Shown here piece by piece: positions 1 to 64,000 of a stretch of DNA of 64,000 bases (within the stretch, counting starts at the first letter, position 1; the number at the start of each line of letters is the position of its first letter). Position numbers and translations under genes: made by a program. The stretch is from Sipunculus nudus (taxonomy: Eukaryota; Annelida; Sipuncula; Golfingiida; Sipunculidae), in the NCBI GenBank assembly GCA_026874595.1, contig CM049306.1:46564019-46628018 (forward strand), in the 5' to 3' direction. The notes below the pieces were generated by a model. That model was not told the origin of the DNA, searched no databases, and was given only the letters and a program-made list of their open reading frames with translations.

Positions 1-44
1 ATTCCTGTCTCCTCTCTATATATAATTTTTCCATATTTCCGGAC

Positions 45-425
45 CTAAATATAACGGTTAAACAACCGAAGCAGCGCCCAGGACGGGAGGGGGGGGGGGG
101 ATCTCATACTCCTTTTATAATCATAAACTGTAGAATGCCAGAGCACACTCCCTCCAATGGGAATGTTACGTTTTTTAATTCCCTGAAGTAGCAATCGGGA
201 TGGTACAAAAGGTGCTGCATTTAACCATGATGAGGCTGCCTCCTGCCGGGCTGCTGCCGCAGGAGCTGTTGCAGCATTAGACTCCTCGGGGAATTTCCTA
301 ACCTTTGGCTCTCTTGGGGACATACCCATCATCAATGCCATATGGTAAAACTGCCTATGCCCACCGCAGCAGTCTCTTATATCGCGGGCGGGATCGGAAA
401 CGAGTTTCATCAAATCTGTTCCCAA
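45..425 (-). other. Unrecognised 126-codon open frame
   Basis: An open frame on the minus strand. Its middle part (alanine-rich stretch, then SSWLNAAPFVPSRLLLQG) looks more protein-like than the surrounding AT-rich DNA, but I do not recognise a family. The end of the frame runs through a G-run (about 89-101) that reads as prolines. It could be a decayed transposon ORF, an exon of a gene extending out of the window, or chance. No splice sites were convincing. Confidence 0.2.
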
Positions 426-680
426 CCTTTTCGGACATATTGAAAAATATTACATTGATTTCAGTTAGTGTTTCTTAAAAACTACTTGTTGGCCCTGTAG
501 AGCCAGACTATCCTTTCATGTAAGCTATATTTCTTTTTTTTTTAATTTACATATTTTACGGTTTTAACCATCTACCCGTTTATGTTTATATACAGTCAAT
601 AACGAACGTGACCTTTTTGAAGTCTCTACGCTCCGACACCTGAAACAATCAAAACAGAACAGTAAATATGGAGGAGAGGC

Positions 681-681
<1 letters not shown>

Positions 682-731
<50 letters not shown>
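682..731. repeat. (TA)n microsatellite
   Basis: About 50 bp of uninterrupted alternating TA. It generates a spurious Tyr-Ile repeat open frame on the minus strand. Confidence 0.95.
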
Positions 732-732
<1 letters not shown>

Positions 733-2904
733 TTTCCATCTGCAAAGCCAAAATTTTATTATCATGGCTGGTCGGAAGTAAATAATATAAAAAGTTTGAA
801 AGTAGAATTTCTCAATCACACTATACTGACATCTGTCACTAAGTCTTCTAATCTTTAACATCTACAAAAAATATCGTAATAGTTAAAACGGTAAAAACTT
901 GCCTTATACTTGAAGGCGAGTTTGTTTCAGAGTCTCTCTACGTGTACCTTGTCTTATGTCAATGCGGGCTCCCTGGAGCCAAACACCGCAATGCGTAGTG
1001 CGCTTGCTCGTATCATCAATGTTTTCCCACTCATATATACATGAATGAACTATATGTTTTCCTTTTGGCGACCTTTCTTTCTCACAACAGTATGTTAATG
1101 AAAATGATCTGCTTCATAAAGCTTGCGATCATTTTTTAGTGTCAAGGATAGGACATTGTACCAAATAATTTGGGACTACATTTTCAAATTCGATTTTTCA
1201 TTCAAATTTTAAATATATTCAAAATATTCAAATTTAGAACATATAACCACTGAATGAATAAACTTTTCACGTTTCTTGTTCATCAAAGCTATAGAACACA
1301 GGAGATCATCCCCATAATTGGTCATTATGTACCTGTTTATATAAGACCTATAGCGGCTTTTCATTTAGAAGAAATCCAAATTCTAGTCAACAAATTTTCG
1401 TTTTCTTGAATACATTTATCTAAATTTTATATAGTTTTACAGTTATGTCATAAGTATTAGTAAAGTAGGTGTACCAAGTCTCACAAGGCGTTTCAATAAG
1501 TATGAAAAAGTTTAATTTCAATAAATTGTTCGTTTAAGTTACTAACATGGCAAGCGCAAATGTTCAGATTTCCGCTTCTGGTCAAATACTAGTATTTTGA
1601 CGTGTCAGATAAATTAAGAATTTCCTTTTAAAACCCTTGTTCTCTTGTTGTCATGGCAATTATGCAAAACCAATAACAAGCTAAGCCGCAGGTCTGGTTA
1701 ATTCACAAAGAGGCAAGGATATAATAAATTTAATTGGTCTAATTAGACAGCGTACGCAGATTACAAATGGCGTCAGTGAAAGGTCGATAGTCCAACTTGA
1801 AAGGTAAATCCATATGAAGCACGGGTCTATTCTCAAATAATGTATATTGTTACAGGTCCCGTGTGGCAACAGCACTGTGCAGTTCGTCTGTCCAATCCGC
1901 AGATCACTAGCACAACGCAGCAAACTGGCATGAAAAGAGATGTGCGCACTGTATTCAGAGGCGGATTTAAAGTGGGCTTCTCTCTTTTCGACGAAAATAT
2001 ATCCGAAAAAAAAAATGCACTTTACACCGAAAAACAGTGCCGAAGTTTGCGTCTGATGTAATTTCTTTATGAGAACTCTGCGTGCGAGAATATATAACTA
2101 TACTATAGTTTACACTTATACTTCTTAGAATACTTGTGGCAGGGTGTTGAGGCCCTATCCCCTTTTATTCTTAGATCTTGTTACTGCCCCTAATATGATA
2201 TTTACAGTATTTGCAGATGTACATGGAGACGTATTCATTATATACAAGTCATCTTGGATAATATTATCATATTGATACAGAGGTATACATGACTGCATGC
2301 ACGCAAGCAAGCTGAACGCGGCGTGATGAGTCACATGAGAATTCATTCATATTTAAACGACCAATTCTACCGAACTTGTGCAAATATATCTGATAACAAC
2401 CATGAAATAAAATAAAATAACGTTCAGTCACCTTGAAATATGCATGAAGTCTTTTGTTAATTTATCATTTTGTATTGAAACAAACAGCAATACCCCGGCC
2501 TGCAGGTCTATAGGCACCTAGTGAATAAAGGATTATGTTTTCTGTACCACTGATGAACATTTAAATCCTAAATACATAAGAAGGTAACTGGTACATACAA
2601 TCAAATCTGTGTTTATTGTAAATATCGTTTGATAATCATAGACGCACACGTGCAGGCTCAAGTCGTGTGTTGTTGTCCAGAGATATGCCTTTGCATACAT
2701 GTGTAAGACATAAGAAAAAGGGACATATGCTTATGATACTTATATTGCACAAGGGAGAGACCGCACTTTAACCACGGTTATATGTCACTTGTATGTGCCG
2801 AAACAGAGTTTCACAGATACTGTTTTCAGCAGTCGCCACTTTCGTTTCCGGAGAATCATTATAAGAGGACCGGAGTCCATCTGTGTGTCCATTTCCAGTT
2901 AAAG

Positions 2905-2906
<2 letters not shown>

Positions 2907-2958
<52 letters not shown>
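2907..2958. repeat. (TA)n microsatellite
   Basis: About 52 bp of alternating AT, read as Tyr-Ile on both strands. Confidence 0.95.
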
Positions 2959-2961
<3 letters not shown>

Positions 2962-3299
2962 GAGGAGTTTTTTTGGGTGAAAACCACACATATCTTAAGA
3001 ATTTTTAATGTATTTATCTGAAATATATATTAAATTCATAGATCTTATATAGCTTTACCGCAAGACTCGTGGCGCCACCTTAATAAACTCTAATGCCAGG
3101 AATTCAAGCCGTCAAGGGCTGCCTCATCAGGAGACATCATATGCCACGACAGTCTATGCGTCAGTGATTCATCGATACATACTGGTCGTTTGCATGTCGA
3201 CTGGCCATACACATCCTAGTTCTGATATACATTGCTGTAGTTGTGTTGTGGTAAGCTAGTGCGCCTGAGGTCCAAACTTGGATCATTAGCCCTTAATGA

Positions 3300-3540
3300 T
3301 ACAAGTGAGGGCGGATACAGGATTTGAGAATCAGGGGGAGGGGCGCAGGGAGAGGGGTAAGGGAGGACTTTTATTCCTAACAGAGTGAAGAATCATTTTG
3401 AAAATTTAGGCTGTAATTACGCAGTCCTCCATAGTTTAAATGCATCATACCGACAACCCGGCCCTGTTTTTCGGTATGAAGCACTTATTCTTCTATTACC
3501 CATTCTTATTCGAAATAAAGGGGGGGGGGACCCTGTGCCC
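3300..3540. repeat. G-run associated dispersed repeat (GGCGGATACAGGAT)
   Basis: The phrase GGCGGATACAGGAT followed by G-rich sequence occurs at about 3310 and again at about 4695, so this is a dispersed repeat. The first copy is followed by a second G-run near 3520. It looks like a short, old transposon fragment; no coding content was seen. Confidence 0.4.
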
Positions 3541-4459
3541 ACTAAATCAATCCTTGTATGTTTAGTATATAAACCCCGTATTGAAACTGTATCACTCAGA
3601 ATATGTTCTGACGACAATGTCATGGCGTGCATCTTATTGGACCAAAATATTCAGTAAAAAAGGTAACGGAGAAAAAACAACTTTAGTTTACGCTGCCAGT
3701 ATCGTTTAGGTATGATTTAAATAAGAGAATTATACCGTGGCCCAAAAGTTAGGATATCACAATGTTCGTAACAATGATAACAAAACTTCATATAAACAGT
3801 CGACCGTGGTAGAGCATAAGACGTTTTATCGCCGAGGGAAACCAGTTAAGAGAGACAGGAAATGAGTGTATGTATGTGTGTTTGTGGAGGGGGGGGGGGA
3901 CTAGAGTTGAGGTTGACTCCATGAAATCTGATTATCATATGGATTGACTGAGCATTTGTCACACTGACCGCCCGAACCATTCGGCCATGATATCGATCGC
4001 AGGGCATACCGAACGTGTTCACTCACGCCTAATTGATGCCGGATAATGACGTCTCGCTCATTAGGTACATGCATACGGTTTCTCTGTATGACCGCTTCCA
4101 TGTTCAGTACACATAATCCAACCAGAGTCAGAGCGGCTTTTATGTCTTGTTACAGAGAGAATATGAGAGACACTTGCACCCCTGGTGCATCCAAGTCGAT
4201 AAAGTTAAAGATCCATTCACAGACACATCCAATGTTATTTGATCATATTTCTGGTAACACAGATAGAAATTACGTGTTTTTGTGCAGCTTATATATACCC
4301 TGATCACGTGACAATAGTCCGCCAGAGTAATATTTACTCTCACATTAGCGTCGTAATATAGTTGCTTGTCAAATTTACACAAGCAGACAGGCCGTGGTAT
4401 TTTGTTACTAAATGGCAATGTAATTAAACCAGCACTGTTTCCTTATTAATTGATAATGG

Positions 4460-4675
4460 ATTCTATAATAGCTCTGTCTCTTCAATTCATCTGACCTAAA
4501 TATAATAAAGTGGTGATGGGAAAAATAAATGCATTCTGGAATAGCTCTCTTTGTTCAATACATTTGACATAAATATAATACAGAGAGATGGAAAAAATAA
4601 CTGCAGTCTGGAATAGACGTCTCTTCAATTCATCTGACCTAAATATTATACAGTAGTGATGGGAAAAATAAGTGC
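4460..4675. repeat. Three tandem copies of a 72-73 bp unit
   Basis: Units begin at 4460, 4533 and 4605. Each starts with a variant of ATTCTGGAATAG, continues through TTCAATTCATCTGACCTAAA and ends with GATGGGAAAAATAA. The copies differ by a few substitutions, so the duplication is not very recent. No coding content. Confidence 0.85.
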
Positions 4676-4689
4676 ATGTAAGACACATA

Positions 4690-6220
4690 TAGGGGCGGAT
4701 ACAGGATCATAGAAGGGGGGTGGGGGTGGGGGGGGGGACACACTGGCACAGATAAACAAGTGTACAGAGAGTACGATTAGACAAAATGGTAAGTACTTAA
4801 AACAATTTACATTTTGGCAGATTTGACCTGAAGATGAAGGTCATGGTCATCTGCTTTCGAACTAGTCCAAGATTTCGGTATGAAAAATGTGTGTCAAATT
4901 TAGTGAAAAAATATGCAGCCCTTCAAAAGTTATGGTGTTAACAAGATATAAACCTATAGACCAGACAGACGACGACGGCGACTGACGATGGCACTGAAAA
5001 CGCACGCCTTCTCGGGAAGAGAAAGACAAAAAGATACACTGCATATTAAGAAATATATATAAATTAGTACAGGTGAAATTAATTCCAGTTTGACGTTGAT
5101 GTTCCATATTTGGAAATGTCATGACAAAGCATGTTGTAAAAGACTGGATGTTAAGACTTGAAAGTGTTAGCACCCTTATTTATGAATTATCTACTTAATT
5201 GATCAGCACAGCTGGTTTGAAGTCGATATATAACCTTTATCCATAAAAGCGAAAACGATCTTACATAACCGTGTTTTAATAGTTCCAAAAAATCAGGACA
5301 AACTTTTCACTGGAGTGAAAATTAATTCCTCGGGTACACTGATGATCTTCCTGTGATTTTGTCTGTCGTTCGTTCTGAAGTGTTCAACCGCAACCGACTT
5401 CTATCAGTATGAAAACAATAAATAAGACATTTACAAAATAGAAAATAAAAGTTTAAAGCCATGAGCTTATATATTCTCCGTCTTCTATAAGTAGTGATAT
5501 ATTATATTAATCAGGAATGGATAGATGGTCTCAGATGGAGCAGGGGTCAGCTCAACACCCTGGCATAGGTCAGCTAGTGGACTACACATCTCTCCAATAC
5601 AAACGGGGCTGCCTAATGGAATATTTGATAAATGTTTACATTTCCCAGATTCATTTGGCCAAAAAAGAGGGGGGGGGGGGGGTTCCCTCCAGTTTAATTG
5701 TTGATTTAAAATAACGGTACTGGACATTATGCTGAATTATGCCACAACAATTCATATCATAACTTATTACTCATATAACTGTAAATAGGATTGGGCATAT
5801 AGCACATGAAAAAAGAAACCACATGTCAGAAATGATACGAACAATAGCATCTGCAAAAATGGCATATGCAAAATGAATGAAAGAAGATACGGACAAAATA
5901 GCACAAACAACAAAGGAACCTGGCTAAACCTGCGTGGCGACACAGGAAAAAATTCAGTTAAAAATCGTATAACCGTTTTTTTCCTCACAAACTATTTTCT
6001 AATATCTGGTTGTTGAATAATGAAATGTGAAAAGTAATGCAAAGTAAGTCGAGAAAAAGTGGCCTATTGGCCAGAACGCTCAGCTGAATTTGACAAACAG
6101 GCGATGTATTAATTATTAATGTTGTGATCTCATGAGAAATATTTGTTAATAAGCTTTGAACAATAGATAGGATGACTTCCAGAATGAACAAAATTATTCT
6201 TTTTGTGAAGAGGCCTTAGA
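4690..6220. other. Gene-free stretch with repeat fragments and G-runs
   Basis: Holds the second GGCGGATACAGGAT copy (about 4694), a transposon-like GAC/GACG-rich patch at about 4960-4990, and a 14-base G-run near 5668. Nothing else recognisable. Confidence 0.4.
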
Positions 6221-6224
6221 AAAT

Positions 6225-7562
6225 AGGATACAGTAAACTTATTAAGGGTCTCAAAGAAAATTTTACCAGGAATTTTCCAGATGTTGAGTTTCTATGTCCA
6301 ACTGGAATGATGTGTGTCCATCTAATTAATAGGGTGCTAAATGCTCACAGAATATAGGCCTCCGTGACCTTATGCAGGGTTTCCGAGAAGATTTTCTGGA
6401 TATTAATTAAATAAGAAGTTTCAAGGCAGAACTGCTACAGTATGTGCACTAATAGGGTGCTTAGATCATTCACAGTTTGAGCCCTAATAGGGTGCTTAGG
6501 TCATTCACATAGCTATAGGAATATTGTAACAATAACCTTATTTCGGTTGTCCAAGGAGACATTACAATGACCTCAATTTACATTTTACATGACGTTTCTG
6601 GATCCAACTTTTAAGATTCAGGCCATATCTGACTTTCCTGGTGCACAAAATTACGTTTTCCACTCGTAGGTCACATAATATGATAATATAGACCATCATG
6701 AGCTAATCTCAGGTGTCGAAGGTGGTATGGCCAAGGCCTTCATGACTTTCCAGTTAGAAAGTACTAGGTACAACCGTTATTTCTTCCCATCTGACTTTCA
6801 CAGTGCTATAATCATGTTTTTCCTAAAGCTCACAGAATATAAGCCTTATTTCAGGATTCAATGGAGACATCCAAAGATGTCCCTGGATTTTACAACAGTT
6901 TTGTGCCCTGTCTGACAGTCTGGGTGCTCAAAATTATTTTTGGCCAGTAGCTTACAGAATGTAGGTCATCATGACCTAATTTCCGGTTTCCAAGGAGATT
7001 TACTCAAGGCAGCCCTGGATACCCCGTCTGACTGTCCCGTTTCTCAAAACCATGCTTCTGGTTACAGCAGCTCGCAGAATTGAGTCACCATGGCCTAATT
7101 TTAGAGTTCAAAGGAGATTTGCAAAGGACCTCTCTGGATGTTGTGTGAGACGATTCTAGGCCTTGTGCATATTGTTTGTGCCCACCTGACGTCAAGGGTG
7201 CTCAATTCATGTTTTTGTCCTGATACTTATAGAATATAGTTCATTCTGACCCAGTTTCAGGTTTCCACGAAGATTTGTCCAGAACCTCCCTGAATTTTGC
7301 ATTAGACGATTCTAGGCTTAATTGGTATAATATGTGCCCATGCAGTCTGACTGTCTGGGCGCTAAAAATCATGTTTTCGGCCCGTAGCTTACAGAATATA
7401 GATCGCCATGACGTACTTTAAGGTTTCTACGGAGATTTACTTAGGGTCGACCTGGATGTATAGTTGGAAGTTTCTAGAAGTTTTTGTGCCCTGTTAACGG
7501 AAGGACGGCCGGTCGGCCGGACGACGGACAGTGGCTTATCGCAATAGCTCAGATGACTTACA
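6225..7562 (-). mobile_element. Family A element (Helentron-like), minus-strand copy, decayed
   Basis: Read on the minus strand, the copy starts near 7562 with AAGTCATCTGAGCTAT, continues through the CCGTC-rich track (GTCCGTCGTCCGGCCG) and GTTAACAGGGCACAAA, then tandem-like units with TTCTAGAAAC and GAAATTAGGTC-type phrases. These are the same landmarks as the plus-strand copies at 34940 and 45281. The first arm of the head hairpin and the tail are not recognisable, so the copy is old or truncated. No ORF for a transposase is present. The low-coordinate boundary is approximate. Confidence 0.65.
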
Positions 7563-7939
7563 GTAATAAATGGGAATAATTTTGTCACATATCAAACATT
7601 CTTTTGTTATCGTTAAAACTGGGCGATCAACTGTTATATTATGACTGGAATTCTGCAGATGTACATTTATTTAGAATTAAGCTAGCATTTAAAAATTGGG
7701 GCGATCACCACCGACAAAATAAAAAAAAAATTAGTGTATTAAGATTTTGAAATACACGAATAAATATATAGCTCGTACTGACACTGCTGTTTCCGTCCAA
7801 GACTTAAGTGGAAATACGAGGAAATAAATAATTTTCTACGCTAAAGCAAATGCCACCAAATATATACAATACAAAATTGTCATATAAATCGTAGCTGGCG
7901 TCATGCCTACAGATTTATTAATTTTACCTAAGAATTAAA

Positions 7940-7979
7940 TTAATATATATATATATATATATTGTATATATATGTATAT

Positions 7980-8022
<43 letters not shown>

Positions 8023-8036
8023 TTTATATATACAGT
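7940..8036. repeat. (TA)n-rich microsatellite, interrupted
   Basis: About 95 bp of alternating TA interrupted by TTGTA and TGTATATTATATTA, ending in a short T-run. Confidence 0.9.
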
Positions 8037-8039
8037 GTA

Positions 8040-9240
8040 AATTCGTTGTGTGAAGCTCACTTAAATCGAATAAAATGTTTTGTCATAAATCCTGCTTGTG
8101 TCGAACCCCCATGGATAAGTCGAAGCTTTATCGTAAGTCAACACAACAGGGTTTTGCAAGAATAGCTTGTGGGTGTTTGTGGCTTTGTGTTGTAACCCCC
8201 ACCCCCGGCCAAATCACACGTTCTATTTCAACCGATGAGTATTTGAGCACGACTCTGGAACAAATTTGTCGTTAAGGAACAACCTCGGGTGTCGCAATTG
8301 CATGGGAGGCGTGCCGGAAAGGTTAAATGCAGTTTACCTAGTTACCTTGGCAACAGATATATTTATATAATCGAACAAATCAAGAGGAAGAATAGAAGCC
8401 AGTGGTAGCTTGGATATATGCCAGAACTCATAAATCAAAGGAATCGCAATTGTTAGTATATGGATCTACACTGAAAATATATTTTATAAGGAAAGCCAGT
8501 TTGTATATGCATAGCATAAGGTTTTACAGTTTGGTCCTGCTACAACTGCATATATACAATAAATGTGAATCATGCCGTATATATGAACATGAAAATCAGA
8601 TGTAATAATGGCGAAATTGGATATACTAAGACAAACTATTTTATGCTAAGAATTTGGTCCATTTGTTGAGTCAAAACAAAAATGCCGTATTATATTATAT
8701 GAAATATCATATTGCCAACCAATAGATCAACACTTGTGCTTAGACGTTAAGGCTTATGCGGACCCTTTTCTCACTTGAGCAATGTAACCTTACGTTTTGC
8801 TGGATGTTGGTGACCTTTATCTTTATCATATATATGTAGATATAGAAATGTTATATAAACATACATCAAGGGAATCGAGAGCCAGCCACTTAAAGCTTAT
8901 TTTGACTCTCTCCCATATGTTTCATCAAATTATATAAAATGGTAGTATTAAAACATTTAGATGATATTCATTGAAGTAAAGGAAGAAAGGAGGAAGGTTG
9001 GGAAAGGTTACTTTGTGAGAAAAGGTAAGTTTGGGATAAGAAAAGTAATTACTTATCAGATGAATAAAGTGTTGGCTTCACACCTGTTGGTTTGTTCTAT
9101 GTTTAAAGATACTGTTTCGAAGCTTGTTTATTACGGATATATGGGTCCAGTTGAGCAGGGTTTCTACTGTTAATTTTGGTGGTAGGAATGTGTTTCTAGA
9201 ATTGACATGGAGTTGACATTGCATCATTCAGTTATCAGCG
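8040..9240. other. Gene-free stretch
   Basis: Nothing recognisable. Open frames of 60-70 codons occur but show no family features or splice context. Confidence 0.4.
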
Positions 9241-9862
9241 TTCTCTGTTCTAAATCAACATGTGCATTTTTGGGCCGTGCGATAACTATATCCTTATAGC
9301 TACCACCAACATCCACAAAAATAACCTCAGAGTTCATATACGGTTAAAAATGGTCTTTATTCCACACATCTTGACATCTTGTAACCTTGTGTTACTCCGT
9401 AATAGTGGAACCACCCTCTACAACTTGTTCGTTACCACACAAACCGTAAAACTTGAGTTTGTGACCACACAAACCGTGAAACTGAAAAGACAGAAATTCT
9501 ATAAGTTATGCAATCAAAATAAAGCTGAATTTACAATAGGTTACAATATAACAAGCTTTACTTTACATAATAATATACTTCTGAGTAATCTATATGTAAT
9601 TAAAAGTCTGTGATGTAAAATTTCCTTGGATTCTAAGAGGCTAGAAAACATTTACCTCGTTGATTACCCGGGATGTTTTCTACGGGGGGTATGTACTTCA
9701 ATAAAGACAAAATCTTTGCAGTCCCTTGCTGATGGACGGAATAAAAATGGCGAACTAGTCCAAACGAGTTGAGACCACAAAACTTCTCCCATGTGACTCT
9801 TGCCCGAGTTCACTGGCTAAACATGAACAAGATGCCGCCTCGGAGTTACTGCGGCAGCTACA
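9240..9862 (-). mobile_element. Probable 3' LTR of the BEL/Pao element
   Basis: On the minus strand a purine tract (AGAGGGGGAG, about 9863-9872) is followed at once by TGTAGCTGCC, the usual arrangement of a polypurine tract and an LTR start. It lies downstream of the integrase-end remnant at 10632-10711. A minus-strand AATAAA is present at about 9356. I could not find a matching 5' LTR in the window, and the far boundary is a guess. Confidence 0.4.
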
Positions 9863-10631
9863 CTCCCCCTCTGAAAACATTTATGATTTCTTACCACTTA
9901 AAAGAACATCAAACTAATAAACTATACTTAATAAAACTATATCAAACGTACACTGAGGTAATGTTCAACATCTCGGACCAAACCAGAATTTACTTACCTA
10001 CGGTTGAGGAAGGTCACTCCCAACGAGAAGAGTCAAATTATGGATACGCCTCTCCAAGATAGTAGGTTATGCAAGATGTTTACTATCTTTGCTGAGATAA
10101 GATGTTGCCAACTTAAAGCAACTTCTGTTGAGCAACTTAAAGGGGCCCAATCACCTATAAGGCAATTTGAGTTAACACGAAAAATAGCTTCTTCCCTTTA
10201 AAACAAATCTGTACCTGCCAAAATATTTTTTTTGAAACCGTTTGCTTACTCCTATAAACGAGTGTTAAGAATAGTGAACCGGGCGCGATCGCAGGTGTAA
10301 ACATAAACACAGTGCGTTGGGCTGTGTGCTGTTGGAGCCACAACACGTGCCAATCAGAAGATGCTCTGACTGACTTGGTTCAAAATATGTAATACATGTT
10401 CCCGCTGACTGAAACACCGCGTGTTGCCCCTTAGTCGGACCTCCGTTCATGCGGCCTTGTTATGGTAAACAAGACTGTGTTTACCAGCACGTAGGGCTAT
10501 AACAAGGCATTTAACAGTCGTATGCGAGGAAATGAGACTGTGTGCTGGAATGGTTTTACTGGGAAACTTTTATATAAAGCAAAACTGAACTGATAGAGTG
10601 AAAGAATAGGAAAAATATTGCTCCTGATTAT

Positions 10632-11765
10632 GTCCTTTTAACCTTTCGTACCATCCTATCCTTACTGGGTAAAACTTCATTGACTCGGCCAAGGTTTCAA
10701 TGTCCTCTGACGAAATATCTTCTCGGAGAATTACAATGTCACATACCTGGAGATTCCTCCAATTTCCTTGTTACTTCTTGCGACATTGTAAAGCAAGGAG
10801 CTATTCCTTTCTCCACCTCTGTCAGAATTCGTAGGCGAGAAATTGAACCTTTAGCAATCTCTTGTGTGCATAAACATCTGCTTACTCAAAAATAACTTTG
10901 AAGAGGAGGGACAACTGAGAACTTCAAGGTATTAGGTAAGAAGGGGGTTCGGTGTAAGAGGAGTAGCTAGGAGCCGTAGGATCACTGATGGAATCTACTT
11001 TCAAAGGTCTCCAATTGACTATTTTACGTCGCATTGCAGCGGACTTGTTGTTTGGCAAGGGTGGTCGATCACCTCTGGATGGTAAGGGCATGGAGAAATA
11101 CCCATCATCTTCCTGGTGAATTCCTTCCTGCATGACCTTCATGAACTTCATATCGTCCTGAGAGGTTAACTTATCATCTGACGCTCAGAGAAATCAGATA
11201 CGAAGATCTTGGCGATGGACTTCATTTTCCCGAATGGAGAATCCTCCTTGACCGATGCTTTGAAAACAATCTTGACCTCGTTGCAATCATTTTCGGTCAA
11301 ATGATTATCGTGGACCTTTTGCCTAACTGTGAGATTTGTTAGCCCAATTGCATCTCCGTAGTCGTCCGACAAACTTGCGTACCCTATGACACTCAATCCA
11401 AGATCCGTGCACACAGCAAAGGGCTCATTTCCAATGCCTGTAATGCAACGACGTGGTGCTAATGCCTGAGGACAGTTGTATCAAATAGGAGTCCGATCCC
11501 ACAATTCAACAAAGGCTGTATATTTGAAGCAAATATCTTTTAGATGGGGTAACCTTGATCTCTTGAATAGGTTGTTGGCAAAGAAATCCGAATATCCAGA
11601 TCATATCCTCGTTCTACTGGTTCCTTGTACTTCTGATAGCTGATCAGCATATCCGTAGACGTCAACGTTGTGAGCCGAAGTTGAACGGCTTTGTAATTTT
11701 CACTTTGTAGCCTGGTATCTTTTCGAAATATTATCCCCTTTGCGTCTGCTTGGTATTTATAGGTA
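10632..11765 (-). pseudogene. BEL/Pao retrotransposon pol, broken and internally deleted
   Basis: In order on the minus strand: a block ending in SLPTTYSRDQGYP (about 11550-11705); the CPQALAPRRC and TGIGNEPFAVCTDLG phrases (about 11390-11480); DDYGDAIG; then DGYFSMPLPSRGDRPPLPNN (about 11050-11105). These are the protease-proximal landmarks of BEL/Pao polyproteins, which come just before reverse transcriptase. Only about 300 bp further on comes NLGRVNEVLPSKDRMVRKVK (10632-10711), the C-terminal domain that follows integrase in this superfamily, with a stop where Trp is usual. Reverse transcriptase, RNase H and the integrase core are therefore missing. Several frameshifts and stops are present; the copy is dead. 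Confidence 0.8.
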
Positions 11766-12437
11766 CATTTTTTTTTTTAATATTCATCCCATACTTATTT
11801 AATGTAGCACCTATATCACTAACAGTGTCTGTTTGGTATCATTCCTGTTATATTTTATAATCTTTTCTACGAAGGGGTTCCTAATAAAATTCGGAAATAT
11901 TTCTTTATGACAAAGCAGACCAGATACAGAAATCCAGCTGCAATGAAAGAAGGAGGCATAGGCAGACCTTTGGTCAATTCTGAATTGAATTGGAATTGGA
12001 ATTGAAGTTTACAGGCTCCATTGATTTGATCTGAACTGATATACAAAAGTTCCGGATCTCATATTATCCTAAGTGTCACTCATTGGAAGTTGTCCAAGGT
12101 CATTTTGAAGACCAGCCATGCAGTATTTAGTTAAAGTCACAAATACCTCTCATGGGTGACCCAAGGAGCATGAAAACTGCTCAAATGCTTCTTAATCACT
12201 GTTCCTGAATTGTTTGTATCATCAGTTTCAGGAAAGCAGAGATGGAATAATATTAATATAATAATAATATATATACTCAGCTTTTCAAAGTAATAGTAAT
12301 ATCATAGATATAAAATTGAGCTGTAATAGTAAAAATAGTAGAAGGCAAAGGTAGGCGTAATATTTTTATCTTCCTATTATTTCCCATTCCCTGCTGTGCT
12401 GAAAGCAGATGTGATCAGATAATGCTGAACTGGCTTA

Positions 12438-12730
12438 TTCTGGTCCGGTGACTTTCTAGGATATGCCTATTGTTATAGCATCCAGTGTGCCTGGAGCTGC
12501 TCTGCTGGTCTTGTGTGATTGGACCAGCTCTTATCTATGTAGTGATCAGTGGTTCTCATTACCTAGGGCACTTTACTGGCCAAAAATAGCAACAACCATG
12601 ATATAGCAAAATACATGCCATAGACTGCTGGTCAACAAAATTATATGCTACATGAGTGCTCATTCAAGCAGCTCCAGGCACACTTGATGCTATAACAATG
12701 AGCATATCCTAGAAAGTCACTCGGCCAGAA
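12438..12730. repeat. 64-bp inverted repeat, about 165 bp apart
   Basis: Arm 1 (12438-12501) is the near-exact reverse complement of arm 2 (12667-12730), with only a handful of mismatches; both include GACTTTCTAGGATATGC and TGTGCCTGGAGCTGCT. Sequence between the arms is partly repeated beyond arm 2. This could be a small inverted-repeat transposon or a local rearrangement; no ORF. Confidence 0.8.
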
Positions 12731-12906
12731 CAATTTAGTTTAGCTGTTATTTATGTGTTGACTTGTGGGTCTGATTACATATATGGCACTTTACGGGCCA
12801 GAACAAGCAACGACCATGAGATAGCAAAGTAGGCCTACAAGGCTACTGGTCTTCGAAATCAAAATTCAGTAAAATTATATGCTACATGACTGCTTATTCA
12901 AGCACC
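12567..12906. repeat. Direct repeat of about 105-120 bp
   Basis: The block from 12567 (GGCACTTTACTGGCCA) to about 12670 recurs at 12785-12906, sharing AAATTATATGCTACATGA and TTCAAGCA near its end. It overlaps the inverted repeat described separately. Confidence 0.75.
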
Positions 12907-15498
12907 AAGTTTTTTGACCTGGCTATTGTAAGGGGACTTAAAAGTGATCAGCCCCCCCCCCCCCCCCCTCACACAATGATCATGAGAACTTTAATGTTTT
13001 TCATCACCCACATTTAAAGGATACTGCAGTTGGCTCCAATTTGTGATCGAACTATTCAATATAAGCCAGAAGACTAATTTATTATCATGTGAATGAATTT
13101 TATTAAATAAAGACATTTCTGGTGAATAATTTGTGTTTGAACACTTACAAAATGTCATATAATATTTGAATAACGGATAGAAAAGCCTGGTCCATTCTTA
13201 ATTAAAATTACCTTTCTCTCTTTCACTTTCATCATGAAGGTTTTATTTTTATTATAATTTTCCATTTGCGTATATCACGATTTTGAAACCTCAGCGAACA
13301 AAAAGATAACCCCTGTATTAGCATATATATTGATAGCACCAGGTAACAATAACCACTCATTTTAAAACCAAATAAACCTTTATCCGAATTAAGGAAGTTT
13401 ACCTGATCATAAGGAATAGTTGTCCAGTGCCGCAGAAAACAAGTAAAACCTGTCTGGCTGCCATGCCTTGCCACATGAAAAAGTAAACCTCACTGTTACT
13501 GATATTTCTTTTAATTTTGGAGCAAATTCAACCAATCTGAAATATAAGTTGTAAGTACAAATACAAAAAATGTAAATTGTGTACTTGTGCAAAAGTATTA
13601 GGACACCTGTGATAACACTCGTTGAACACCAATGAAATGTATTCAAATGATTGCAGCTTTCTGAATTGCGAATTGAATTTGAATTAAATAAAAATATCTG
13701 AATTGAATTGGAATTGATATATTTCTCCAGCACATTGAATTGAATTGGAATTGAAGTTTCATAAAAGTTCTTGAATAGGAATTGAATTGGAATTGAAAAA
13801 AAAAAATGAATTGACTTCAGGTCTGGGCATAAGCCTGATTACCTAGGATGAAATAAAAACCATATCCTTCAAACAATATTAAAAAAAATAAAGTCACAAT
13901 ATAAGAAAAAAGAGTCTAAATTTTCAAATCAAATGAACCCTATTGATAAAGTTCAAGTTCACACGTTTCGTGCACACAAAGAACTGCATTTAAAAACAGC
14001 TGATTGCTTGTTTAGTGTGATAAATATTAACGAAAAATGTTACTATCAATTTGAGGCTACCAAGCCATAGCAGACGCCATGTCATTTGACCAGAAGACTT
14101 ATAGAAAAAACCACGCAGGAGGATGCAAAATATAAATACAATGTATTGGTAATTTTCAACATGTTTTTCAACTCAATTTAGGCATTTATTCCCCCTATCC
14201 TTTGTTTTACTGTGTGATTAGATGTTTGTTTAGCAAAAATTGGCCAAATTGCAATATTCATCCCTTGGTGGAACAAACTACAGTCCAGATGTGACCCCTT
14301 ATATATCTTCGTAAACTTCTTGAACTATAATTCCTGTTATTGTCTTAATTCATATCCAATGGTATCTTCTTTGCCAAGTTCTTGGTTTATCTATTGGGGT
14401 TTTCTTGATATATATATACCCTATGATATCCTTTTTACCACATGGTGAAGCTTCTTGAAAAATAAAAACAATATTTCGAAATCATTCAAAAGTTCTTGTG
14501 TGATATAATTTCCCGATCGATATACCTTAATTCTTGGATTCATCACGCGGTGTGAACTTTGTATCCATGACCTCTCTTGAATGAATATCTGTTATATGCC
14601 TGTCAATATTGGAATCTTCAGTGATTATTATTAATTAAAGATCTTGTTCCCTAAACAACGTTTGGTCTTTATTAAATGGATACAGAATAATGAGCTTCAT
14701 CAGTTGGTTTAATCTTTTATCGACTTGATATACTCCAGATGTAATTAATCTGCCATTCTGTTTTACTTTCTTTCTACTAACTAGTATTTCGGAGATAAAT
14801 GAATATTTTTAAATGTTATTGGATCAGCAAGTGGAATGACGGCATGATCAACAGGAAAACAATACCAGGTAAAATTTAACGATGAAAGAGGAAAAGATTA
14901 GATACCGTAACTGTAAAGGGAACTTCAGAAATCACGACACATACAAGAGAACAAAACGGATAAATGAGACGGCCTGTATGAAAAAATGCAGTAGGCCTAC
15001 GTTGAATGTAAATTTGAAGATGGGGAGTGTGTGATTTTTTAACGAACACTGAATCAAACGGGAATTATCGTCAGTTGATCGGCCAAATCTAAACTTTAAC
15101 TCTGTGCAAACTATTATTTATAGCTTAAATGAAAATTGTATTCACATAATTAAGTCTTTGTCAGGGAATGTTTCTGACACTCCAGTAGGTATAAAAATTC
15201 TATAATTCTTATTGTTTTCTCCTTTCAGTGTTGAAACAAACTCATCTGCCAATTCAGAAGACAAGACAAATAAACATAAACGCATTTTTAAAGAAGAAAT
15301 TTAAACATGTAGGCACCTATACTTACCACTTGAATTCAAAATTTTATGTTCGTCAAATATTTTAAAAGTGAATCGAATATGTTTATAAATAGCCTATATT
15401 AGACGCTTTATATTTATTATACAGTGATAATCAATTTCAAATTAATTATTTAAAGCATAACCAACATGCCTGAACACATCAGTGTGTAATCTATAGTA

Positions 15499-15515
15499 GC
15501 CGCTAGGTGGCGCTC
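15499..15515 (+). promoter_or_regulatory. CTCF-like motif in the MDM1 promoter
   Basis: GCCGCTAGGTGGCGCTC lies about 100 bp upstream of the MDM1 start codon. It closely matches the general CTCF core (CC-G/C-C-N-AGG-G/T-GGCGC). Binding is an inference from sequence only. Confidence 0.4.
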
Positions 15516-15607
15516 TCTTCCAGTCGTCAACCGATTTGTTTACAGCCCCATTATCGCCAGTGGAGGGAGCTACGGCTTTAGCGGACGTGTCTTCAAACTT
15601 CCCCGCA

Positions 15608-15625
15608 ATGCCAGTAAAGGCTCAG
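15608..15625 (+). CDS. MDM1: MDM1 coding exon 1 (MPVKAQ)
   Basis: Six codons followed by the donor GTAACT. Vertebrate MDM1 begins MPV and reaches SEYQRNF a few residues later; here MPVKAQ joins exon 2 in phase 0 to give [14 protein letters not shown]. The GC-richer sequence upstream (about 15500-15607) is the likely 5' UTR and promoter. This fixes the start codon here rather than at the exon 2 ATG. Confidence 0.8.
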
Positions 15626-18600
15626 GTAACTGATACTTTTGTGTGCAGTATTTAAAATCAAAATGCCTTCATATATTTGTGATATTTTTGGGTTATTCGG
15701 GTTGGTTTTGGAGTGATTTTGGACTTGTTTCCAGTTCGTCTGTTCAGCAGACGTGTTGTGACAGACCAGTCCAGTGGCGGTTTAATTTGAACCTGACTTT
15801 GATGTTTATATCAGCTTCTGCACCCAGTCCCCTAGCCACCAAGGGTGACTATAAAATGTTAGATATATCTGAGAGTACATTTTATAGTCACCACCCCATG
15901 TATGCACTTGGGTGGGGTTCTAACCTGTGTATGATCTTGGTCTATAAAGGGAGAAAACCCCTCAGTAACTCGAGTATCTCATTTTTTAAAGACAACATTC
16001 TGTTATGGTAAGCTAATTGCATAAATACCCTGCTTAATTAAGTCTTTAACTCGTACAAAACTGGACCAGTACACATAACATTGTCGCCGCTACATATACA
16101 TTCTAACTGCTTCTGTCATGGCGGTTATGGGCAGAACGACCCGTGTTTTCTTAGACCAAAATACACAATAACTAAAGTAAAATACACTTACAGTTGCCAA
16201 TATGTTGCAGTTGTATTGAAAATAAGATACTTTTGTCATAGTGAAGAAGTTTTAATGTCACCCCATCCGTGAAACTGAAAATAAAATGGTCTTTTTCGGA
16301 AAATACGATCGTATCGTGGTCAAATACCACTTATCCCTATATATGGGGAGGCGACGAAACAGTCGTCCGTTAACGGTGCAAGACGTTTCGTCGCTGCAGG
16401 CGGCTACCAGTCCCCCGAAATACAGAACATTGTTGTTTTGGTTATTTGTGATGAAACACCTTAAAATACCCATCTGATGTCTAATTTTAAGCCAAAAACT
16501 GGCATCTTTTGATAAATTCCATTTGCGGATATCTTGTTTCTGTGGTGTAAATAGCAAAACTCACTATCATATCCGACCATCACAATAAACCGAGAGGGTT
16601 TATTGCCCCATTTTAAGCTGTAACCGGTTAGGCAAATGTTCAGAATATGGTCTACACATGAAACATGGCAAAGTGGTGTCACAAAAAATGTTTCCTTTCA
16701 ATTGCCGAAATGTTATAAAATTCCCTACATGGAGGGGACTGGACAGTCCAGAGGTAAAACGCTCAGCTCTCTCCGCTGGCGTCCTGGGTTCCATCCCCGG
16801 TGTGGCCATGAGAGTGGGTTGTAGATGCCTGTCCAAGGCCAGTGGTTTTCTCTGGGTTCTCCGGTTTCCACCACCCCTACAGACTGACGAACACCATCAT
16901 CGTCTGCCTGGATTAGTTAATAACTATTGTAGGGTCGGTCTTTTTACCGAGCGCTACCCTGGGGTCACACCCGTAATTGCTCTGACCCAAATGGGGCTAC
17001 TGAGTGCTGGGCACATTTTACCGGGCACTAGCCTGCTCTTACAACGGGAAGTGTTCTTACATAGGGTAGGGCAGGGCAAGACGCCCACCTTAAGCAGAAA
17101 CGTTTCCTGCGGGTTCTGAAACATCTTTAAATCATATTTTTTATTGTCAAAAGCTCAGATATATTCGCTACCATCGTGCACATGACAAATCATGTAGTTT
17201 TAACCGCATTCAACACAAAATATCATATTCAACTAGATATTTCTTGGCACCGCAGGTGCCAGAGTATCCCCAGACATAGTAGGCCCTCCCCCTTTAAGAA
17301 TAGGCCCCCATTTTTAGCAGCATATACTGACACTTGGCAAGCAATTATTGTTTCTTCCATCTATCAATCCACAATCTTTTTGAAGATGTTGGTCCTGTGA
17401 CCTTGACCTTTGACCTCATGACCCCAAAATCAATTGGGGTCTTGCTTTTTCAATGGGACATATATAAATCAAGTTTGAAATCTATACATCAATAAAAGCA
17501 GGAATTATCATCCAGAAACTAATTTTTTTACAGATGGCTCCTGTGGCCTTGACCTTTGACCTTGTGACCCCTAAATTGATACTGATCATCCACTTTTATA
17601 TATAAATCAATAGAGGTCTAGATTTATTGATGGGCCATATATAAATCAGGTTTGAAATCCATATATTAATCCAAGCTTGAATTATCATCTCGGGAACTAA
17701 TTTTTGGACAGATGGCTCCTGTGACCTTCACCTTTGACCTGGTGACCTTACAATTGACAGGCGTCTTCCTCTATTGGCAGGGGAACTGTATGTGCAAGAT
17801 GAAATGTCTGAGATGAAATGTTAGGCTGAAAATGCATCCACAATCTTTTTAAAGATGTGTCCTGTGACCTTGACCTTTGACCTCATGACCCCAAAATTAA
17901 TTTGGGTCTTGCTTTTCCAATGGGACATATAAAAGTCAAGTTTGAAATCTATACATCAATAAAAGCAGGTATTATCATCCAGAAACTAATTTTTGGACAG
18001 ATGGCTCATGTGACCTTCACCTTTGATCTTGTGACCTCAAAATTGATAGGGTTCTTCCTTTTTGGCAGGTGAACTATATGTGCAAGATGAAAGATCTGAG
18101 ATGAAATGTTTGGCTGAAAATGCATCCACATCTTTTTAAAGATGTGTCCTGTGACCTTGACCTTTGACCTCATGATCCCAAAATCAATTCATGTCTTGCT
18201 TTTCCAATGGGACATATACAAGTCAAGTTTGAAATCAATACATCAATAAAAGCAGGAATTATCATCCAGAAACTAATTTTTTGACAAATAGCTCTTGTGG
18301 CCTTGACCTTTGACCTTGTGACCCCAAAATTGATATGGATCATCCACTATTGGCAAGTGAGCTATATATTCAAGATGGAAGACCTGGGATGAAAGTTTGG
18401 CTTAAAATGCATCCACAGTATCTTTTAAGATGCAAGTCCAGTGACCTTGACCTTTGACCTCATGACCCTAGAACCCTAGGGTTCTTACTTTAGTAGTAGG
18501 CCATACATAAGTCACGTTTGAAATCCATATGGCTATCAACACTGGAGATATCGTAAGAGGTGTGTGATTTTCACCAAATATGGACACATTAAAGGTCAAG

Positions 18601-19513
18601 GCCACTCTCATGGTAAAGGTCATGACCCAAATGTAAAATGACCTCTTCCCATAACCCATCTCTCTACATGTGCATAATATGAAAGAAATCTGTCTATTTG
18701 TTTTTGACTTATAATGCTTACAGTACTGTCAAGTGGCAATTATGGGGGTATTAAAAGGCGTAAAAACAAGAAAAGGAAAATAGGTGGCGCCACCAGTTTC
18801 CGGTATATCACAAAGCTATCCAAGATCTTCGGTCACCTTGATTTTCGGACCAGTCCATGCAAGCTTACTTGAGATATTTAAGAATTTGTGTTATTTTCAG
18901 CAGAAATGGACCTATTCAGGGTCAAGGTCACTCTCTTAGCATAGGTCATGACCCCATTTTAAATAGGCTTCGTCTCCTTACCTATATCTATACAAATGTA
19001 AAGTTTGAAAAAAATCAGTGAAATATTTTTTGAGTTATCCCACTCACAAGGTTTTTCTGCGGCGGCGGCGGCGGGACCGTCATGAAACCATAGTATCCCG
19101 ACTTTGTCTGGGGATACAATTATTTACATTGTATTTGTTTAGGCCAAAAAAAAATAAAAGGTGTGGTTCTCAGGCACCGCCCGCATCAATTTTAAACCCC
19201 CGCATCAAAAATTTTTATTTTGATTTTCAATGGAAACTTACCCATTTTGAGCTGCAGCCGCTTGGAAATTTCTTTCAAGAAGATAAAATCATACAATTTC
19301 CTTTGTTATGTTGTGCTTTTACTTGTTTAGCAAAATAAATCTGTTATTATCATGCTTTTCCCTTATCATTTGACATTTTTATCGAACATACCAAAAAATT
19401 AAAAATAAAAAAAAACATTGATTTCTGAAAAAAGTGCCTGAGAACCATACCATTTTTTTATTTTGTCCTTATATAACATGAATAAGCAATGCTTATGTGA
19501 TCTTTCCCACTCA

Positions 19514-19588
<75 letters not shown>

Positions 19589-20284
19589 TCATGCTATATA
19601 AAAATATTATATATGTAATCTATATATCAGCAGTAAATCGTGTATTAATTTTTATAATATAACATACCCTCATTGAATATATATGTATTTTTGATTACAT
19701 CCCCTCTTATTCCGGTTCTTCTGTCTTTTTCTCTCTCTTTCTCTCACTGTCTCTCTTTCTTTCTCTCTCTCTCCCTTTCTTTCTTTATCTCTCTCTTTTT
19801 CTCTTTCCTTCTTTCTCTCTCCTACATATATCGGATAAATATTATATATAGTATAGGTCTTTATTACCTTTCCCTCTAATTCAGGTTCTTCTCTCTCTCT
19901 GTCTCTCTTTCTTTGTCTCTCTTTCATTCTTTCTATCTCTCCTTTATAGCCTGTATCGGATAAATGTTATATATGGTATAGCGCTCTCTCTTTCTTTATT
20001 TCTTTACTCAGTCTCTTTCGCTCGCTCTCGCTCTTTCTCTCTCTCTCTCATTTATATGTATATAAATATATTCTGATATATATGTAAATATGTAGCATAA
20101 TTTAAAATTATATATTATATTTATATAGGCCTAGTGATATATGAATAAATGTATTTACACATATATATGTAGAATTTATATGTATGTTTATCGTAATATT
20201 ATATATATATATATATATAAATATCTTTATATATATATATATATAAATATAAATATATAGGCCTATATATATATATATATATGT

Positions 20285-20354
<70 letters not shown>

Positions 20355-23300
20355 GGTATATAACCGTCATTTAAAAAAATTATGTAAAAGTTGTTACAAG
20401 TTTGGTGAGAAATCATCAATCTCATCCAGGGTGTAGACACCGTTCATTATTTTGTATGCTGGATTTACTAAGAAACATGATTTATGCCTGGTGGAAATCC
20501 AGGGTAGCGCTCGGTAAAAAGTCCCTGGCGCTCGGTAGTCCTGAGTATGTAAAAACGCACTGTTGCCCCGCGCGGGTCAGAGCAATGCCTCGTGTGAATC
20601 CAGGGTAGCGCTCGGTAAAAAGTCCTACCGAGCGCTAGCGCTTGGTAGCGCTCGGTACGCTCGGTAGCGCTCGGTTCAAAGACTGACCACTATTGTACAA
20701 TCCATGTGAAATAAATGTTATATTTATATTATATTTTTAGCTCACACCAGGAGTTCACTAATACATTATAGGCTGTTGCTACAGGTCCGGACCCGGACAA
20801 TGATAATACAGGCTAAAGTGGACACTGATCATACAGGCTTAAGTTCCGGCACTTCCTATGAGCATGCGCACTGACACTGCCAGACACATCTATGGAAGCT
20901 ATTTCTCTGGCACTGACTGACCTACCAGAGCATTTGCTATTGTTCGAGCATTTAGTAATTAATATAAATTTTATTTAATTTTTATTGTAGCACATAATGT
21001 AGAACGTTCTGGGAGAATACACATAGACCCGGAGATCAGCAAGATTAACTGCTTGATTTTAAATTGACCATGACCTAAGCAAGTTTAAAATATATGTACT
21101 CATTGTAGATGAGTGAGTACCAGAGAAATTTCCCGTGGCGGGATTCCAGCCTGGGTGCAGCTTACAAGCCTGCACCAACAATAACTGCAGCCCCTGCAGG
21201 GATGCCCTCAACTGCTTCTGGTAAGCCATGCTGTATTAACAATGACTATTTAAAAGATAGTGAGTTTGGTGTTGCTTTGCGGCCATTCAGGTGGGACTGA
21301 TTAATCTCTTGAGCTGTAATTTATTGTGATTTTTGATTGGTTGAAATTTCTAAGACTGCCATATCAATTTGATTGATCGACATTCAAATCATGGGTTTAA
21401 TATGATAATGTGAAGGAAATGTATCATTATTGTAAGTGGTAGAAAATATTGTAAAATCATATTTGATGGCTGAAAGACCAATGATTGATTATTTTTATAG
21501 ATTATTTTAATAAACCATTTCTATAACCATGGAATATGCTGCATAGAATTATACCTTAAATATTGACTAATAAATCTAATCTAACTTGTACATCACACTA
21601 AAAGGTCAGGGTAATGTCTGGGTTGTTTACACTTATTTGTTGCACAAAGTTAAGTTTTAATGTTGTTTTGTGTCCCTGCTTTCTTATATTTCAGACAGAA
21701 TAATAATATTTTATTTGGATAATACAACGTCTGTGAATGTTCATACATAATTGTTTGTGATCTGTTGTGCAAAAATGCAGTCAAGTTAATTTATTATGAA
21801 AGAAAAGGACCAATCAGCAATATAATCACTTATTGTAACCCTAATAACTAGGGAAAGGGATGGTGGCATCTAAGCTAATCTGGCTATTTTCCATTGGTAG
21901 GGTGACTGTGGCCAGTTAAAGGTTTGTCAATCAGCATTTGATACAAAATAGCAAAGTATTACTTCACTTTTTTATGACTTACCTGCGAGGGATACACCAA
22001 ACGATTATGATTACATTATCAATGTTCCCACTTCAGGTGCAGTGATGGAACCCCCTCTACAGAGGAAGAAGAGGTCAGCAGTGGAGGTGTCATCCTCCGT
22101 ACCAGCCAGTGTGCCTGTGGATGAGTATACACTGATCGGTGACCAGAAGAAATTTGGAGCCAGCATAAAGTATCGCAACAAATTCCAGCCAGAGAAGTCC
22201 TCCAAACCATCCCCTGCCAAGGTCTGAACATGTTGGTTCTTGGATCTTGGTACTTGAAGACTTAGATGTACTGCTCATTTATTTTTAAAGTCCTTTTTTG
22301 TTTTGTATATTTCCAGAAACTCATTTTTCTGACAATAATAGAATAATGTTATATAAAATAATCATATATAATTTTGAACCATGCTTTATTGTGTGGTTAG
22401 CATACATGTCAGACAACCGGTACTGAGGTATTTTTTGGGGGGGGGGGGTTGATAGTTTGAAATTGGTGGTGGCAGATATCATTTTGTGACATATTTTCTA
22501 CCTGTTTTAAAGAAATGGATGTACCATCAAAGAGTCAAGCTTTCTATTGTTGTGCATTAAGCTTTCTATATTATTGGGCTTAAATGGGTATGTGGGTGAT
22601 TAAATCATGATGGGATTGGAGATGTTAATTAATACTGGCTCTCAGGAAGGAACCAGTCTATCTAAACAAGGGTTGGCTGGCACAGGGTTACACCTGAGAT
22701 ACATTGCTAAAAGGGCAGTTCTAAACTCTAGGTATGGTTTGTCATGTTTATGCTGTAAATAATGTTGGATGACCATCACCATAAATTAAAAAAAAATGTA
22801 AAAATGTCAAGAAATAACAAATGTTTAAAACTAACACAAGGCTATTTGGAAACTTCATTTAGAAGGAAAAGGCCAAAGAACCAGAGGTACAAACTCCTCT
22901 TGCCCCACGACCAGCTCCCAAGGTCAAGGTTGACACAGGTGCCCCACCACCAAACATACCTCATCAAAAGACACAGGCCACCCAGTCACCAAATGGAGTC
23001 AGAGAGATGGCTAGGGAAGAATCAGCCCATGGTACCCAGAAGGTAACCCTTTACAGAAAACCCTTTTTCAATACTTTCTAATTTTTTTTAGCAAACCTGT
23101 GAGCTATGCGATGGTGTGGCGTTGTCCGTCGTCTGTACTTTAACCCATACTATCTTGAAAATGGCAAGAGTTAGCATTACAAAATTTTATGCAAAAAATT
23201 AGTCAGCTAAAAAACTCTATTAGATTTTGCTTATGTTTTGGCTAACTGCATTTTTTTAGATTTTATATGGAAAAAGCTTAAAAACCTTTAAAAATCTTCT

Positions 23301-26300
23301 TCTCCGAAACTGTTCAGCCAAATAGTCCAATATTTCATAGAAATGATCCCAGGAACAATCTCTCTCAAGTTTTTTTCAAATGGTGTAAGTTTGGTGATTT
23401 TTGGCCGAGTTAAAGGAAGTTGAACTTAGTCATCTGTACAAAAAAGCATACAAAAATTACAATCTCAGAAATGGCTGGAGGTATCATCACCAAATTGTAT
23501 GCGAATATTGGTCACATGAGTCATATCTGATTTTGAGGTATTGGTGGCGTCACCTGCATTAGCCTTTTTTGTACGGGGGTCATCTGTGCCCGTATCATAA
23601 TGAGGGCTACAAAACACTTCTTCTCTGAAACCATATGTCCAAATTGTTTAATATCACACAGAAATGATCTTACAGTAGTGCTTTCTGAAGTTTGTTCAAA
23701 TGGTCTCAGTTCAGTGACTTTGGCTGAGTTTTGGGAAGCTGAATTTAGTCATATGCCATAACAGCCCATTTTAGCTCAGTGGCTACAAAGATCTTCTCAA
23801 CAAAAACCACCGGGTCAAATTCTTTAATCTCACACATGAATGATCCCTAGATGTTGATAATTCAAATTTGTTCAAATGGTTTTGATTCAGTGATTTATAT
23901 AGATTTTATACAGGAAAAGTTAAAAAAGATGTAAAAATCTTCTTCTCCGAAACTGTTCAGTCAAATTGTCCAATATTTCACAGAAATGATCCCTGGAACA
24001 ATCTTTCTCAAGTTTGTTTGAATTGTTCCAGTTCCGAGAGTACAACCAGGAGGGGTCCAGACATCACCATGGCAACTGACCTGGCTCTGGAGGTTGTCTA
24101 GAAAATGTGTCTAGACATCTAGACACAGCGTCTAGATGTCTAGACACAATGTCTAGACGCAGAATTCCCAGATTATTTGGAACTATGTCTGTCAGCTGTT
24201 TGAAAAAACTTGTTTGCATTTTTAGCGAATCTGTGAGCTTATGCAATAGTGATGCGTCTTCCGTCTTCCATCGTCATAGCTATGTCAAAAGGGCAGGAGC
24301 TAGCATCACCAAGTTTTTACCAAAAGATTTTTTATCTAAAAAATTTTCGGATTTTTAGCGAACCTGTGAGCTTATGCAATGTTGCTGCATCGTCCATCGT
24401 GCGTCAGTGCGTCCTGCGTCGACTCTAGTTAACCATACCTATCTCAAAAATGGCAGGAGCTAGCATCACCAGATTTTTCGCAAATAATCAGTCATCAGTC
24501 ATCATTTGTTTATTTTTTTTCTAACTGCATTTTCTTAGATTTTTGCACAGCGTCCATCTGTTCATCTGCCTTGGAATAAAAACTCTCATACCTCTGCATT
24601 GGTTGGACTTATCGACCTGAAATTTTGCATGTGTATACATCTTGGACAGCTTTCTTGATTTTATGGCAGGTGGTGCCATCTACATTCAAATTTACGCTGC
24701 AGACATCCAAGCTCATATCTCTGGAACCATTGACCGATTGGGCAAAAATTTTGCATGTTTATAGATCTCACATAGCTCTTTATCATACGCAAAACTGGTG
24801 GCGCCACCTGCAATCATTTTTGCACAGTGTCCATCTGTTTGTCTGCCGTGGGATAAAATCACTCATATCTCGGCAGTGGTTTGACATAGCTGCCTAAAAT
24901 TTTGCAGGTGTATACATCTTGGACAGCTTTCTGGATTTTGTTGTAGGTGGCGCAACCTACATACACATTTAGGCTGCAGACATCCAGGCTATTATGCAAC
25001 ACACCTCACTCTATTTCCCCTGGCCACTCAATCCATGCCTCACTTCACCCGTCCCACTCTAATTTTGGCGGATACAAATAGTCGTTTGTTGACTACCCGT
25101 ATTCTAGTTTTTGTGTTGTGTGCACCCATGCTAGAATTTCAGCAGTTTGTTTAATTGTTTCTTGTTCTTAGTGTTTAGTACTTGCATTGTTCATATACAT
25201 GTTACACATGTTCTTGAAAAGTAATGGTCCAGCATTGAAGCATTACACCTGGTGTAATCTCATTGCACAGGTTCGCATTAGGCCTGTAGGCCTTGTTTAA
25301 ATATTACGACCACTAATGAAATAGGAGTACTTTTTGTTATTGGGTGAGTTCTGCAGCATTCTACCAGAATTTATTTTTTTCACTTAATATCTACAAAATT
25401 TATTTTTCTTCAGTTCTGAAGCATGCATACACTCTGGAGGCATATACATATAGATTTTTATATTTTCTGTTAAGGCAAATAAGTTTTTGTTTTTCATGTA
25501 GTTTTAGAAATATTAAATGATTAAGGACCAAATTGTTTAATGTTATGGATTTATTAAATTGGGAGAAAATGACCGTCATATTTTTGCTCATAATTTAAAG
25601 TTCAGAACAGGAGCTCCATTTGCCAAAGTGTCTACTCACACACAAACCACTAAGCCGGAGTTCAGAGAGGCAGAAGGAGAGAGGGAGGCTCCCACTCAGG
25701 AAGTCCAGAAGAAAACACAAAAACCAAAGGCTGGAGTTCTTAAGAAGAGCAAACTACCCAAGGAAAGCATAAGTGGTAAGTCTGTGTGTTAGGATCATTA
25801 AGCTAGTACTCTTTAATATCTATAATCTATAAAACATTTAATGGGGCTACCACTCTACTTTTGTCATGCAACTCATCTGTGGCCAAACCTCAGGAATGTC
25901 TGTGTTTGGTCTTGAACTGTTGGATACGTTTCCCAGAAACGAGTGTCCTGGGGGAGGGGGGCACTTCCATATTTTCCCTTAACTCTAAACAACATCAATA
26001 CTGAATAATGCTCACATTTATCCTCTTACTGTAGACTATGAATCAAGGTACAATTTAATCAAAATGAGAAATATTTAAAATAATGAAATTGTTCAAATTA
26101 GAATACTAGATGGCACTGTGAAGCAAAAGAGATATAACTGTAAATAATAATAATTTTGTTTCTGAGTACCCTGTGTACCCTCTTGCTCTACATTTGCCCT
26201 CCTGGAATCCTTAAAACCATGTACTTTATGTGTGTATGTGTGTGTATGTGCATGTACCGTATTATGCAATCTTCCTTTGTCCTTTGCAGCTCCAGATATA

Positions 26301-29300
26301 CAGGCATTAAAAGAGGCTGCAGGAAATGTCAGAAAGCCAGCATTGTCAAAAGGACTACCAGAAAAAAGGCACGCGAAGAAAGGTGCCATGAACGAGTTCA
26401 CTCAGACAAACCTGGACAAGGGGGTGGTGGACTCCGCTCAGGAGGCTCCTGTAAGGGACTGATAAATCCTTCATATGTGGATATATATATGGAAAATTTT
26501 GAAATTTATGATGCAGAAAACAGAATGTTTGTTAAATAGGCTACTGTATTATTCTCCTTTAATGTGTAGATAAGGATGTGGTACTCCCCAGAATGTTTCT
26601 CCAGCTGGCTTCAGCTTGGAAGCTATGGCATATGGGCTTATTGGCCACCAGACTCTCTCTGCAGATAGATTCTTACCGTGAGACTTTCCTTAGAGTACTA
26701 TCCAGTTTTATTCACATGTGCTTATCAAACCCTAACCCTGCAATAATTTCAAAACCACTGATTGGGGTTGCCATTTACAAACTAAAACCCAGGTGTGGCA
26801 AGTCACACACTGGTCAGAATTCAGGGTATACTACTAGCCAGTGTAAAACTGAACTGTACTTTATATAGGGAACGTACCTGGCTTGCTTGGTTAGGGCAAG
26901 TACAAGTCCTTGGTACTAATACTTGAGTATATAAATTGTTTGTAGTTTACTGTATGGTGAGATGTTGAAATTTGAACCCCCACAAAATACTGAATGTTTA
27001 TAACTTTAACCTTACATATATGAAGCCAACCACGATATATATTTTTTCCTGTTACTTTTTATCAGACGGCATGTTTTAACTCTTGACTTGTGTATTCATA
27101 CAGAGTGATTATGCTATGAAGTACAAGGCTGGTATAGCACCTCCTCGCAGCCTGGGTGCTAAGCGGCTGTCAGAGTATCAGAAACAGTTCACCTGGAGGA
27201 AAGGTGTCCCATCCTCTCCATTGTTAGCTGCAGAACAGGTAAGATCACACCTCTGAAGGATGATGTTAAAGCCGGCTATTCACCTAAATTTTCTGTAGAA
27301 TTTATGTGAATTTTTGCATATTCTGTTTACATATAAATGAACTCTAGGTAATTCATGTAAAGAAAAGTTCTTATAACATCTCTATGAGAGCAGTATGAGC
27401 TGTTGTATCTATAAGCTCTTAGTAAACACAGCTGACAAACAGAAAAACCATGTATTCAAAGGTGATTGGTTGCATATGGACGGAAGTTGAAAAGTCACTA
27501 GTTGCATAAAGCCCTATTCAAAACTTTGGTTCATCTGACTTGCTGTCAGATGTCCTTGTTGAATGTGTTTGGATTATTTTGGCAGTCCCACATGTAAAAA
27601 ATGTGGATGTAAACAAAGTGAGCAGCCTATGTGCAGTGCTATCTGTGTTTTTGAGCCTATTTTTTATCAAATGTTCAAGGGTTTATCTTTAGTTACTAGA
27701 CATCAGTAATCGGAATAGGTCCCTTTAAGAGACTGAGTATTAGAAATAATTTGATCAAGCAGTCACTTTACCTGTGTAGTGTTAGGTGACCTTTGCCAAT
27801 GAAATTAGATAACTTTAACATGCTTACAGTATATTGGAGCTTAAAATGTATTTCACTTTTAAAATCAGTATTCATGTATGTCAAAGTCTAGTTCATTACT
27901 TTATACCTAAATAAGTCACAAGATTGCATTTGATAGCATCGGGCAGTTCAGTATATAAAATATACATGTATGCAGTTCAATAAATAAATAATGGAAATTG
28001 TTCACAGTAAACTCTCTAACCTACTATGACTTGTATTGGTAATGGAACTGTACTTGATGATACTTACACGTTATATGTTTTAGGTTGTGTACAATAGCAA
28101 TCCTCAGGTGGCCCCTTACAAGCCTGACAATGTGCCCAAACGTAGTGAATACCAAATGCAGTTTAATCCTGCAGCTCAGACTGTGTCTGCACCTGTCATC
28201 TCAGCAGCAGAACCTAAACCCTCCAAGGCCAAGAAACCTAAGGTAACCTTGTTTATTGATATGATCTAGATAAAGCCAAATATATCCACCTACCTACTTG
28301 TCCCCCCTTCCTCAGAATGTGGGGCATTGATTTGGGTTTGTCTGGCTATGTCTGTCTGTCTGTCAGGTTTTCGTTTCCGATAACTTTTTAAAATTTGATC
28401 AGATATCATTCAAATTTGGGTCAGTGTTGGCTCTCATGCATACGTTGGTTAGGATTTGTTTTGGAGTATCTGTCTGAAAATATATGATCAGCAGTTCAAA
28501 AACAAAACAAAAAATTCCCCTTTGGTTTCCAATTCACAACAAAAAATTATGACATGTGGAGACATCTTCATGGAGCAATGAAAACTAAAACATATTGATA
28601 GAGCAAGCAGAGGGCACCAAGAGGTTTAAGCGGGGGACGTAAATTCCACAAATTTGCTTGTTTGTACAATTTATGTGATTTCCGGCTTACTCTAGGTACA
28701 TATTAATGAACTGTTTGATGATATTTCAAAACATTTTTATACCCCCGCCACAAAGTGGCCGGGGCATATAGTTTTACCCATGTCCGTCATTCCGTCCTTC
28801 CGTCATTCCGAAATCAAACAGTTGTACGGACTTTTTTTCGCAGTACCTGCAGATATTGGCCTGATTTTTGGTGTGTGGGCAGATATGAGACCAGTTACAG
28901 ATCGAGTTCGCGTTTCGTCCCGGTTGACCTACTTTTTGACCGTTTTACGGCTCCTAAACTTAAAAAATTTCATGAAAAATAGAAATTTTCATGACAAATA
29001 CACATGTACGGACTTTTTTTCGCAATGCCTGCAGATATTGGCCTGATTTTTGGTGTGTAGGCAGATAATGACCAGTTACAGATCGAGTTCGCGTTTTGTC
29101 CCAGTTGACCTACTTTGACTGTTTTACGGCTCCAAAACTTAGAAAATTTCATGAAAAATAGAAATTTTCATGACAAATGTATACATGTACGGACTTTTTT
29201 TCGCAATGCCTGCAGATATTGGCCTGTTTTTCTTGTGTGGGCAGATAATGACCAGTTACTGATCGAGATCGCGTTTCGTCCTGGTTGACCTACTTTTGAC

Positions 29301-32300
29301 CGTTTTACGGCTCCTGAACATAGAAAATTTCATGAAAAATAGAAATATTCATGACAGATACACATGTACGGACTTTTTTTCGCAATGCCTGCAGATATTG
29401 GCCTGATTTTTGGTGTGTGGGCAGATATAGACCAGGTACAGATCGAGTTCGCGTTTCGTCCCGGTTGACCCACTTTTGACCGTTTTACGGCTCCTGAACA
29501 TAGAAAATTTCATGAAAAATATGAAATTTCATGACAAATACACATGTACAGACTTTTTTTCGCAATGCCTGCAGATATTGGCCTGATTTTTGGTGTGTAG
29601 GCAGATATTGACCAGTTACAGATCGAGTTCGCGTTTCGTCCCAGTTGACTTACTTTTGATTGTTTTACGGCTCCTGAACAGAGAAAATTTCATGTTAAAT
29701 ATAAATTTTCATGACAAATACACTTGTACAGACTTTTCTTTGCAATACCTGCAGATATTAGCCTGATTTTTTGTTTGTGGGCAGATAATGACCAGTTACA
29801 GTTCGAGTTCGCGTTTCGTCCCGGTTGACCTACTTTTGACCATTTGACGGTGCTCTAACATAGAAAATTTCATAAAAAAGTGCACATGTATGGACTTTTT
29901 TTCGCAGTGCCTGCAGATACAGGCCTGATTTTTGGTGTGTAGGCAGATAATGACCAGTTACAGATCGAGTTCTTGTTTCGTCCCAGTTGACTTACTTTTG
30001 ACCATTTGACTGCTCCTGAACATAGAAAGTTTCATGAAAAATAGAAATTTTCATAACAAATGCATATGTACTGACTTTTTTTCCTCAATGCCTGCAGATA
30101 CCACCCTGATTTTTTATGTGTGGGCAGAAAATGACAGTTACAGATTGAGTTCGCATTTTGTCCTGGTTGACCTACTTTTGATTGTTTTACGGCTCCTTAA
30201 CATAAAAAATTTCATGAAAGACAGAAATTTTTATGAAAAATGCACATGTATGGACTTTTTTTCACAATGCCTGCATTTACTGGCATTATTTCTCAGATTT
30301 TTTTGTAATAATTGATAAAAAAAATAATAATTATTCATTTTTTCCTTTACAGCTGCAAAGGAGTGCCAGTGCTGAATGTAAGTGTATAATCTATGTATAA
30401 GTATATTGCATACTAGCATGATTGTGTTAATAATAATTAAGTGCACCCCCTTTATATTGGTCATTTCATTCATATGATCTTCTGTTTATTTGAGATCACA
30501 AGATATTATGAAATTTTACTGATTTAGTGAAGCATACCCTTATGGTAAAATCTTAATATATGTTAATAATTTTGAAAGGTTCAGATCAGAAAAAAAGCTG
30601 ATGCGCTAATAAATATTAAAGCATTGAACAATAAGTTACTGCCACATAATTTGGGAAAGTAGTATAATATTTAACAATGAATAAATCATATGTATAACAT
30701 ATGATCAGACACAAATAAGTGATTTATCAATAATAAATTCTGGCAGTTAACATTTTTAGCTCAGCTGACTATAAGTCATCTGAGTTATAGTCATTGTCTG
30801 TTGTCCATCTGGTTAACAAGGCACTTTTTGAAACCATAAGATCTACAAATCCAAATTTTGACATAGAGTAACATGTCCCTAAGATCTCTTGGCACACCAA
30901 ACATTAGGTCACTGCAACTTTGTTCCTCCCGAGAAATTAGGGGAAACCTCCATTTTTCTTTAAAAAAAACCTATTGTTACACTTCAAGACTGCCCACTAT
31001 GAAACCGTTGGTTTTGTTTCCTTCAAACTAGGGATTGCTCAAACTAGGGTCCACTGTATAATCAAAACTGGGATTTGATTGACAGTGCTTTAATGGCATA
31101 TTAGGTGGTCGCTCCATGTACAGTTTTCTAAGAAGTTATTAAAAAAAATATAAGTTTTTAAGAAAATCCCCCTCCCCCTGAAAAAAGATAGAAACAGGTT
31201 TATTGAATAGATTTAAAAATCATTTCATAGAATAGTATGTATTTCTCATAATTGCTTATTCCCTTTAGTTAAAAGTGTCATTCTATGTTCTGTGTGTATT
31301 TTTTATCTGACAGCCTTGACTCCAGAACAGCGTCCTGCTGCAGGGACTGAACCAGTGACCTCCGACGAAGATAAGCGTCTCATCATGTCCTCTGTCAACC
31401 CTCAAAAACTTCATTTTCCTCATGGGAGGCTCAGGTCAGTAAAGAGACGTGTCATTGTGTGTGTTTATTTAGGAGAGGTCCATGGCCTGTTTGGTGACAC
31501 TGCAATTTAAAGGCACTGTCTATATTTGAACTATTGAATGAGGATGAAAGTTACCTTACAGTATTGAAGAAAGATATGTTATTATTTAGCTCCCTGGATT
31601 GTCAGGTTTTATATGCTTGGGGCTAGGAATGGACATGCTGTCAAAACCTGTTGTTGAGCTGTAAGTGCTAATTTCAGAGTTTCTCCAGAGATTTGTTTCC
31701 ATTTTCCTGTTTAGGCAGCAACTGTTTGAACTATGGCTCTTCCAATAGTCCAGTACCATGATCAGTAGACACTGCCACCATTGTTAAACAGATGTGTGCA
31801 ACATTTGATTTGTATTATACAGTACTATGATATGTAAAAATATATATACCACCCTCATGTAATGCTAGGTTACATTCATATCTTGAATCAGGGCATACTA
31901 AACCCAAAATTAGGTCATGGTGACCTATATTCTGTGAGCCCCATGCCGATAACATGACTTTGAGCAGCCTGAAATTCAGACAGGGCACAAATCTTAACCA
32001 TGGTTTCTAGAAACTTTTAACTTAGCACCTAAGGAGTTCCTTGGTGAACTTTTCTTGGAAACCTGAAATTAGGTTAGCGTAATCTAAATTTTGCAAACTA
32101 TGGGCAAAACTATTTTGAGTACTCTTCCCAGTGTTCAAGGATCCCTGAAAGATATCTTGCATCAAATTATAAAATTAAAAAATAATAAGCCACTTATAAA
32201 TATATATCAGTTAGAATGTAAAGTGTGAACCAAATTGGCCTATAGAAATAACACAAATATATTAAATTCCACTACATGTCTTCAAGTTTGAGTATAATTT

Positions 32301-35300
32301 CAAACATACACTGATATATCAAAAGTTAATGCATGAATTACCTTTATATCAAATTCAGCTGAGCATCATGGACCATGTGGCACTTGTTTATGTAATTGTT
32401 TGATGTTTGTTTTCAGGTGGTCTTCCAGTGAGTACCAGTCTAACTTTCAGCCACCACAGGTATTTTCCTATGAAGAAGGGATGTGGAGGGGAGCGCGAGC
32501 CCCACATGTTGACATGACGGTAATAGTCTCACAAAGATACACTCTCATGTCAGATGGCTTTACTTTTACAATTTAAACTTTCAAACACCCTCATATGACG
32601 GGAGTATTATGGTATACCCACCGTCTGTCCACCTGTCAGTCTATCGGTCCGTTAACTTTTAGTGTTGCCATATTAACTTACCGGAGCTTTTTTGGATTTT
32701 CACAAAAACTCACCATAACTACTTACCAACAGATTAACTCACCTGAGTTTGATTATGGGCAACATACACGCATATTCAATAAGGTCATGGGTCACTAGGC
32801 TCCTTTGGTTTCACCGGGATAACTTAAGAAGAATATAAAGGATATTGATCAAACTCATTAGAAATGTTAATCAATAAAATATATCGCCTAAGTTTGATTT
32901 CCAGCAAAATCAATGCATATTTAATGAGGTCAGAGGTCACCGCACTTTGGAGGCTCCTTGGTGACTCACCAAATTCCTATGGATTTTCATGAAACTCATT
33001 ATACACATTTACCAATAGAGTTTCTCACCTCTATTACCTTCTTATATTCATGCATATTTAATGAGATCAAAGGTCACCAGATACACAACGGGTATATTCT
33101 GCACGTTTTGGTACTCATATTTCTTTAATTTCTTATAGCATATAGGTGCTCTGCATCAAAGTAAAAAGACACAGCTTGCAGTAGGCTTCATATCCAGAAG
33201 GATTTACAAGGTTTTAACAAATTAGGTCATTTACTAACCAGCCCTGAAAAAAGTTCCATGATTACAGGTTCTTTATCTGTGTTGACCAATATGATATACA
33301 TGTATTTACATGTCCAGTTCAGAAGATCAGTAGATACAGGTTCAGATGGGCCATATAATCTATATGTCAAATGCGCCAGCTCAGTATCTTGCCCAATTAA
33401 TAATGAAGCCCATTTGATTGTGATTAATGGCATTTACACATTGATTGTCCATGACAATATCTCCAACTTAAGACTTAACATCTGTTAAATTCAACTTTAT
33501 AAGAACTTTGTATTTGTTGTTTTAGCTGTCATAATTGTATTTTACTTGAAATTAATTATTCCAGGCACCAAAATTAAAAGAACCTAAGGATGAGCAGGTG
33601 GCCCCAGCAACATCTTCTTCACAGACATCATGGTTTGCTGAGGTAATGGAACTGCGGCAGAAAGCGCAGGAGTACAAAAAACGAGCACAGGGGACACATT
33701 TCTCAAAGCAGCACCTAGCCCAGCTGTATGCCCAGCAAGCTGATCTCTGGGACACTGTCAGCAACCGCAGCACCCTGTCAGCGCTGTCCCTGGAGAGACA
33801 TTCTATGAAAGATGGGTCAGTATCTGCTGTTTTTTCTTTTCTTTCTTTATCCGTATATTTGAGATATGTCATGTGATCCCCACTGTTTGTCTGTTTGCCT
33901 TCCTAATATATGAAAAAATGTTTAGTGAAATTCCTTGAAATTTTGTGGAAGGGTAGGGTACGAGTCAATGGACAATTTATCAATTTTTTTGGCTTATCAG
34001 AGTGCCAAATGTTGGTAGAGGTATGCTCTGACTGCCTTCTATTAAAAATATGGTTTATCTTGAAATATGGAAATATAAAATAAAGTATAAATGAATTGCC
34101 AGGGGCCCATTTGCCTTTACTTGCCACATCTCTACAAATATCATACTGGATGTATCACACATGGTAAAATTACAAAAAGGTACATCATTTGTATTTGTTT
34201 AATACTATTTACCATACTTTGTTTCAGACAGTTTTATAATTTGTCTTGTTTAACAAATATAATTTGTGTTTTTTACATAAAATCCTGCACTATATTAAGC
34301 TTCCATTTTTATTCACACAGACATGATAACAGGAGTACGAGCTCAGGCATCCCTGGGTCAGCTCGTGAGGCCTGGACTTCAGCATCTCAGGAAGCTGATG
34401 ATGAAGGAGCACCTAGTGTTGCTAGGTAACTGTCACTTCAGCTGTTAATAAGCCCAGCTCAGACAAATTTAAACACCTTTCATTTGTCAGCAGTTTTGTA
34501 AAGATTTGCAAGTTTTAAAGGTTGACATTTCCTTAATGACATGTGTAAAAACTTGAACCTCTTGGATAACTTTCCAACTAAATTTGGGTCTAAAATTATA
34601 GTTTCCATAGGAGTATTGAAAGGAAATTAAGAACAAGGTTTTGTATGGATATACACATATATATCTTGTTATCTCACAAATATTGTCTTAGTAACAATTA
34701 AAGCAAAAATGCCATGATCAATCATAAAGCAATAGTCACACACCAAATCTCTTAATGTATCTTGCCATCTGAGAATATGCCAGAATGTGTAAATTTGTGG
34801 TCATGGGGTCATAGTTTAACAAACTAGTTCTGGCAAGGAGGTTTGATAAACACTTGATATTTATGAATGTATATAATAATTAGACCTGCTGATCCTAAAG
34901 GACACTCTATATAAGGGTACAGAGGTTTTTTGCAAGTTTTTAGCTCAGCTGACTGAAAGTCATCTGAGCTATAGCAATCACTTTTTGTCCGTCGTCTGTC
35001 TGTCCGGCCATCTGGCCGTCCATCCGTCCGTTAACAGGGCACAAATCGTAACCGCTAGACCTGGAATCTTCAAACTTCACATCAAGGGAGGTCCATGAAA
35101 AATCTCCTTCAAAACCTGAAATTAGGTTTCTGTTACCCATATCCTTCGAGCTATGGGGCTCCGAAGTACCCCCAAGAATAATGCAAAATTTGATACAAAA
35201 GCTCAAGTATCTGAATAACTACTGCATTGATCACCATGATTCTTTGCATGAATATTGATCATGGGATGTTCCATCACTTCCTGCAGACTGGTGGTGCCAC

Positions 35301-38300
35301 CTGTATTTTTTAGAATTTTTTTCAAATTTTTTTCTCTTTTTTTTTCAGACCTCAATGAAACTGTCATCTGTTAACAGGGCACAAATCGTAAGCACTGGAC
35401 CTGGAATCTTCAAACTTAATATCCAGGGAGGTCCATGAAAAATCTCCTTGAACACCTGAAATTAGGTCTCTGTTACCCATATCCTTGGAGCTATGGGGCT
35501 CCGAAGTACCCCCCAGAATAATGCAAAATTTGATACAAAAGCTCAAGTATCTGAATAACCACTGCATTGATCACCATGATTCTTTGCATGAATATTGATC
35601 ATGAGATGTTCCATCATTTCCTGCAGACTGGTGGTGCCACCTGTATTTTTTAGAATTTTTTCAAATTTTTTTCTTTTTTTTTCAGACCTCAATGAAACTG
35701 TCATCTGTTAACAGGGCACAAATGGTAAGCACTGGACCTGGAATCTTCAAACGTAATATCCAGGGAGGTCCATGAAAAATCTCCTTGAACACCTGAAATT
35801 AGGTCTCTGTTACCCATATCCTTGGAGCTATGGGGCTCCGAAGTACCCCCCAGAATAATGCAAAATTTGATACAAAAGCTCAAGTCTCTGAATCACTACT
35901 GCATTGATCACCATGATTCTTTGCATGAATATTGATCATGGGATGTTCCATCAGTTCCTGCAAACTGGTGGCGCCATCTGTATTTTTTTTCAATTTTTAT
36001 GAAATTTTTTCTTTATTTTTGAGACCTTCAAAGAAGCTGTCATCTGTTAACAGGGCACAAATCATAACCGCTGGACCTAGATTCTTCTAACTTGACATCA
36101 AGGGAGGTTCATGAAAAGTCTCTGTGAAAACATGAAATTAGGTCTCTGTTACCCATATCCTTAGTACCCCTCAGAATAATTAAAAATTTGATACAAAACT
36201 CCAGTATCTGAATAACCAATGCATTAATCTCCATGATTCTTCGCAGGCATATTGATCATGGAGTGTTCCATCAGTTCCTGCAAACTGGTGGCGCCACCTG
36301 TATTTTTTCAATTTTTTAGGCATTTTTTCTCTAATTATGAGACCTTAAAATGAAGTGGTCATCTGTTCACATGCCACAAACTGTAACTGCTGTACCTAGA
36401 ATCTTCTTACTTGACATCCAGGGAGACTAATGAAAAATCTCCTTGGAAACCTGAAATTAGGTTTCTGTTACCCATATTCTCCGAGCTATAGGGCTCATAA
36501 ATACCCCCAAGAATAATTAAAAATTTGATACAAACAAAAGCTCCAGTATCTGAATAATTAATGCCTTGATAGCCATGATTCTTTGGATATATATTGATCA
36601 ATGAGTGTTTCATCAGTTCCTGCAGACTGGTGGCACTACCTGTATTTTTTTCAAATTTTTACGCATTTTTTTTTCTATTTATGAGACCTCCAAATGAAGT
36701 TGTCATCTGTCCAAAAGCCCACTGAAAACCCATTTCTAAGGACTTTTCACAAAATTCATGATTTGTTTGCACTCTGGCAGTCTTTTTACTCATTGTTCAA
36801 CATTCCTCGAATTCAGCTGAGCGTCATGGCCCATGGGCCACTTGTTTGTAAGTGGCGACACTCAGTGACCCTGGATATAATCAATAGCAGGTAACGTTAG
36901 TGCTCATATCAGTATTTCTGTAATATTACCATTTCTTTAAAACAGATGTTTTAAAATGTATATGTCCCATATAACTTTTATTGGTTTTCAGTATTTTTTC
37001 ATGAAATAACTCAGATTTCAGATGTTATCAGCAGCAAGACTTGTTTCAGAGAGTGATTTACTTCAAGATACCAACATTTGTTCCTTATAGTTTTATTATG
37101 CCCCCGCCACAAAGTGGCCGGGGCATATAGTTTTACCCGTGTCCCTCATTCCGTCATTCCGTCCTTCCGTCCTTCTGTCATTCCGAAATGAAACAGTTGT
37201 ACGGACTTTTTTTTGCAATGCCTGCAGATATTGGCCTGATTTTTGGTGTGTGGGCAGATATAGACCAGTTACAGATCGAGTTCGCGTTTCGTCCCAGTTG
37301 ACCTACTTTTGACCGTTTTACTGCTCCTAAACTTAGAAAATTTCATGAAAAATAGAAATATTCATGACAGATACACATGTACAGACTTTTTTTCGCAATG
37401 CCTGCAGATATTGGCCTGATTTTTGGTGTGTGAGCAGATATAGACCAGTTACAGATGGAGTTTGCGTTTCGTCCTGGTTGACCTACTTTTGACCGTTTTA
37501 CGGCTCCTAAACTTAGAAAATTTCATGAAAAATAGAAATATTCATGACAGATACACATGTACGGACTTTTTTTTCGCAATGCCTGCAGATATTGGCCTGA
37601 TTTCTGGTGTGTGGGCAGATATAGACCAGTTACAGATCGAGTTCGCGTTTCGTCTTGGTTGACCTACTTTTGACCGTTTTACGGCTCCTAAACTTAGAAA
37701 ATTTCATGAAAAATAGAAATATTCATGACAGATACACATGTACGGACTTTTTTTCGCAATGCCTGCAGATATTGGCCTGATTTTTGGTGTGTGAGCAGAT
37801 ATAGACCAGTTACAGATCGAGTTCGCATTTCATCCTGGTTGACCAACTTTTGATGGTTTTACGGCTCCTGAACATAGAAAATTTCATGAAAAATATGAAA
37901 TTTCATGACAAATACACATGTACGTTTTTTTTTTCTCAGTGCCTGCAGATATTGGCCTGATTTTTTGGTGTGTGGACAGATATAGACCAGTTTCAGATCA
38001 AGTTCGTGTTTCGTCCTGGTTGACCTACTTTTGACCGTTTTACGGCTCCTAAACTTAGAAATTTCATGAAAAATAGAAGTATTCATGACAGATACACATG
38101 TACTGACTTTTTTTCGCAATGCCTGCAGATATTGGCCTAATTTTTGGTGTGTGGGCAGATATAGACCAGTTAAAGATCGAATTCGCGTTTCGTCCCAGTT
38201 GACTTACTTTTGACCATTTGACTGCTCCTGAACATAGAAAGTTTCATGAAAAATATAAATTTTCATAACAAATGCATATGTTCTGACTTTTTTCCTCAAT

Positions 38301-41300
38301 GCCTGCAGATACCACCCTGATTTTTTTTGTGTGGGCAGATAATGACAGTAACAGATCGAGTTTGCGTTTCATCCTGGTTGACCTACTTTTGATTGTTTTA
38401 CGGATCCTAAACATAGAAAATTTCATGAAAGACAGAAATTTTTATGGAAAATGCACATGTATGGACTATTTTTCACAATGCCTGCATATACTGGCATGAT
38501 TTTTGGTGTGTTGCTTGATAATGACCCGTTACAAATCGAGTTTGCATTTTGCCCTTGTTGACCTACTTTTGACCATACGACACCTCCTGAACTTAAAAAA
38601 TTTTCCAAATTTTTCAAATGTTTCTAATTTGCCCAAGGCGGGGGCATTCGTGTCGTTCCGACACATCTAGTTGATTCTTATGTATACTTGATCTCATGAC
38701 TGGTTTGTGGGTAATCCTTTGTTTGGATAATTTTTAGTTTAATTGAAAATCTTGACTTAATCTAGTTAAATTGAAGAAACAAGAGCTCAATGCCAATGGT
38801 AAGACAACACAATTCAGGTATTCTTTGACTTCAAGGTCTGAACAAACAAAATTACTGTTATGTCCAGCTTCTCTTTAACTTTCAGCCTAAATGTGTTTTA
38901 TAAATTTGTATAACAGATTTCTAAAAATTAAATGTAATTTGCATATTATTGTCAAAGCCATGCATGAAAGAAAATTTAAAATTTACCTACGTCCTCAGAC
39001 ATTGTAAAAACTGTGTGATGTGCCTGTTTTTATATATTCCAGGAAAACATTCAGCGGCATTTATTGGGAAAATGACAAATTCACAAAGAAGAAATGCTCT
39101 CTGTATTGCAGTGCATTATAGGATATGATGTATGTTTCATTTTTGTACCTAACATTTTGCAGTGGTCCATCCACCGTGAGATCAAGAAGCACAGTACGGT
39201 CATTGGATCTTGAAGAAGGTCGCATCCCTACGCCTGTGCTGCGGCATAGTCAGACATCTCAGCGCCACCACCTGGATCGAACCACTCCACTGACAGGGGG
39301 CGCTTTACTGACTTCTCCTGGTCGGGGGAAGCAGGAGAAGAAGAAGAAGAAGAAGGATGCTGACGATGTGTCCGAGGGCTCTCTACCAGGTCAGCATTTA
39401 CATAGTGTATTTACTTAGATAAGGAAAAGGATATATATACTGAAAAGGGTAATGCATGGTAGAATGTTCATAAAGACATTGATCTTTAAACTCTGCATTC
39501 TGCTGAAATTGTGGGTTTTTGTCTTTCACCTTATTTTAAACATAATTTGGCCGGTCAAGGTGTGAAACTATGTCTGACTCACTAGATCAAGGTGGTGCTT
39601 GCAGTGCCATCTATCATCATATGGCTGAAACATTTTGGGTTTCCAAAGGTGTAACTGTTTCTCCTGGTCCAGCCATGATCTGATGCTGTAATCACCGCAC
39701 AATGGTTATTTTTAACTATTGTAAAATGTTCTTTTATGTACATATATTAAGAATAAGGCCTTTCCTCGATCCATCCTGTAACAGGTAATATGAAGAATCG
39801 AGACATACACCCTTCTTACCAGACAGGTCATTTATAAGAGTGAGGCCACTTGAATGATAAGATATTAAATGTACCATTGAGAATAATTAAATTATTATAT
39901 ATGTGAAAGGTAAAATGTATTTGTGTATTATACTCCATATATTACTTTGAACTGGTGAGTATTTTAATGGTTAACTGAGTTACAAGAGCAAACTATGATG
40001 AATGACATTTAATGATAAGCTCATTATTGATGCCTTTCAGCATCCAAGGAGCCATCTATCACCAGTGATATGGGCGTAGCAGCACAGGCTTCTCAGTCAG
40101 CACCTGCAGTACTGTCACAGCCTAAGGTATGTTGTACATGTGGTGCTGAGACTAGCCCTAGAGGCAGGTTTACATCAGAGGACCTTTCCCTCAAACCGAG
40201 GGTCAGCGATGACAAAGCTGACCTCAACAAGCTAGCCAAGGTTACTTCCAAGAAATCCCAGCAGTCTCGTAGTTGTAGTAGGATAGGTCAGGTCCATGGT
40301 ATTTCTGCTGGTAAACCAAGTAGTCACAATGGTGTGCACAGTTTGTTTCAGGGACGAAGATCAGTGGTGTCAGCAGCCAGTAGCTGTCTTCAGAGTGGCA
40401 AGGTAAAACCAGTTTGTAAGCATGTTGGACAGTTCCTGTTGGAGTTCATGGTTCTCCCCTGGTTCAGTGGAAAGTTACAGAACATTTTAATACACCCTTG
40501 CCTTGCAGTACCTGCTTGCTTGGACCATGCTTGCATGCATGCCAGTTGCTCTGGTTTATTGCGCTTCTCCTGTTGCATGTTTACAGTTTTTGTCTTGAGG
40601 GATAATGTAGTCTGATCCAGCTTTCTTTTTGATGGTGAGCATCATGATGTGGCTGATAGATTTGCAGTTATGACATAAACTAATAGATGATCACCTCTGC
40701 TGCTGACTTGGCTGGCCAGTACAAGTTTAGTATTCTGTGTCTGACTCACATGGGCATGTTGGGACATACAGTGCCACCTAACTCCACATAGCTGAACTTC
40801 ACATTGCGTCCCTGGAATTAATGAATCTAAAGATTGCTATGGGAATAATCTGCCTCCCAAAACCAGCATAAGTTGATTCCTGCTATGTTAGGGTGTAGGA
40901 TTTTGGAAATGGTGGGGTTTAACCTGTTTCTTTTGTCCCCCATGTTCTTAATTTTTGGGTTTTTATCATTCACCATATATACTCTTTGGTGAAAGGACTG
41001 AACATTGTAAATGTGATTAAAATTTGTTGAAATTTTATAAATCACCCCATTTAATGCCAGAAGGAAGTGTTCAAGAAATCATTGAATAAATTGAAAGGAA
41101 ATTAAAGCTTACATTGAAAAAATATTTGAGAAATACAGCTAATTGCATGTCTGTGGAAGCTGTTTATTCATGGCATATTATTAAAGTAAAAAATCACTTG
41201 ACAGCCAAGTGTCTTTGAATGTACTTTTATGCAGCACAGCATGGTGCACCATTTGATGTGGCCAGGCCTTTAAGCTCTCATTAAATTTGGATTTGTTCTA

Positions 41301-44300
41301 TTACACAGTTTTACAGTCACAGCTCAGAATACCAAACAGAAAACTTGGTTATAAAGATTTACAGGTTTAGTGATATTTAGCAGTGTTTGATAATTTGACA
41401 GTGTTGTGTTTCCATAGATATTTTTTATACGCCCATCATATGACAGGCGTATTATGGTATAACCACAGTCAGCCCATCTGGCCATCCATCTTTCAGTTAA
41501 CTTTAAGTGTCATTGCTATAACTTACTGGGGCTTTAATGGATATTCACGAAACTCACCATAACTACTTACCAACAGATTATTTTGCCTGAGTTCGATTAT
41601 GGGCAACATCCATGCGCATTTAATAAGATCACGGGTCACTAGGCTTTTTGTGGTGTCACCGTGATAACTTACGAAGAATATGAAGGATTTTGATAAAACT
41701 CATTAGAAATGTTACCGGTAATCAATAAAATATCTTGCCTAAGTTTAATTTCCAGCAAAACCCATGCATTTATAATGAGGTCAGAGGTCACCAAACTTTT
41801 GAGGCACCTTGGTGACTTACCAAAAATCCTGTGGATTTTCATGAAAATCACCATAACTACTTACCAAAATAGTTTCTCACCTGAATTATATTTTCATCAA
41901 AATTCACACATATTTATTGAGGTCAGAGGTCACCAGATTCACAACGGGCGTATTATTCACTTTGCAGTGCTCTTGTTAAGAATTTTTATGTACATTCTTT
42001 GATTCATGCCTTGGATACTTATTATATTTGTTGCTCATTCAGGTCTGCCATGTTTGAGAGGTTATTGAGTTGATACAGAATGTCACAAAACAAAAATATT
42101 TGAAAGCATTATCTGCATGACATGCGGTAAGCAACATTTGTTCAGTGTGCACTGATCTTTTTATTAAGGTTCAGTCTTGACTTACCTATTTCACAGAGAG
42201 GAATGCTTTATTACTGACTTAGCAAAGTAAGTATGGATAATTTACATAAATCTTATCTGTAATGTTCCAGAATAGAAATTAATTTTATTAAGCAGATTGA
42301 ATAAAGATTAATGCATCTTCCTTGCAGCTAGGATCTAGCTGCTATTTGCTACCAAGGTACCTTGCTTCATTTAGCAGCTCTTACATCTTATTTCACATCT
42401 GTTATTTGAATAAATAACAAGGCAATTGAACCAACCAAATGACTTGTTTTAGAAGGCTTCCGAAGCAGTATTTCAGGCCATCAAGGTTCTGACCAATCAA
42501 ATAAAGCGTTTTTAAGCCCATCCTGTTTTGGCTGCATTTTTTTGTCCCCCACTCCGCAGATGTGGGGGACATTGATTTGGGATTGTTTGTCTGTCTGTCA
42601 GTCGGTCTGTCTGTTCTTCCGTCAGGTTTTGTTCTGCGTCATTACTTTCCTAAATTTTATCCCATTTCATTCAAATTTGGATCAGTGATCGCTCTCATGC
42701 ATACCTGGGTTGGGATTGGTTTTGGAGTGTCTGTCTGAAAAATATTTTTCTCCAGCTCAAAAACAAAATTCTTAAATTTTGGTTAAATTTCTCAGTGTGT
42801 TTTAGTTTTTATGTTGGCCTGAAGATGTCTCTACATGTCATAGTGGATTTTGGTCCTATTTCTAAATGTGTTTAAGTTTTTATGTTTGCCAGCAGATATC
42901 TCCACATCTCACAGTTGATCTGTTTTTCATGTGATCTCAAAATTTTCTCCACATGTAATAATTTTGGTTCTTTATCAGGGAATGAAAGAAAACAAGTTCC
43001 CAAAGCGGGGGACATTAATTCAACGAATTTGCTTGTTTTTAGGCCGACAGAGTTGAACAGTGTATTGTTTACATTTGGTTTGTTTGATTTGATTGGCAGT
43101 AGTAATATTGACCCAAACACATGGAGGCTTTTATTATTCATGTAATAGATGCCAGAGTATCTCGCTGAAGCAAGGTCTGGGGGTAGTGTATTGGGCCCAG
43201 ATCCTTGCTGGCATGAAAATGAGACTGATGCTCTTGTTTGGCAATTTTCCTCAGGACTGCTGATGCTTTCGATACATCATATTGATCTTCTGAGAGAACT
43301 CTGAGATTTAAAATAAGTATTTTTTACCCTATGTGCCCCAGGATTGGTCAAATTGCACATTCAGTTTTCTGACCTTTACAAAAGATATAAAGTTTAACAT
43401 TATGGTGACTGAGGTTTCTGATATAAATTAAGATTGGTTGAATAGGTCTACATTCAGTGATATATCAATTTTGGTTACAAGTTGGCATATATTTAAAACA
43501 TGTGATAACATACCACAGTATTTTCATATTGCAACATTTTATATGAAAATTATGATAATAGAATGGACTTTGTTCTGTCATGTGTTGAAAATAAACTTTT
43601 TGATAACATTTTGAAAAGAAGAAGATTAGGTATAATCTTTATTTGGATGAACAAAAGGTCTTTCCTACCACCCTAGTGACATCTGTGAGCAACAACTAAC
43701 ATTGAGTGTTCAGGTCTTTTATATCAACAAGGTAGATCATATTTTGTGATATCTCAAATGATAAAAGTTAGAAAGTACCTACCTAAACTTCAGTGATGAA
43801 ATTCATGTTGAAAATTCTATATTGTTTCTGATTTCAAGTGACAAAAACAATAATTCTGAATCATTGGACCCAAACACAGCAGACAATCATTATATGAATG
43901 TGCATGCTCAGTGGATAGGTATACTGTCTTAGTGATTTATTTTGTATCCGGACAGATTGTCATAATTAATGAGGGATATGAATGACTAAGAATGGAGCTC
44001 TTGATATATATGATAATTAACAGTTAAATTATAGTTAAGAGTCATAAATATTTATAAATATTTGATCATAGTTTATTTAATTTCAGCAGAAGTTATAACT
44101 TTTTATCTGTTTGAAGTAAGTCATTTTGAAATAATGATTTTTTATCGACAGACTACCCCAACCTATGGCATGGCAACCCGTGACACTCATGTTTTAATAG
44201 ATGATGATGCATCTACTGACAGACCATTGGAGACCCAGTTTGTCCACACTCCCAAGAAAGGTTAGTTTTAAGTGTAAGAATTTTTCAAGCACCTTTCAAG

Positions 44301-47300
44301 ACCACCAGGTGTCACTGCTGCATGACATAGTGGATCAGTCAAACTGTGATCATTACATCTTCATGTTTAAATTTACAACAAATTGAATTAATTTATCTTT
44401 GCTTGGTTAAGATTTACCATAAAAGTTGTGTTCACAGGTTTGTCTTTTAAATGCATAACATGTTGATGAAAATGGTTAACAAAAAATTGAATAAAATAAA
44501 ATGTTTCAGGTTCATCAGTATGTCAAGTTGCTTTATATAAATAACTTACAGTTAAACCATTTTTCCTGTAATTTTTCTAACACAGGTAGGTTAAAAATTA
44601 ATTGGTCTTGTGTGATTCACTGTAGTCACCTTATTTTTTGCGAGGTTTCAATTTTTGCGATATTCACGAAAGGGAAAATTGTCGCAAAAATAAACCTTTG
44701 TGAATAAGAGGCTCCATCATTGAAGGGAAGTCGTAAAGCAAACTTTTGATATATAAATAGTACTTGATCTTGTATGTTCCCATAAATCACAGACTCCTAT
44801 AAGAAATGATATCGAATCTTTTAAATAATCTGGCAGTAATGAACAAAAATGTCCACTTGTTTGATGTTGCCTTTAGTTGTTGTCCAACTGTTTACGATTT
44901 GAGTACAGATTATTTAATTTAACTAATTCATATTATAATGGATATATTGTGTAGTTTGCACTATGGCCAGATTGTGAAAATGGAACCCTTGCGAAACAAT
45001 GATAATATGAAAATCAGGCCACAAATATGAAGTCTACCACAGTATTTAGACTTTGATGTTTGCTTGGGTGGTCTATTTGATTGCTTGGGTGGTCTATGTG
45101 ATTGCTTGGATGGTCTATTTGATTGCTTGGATTGTCTATTTGATTTCTGTGAAAATTGTCAGATGAGCATACTTTTGTATGAAGTGAACATGCTTAACAC
45201 TGACAATAAGTTGCACAGAATCAGTACATATGTGACACTGTGTACTGTTACTCAGTATTATTAAAATTGTATTATGGTTATTAGCTCAGCTGACTGAAAG
45301 TCATCTGAGCTATAGGGATCACCTTTTGTCCGTCGTCCGTCCGGCCGTCCGGGCGTCTGTCCGTTAACAGGGCACAAATCGTAACCGCTAGAACTGGAAT
45401 CTTCTTACTTGACATCCTGGGAGGTCCATGAAAAATCTCCTTGGAAACCAGAAATTAGGTCTCTGTTACCCATATCCTTCAAGCTATGGGGCCCAAAGTA
45501 CCCCCCAGAAAAGTCCTAAATTTCATACAAAAACTTCAATATCTCATTAACTACTTGACTGATGGTCATGATTTTTGGCATACATATTGATCATGAGAGG
45601 TTCCATCAGTTCCTGAAGACCGGTGGCGCCACCTGTATCGTTCAATTTTTTACGAATTTTTTTCTCTATTTTTGAGACCTTAAAAAATGTGAACATCTGT
45701 TAACAAGGCACAAATCGTAAAGACTGGACCTAGAATCTTCATTCTCGACACACTGAGAGACCTATGAAAAGTCTCCATGGAAACCAGAAATTAGGTCTCT
45801 TGTTACCCATATTCTTCAAGCTATGGAGCCCCAAAGTACCCCCAAGAAAAGTAAAAAATTTCATACAAAAACTTCAATATCTCATTAACTACTTGACTGA
45901 TGGTCATGATTTGTGGCATAACTATTGATCATGAGATGTGTCATCACTTCCTGCAGACTGGTGGCGCCACCTTTATCGTTCGATTTTTTTACGATTTTTT
46001 CCTCTATTTTTGAGACCTTTAAGGATGCTGTCATCTGTTAGCATGGCACAAATCTAGAATCTTCATTCTTGACACACTGAGAGGTCCATGAAAAATATCC
46101 TTGGAAACCAGAAATTAGGTCTCTGTTAACCATATCCTTCGAGCTATGGGGCCCGAAAGTACCCCCCCCCCCCCCAGTAGTCAAAAATTTCATACAAAAA
46201 CTTCAATATCTCAATAACTACATCACTGATGGTCATGATTTTTGGCATACATATTGATTATGAGATGTTCCATCAGTTCTTGCAGACTTGTGGCGCCACC
46301 TGTATTGTTTGATTTTTTACGATTTTTTCCTCTATTTTTGAGACCTTTAATGATGCTGTCATCTGTTAACGTGGCACAAATCATAACGACTGGACCTAGA
46401 ATCTTCATTCTTGACACACTGAGAGACCTATGAAAAGTCTCCATGGAAACCAAAATTAGGTCTCTGTTACCCATATTCTTCGAGCTATGGAGCCCTAAAG
46501 TACCCCCAAGAAAAGTAAAAAATTTCATACAAAAACTTCAATATCTCATTAACTACTTGACTGATGGTCATGATTTGTGGCATAACTATAGATCATGAGA
46601 TGTGTCATCTGTTCCTGCAGACTGGTGGCGCCACCTGTATCGTTCAATTTTTTACGATTTTTTCCTCTATTTTTGAGACCTTTAAGGATGCTGTCATCTG
46701 TTAGCATGGCACAAATAGTAACGACTGGACCTAGAATCTTCATTCTCGACACACTAGAAGACCTATGAAAAGTCTCCGTGGAAACCAGAAATTAGGTCTC
46801 TTGTTACCCATATTCTTCAAGCTATGGAGCCCCAAAGTACCCCCAAGAAAAGTAAAAAATTTCATACAAAAACTTCAATATCTCATTAACTACTTGACTG
46901 ATGGTCATGATTTGTGGCATAACTATTGATCATGAGATGTGTCATCACTTCCTGCAGACTGGTGGCGCCACCTTTATCGTTCGATTTTTTAACGATTTTT
47001 TCCTCTATTTTTGAGACCTTTAAGGATGCTGTCATCTGTTAGCATGGCACAAATCTAGAATCTTCATTCTTGACACACTGAGAGGTCCATGAAAAATATC
47101 CTTGGAAACCAGAAATTAGGTCTCTGTTAACCATATCCTTCGAGCTATGGGGCCCGAAAGTACCCCCCCCCCCCCCCCCCCCCCGAGTAGTCAAAAATTT
47201 CATACAAAAACTTCAATATCTCAATAACTACATCACTGATGGTCATGATTTTTGGCATACATATTGATTATGAGATGTTCCATCAGTTCCTGCAGACTTG

Positions 47301-50300
47301 TGGCGCCACCTGTATTGTTTGATTTTTTACGATTTTTTCCTCTATTTTTGAGACCTTTAATGATGCTGTCATCTGTTAACGTGGCACAAATCATAACGAC
47401 TGGACCTAGAATCTTCATTCTCGACACACTGAGAGACCTATTAAAAGTCTCCATGGAAACCAAAATTAGGTCTCTGTTACCCATATTCTTCGAGCTATGG
47501 AGCCCTAAAGTACCCCCAAGAAAAGTAAAAAATTTCATACAAAAACTTCAATATTTCATTAACTACTTGACTGATGGTCATGATTTGTGGCATAACTATA
47601 GATCATGAGATGTGTCATCTGTTCGTGCAGACTGGTGGCGCCACCTGTATCGTTCAATTTTTTACGATTTTTTCCTCTATTTTTGAGACCTTTAAGGATG
47701 CTGTCATCTGTTAGCATGGCACAAATAGTAACGACTGGACCTAGAATCTTCATTCTCGACACACTAGAAGACCTATGAAAAGTCTCCATGGAAACCAGAA
47801 ATTAGGTCTCTGTTACCCATATCCTTCGAGCTATGGGGCCCCAAAGTACCCCCCAGAGTAGTCAAAAATTTCATACAAAAACTTCAATATCTCAATAACT
47901 ACATCACTGATGGTCATGATTTTTGGCATACATATTGATTATGAGATGTTCCATCAGTTCCTGCAGACTTGTGGCGCCACCTATATTGTTTGATTTTTTT
48001 ACGATTTCTTCCTCTATTTTTGAGACCTTTAAGGATGCTGTCATTTGTTAGCATGGCACAAATCGTAACGACTGGACCTAGAATCTTCATTCTCAATAGA
48101 CTGAGAGACCTATGAAAAGTCTCCATGGAAACCAGAAATTAGGTCTCTGTTACCCATATCCTTCGAGCTAGGGGGCCCCAAAGTACCCCCCAGAGTAGTA
48201 AAAAATTTCATACAAAAACTTCAATATCTCAATAACTACATCACTGATGGTCATGATTTGTGGCATAACTATTGATCAAGAGGTGTTCCATCAGTTCCTG
48301 CAGACTGGTGGCACAACCTGTATTTGTTCGGGTTTTTTTTACGAATGTTTTATCTATTTTTGAGACCTTTAAAGATATGAACATCTGTTAACAGGGCACA
48401 AATCATAAAAACTGGACCTAGAATCTTCATTCTTGACACACAGGGAGACCCATGAAAATTCTCCATGGAAACCTGAAATTAGGTCTCTGTTACCCATATT
48501 CTTTAGGCTGTATGGCTCCAAAATACCCCCCAGAATAATGGAAAATTTGATACAAAAAGTGCAGTATCTCAATAAATACAACACTGATGGTCATGATTTT
48601 TGGCATACATATTGATCATGAGCTGTTCCATCAGTTTCTGCAGAGAGGGTGCGCCACCTCTATTTTTTTCAAATTTTTACGAATTTTTTTTCTCTTTTTT
48701 CGAGACCTTTGAAGATGTGGTTATCTATCAATAGGGTACAAATTGCAACAACTGGACCTAGAAACTTCATTCTTGTCATGCAAGGAGGCCCATGAAGAGT
48801 GCCTGTGGAAACTTGAAATTAGGTCTCTGTTACCCATATCCTTCAAGCTATAGGACTCTGAAGTATCCCTCAGAATAATGGACAATTTGATACAAAAGCT
48901 GAAGTATCTGAACAACTAATACGGAGATCCTCATGATTCTTTGCATGGATATTGACCATTAAGTGTTTTTAGCTCAGCTGACTGTAAGTCATCTGAGCTA
49001 TAGGGATCACCTTTTGTCCGTCGGCCGTCCGGCCGTCCGGGCGCCTGTCCGTTAACAGGGCACAAATCGTAACCGCTAGAACTGGAATCTTCTTACTTGA
49101 CATCCTGGGAGGTCTATGGAAATTCTCCTTGTAAACCTGAAATTAGGTCACTGTGACCTATATTCTTCGAGCTATGGGGTTCCGAAGTACCCCCAGAATA
49201 ATGGAAAATTTGATACAAAAGCTCAAGTATCTGAACAACTAATGCATTGATCATCATGATTTTTTGCATGGATATTGATCATGGAGTGTTTCATCAGTTT
49301 CTGCAGACTGGTGGTGCCACCTGTATTTTTTCGATTTTTACCAATATTTTTCTCTTTTTTTGAGACCTCTTAAGATGCGGCCATCTGTTAACAGGGCACA
49401 AATCGTAACGACTACACCTAGAATCTTCTCTCTTGACATGCAGGGAGGCCCATAAAAAGTCTCTTTGGAAACCTGAAATTAGGTCTCTGTTACCCATAAC
49501 CTTTGAGCTATGGGGCTTCGAAGTACCCCCCCAGAATAATGGAAAATTTGATACAAAAGCTCAAGTATCTAAACAACTATTGCAGTGATCACCATGATTC
49601 TTTGCATGGATATTGATCATGGAATATGTCATCAGTTTCTGCAGTATGGTGGCGCCACCTGTATTTTTTTTATTTTTAAGAATTTTTTTCTCTATTTTTG
49701 AGACCTCGTAAGATGTGGTCATCTGTTAACATGGCACAAATCGTAACAACTGGACCTAGAATCTTCTCTCTTGACATACTGAGAGGCCCATGAAAAGTCT
49801 CCTTAAAAACTTGAAATTAGGTCTCTGTTACCCATAACCTCTGAGCTATGGGGGCTCCAAAGTACCCCCCAGAATAAATGGAAAATTTGATACAAAAGCT
49901 CAAGTATCTGAACAATTTTTATGTTGATCACCATGATTCTTTGCATGGATATTGATCATGAAATGTTTCATCAGTTTCTGCATTCTGGTGGCGCCACCAG
50001 TATTTTTTCAATTTTTAGCTCAGCTGACTGAAAGTCAGCTGAGCTATAGGGATCACCTTTTGTCCGTTGTCCGTCTGGCCATCCAGGCGTCTGTCTGTTA
50101 ACAGGGCACAAATTGTAACCGCTAGACCGGGAATCTTCTTACTTGACATCCTGGGAGGTCTATGGAAATTCTCCTTGTAAACCTGAAATTAGGTCACTGT
50201 GTCCTATATTCTTCGAGCTATAGGGTTCTGAAGTACCCCCCAGAATAATGCAAAATTTAATACAAAAGCTCAAGTATCTGATCAACTAATCCATTAATCG

Positions 50301-53300
50301 CCATGATTCTTTGCATGGATATTGATCATGGAGTGTTTCATCAATTTCTGGAGATTGGTGGCGCCACCTATATTTTTTTTTATTTTTTACGATTTTTTTT
50401 CTCTACTTTTGTGATCTTTAAACATTTGGTCATCTGTAAACAGGGCACAAATCATAATGACTGGACCTAGAATCTTCTGTCCTCACCTCCAGGGAAGCCC
50501 ATAAAAGGTCTACATGGAAACCCGAAATAAGGTCCCTGTTACCCATATCCTTCATGCTCTGGGGCTCCGAAGTACTCCCCAGAATAAAGATTTGGCCATC
50601 TGTTAACAGAGCACAAATTATAATGACTTGACCTAGAATCTCCTTTCTTGATATGCTGGGAGGCCCCTGAAAAGTCTCCTTGTGCACCTGAAATTACATA
50701 TCTGTTACCCATATCCTTCATCCTATGCGGCTATGAAATACCCCCCAGAATAAACATTTGGTCATCTGTTAACAGGGCACAATTCATAATAACTAGACCT
50801 AGAATTTTATTTTTTGACATGCTGGGAGACCCCTGAAAAGTCATCTTGTAAACCTTGAAAATAGGTGTCTGTTACCCATATCCTTCATGCTACAGAGCTC
50901 CATAGTACCCCAATGAATATTGGATGATTTTATACAAAAGGTCAAGTTTGGAAAAAGTATTTCATTCAAATTTGACATTCAGATGATAAAATTACTTTTG
51001 TCAATGTCTTCCTGGTCAGCTGAGCGTCATGACCCCTGGGTCACTTGTTATAAAATGTTACTGTTTGTGCTTACAGTGAAGCCTGAGGGTGTCCCATCAA
51101 CTATTGCTGAAGAAACAAGTCCACAGTTACCAAAGTCATGGGGAAGCCAGTACAGTAAGTGTCAATCAATTTATAATGTAGGAGACACACAGATGAGTGT
51201 AAAAAGTACTTTAATGTTCTCCATCCAAAGCATGCCTCACTTAACCTAGGGGCATGGACCCCCCCCCCCCCTCTCCCCCCAACACTATTTTTTAGACCTA
51301 AACAATTTGGAAGTATAAGTGTTTGGTACAGAAAACCAAGTTTGATTTTGCACCAGGATGCATTTTAAACTACCCCAGATTGTGCTGTTGCAGCCTAAAT
51401 TTTCAAATTGTTTCTCCACTAATGGAGGGGAACCCGTCCCATATTTCTCCACCCTCTGCATCTCCCTCTTTTCAAATTATGTATCTGCCTCTCCTCACAC
51501 CATAATCTGAGGCATCCACAGAATGTGTAATGTTCCTTGAAAACCTTGTAAGTGCTTGGATTTAAAATGGTAATTTCAAGGCCTTGAAATCCTTGAAAAT
51601 AGTGCTTTGAAATCTTAGCACAGTCCTTGAATTTTGAAGCAGAGCTACCTTTGCTATTTTCATAGCATATTATTATATTCTTTGATTTTGTAGCCAAGTT
51701 TTTTATTTGTTTTTACACACTTTGATGTGGTAGCGGCATCAGATCAGTTGGAAAACCAGTCAAAGATGATCCTTGACATTTGTAAAATTTTACATTGAAT
51801 GTCCTTGAAAAGTCCTTTACAGTTGTACCAACCTGCATCCAACAACCTGATAACATCTGAGTGAAAATTTGTGTTAAAAACAGAGGTGATTTTGTAGTTT
51901 CCCTGACACAGCCTGCTTTACAGCCTTCTGTATAGTGACAGAATTGTGCTATACAGTTGGAATATACTGAGACTGGGCTGTATCAGGCTTTACTTTGGCA
52001 ATGTGCTACGTTCAAGCCATAAAACTGTTAAGGCTAAGAACTTATTCATATGACACAATACATGTAATACCATTATTCACAAGAGGTCAGCACATGGCTG
52101 ATTATGATGCTAATAGTTTCATGGGTTTGTGTGGGTAAATGGGGAAACAATGCTGACAAAACACTTAAAACAGTTGCTCTATGATTGATTTGAAGGCGGA
52201 ACAGAAACAAGACTAAATATCACCAAGCGATAACTGAAAGCCTTCCCCCAACGCCTGCAACTGAGCAATAATGTGGAATCCACTATGGAGTGTACCACCT
52301 AGGAAATAGGTTAAGGTCCAAAAATTAATATCAAGTGTAAATCTGTGATGTATGACTAATATTGTGCCCATAGGTCAGTTTTGAAAAAAAGCCATTTTTG
52401 AGATCTAGTCCAGACAGAAGACAGGAAAAGAAAAAAGAAAACAAATTTTGTACTTGATGGTTTTGCACCTAAGAAGTTCCACCCACAAAATATTTTGACT
52501 CAAATATGAATGTTAAAGTAAACTCATCAACAGCTATAAGCCTTCCCTCCATATATGGGGGAGGCTTAATAGGGTATAAACAATATGAAAAGTGTCCCTT
52601 TAAGTATGTGGTCTTACATCATTTCTTCATGAGCAATACATTATAAGTATTTGTTATGATTATATAATCTGTCCAATATTACCACAGGACCAAGAAAATT
52701 GAAAACCAACTTGGCAACCATTGTAAGCAGCTCTGGATATTTTTTTTACTGTGGCTCAGTGATGCTGTCAATTAATTATTTAACTTTTTTCAAATTCATT
52801 GCTGTGAAGTGGTCTGAAGTGAAGTGAATTGACTGCACTGCTGGTGCCATCTGGTTTTATTGGTTGACACTACTGTTGCAAGTTGTCAACATCTTAATTG
52901 TTCACTCTGCTTTGCTTGTGGGCAACAAAGTTGTTATGGCCACTATAAAAGTTCAATTTTCGGCATTTAGTGACATTGAAACAAATCAACAGAATTTGTG
53001 TTACCAGCATATGTTTCTAAATATTAATCTTATAAAATAATAAGTTGAAAAAAGTTGGGTTTTATTGATTTGTGAGTGCTGAGATTTAAGTTTTAACATG
53101 GAGTCTCAATTAATTGTCTACTGGTATTGTCTGTCAGAACACATCTGAATAATGTCAGTTATCAGTTACAGCTTAAAAGAAGTTCAGAGGTCAGATGTAT
53201 AGTCAAACTTACAATTCATAAGTAGATATGTGAAATTTGTAATTTCTTTGGTTTTAAAAACCAACAGTTTTGTTGGAAAGCAAGGTGTGCATATATATGT

Positions 53301-53848
53301 AAAAATACTGCATATACAAATGTTAGGAGGTTAAAAGTAAATTTGGTTACAAGTAACATTGGGTTACTGTTTACTGAGGTCACATTTGGCTGCCTGTATC
53401 ATGAGAATGTTGTGTGACATAGTTTATTGATATATTATGTAATTTATTGTTATAATCCCATGTATGAGGAACTGTAGTGAGTCAGTTGCAGCATCCAGTT
53501 GCATTATTACAATTCATGGATCTGCATGGCTACTGCTGAAATTTTACATTATTAAAGTATGTATGTTGTTATTTATAAAAACAATTGCCGTGAAAATGCC
53601 AATATTATATCAAACAGCAGTCACTTGAACTTAGCTGATGCTTATTATAAATATTCTCAAAATTACCAACCTCTGTGATATTTATTTAATTTGCAGAGGG
53701 AGTGAAGAAAACAGTAGCTGAGGATGACCTTCTCTCGACCTCCGCACGTTCGTTAGCATCTACAGCATCTCTGGCCTCCGAGGTGTACCAGCGAGCCTTG
53801 AAGAACAGGGAGGAATTCTGGGGCAAAGGTCATGTCGGGAGGAAATAA
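15608..53848 (+). CDS. MDM1: MDM1, microtubule-binding centriole protein (18 coding exons)
   Basis: MDM1 binds microtubules, localises to centrioles and restrains centriole duplication in vertebrates. The gene is recognised by its order of landmarks: MPV start, [33 protein letters not shown], the [19 protein letters not shown] coiled segment, GRIPTPVLR...[18 protein letters not shown] and a C-terminal [10 protein letters not shown]...EEFWGKG. These align in order with vertebrate MDM1. Coding exons: 15608-15625, 21109-21220, 22037-22221, 22863-23042, 25601-25775, 26290-26450, 27104-27238, 28084-28242, 30353-30377, 31314-31434, 32417-32519, 33565-33815, 34321-34425, 39163-39389, 40041-40402, 44152-44260, 51077-51154, 53697-53848. 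All phases match, totalling 2658 nt. Human MDM1 is about 714 aa; this one is longer, mainly from exons 4-6 and 15. Least certain: the exon 5 acceptor and the exon 15 donor. Confidence 0.93.
15844..15892. repeat. Perfect 16-bp hairpin in MDM1 intron 1
   Basis: GGTGACTATAAAATGT (15844-15859) and its exact reverse complement (15877-15892) flank a 17-nt loop. Possibly a small inverted-repeat element or a structured intron segment. Confidence 0.85.
16735..17110 (+). mobile_element. tRNA-derived SINE with a 3' CCGAGCGCTACC tail region
   Basis: A tRNA-like head (about 16740-16810) contains GAGGTAAAACGCTCAGCTC and the B-box-like GGTTCCATCCC followed by CGGTGTGGCC. Next comes GTGGTTTTCTCTGGGTTCTC then CGGTTTCCACC, like the central block of broadly distributed animal SINEs of the MetaSINE type. 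The 3' part contains TTTTTACCGAGCGCTACCC, which recurs inverted at 20490-20700. The frame of about 150 codons through it is incidental. Family membership is inferred from memory of motifs. Confidence 0.6.
17260..19139 (+). mobile_element. Family F element (Helentron-like) with nuclear-receptor-like repeats
   Basis: The head contains GTATCCCCAGACA (17264-17276), preceded by the palindrome GGCACC-GCA-GGTGCC. The tail contains the exact complement TGTCTGGGGATAC (19105-19117), then an ATACAAT...ATTGTAT hairpin and TTGTT (19135-19139). Internally, units of about 288 bp, made of two half-units, each carry TGACCTTGACCTTTGACCT-like phrases (near 17400, 17551, 17724, 17868, 18013, 18155, 18301 and 18443). 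One GGTGGCGCCACC lies at 18783. No transposase ORF; non-autonomous. Confidence 0.7.
19522..19587. repeat. (TC)n(TA)n(GA)n self-complementary microsatellite
   Basis: A TC tract, a TA tract and a GA tract follow one another, so the whole 66 bp is close to a perfect palindrome able to fold on itself. Confidence 0.9.
19700..20055. repeat. TC-rich low-complexity tract
   Basis: Irregular TCTCTTT-type pyrimidine repeats with two interspersed copies of a TATCGGATAAAT-TATATATAGTATAG-like phrase. Arg/Glu-rich and Ser/Leu-rich frames here are artefacts of the repeat. Confidence 0.85.
20195..20350. repeat. Long (TA)n microsatellite, interrupted
   Basis: About 155 bp of mostly TA dinucleotides with short interruptions (AAATATC, GGCCTA, GTATCA). 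The longest uninterrupted run is about 60 bp, at 20289-20350. Confidence 0.9.
20490..20700 (-). repeat. SINE 3' segment, inverted, with expanded GGTAGCGCTC repeats
   Basis: On the minus strand this matches the 3' half of the SINE at 16940-16985 (TTTTTACCGAGCGCTACCC and GCTCTGACCC). The core GGTAGCGCTCGGT then recurs several times in both orientations between 20502 and 20680. Confidence 0.6.
21109..21220 (+). CDS. MDM1: MDM1 coding exon 2, first SEYQRNF repeat
   Basis: Starts directly after a TTGTAG acceptor and encodes [19 protein letters not shown] and a Pro/Ala/Thr-rich tail. The donor GTAAGC follows at 21221, leaving one base (phase 1). SEYQRNF followed by a Trp is the most conserved N-terminal block of MDM1, one of its microtubule-binding repeats. 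Confidence 0.95.
21300..22036 (+). other. MDM1 intron 2
   Basis: AT-rich intron sequence with no repeat family recognised. Confidence 0.6.
22037..22221 (+). CDS. MDM1: MDM1 coding exon 3
   Basis: The acceptor CTTCAG precedes GTGCAGTG; the donor is AAG|GTCTGA. It encodes [15 protein letters not shown]...[23 protein letters not shown], with a weak copy of the Y-x-x-x-F repeat (IKYRNKF). Phase in is 1 and phase out is 0. Confidence 0.88.
22863..23042 (+). CDS. MDM1: MDM1 coding exon 4
   Basis: After TCATTTAG, 60 codons of Lys/Pro/Gln-rich sequence beginning [20 protein letters not shown] and ending HGTQK, with donor GTAACC. Low-complexity linker without a strong counterpart in vertebrates. Open in the frame demanded by exon 3, phase 0 on both sides. 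Confidence 0.8.
23088..25297 (+). mobile_element. Family E elements (Helentron-like), nested, with three heads
   Basis: Heads with TTTTTAGC(A/G)AA(C/T)CTGTGAGC lie at about 23088, 24223 and 24353, each followed by a CCGTC/CGTC-rich track. One tail is visible: CACAGGTTCGC (25267-25275 region), the complement of the head, then the hairpin GGCCTGTAGGCC and TTGTT ending at 25297. GGTGGCGCCACC occurs at 24797 with variants at 23542 and 24945. The cluster fills most of MDM1 intron 4. No transposase ORF. Confidence 0.65.
24098..24160. repeat. Cluster of GTCTAGAC palindromes
   Basis: Six TCTAGA-containing repeats in about 60 bp, forming alternating palindromes of TGTCTAGACA type inside the family E cluster. 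Confidence 0.8.
25601..25775 (+). CDS. MDM1: MDM1 coding exon 5 (acceptor uncertain)
   Basis: Encodes [20 protein letters not shown]...[16 protein letters not shown], a Lys/Glu/Gln-rich linker, with a strong donor GTAAGT at 25776 (phase 1) that fits exon 6. The frame after exon 4 requires a start at 25601, after a poor acceptor (TTAAAG). The better acceptor TTCAG at 25605 would need two bases from an unseen exon in intron 4. The coding body is likely; the left edge is not settled. Confidence 0.7.
26290..26450 (+). CDS. MDM1: MDM1 coding exon 6
   Basis: After the acceptor TTTGCAG it encodes [20 protein letters not shown]...[14 protein letters not shown] and ends at donor GTAAGG. A charged linker; phase 1 in, phase 0 out, consistent with both neighbours. 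A CA/TG-rich pyrimidine-poor tract precedes the acceptor at about 26225-26260. Confidence 0.85.
27104..27238 (+). CDS. MDM1: MDM1 coding exon 7, SEYQKQF repeat
   Basis: Exactly 45 codons between CATACAG and GTAAGA. It encodes [20 protein letters not shown] then [14 protein letters not shown], matching the vertebrate block with a KKAGL phrase and a second SEYQ-x-x-F-x-W repeat. Confidence 0.95.
28084..28242 (+). CDS. MDM1: MDM1 coding exon 8, SEYQMQF repeat
   Basis: 53 codons after ATGTTTTAG, ending AAG|GTAACC. It encodes [20 protein letters not shown] then [12 protein letters not shown], corresponding to the vertebrate segment with a QFVPPFK-like phrase followed by the third Y-x-x-x-F repeat, then a Lys/Pro-rich tail. 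Confidence 0.94.
28298..28662 (+). mobile_element. Family D element (Helentron-like), short copy
   Basis: The head TGTCCCCCCTTC...GTGGGGCATTG is a degenerate hairpin, followed by a CTGTCTGTCTGTCAGG track. The tail has AGCGGGGGACGTAAATTC, AATTTG and CTTGTT. Compare the better preserved copy at 42540-43037. Confidence 0.65.
28738..30315 (+). mobile_element. Family B element with about 9 units of a 180-bp satellite, tail missing
   Basis: The head ACCCCCGCCAC-AAA-GTGGCCGGGGCATA (hairpin) is followed by CCGTC(A/C)TTCCGTC repeats. Then come tandem units of about 180 bp, each with CTTTTTTTCGCAATGCC and TGCAGATATTGGCCTGATTT, starting near 28824, 29007, 29188, 29367, 29547, 29727, 29888, 30068 and 30248. 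One unit is about 20 bp short. The array stops about 37 bp before MDM1 exon 9 without the GGCGGGGGC tail seen at 38638. Its core-array layout recalls bivalve pearl-type elements. Confidence 0.75.
30353..30377 (+). CDS. MDM1: MDM1 coding exon 9, 25-nt microexon
   Basis: Bounded by TTTCCTTTACAG and GTAAGTG, both strong splice signals. 25 nt gives LQRSASAE plus one base, and joins exon 8 (phase 0) and exon 10 in frame to give [17 protein letters not shown]. Vertebrate MDM1 has a similar RSHSADS phrase here, which supports it. Confidence 0.85.
30753..30960 (+). mobile_element. Family A head fragment
   Basis: TTAGCTCAGCTGACT...AGTCATCTGAGTTATAG is the family A head hairpin, followed by GTCTGTTGTCCATCTGGTTAACAAGGCAC. 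It fades after about 200 bp. The matching tail lies beyond exon 10 (32388) and probably belongs to another insertion. Confidence 0.6.
31314..31434 (+). CDS. MDM1: MDM1 coding exon 10
   Basis: After ATCTGACAG. Encodes [20 protein letters not shown]...[13 protein letters not shown], donor GTCAGT. The end corresponds to the vertebrate KLTPWKHQRL-like phrase that precedes the fourth repeat. The final AG joins G of exon 11 to complete Arg. Confidence 0.92.
31890..32388 (+). mobile_element. Family A unit and tail, ending 28 nt before exon 11
   Basis: Contains ACAGGGCACAAATCTTAACC, GGAAACCTGAAATTAGGT and the tail TCAGCTGAGCATCATGGACC followed by CACTTGTT (ends 32388). The MDM1 acceptor is at 32416. 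Confidence 0.65.
32417..32519 (+). CDS. MDM1: MDM1 coding exon 11, SEYQSNF repeat
   Basis: After TGTTTTCAG. Encodes [20 protein letters not shown] then [14 protein letters not shown], donor GTAATA. This is the fourth repeat, matching the vertebrate NSEYRAKF...Y-x-x-GAW segment. Confidence 0.95.
32585..33115 (+). mobile_element. Family C element (Helentron-like), degenerate copy
   Basis: Starts with ACACCCTCATATGACGGGAG then TATTATGGTAT, and continues through TCACAAAAACTCACCATAAC and AATGAGGTCAGAGGTCACC. The tail (CACAACGGGTATATTC) is recognisable but decayed. Compare 41427-41977. Confidence 0.6.
33565..33815 (+). CDS. MDM1: MDM1 coding exon 12, conserved coiled segment
   Basis: After TATTCCAG, 83 codons plus 2 nt, donor GTCAGT. 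Encodes [18 protein letters not shown] then [20 protein letters not shown] and [23 protein letters not shown]-x-KA-x-x-Y-x-KR-x-QGTHFS is the most conserved central block of MDM1. Confidence 0.97.
34321..34425 (+). CDS. MDM1: MDM1 coding exon 13
   Basis: After TTCACACAG. Encodes [20 protein letters not shown] then [14 protein letters not shown], a Ser/Glu-rich linker, donor GTAACT. Phase 2 in and phase 2 out, matching exons 12 and 14. Confidence 0.9.
34940..36847 (+). mobile_element. Family A element, apparently complete (1.9 kb)
   Basis: The head at 34940 (TTAGCTCAGCTGACTGAAAG...CTGAGCTATAG) is followed by GTCCGTCGTCTGTCTGTCCGG. About five units of about 335 bp follow, each with TTAACAGGGCACAAATCGTA, CTGAAATTAGGT and a GGTGG(C/T)GCCA core (exact GGTGGCGCCACC at 36287). 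The tail has TCAGCTGAGCGTCATGGCCC, the palindrome GGCCCATGGGCC and CTTGTT (ends 36847). Non-autonomous: no protein. Lies in MDM1 intron 13. Confidence 0.8.
37098..38672 (+). mobile_element. Family B element, complete, with eight 180-bp satellite units
   Basis: The head ATGCCCCCGCCAC-AAA-GTGGCCGGGGCAT (37099 on) is a hairpin, followed by CCGTC-type repeats. Units start near 37200, 37380, 37560, 37740, 37921, 38100, 38280 and 38460. The tail has GGCGGGGGCAT (38638-38648), the exact complement of the head, then the hairpin GTGTCG-TTC-CGACAC and ATCTAGTT (ends 38672). Also in MDM1 intron 13, same strand as the family A copy. No protein. Confidence 0.82.
39163..39389 (+). CDS. MDM1: MDM1 coding exon 14, GRIPTP / [15 protein letters not shown] block
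   Basis: After TTTTGCAG. Encodes [20 protein letters not shown] then [20 protein letters not shown] and [18 protein letters not shown], ending in a poly-Lys run and [11 protein letters not shown], donor GTCAGC. The GR-x-PTP-x-LR and H-x-LTTP-x-x-GGA-x-L-x-SP phrases are shared with vertebrate MDM1. Confidence 0.96.
40041..40402 (+). CDS. MDM1: MDM1 coding exon 15, with possible earlier donor
   Basis: After GCCTTTCAG. It starts [20 protein letters not shown] then APAVLSQPK, where a good donor (AAG|GTATGT) occurs at 40127. The frame nevertheless stays open for 92 more codons of Ser/Lys-rich sequence (including [13 protein letters not shown] and a [11 protein letters not shown] phrase) to a second donor GTAAAA at 40403. 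Both donors leave phase 0, as exon 16 needs. The short form gives about 793 aa in total, the long form about 885. Confidence 0.75.
40403..41420 (+). other. MDM1 intron 15, first part
   Basis: The frame runs open to about 40615 but loses protein character after the donor. Nothing recognisable up to the family C element. Confidence 0.5.
41427..41977 (+). mobile_element. Family C element (Helentron-like), 0.55 kb
   Basis: The head ATACGCC-CATCATATGACA-GGCGTAT is a 7-bp hairpin. The body carries TCACGAAACTCACCATAAC and GAGGTCAGAGGTCACC. The tail has GGGCGTATTATTC, the complement of the head, then CACT-TTGC-AGTG and CTCTTGTT (ends 41977). No internal array, no protein. In MDM1 intron 15. Confidence 0.75.
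42540..43037 (+). mobile_element. Family D element (Helentron-like), 0.5 kb
   Basis: The head GTCCCCCAC-TCCGCAGAT-GTGGGGGAC is a perfect 9-bp hairpin, followed by a CTGTCTGTCAGTCGGTCTGT track. The tail has AGCGGGGGACATT, the hairpin AATTC-AAC-GAATT and TGCTTGTT (ends 43037). No protein. In MDM1 intron 15. Confidence 0.75.
43038..44151 (+). other. MDM1 intron 15, last part
   Basis: AT-rich; no repeat family or coding segment recognised. Confidence 0.5.
44152..44260 (+). CDS. MDM1: MDM1 coding exon 16
   Basis: After TTATCGACAG. Encodes [20 protein letters not shown] then [16 protein letters not shown], donor GTTAGT, leaving one base. No obvious vertebrate counterpart, but the phase fits exons 15 and 17 and the composition matches the rest of the protein. 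Confidence 0.82.
45061..45144. repeat. Four copies of a 21-bp minisatellite
   Basis: TGCTTGGGTGGTCTATTTGAT and close variants, four in a row, in MDM1 intron 16. The Cys/Asp/Leu-rich frame through it is incidental. Confidence 0.85.
45281..51049 (+). mobile_element. Compound family A element, 5.8 kb, three heads and one tail
   Basis: Head hairpins (AGCTCAGCTGACT-GAA-AGTCATCTGAGCT type) occur at 45281, about 48968 and about 50017, each followed by GTCCGTCGTCCGTC-like tracks. Tandem units of about 335 bp follow each head; the array from 45.7 to 47.8 kb is itself duplicated with a period of about 1010 bp. Only one tail is present: TCAGCTGAGCGTCATGACCC, the stem GACCC-CT-GGGTC and CACTTGTT, ending at 51049. 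The palindrome GGTGGCGCCACC occurs exactly at 45622, 45960, 46624, 46961, 47634, 49648, 49987 and 50357. Two long C-runs mark the units near 46157 and 47163. It fills most of MDM1 intron 16. Confidence 0.82.
51077..51154 (+). CDS. MDM1: MDM1 coding exon 17
   Basis: After GTGCTTACAG. Encodes [20 protein letters not shown] then SWGSQY, donor GTAAGT. Phase 1 in and phase 1 out. The acceptor is only 27 nt downstream of the family A tail. Confidence 0.88.
51160..53690 (+). other. MDM1 intron 17
   Basis: A C-run lies near 51259. A conspicuous CCTTGAAAATAG / CCTTGAAATC-like local repetition occurs at 51535-51630. No coding segment or repeat family recognised. Confidence 0.5.
53697..53848 (+). CDS. 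MDM1: MDM1 last coding exon
   Basis: After ATTTGCAG. Encodes [20 protein letters not shown] then [20 protein letters not shown] and [10 protein letters not shown], stop TAA at 53846-53848. The (I/T)SARS-x-AS ... K-R/N-x-E-x-FWGK ending is the conserved MDM1 C-terminus. An AATAAA overlaps the stop but is too early to be the cleavage signal; the true 3' end was not located. Confidence 0.96.
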
Positions 53849-56303
53849 ATACTTACCTATGGATAATTTAATTCTCACCCCAATCTGTAATAGCTCATCA
53901 CTACGGAATCCCCTCAAGGGACGTTACATTGATAAGTAGTTTGATGACATTAATATAATCACATTCCCTTATTATTGTCTGGCATTTTTTCAGAATAATC
54001 AGAAATGACGAATACCCTTATATACCTGAAAAATGTGAACAATGAATTAAATTGGGCAAAAGAAATACCAGATTTACAGTACAGTACATGCTTTGACTAG
54101 GTTAATGTTACAGGAATAACAAAGGATCCATGTATGGGATAAATAGGGCTGTAAACCTGTAAAAATACACTGGTGCATGGATACACCGTGATAAAAAGTT
54201 ACAAATATTGCTGCCTTACTTTCACATCAGCTGATATATTTTCATTATATTTCATCATGCAGAGGGGCAACATTTGACATTTTATTAAAAATGCTTTGCA
54301 TCAGCAGGTATGGTGAACCCCCACAGGTCAGAAACAAGTAAAATGGTATCCAATTGACTATTTTGATTTTGGAAGTCAATCTGATAGAAGAAATTTGGTT
54401 ATCTTTTTTGGACCTGGAAGAATATTGGTTTAGAAACATGAACTGTAATAGTATACACCCTCTGTGTATCATAGTGTGTTTCATGGAACCATTATTCCTA
54501 ACATATACTAAAATAGCCCTAGGGAATACCATTGTATCCTGAGTGAACAGAGCAAGATACAAAACTCAGGATTTATGCTGTTTGAAATTGATGCTCTCCA
54601 AGATTGATAAATTTGCATTTTCTTTTCACTGAAATGTCACTTAAGGTACACATTGCCTCGGCATACCATCTCATACATTTTTCCTGATGCCAGGTCCTCC
54701 TGGTGATGAATATATTAAATAGTCATTGAATTAATTGTTGACATGCTTCATACTTGCTAAATAGTGGGTTGCATAAATTTTCATATGCCATGATATTATA
54801 ATATCATCAGTTACAGTTAGAGAAATGTGACATAGCTTCCAGGACATAAATGGTTGTATTGTGTTTAAGGAACTCTTTATGCTACACTAGTTAGTTTAGC
54901 AGCAGAGTGACATACATATTTTTTACAATCGTAGAGTACATGGCATGTGTTTAAAGAAACAGGTCTCCCATTCTGGTACTAGAAGAGTAGGAGTTGAGGT
55001 TTGAACATGCTTTAGTTCTGCTTGCTGACTGTGATTTATTATATTTAACATATTATTTTCACATATTTTTGTTTTGTTTTATTTTATACATATTTTAAAT
55101 GTTAGAAATAATGGTGGATAGGAGCAGAAGTTGAAGATGGATACAGTGGAACCCCACAATTTCGACCACTTTGCAGACCAAAGTGGTAATAATTCTTTCG
55201 GTTGATCATAATTGAGAAATTTTAAGTTACTTGTTATGTATTCAGGACCAAGAATTGTGGTCACAATTGTGGGGTGGCCATGAGGCAGGGTTCCATTGTA
55301 TTTTAGTTGTTGTTTGATATTGTTGTTATAGTGTAGTATCGTGCATGACATTTGGTGTCTTTTTAAATGTGTTATTTGAACACTACACTTTGTAAATTTT
55401 TGACAACTTGGGGTCTGTAGGAATAATGTGACTTAAGTTATATTTTGGACTAAAATCAAGTGTAATAAGACACCATCTAACCATCGTGAAATCACAGATG
55501 TAGAAATGGTATATAAGCTTGCCTCCAGGCGTAAGTTCAATTAAATGTTATTGTAACAGACCCTTATTGTCATATATGTGTTTTAGAAGGAGCTTGCTCT
55601 GGTATTTGTATCTTTAAACAATAGCCAGGTTCTCCTTCAAATTTTAGAATACGCAATTTTTAAACTGACAAGCTTTTTACTCGGAATTCCTTTTGAGTTT
55701 TATTCTTAAAATGTCCCCTTTATCAGTTTTAGAAAGAATCTTTTAAAGTTTTTTAAACAGGTCTATACCTAGAATTTTTAACACTCATAGTTGCTAATTT
55801 TTGTATGAGTATGATAGGGTGATACAGCGTACTGGTTTATACAGATTGCAAAGCCTAAGGGTCTGAGTTAAACCATATGTTTACAGGGCACTCAGTTTCA
55901 GACAGTGAAAGTTGAATCTTGGTATAGATATATATACTCAAACCTAAAACAACTGAATTTATAGTACCCTGAATTATCACCCTGGATATAATAATTTTGA
56001 AATCCATGGGGACAACAGTACCATACCATCCATTGTCAGTGTAACCTTGACCTTTACAAAACAGGTAATGTCATCTGTAAAACCATGGTCATAACATATA
56101 AAAATTGAATGGCACTTGTAGAGCACATACCTCCAACAGGTAAATGATTGTGCTGGATCTACCTTTTCATCTGGATTTGCAAAAAAAATTTAATTTTAGT
56201 ATGGGCTTCCATGGCTGATGTCCCACCGGTCCAAAAGTTTTGTGTAAATCAGTTCAGCATTTTTTTTGTGTATCTTGCTAAATGACAAGTAAACCAATGG
56301 ACA

Positions 56304-56442
56304 CACAGACAGAGGTGAAAACATAGCCTCCATTGTGAAGGTAAAAATCCACAGACAGAGAATAAAACATACCCTCCTTGGTGAAGGTAAAACACAGACA
56401 GAGGTGAAAACATACCCTCCATTGTGAAGGTAAAAATCCACA
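56304..56442. repeat. Three tandem copies of a 44-46 bp unit
   Basis: Each unit reads CACAGACAGAGGTGAAAACA then TACCCTCCATTGTGAAGGTA, with the middle copy slightly shorter and more diverged. Confidence 0.88.
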
Positions 56443-57065
56443 GTCTTATACGGACTGTTTAAAATTTTGATATAGAGAAATTATCATTTGCAAGGCCATA
56501 GTTACAGAACGAACATGAAATCTACCGATTAATGGACAAATACTGCAGTATATATTACAACTGTAGATATTCAAATGTGTTAGATTCTGTAGCAGTAATT
56601 TTATCAGCTTATTTATGTTTAGTAAATGTGTAGACATTGTACAAACAGCTATTTATGGAATCTGCTTCTGTTGCTGTTATTATTACCTCAACATTATATG
56701 TTCTTAAATCTTAGTAATTCAGTTTCTGTCATTCATACACATTATGGTTTTGACAACATTTTCAAAACTTGTTTTTTGTTTCTGGTGTGAGATGTTATAC
56801 CTTAACAGTACTTAAACTGTTTTCAGAAAAGAAAAATTGTTGGCATAAAACATGCACTGAGCATGAAACTTCAAGTGCAACAAGATCAGTGTATGGTCTG
56901 ATGCAACTAAGGTTATGGTACTTTGGTACATTCTGTATGCTCACACCCTGTGTAGCCACACTTCCTTCGCAGTCATTATATTAATCAATCCATATTTAAT
57001 ATTCAGGTCTTCAGACAGTGCTCAAACAAATACTTAAACAAGTTATATATTTGCAAATACATAAA

Positions 57066-57185
<120 letters not shown>

Positions 57186-60100
57186 GTCTTGTTATTGTTA
57201 ACAAAAATGTGTTTTTTTCATCTACATTTTATCATTATGAAAGCTGTAATTTTTTTATTAGTGTGCTTATAGGTTATAGGCTGATAATTTATATTTCACC
57301 TCCAATTGGAAACTGCTGAAACATGGCTCATTCAAGTTCCACATTGCCTCATAGGCTGTCTCATGATTACAGTAATTTAGTGGATTTTAGATTCAAGATA
57401 TTTTTTTTTATTTAAATTACAAATCACATTATTATAAATGTTTATTCCTCAATCAGGCAGCCAAAATTTGAATATATAAAAGATCCGTCCAATGTCATCT
57501 GACTCATATATGGTTCCCATTTCAAGTGTATAGAATTGTAATGTTTATATTTATGTGTAGGTTTGGGTTAAAAAATACCAATTATAGATTTTGATATGCT
57601 TCAGAATCAATTTTGATCATTTGTTTACTTCTTAAATTCTGGAATATGGAAATGCAAGACCAGGACAAAGCCATGTGTACATATATGTGCCTTTTATGTC
57701 TGAACAAACTGATGTGCAGGATTGCTGATGTAGTAATTTAGTTTGACACCTACATGGTACAAGGATTGTTCTGGTGTATCTCTCATGTATGCTGAAGCTG
57801 TTTGCAAATCAAATTACTTCAAGTTATCATTCACTGTCATTTCTTCAGTTTTGTTTTATGTATGATATTATTAGAAATATGATAGCATCAATGATGCCAA
57901 ACACACAGAAGGGATTATGTGATTCTGCAGGCCCTTGTTTACAGTGGAACCTGCTTACACATGATCAAACATGCCAGCTCTGTTGCTTCATATTGTGTGG
58001 TGTAAGTATCTGCAGGCATGGCTAAAATAAATCTTAATTCATTTGGCAAAATCAGAAAAAGATAGGCCTAAGTTGGTAACCAGTCTTCCAGAAGGTTGTC
58101 AGTTGCAGCTGCCTTTAATATTTAAAATGACAAGAGTTTTATCTGAGTTACAGGGAATCTGATCCTAAACAAGATCAACCATTAGTATAAAAATAAAATG
58201 ATCTATTGACAGATTAATTCTTGAGCAGTATCCTTGGATAACTGATTTTCAAAGAGCAAACTCAATACTAAACATGTCTCCATGGCAAGAGGGAACATTT
58301 CTGAATCATGCTCATTGTTGGTAGGCAGCAAAACTTAGGTGATGGAATTTATTATGATGCAGAATTGTTCAAACAGAAGCATGAAAAAAAATGCAGAATT
58401 TTCTCATTTATGTGTATATATAGAATCTTTAGGTGGTGAAAGCTAGTGTAAAGATATCTGAACATTCATATTCAAGATAGAAACTTGTTATCAGTTTGTG
58501 CATGTGTGTGTGTGGTTGTCAAATTTCACATTAAACAGTATATTTTCCACCAGTAATAAAAACTTTTCTCAAGAATCAACCAAGCTTTGGTTTTTTTTTC
58601 ACATAGGACTGTCTTAGACATAGGGCTAAAATTGGTACCAAACTTTTGGACCCCAGCACCTCTATGCATTATTGGTCCCAGATTCAATGCTGTGGCAAAA
58701 CTGTGAACATGATTTGACATCTGTTCCAGGTGCAAATACCAGTAATATAAATTTGACTTTGTGACAGTTCAACTTTCTGCCAGTGAAGGAATAGGTGTAG
58801 AGTGGAAATCCACTCCATAATAAGCAGAGATTTTATATGTAATTTGATTTTATGAAGCAACTGAAATGTTGTGTCATGGATGACAGACCTCAGTTTATAT
58901 ATGGACAAGTGCAGGTTTAACCTACATTTATAAATGTAAAAAAAATGACTGCTTATAAATTTGCAGAAACATTCAGATATGCATGCACACAGAAGAATGT
59001 ACTCTTGAAGTTTTGTACTCCTTTCAGCCCTCTTGGACCTGCACACTGATGGTGCATGCAACACCCGACAATTAGCAGGACAACAGAATCAGTCTGTTTA
59101 ATAATTTATTCTGGTGACACATTCTCATACAACAAACAAGTATCTACATATTTCTCGTGGTCATACACCTTGTCATCATATGTAATCTATCATAATCAAA
59201 TGCTTCACATGTAAGACTCCTGTGTGATAGAAATGTTAACTTATCTATTTAATGTGAACAGCAGGTTAAGGATTTATGATCTATTGAGTTTTACCTTCCT
59301 TTCACTAAATACAGCATCAGCGTTCCTCTGACATGACTGACAAGGAATTCCTTACAGATTTGGCATCCTGTTTGCCTAATAATTCTCTGTCATTTTAGTT
59401 TTTTTTTAATTTACTCGCTAGAGCATTATTAGCATACACAAATTATAACTCCTTGTTTTCTCAAATAGATCTTTTACTTAATTTTTTGGTTTGTTTTTGT
59501 TTTATTTAGCTTGTGCATCTTTGGTTTTGTTCAATATATATCTTCAGTTGTTGACTAGTTAGTACTTCTATATACTTCTGCATTTATTTATATTTGGATC
59601 TACTACTTCTCATTTATTGATGTTTGGTGCTACTACTAATCAATGGAATGTTATTGCCATATTGTGGGGATTATAACCTTTCTACAAAGCACCAGACGTG
59701 GAGAGGGTTATTTTTTTATAATTTTATTCATTTATCTTGTATCCTCAGAAGACTGCATGATAATTCTATTATTTTACATTTGCTATTATTAATCAATATC
59801 CTATAACCTACCTTCATTATCACTTATCTGTAGAATTAACTTTAGAACAATATAGGCCTAAACCTCACAATGCACAAACATCAGTTTTAATTCATAAAAC
59901 ACTGTTTCAAACAACACTGAAAGACATTTTGCAATTAAATACATATTTCTCAGTGTCACATACAAATACTCTTGTATGTGAACAACTTTCAATCAACACC
60001 TCTATACATTCATATAGGTATTTTCACACTTAACACACAGTGCATCTATTTATATATTGCACTTATTTCAGAACTGTTTCACATGTTACACTTCTATCTT

Positions 60101-60797
60101 ACATGGACAAGTCATGGTGCTGTCACAATATGGCCCTGCTTGGATCACAATATATTTACACAGACTTATACATACACAGCCCTCCATCATATAACCCCTT
60201 TCAAGTACAAATCAGTATATAATTAGCAAATGCAGATTTCTTCAATAAGGCCTAGACAGGTTTTGTTAAGTACCACAGGGCATGAGGGCAATTTGATTTA
60301 AACTCCACACAAATATAGTAAGATGCCAGGTGTGAAGTGTAGATCATTTGGTGTGATGAAATTGCACATAAGGTGTGACAGCTATAAAGCTGGTTTTGTA
60401 GCTAACACCAAACCATTTTGGAGTGTTCACACTGCACATGCACTTAGTGGTTTATGCAGTTTGCACTGATACTGTTCTGAAACCATGTCTAGGATTAACA
60501 GTGCTTTAACTGATACAGATTCAAAACCTTTAAAATTAGACCTGTGTAAATGCTCAATTCCTGTTCAAACAGTTTGAAACCTCTCTGACCGATTCAAAAG
60601 TAAAATAACTTTAATAATCATTTGAATTTTTAAGGTTGTACTAAACACTATTTGAAAAGGTTTTGCATTAACTGTATGAAAGGGGTATTTATCTTTCTTG
60701 CTACACAAAAGATTTACAGTATCACAACAGGTTATAATAAAGTTTATAATTTTACATGTATTATGTACATCTGTTCTTGATCTAGGAATGTGGTCAG

Positions 60798-61007
60798 TTA
60801 CTCATTAACATTGACAGTGATGGTCTTTCCCTTGGGATCATCAAAGCGGTCCATTGTGGTGATGTTCATGATCATGATGACGCCGAACGCGAGGATCATC
60901 GTCAGCACCACTGCAGCAACCAGTCCAGACAAGATGGGGATGCTGAAGAAGCCGACGCAGTCGTCCGGAGGGCTGAACTTATCGTTCTTGATGTCTATTG
61001 GCTGGAG
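60798..61007 (-). CDS. ATP6AP1: ATP6AP1 (V-ATPase accessory subunit S1, Ac45), last coding exon
   Basis: On the minus strand the acceptor TTATTGCAG is followed by 69 codons and a stop: LQPIDIKNDKFSPPDDCVGF at the luminal end, one transmembrane helix (about residues 23-49: IPILSGLVAAVVLTMILAFG and on), then a short cytosolic tail with TMDRFDDPKGKTITVNVNE. The TMDRFDD-x-KGPTI tail and the DC-x-x-FFS phrase just before the membrane helix are hallmarks of ATP6AP1, a type I membrane accessory protein of the V0 sector that helps assemble and sort the vacuolar proton pump in endosomes, lysosomes and secretory granules. Phase 0 at the acceptor. The Met upstream of the acceptor is intronic. Earlier exons were not found and probably lie beyond the window. 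Confidence 0.87.
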   Translation of the reverse strand, partial: LQPIDIKNDKFSPPDDCVGFFSIPILSGLVAAVVLTMILAFGVIMIMNITTMDRFDDPKGKTITVNVNE

Positions 61008-61010
61008 CTG

Positions 61011-61850
61011 CAATAACACACCAAGCAATGATATAAGTGCTGCCATTTTGGATTTTCACAAAAACAGTACAAACAGTTTTGTAAAGCTGAAGAAACTATA
61101 ACTGTGGTGTAGTTTTGTGATTGACACATTGTCCCATAGTCTATCAGTTTAATGAGAACTACAGATACATGTTATCTGTAAAGTTTAAGAGCTTTCCTTC
61201 GGTCAAAATCAATTTTAATGTTGTATTGTAAAATTAATTGACCTTTTCTTTAGGGGAGGGATCTTTGGATTATTTTCTTGCATATTATTGCCAGTGGATC
61301 TCCATACGACAGAAATTTTGGGCATCAGAGTGCAGTATGATATCTCCAGCTCTTGGCAATAACACTTTTTTTATTCATTTTGTCTTCAGACCAGGATCTT
61401 CTTCTAAAGGGATAAAGATATGCAAGATCAATTATGCGCACCAATTTAATAACAATCCATCATGCCAGTCAGTCGTGTGTTAGCTCTTGAAAAGTACAGA
61501 CCTTTACTAGTGTTTCAGAATTATTCGCTGTGCCAGCTACCTTCAGTTACGTTACCTACAGGGTAATCACTTTGAATGCAATCATCATTGATGTTGGATA
61601 CTAAGTTCTAGGTATCCCAACTATTATCCTGAGCTCAACTTCTACAGAGAACCTTCCCAGACTTGGTTGCAGCTACCAGAAATAGACTTTATGTCCATAC
61701 TATAACTCAGACCACCAGACCCTGCCATAGAGATATAAACTAGTGGAAACAGACTAAAGAATTTGACCAAGTCTACAAAGTGAGAAACATCGCCCACTGA
61801 CCAAAGAAAAAGATGGGACGCATCACTAAGAACATTCAAGAGTACCCACA
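61011..61850 (-). other. ATP6AP1 intron, first stretch
   Basis: No exon with Ac45 features was found on the minus strand here; no repeat family recognised. Confidence 0.4.
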
Positions 61851-63060
61851 TTGATGAAAGGAGTGCCAGCTGACATTCCTGACATGCAGCCAGCTGACAT
61901 TCCTGACACAGAACCAGCTGACATTCCTGACATAGCAAAGATTGGAGCTGACATTCATGACAAAGAACAAGCTGTCATTCCTGATACAGAGCCAGCTGAC
62001 ATTCCTGACACAGAGCCTGCTGACATTCCTGACACAGAGCTGGTTAGATATCTTTAACAGAACAACAACCCTAAGCATTATACCTTGATACGCCTGAAAA
62101 CAACCACGGGAAAACAACTGGAGCCCATTCAGCCCTTGACAATGGCCTGTTCATTGGTCAAGAAAACTTTGCCACAGAGGCCTATAAAGTCATGTAAATA
62201 CCCTTTTGTGGGTGGTGTCACACACGGGGCCATAATGGCCGAGAGTATAAACATCAGCCTAAGTGTTATCGTTGTGGGAGTGCTGACCACTAAACCAGAC
62301 AATGCCAAGCTGCATCATACATATGTGGAAATTGCCATGGAAACCACTTAACATCATACAAGAGACACATCATTCCCTTATGATGCCTGGCCTATTTGTA
62401 ATTAAAAGTTACAGCACCTGTTTTATCTGCCATGACTCCAGTGAATGACAAACCATCAAGTTTGGCCACCCATCTCCCGCAGCCACGAACAGCGTAGTCT
62501 AGACAATAGCTTATGCCACAAAAGCAAAGAAAACTCAAACAGAAATTACAACTACCAGGAAAACCAACTCGTCAAGAACACCAAGACCAACAACAAAACA
62601 ACTGAGAAAATTTCAAACAGAAGCCAAGCTGTTTATTGCAACAATCGCCACTCAAAAAGATTTGCCAGTAACAAGCTCCAGTACCAGTACCCAGACCATA
62701 CCAGAAGTAGTCCTGCCATCTGCTCAAGATGTCGCCCCTTTTAACTAGATGTAGCCACAGCGTTTGCAGATACAGACCTTGAACCAGAACATATTGCATT
62801 CCTATAGAAGTTTACTTATCTAATTGACAGATCAGGAGACCCAGACATGGAAACAGATGAACCAGATCAACAACTAGAAGTAGAACCAGAACAATTACCA
62901 ACCAAGCCACCGACTCAAGACTCTTAAACCCAGGAAGAAGAAACCGAAGTTCAAGAAATTCAAAAACCAGCATCACTCCCGAGTTAAATACCCAAAAGGA
63001 TACAGCCACCAACACCGCAGAAAATCTATCGACTCAGTGAACAACTTCCAAATTTGTCAC
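61851..63060 (+). pseudogene. Zinc-knuckle gag-like relic of a retrotransposon
   Basis: Three zinc-knuckle-like motifs lie in one frame at 62207-62365: CGWCHTRGHNGREY (last Cys changed to Tyr), CYRCGSADH then a stop then TRQC, and CGNCHGNHLTSYKRH. This triple arrangement is typical of the gag-like ORF1 of Jockey/I-type non-LTR retrotransposons. Upstream is a repeat coding for PADIPDTE. Downstream Gln/Lys/Thr-rich frames (for example the piece ending STQTIPEVVLPSAQDVAPF near 62745) may be the same protein shifted. Stops and frameshifts make it non-functional. No endonuclease or reverse transcriptase is visible. Confidence 0.6.
61866..62043 (+). repeat. 24-bp coding-type minisatellite (PADIPDTE)
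   Basis: About eight imperfect copies of GCTGACATTCCTGACACAGA plus GCCA. The plus-strand frame stays open throughout and reads PADIPDTE repeatedly, with diverged copies in the middle (GADIHDKE, AVIPDTE). Confidence 0.85.
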
Positions 63061-64000
63061 AATTTGTCCGTTATAGCAGGGTGTCCACCTCAGAAGGGGT
63101 CAAGGCCTTCCGTGAATTTTATCTTATGTATCACAAATGTTAGATTGTTTATACAAAGACTTCCCAATCTTGTTGTATATTTAATCCGTTCTGGGTCGTC
63201 CATCTTATATGATATGTATAGCATGCACGACCAGCTTGCCAGCCGTTTTGTTCAGGTATCTCTTACCTCTGACCTTTACTTTTGACCTACTCTCCAGATC
63301 AAAACTTACGTGCTATACTACAGCAAGGTTCAACGTACATATAATATGTGAATGAATTTTATAACTAATTTTTAAAAAATTCCCCCCAAAATTTATGAGG
63401 CTGTAACGTGAATTTTATTTGGGTCATTTGCGTCATTATTTTTCACAGAATACATAGAATTTTTCAACATTGACTGAATAGCAGGACTTACACATATATA
63501 TGCAGGGTGTTGTCTGGACATATTTCCTATATTTTCCTGAACATTCCTATTTACTCTTTTCCTTATCTTAAATGATCCTAAATCACAGATTAAATTTAAC
63601 GATTTTTTACCAATCTGTATTTTCTTATTCATTGCTATTAACATCTGACTTTACCACAAAGTTAAAGTGAATATAAAAAACAAATGAAGATTCGATATGC
63701 TATGCCCCTTGTGATTGGTCAGTGTGATTTGCATTCATGAGGTGTCTGTTACATTATCAATGATTGGTTCCTGTAAGGGTCATAGGTCACGGTTTTATCC
63801 ATACAAGAAACATCTGTTAAAACTGACACTTTAGAAGCTACCAAAATAATTAAAACTCATCATTCTGAGCTGTTACTGACCATATAAGTCACCTGTCATT
63901 TTAATAATTAATGTCTTTGATTACCTTTGATCTATAGCCCAAGGCCCAACTGAGTCCCCTGACACTCTCTGGTGATAGGTCATGAAGCATAACCGCTTAT
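63060..64000. other. Right edge of the window
   Basis: No exon or repeat family supported on either strand. Confidence 0.4.

Follow-up and report, generated by a model that had tools for sequence, protein, structure and literature searches.

Six repeat families at one Sipunculus nudus locus as probable non-autonomous Helentrons, three of them co-oriented in sampled copies

A 64,000-nucleotide stretch of the Sipunculus nudus genome (assembly GCA_026874595.1, contig CM049306.1, positions 46,564,019–46,628,018, forward strand; hereafter the window) holds copies of six repeat families, A–F, raising the question of what kind of element these are and what mobilizes them. An earlier, sequence-only reading had drawn all six on one Helentron-like plan and had suggested a single trans-acting helicase. 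We consider it highly probable (roughly 0.88) that A–F are HINEs, that is, non-autonomous Helentrons of the Helitron2 group. Sampled A, E and F copies, moreover, are co-oriented across tens of kilobases.

Table 1 Copies of families A–F and the host gene in the window.
Feature	Position	Strand	Remarks
Family A, copy A1	34940..36846	+	Head hairpin, CCGTC/CTGTC track, 337-bp tandem repeats, 3' repeat TCAGCTGAGC, hairpin, CTTGTT
Family A, copy A2	45281..51049	+	Heads 45281, 48969, 50015; 13.9 x 338-bp repeats; single tail 51016-51049
Family A, copy A0 (older)	30756..32388	+	Head and tail preserved
Family A, relic	6054..7576	-	
Family B	37097..38672	+	Head hairpin, CCGTC/CTGTC track, 180-bp repeats, tail hairpin, CTAGTT
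Family B, second copy	28738..30290	+	No tail found
Family C	41426..41977	+	
Family C, second copy (diverged)	32590..33115	+	81% over 532 bp
Family D	42542..43037	+	
Family D, second copy (diverged)	28303..28662	+	77% over 224 bp
Family E	23088..25297	+	Heads 23088, 24222, 24355 (best); tail 25265-25297; head not a hairpin
Family F	17231..19119	-	Head hairpin from 19119; tail hairpin and CTAGTT end at 17231
Host gene, MDM1-like	21109..53849	+	Exons chained by eye; ten A–E insertions between exons

Each of the six families (F on the minus strand) has a terminal inverted repeat of its own, about 8 to 13 bp long, that stands at the 5' end and recurs subterminally, ahead of a 3' hairpin; the 3' end reads CTTGTT, TTGTT or CTAGTT. 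The heads and tail ends of A–E lie where the sequence-only reading had placed them (Table 1; the additional A, B, C and D copies and the minus-strand A relic were absent from it), whereas its F had been read on the wrong strand. We rejected F as a plus-strand element ending in TTTGTT, as its tail, head hairpin and CTAGTT are all on the minus strand, where the tail runs through TGTCTGGGGATAC and the hairpin TGGCACCTGCGGTGCCA to CTAGTT; since the F tail ends there, the TTTGTT is flanking sequence. In all ten fetched F copies CTAGTT lies eight bases beyond the search pattern, and a comparison of flanks revealed that the sequence diverges immediately after it.

Folding against shuffled sequence confirmed head hairpins in A (z = −3.93), B (z = −4.96), C (z = −2.58) and D (z = −5.28), as had been claimed, and added F (z = −2.77), which that claim had missed; the E head showed none (z = 0.10), so that head hairpins occur in five of the six families. 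A separate 3' palindrome near the end can be read in all six, as the sequence-only reading had it, and folds clearly in B (z = −2.64) and in F (z = −2.95), whereas for the window tails of A (z = −0.70 and 0.05), C (0.22), D (0.33) and E (−1.10) no folding beyond that of shuffles was seen. The hairpin-less E head and these four families' tails count against the plan. Among 100 listed of the 5,229 A tails matched in the genome, a variable stem pair is kept (A-T, or G-C in 3), the search pattern having permitted mispairs.

A loose rule (10-bp repeat, hairpin and TTGTT/TAGTT) gave 12 matches on both strands of the window, against a mean of 2.6 per strand and a maximum of 9 in 40 shuffles, an excess over chance too slight to rest the plan on. 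With the head hairpin added to the rule, five matches were obtained on both strands, four of them being A, B, D and F; 60 shuffles gave 0.12 per strand, with a maximum of 1.

We then considered the insertion site. For family B, an empty locus (L038) was compared with a filled one (L085+L036) whose flanks are 98% identical: the empty site reads TATTTTTT|CTTG and the filled site TATTTTTT-ATGCC...CTAGTT-CTTG, so that at this one site there is no target-site duplication. Across 31 B heads, T occupies positions −5 to −1 in 31, 30, 27, 31 and 31 cases, respectively, and a T-run mostly precedes those A and E heads that were read. Canonical Helitron1 elements are recognized by 5' TC, 3' CTRR, the lack of a 5' hairpin and an A|T target; here we found 5' hairpins and a T-run target. 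A CTAG does, however, precede the final TT in B and F. Long internal tandem arrays would also suit MITEs or tandem satellites that do not move by rolling circle, but the asymmetric repeats, the 3' hairpin, the T-run target and the duplication-free B site make that reading highly improbable.

Tail searches revealed that the families extend well beyond the locus. Family A gave 5,229 exact matches to a degenerate pattern, and with up to 3 mismatches E gave 11,125, F 5,122, D 588 and C only 4; every reversed-pattern control gave 0. Family C is thus almost without close relatives in the genome. The families had been called sequence-unrelated, and they are not wholly so: A, E and F have a GGTGGCGCCACC module in common, whose 11 exact sites in the window all fall within these three families, whereas 50 mononucleotide shuffles contain none. 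Five short matches (19–49 bases) cross families, four of which link A, E and F around this module.

A search for autonomous Rep-helicase copies returned 143 Rep matches in the genome; the 30 loci fetched could be sorted, by DNA matches longer than 300 bases, into some seven groups. One of these lineages, G, encodes STPR repeats, DUF6570, OTU, Helitron_like_N, PIF1 and Exo_endo_phos, and its copy C11 has Helitron_like_N (3.7e-33), PIF1 (1.3e-21) and a C-terminal Exo_endo_phos (1.3e-13) in one frame. Rep motif 2 of the lineage, IEFQARGSPHAH, carries S between G and P, described as the rule for Helentrons (PMC4067079). By its predicted Rep, PIF1 helicase and endonuclease, G is an intact Helentron lineage. 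Its 5' end was fixed from a pair of copies, about 99% alike, with flanks that cease to match at the head hairpin; the far end was not reached within about 23 kb. The lineage has the plan of A–F with an inverted repeat of its own, GCTTGCCGG, and its RepHel is encoded in reverse. Several features together bear out A–F as Helentron-like: terminal inverted repeats that are asymmetric, a hairpin at the head of every family but E, the 3' hairpin, the T-run target, the absence of duplication at the B empty site and an autonomous lineage of the same plan. A B head beside a Rep frame in L036, considered as an autonomous B, proved to be a B insertion in a Rep-bearing element, upstream of the Rep frame.

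The claim that one helicase serves all families in trans fared less well. Such an enzyme would read shape (a 5' T-run, hairpins and a CTWGTT-like end) rather than the sequence of the inverted repeat, in keeping with the plan common to A–F and lineage G and with the finding, beside autonomous copies, of both CTTGTT and CTAGTT in combination with one and the same GGCAAGCG repeat. Lineage G, however, has its own repeat, no Rep-bearing element with A–F ends was seen in the stretches read, and Rep lineages are many; we regard a single helicase as unlikely. More likely than not, a separate autonomous lineage with the matching repeat exists or once existed for every family, being either extinct by now or one of the Rep lineages with ends outside the stretches read. 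The many Rep lineages argue for this, as do two mite HINE subfamilies described as deletion derivatives of autonomous partners (PMC4067079); against it stand the same lack of autonomous elements with A–F ends in the stretches read and the oyster HINEs, which by the available text of PMC7492417 could likewise not be related to autonomous elements.

For A–F as HINEs, the following course may be proposed. A Rep-helicase would nick one strand at the head, and rolling-circle replication would peel this strand off; the 3' repeat would pair with the head repeat and so dissolve the head hairpin (an idea taken from PMC3627910), and the 3' hairpin would mark the element's end. The peeled strand would then be joined at a T-run, which would come to lie directly upstream of the head. 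Lineage G encodes such an enzyme intact in the genome, its pairing with any of the families being a candidate only.

Pfam MDM1 matches (E = 2.8e-24 at 33565-33816; E = 9.5e-11 at 27107-27238) identify the host gene as MDM1-like; the first exon gave E = 0.023, below the cut-off, and two of the five scanned exons were not matched. All ten A–E insertions in it are sense, and F, just upstream, is opposite. Sampled A, E and F copies on one chromosome are likewise co-oriented: A–E pairs agree in 22/22 cases within 15 kb and in 74/84 within 60 kb, with the agreement lost beyond 0.5 Mb. Other samples speak against the pattern: E–F pairs within 30 kb agree in 9/12 (label-shuffle p = 0.11), and within 250 kb lineage G heads agree with E in 3/9 and with F in 4/12 pairs, and other pairs, E–F and G left out, in only 23/39. 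SINEs and zinc-finger genes, the latter taken as strand markers, were inadequate as non-Helentron controls. Of 191 SINE copies, a set too sparse for the purpose, 100 were listed; on C1, two of these have a listed Helentron site at 50 kb or less, one on the same strand and one opposite. Zinc-finger sites numbered 2,160, with 100 listed and 9 of those on C1, and two of the 9 come equally close to a listed Helentron site, again one same and one opposite.

These results suggest that insertion or retention is tied to the direction of transcription or replication; most simply, insertion or survival would favour one strand of a transcription unit. A tentative possibility is that a genome-wide process directs the strand of Helentron insertion: a single-stranded intermediate might enter the coding strand displaced and exposed during transcription, possibly within R-loops, or else the template of the lagging strand at replication forks, like bacterial IS608-like elements, so that A, E and F would record local polarity along animal chromosomes. 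Co-orientation could instead be a by-product of nesting in oriented T-runs of older elements or of segmental duplication, with transcription and replication irrelevant. Two E–A tail pairs with starts 213 and 217 bp apart suggest composites, tail-to-head junctions occur, and T5 runs in the gene outside elements number 58 sense vs 36 antisense; but A–E agreement still holds in 67/77 pairs at 5–60 kb, and 22 listed insertions of three families are uniform over one 917-kb stretch, so we find this by-product account rather doubtful.

The families are ordinary HINEs, of a kind already described in oysters, and they add to the known picture of HINEs as elements by which tandem repeats are spread. Since one assembled genome contains both thousands of HINEs and an intact Helentron lineage whose 5' end is mapped, the matching of enzyme to HINE, which the oyster study (PMC7492417) did not settle, becomes testable. 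If co-orientation survives controls, it would show how a eukaryotic rolling-circle element picks its target strand, or how strong selection against antisense copies is, and many copies would be usable as strand markers. In a limited search on orientation, strand or fork bias of Helitrons and Helentrons, covering few subscription papers, we found no report of orientation domains.

Among known systems, Helitron2 (PMC3627910, PMC5148889) has the same asymmetric terminal inverted repeats, 5' and 3' hairpins and insertion after TTTT, and its RepHel is sometimes encoded in reverse, as in lineage G; unlike Helitron2, A–F were not seen to encode a RepHel. HINE-Mo and DINE-1 (PMC4067079) resemble our families in subterminal inverted repeats (subTIRs), a 3' palindrome, a T-rich target, no target-site change and, in some, tandem repeats. 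A link to autonomous partners, described for two mite HINE subfamilies, is lacking for A–F, and the subTIRs of DINE-1 are not palindromic, comparable to the E head without a hairpin (PMC4067079). The IS200/IS605 elements (IS608, ISDra2; reviewed in PMC5371812), single-strand elements whose orientation follows host replication, offer a model for orientation domains, although they are bacterial, unlike the elements here. Closest are the Cg_HINEs of the Pacific oyster (PMC7492417), likened here by description of plan rather than by sequence comparison: a 5' subTIR with a complementary inverted repeat, tandem repeats, a 3' subTIR, a palindrome and TT insertion without duplication, with a GTCC/GTCY microsatellite in several families as a further likeness. 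Eleven such families, several mutually unrelated, are reported from that one genome, so the six at our locus are not the oddity they had been taken for. Cg_HINEs integrate in both orientations, and the available part of the paper mentions no domains. What sets our analysis apart from the oyster study is that the same genome also yields an intact Helentron, its 5' end fixed, and that orientation is compared between families.

The bulk of what we describe for six HINE families (A–F, non-autonomous Helentrons) lies between the exons of an MDM1-like gene in the window (G000:C1:46564019-46628018 of a 1.43 Gb genome in 153 contigs). Pfam MDM1 scored above cut-off in two of the five scanned exons (2.8e-24 and 9.5e-11); the remaining three gave one weak match (0.023) and two without a match. 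A sequence-only reading had put all six families on one Helentron-like plan, and its positions for the A–E heads (5' ends) and tails (3' ends) were confirmed. It was also right that F is a real element, but had its strand wrong: a blind end-rule scan of both strands ruled out the plus-strand reading and placed F on the minus strand.

Features located in the window
Feature	Position	Strand	Remarks
F element	19119 (head) to 17231 (tail)	-	head hairpin z -2.77, tail hairpin z -2.95, then CTAGTT
Host gene, MDM1-like	exons 21109 to 53849	+	translated exons, chained by eye
Repeated GTAGCGCTCGGTA-type motif	16930-16975 and 20490-20680		among the five hits of the strict (head-hairpin) scan
Reading frames	10924-11480	-	resemble a BEL/Pao retrotransposon fragment

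Head hairpins folded better than shuffled sequences in A (z -3.93), B (-4.96), C (-2.58) and D (-5.28), whereas the E head has no hairpin; among the A–E tails folded, only that of B was clearly better than its shuffles. A loose rule for the plan gave 12 hits in the window (both strands), about twice chance level (40 shuffles averaged 2.6 per strand and reached at most 9), and additionally requiring the head hairpin left five on the two strands together, where 60 shuffles averaged 0.12 per strand. Most of the weight for the plan comes from recurrence of copies. The A tail has 5,229 genome sites exact to a degenerate pattern; at up to three mismatches, tail matches numbered 588 for D, 11,125 for E and only 4 for C. 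The F tail has 5,122 matches, versus 0 for a reversed-pattern control, and CTAGTT stands eight bases past the F pattern in 10/10 fetched copies, with flanks diverging beyond it.

We resolved the B boundaries at an empty and a filled site. A Rep-bearing element (L036, with L085) carries a 1.7-kb B insertion upstream of its Rep frame, and the unbroken relative (L038) is 98% identical on both sides of the insertion; the empty site reads TATTTTTT|CTTG and the filled site TATTTTTT + ATGCC...CTAGTT + CTTG. The pair shows no target-site duplication. Such a duplication was one of two outcomes named beforehand as contrary to the plan; the other, ends excluding the tail hairpin or terminus, was likewise not seen, B being the family whose empty site was examined. 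Two Ts at the insertion could belong on either side, as in mite HINEs (PMC4067079), and the Helitron2 target is placed after TTTT in PMC5148889. Across 31 B heads (window head included), T occupies the five positions leading up to ATGCC in 31, 30, 27, 31 and 31 cases, respectively, and of 16 B tails read (window tail included) 15 have T after CTAG and 12 have TT. All ten fetched D tails carry CTTGTT, which is no independent test because the search pattern already contained it.

The families had been called sequence-unrelated, which is largely though not entirely so: A, E and F have a short module in common. Pairwise comparison (E ≤1e-3) gave five cross-family matches of 19 to 49 bases each, four linking A, E and F and one linking A with C. 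The module centre, GGTGGCGCCACC, has 11 exact sites in the window, every one inside A, E or F, and none in 50 mononucleotide shuffles of the window.

Several copies are arranged in series. At L055 (minus, about 175-215) and L080:1512-1545 a tail (CTTGTT) is joined directly to a head of the same family, which amounts to tandem insertion at the 3' end. A heads lie within their own tandem array with near-identical left flanks at window 50015, L002, L005 and L055, so an A element with several heads may be copied whole. At G000:C1:63714006-63743290, four F tails on one strand, spaced about 9.76 kb, form an array in which a larger unit is repeated in tandem.

The Pfam Helitron_like_N search of the genome gave at least 143 matches (150 of 195 candidates scored), in open frames of up to 2,426 codons. 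The search for an autonomous Rep-helicase element recovered an intact Helentron lineage, G, with the same plan as A–F; its repeat differs from theirs, and G is only a candidate mover of A–F. The intact frame of the C11 copy encodes STPR repeats, DUF6570, OTU, Helitron_like_N, PIF1 and Exo_endo_phos in that order, with the Helentron signature GSPHAH; the STPR repeats, DUF6570 and OTU protease domain ahead of the Rep domain were seen at L012 and L069. Identity between the C7 and C11 copies is about 99% for the most part and 95-97% across one repeat-rich stretch, and the similarity ends exactly at the head hairpin, TTGCTTGCCGGAAATC-TTC-GATTTCCG, inward of which runs a GTCTGTTTG track. Relative to the element, the Rep frame is in reverse orientation. 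A tail carrying the matching repeat, a hairpin and CTTGTT lies directly against the G head in C11, and next to the C8 copy CTAGTT comes after that same repeat. The head has 5,621 genome matches (≤3 mismatches); the far end did not appear within the about 23 kb read. Fifteen autonomous-type heads stand in a row at G000:C14:2032479-2055116, with 12 of 14 intervals exactly 1,553 bp (the other two 1,556 and 2,445), as expected for a head-to-tail rolling-circle concatemer turned satellite.

Orientation gave an unexpected result. All ten A–E insertions found inside the MDM1-like gene are sense (p 0.002 two-sided at even odds; p 0.008 one-sided with odds from T5-run supply, 58 vs 36), a pattern noticed post hoc in a scoring of Helentron insertions alone. 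The opposite strand carries F, located 2 kb before the first exon, and, farther upstream, a relic of A. Among 36 fetched A or B loci (two window copies excluded), 16 also contain an element of another scored family; the strands agree in 15, are mixed in one and disagree in none.

Dense sampling covered one chromosome and copies with perfect tails, using the first 100 listed tails on contig C1 for A (to 17.3 Mb), E (to 26.3 Mb) and F (to 75.7 Mb); pair counts share members and are not independent. Among these, A–E pairs were same-strand in 7/7 (<5 kb), 15/15 (5-15 kb), 18/21 (15-30 kb), 34/41 (30-60 kb), 42/69 (60-120 kb), 48/87 (120-200 kb), 60/106 (200-300 kb), 126/213 (300-500 kb) and 223/473 (0.5-1 Mb). 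The 74/84 within 60 kb was reached by 0/2,000 label shuffles and 0/84 rotations. Two E–A tail pairs lie 213 and 217 bp apart, which suggests composites; with pairs under 5 kb removed, 67/77 agreed at 5-60 kb. Listed E–F pairs agreed in 9/12 within 30 kb (label-shuffle p 0.11), 18/22 within 60 kb (p 0.0065), 72/91 within 250 kb and 27/59 at 250-500 kb, and A–F pairs in 12/14 within 60 kb and 8/15 at 60-120 kb. Listed clusters with at least two families were uniform in 16/16 cases at gaps ≤10 kb (6.4 expected), 18/20 at ≤15 kb and 28/33 at ≤30 kb. Counting against the pattern, pairs from other lists (E–F and G excluded) agreed in 23/39 within 250 kb, including B–F 7/9, D–F 12/17, A–D 0/3 and A–F 0/4, the last comparing a single A with a single tandem F array; G heads agreed with E in 3/9 and with F in 4/12 over the same distance. 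For other classes of sequence within 50 kb of Helentrons, a SINE list too sparse to serve as a control gave one same and one opposite strand, as did zinc-finger genes.

Gene-sense insertion or retention would fit best, because agreement is near 100% at gene scale, fading over about 100 kb, and because the strand switches at the upstream edge of the MDM1-like gene. Merged listed insertions to 17.4 Mb (n = 207) form 51 strand runs versus 104 when shuffled (sd 7, minimum 79 of 5,000), and one stretch holds 22 consecutive insertions over 917 kb, all minus. Given such stretches near 1 Mb, replication direction would also fit as the cause; in bacteria it guides IS608-like elements (PMC5371812).

The oyster study (PMC7492417) could not tie its HINEs to an autonomous element. 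Its Cg_HINE follow the same plan as A–F, including the GTCC/GTCY track and several unrelated families, so the earlier view that six unrelated families on one plan are unusual is not supported. The A–F plan likewise equals that of Helitron2, as described in PMC3627910.
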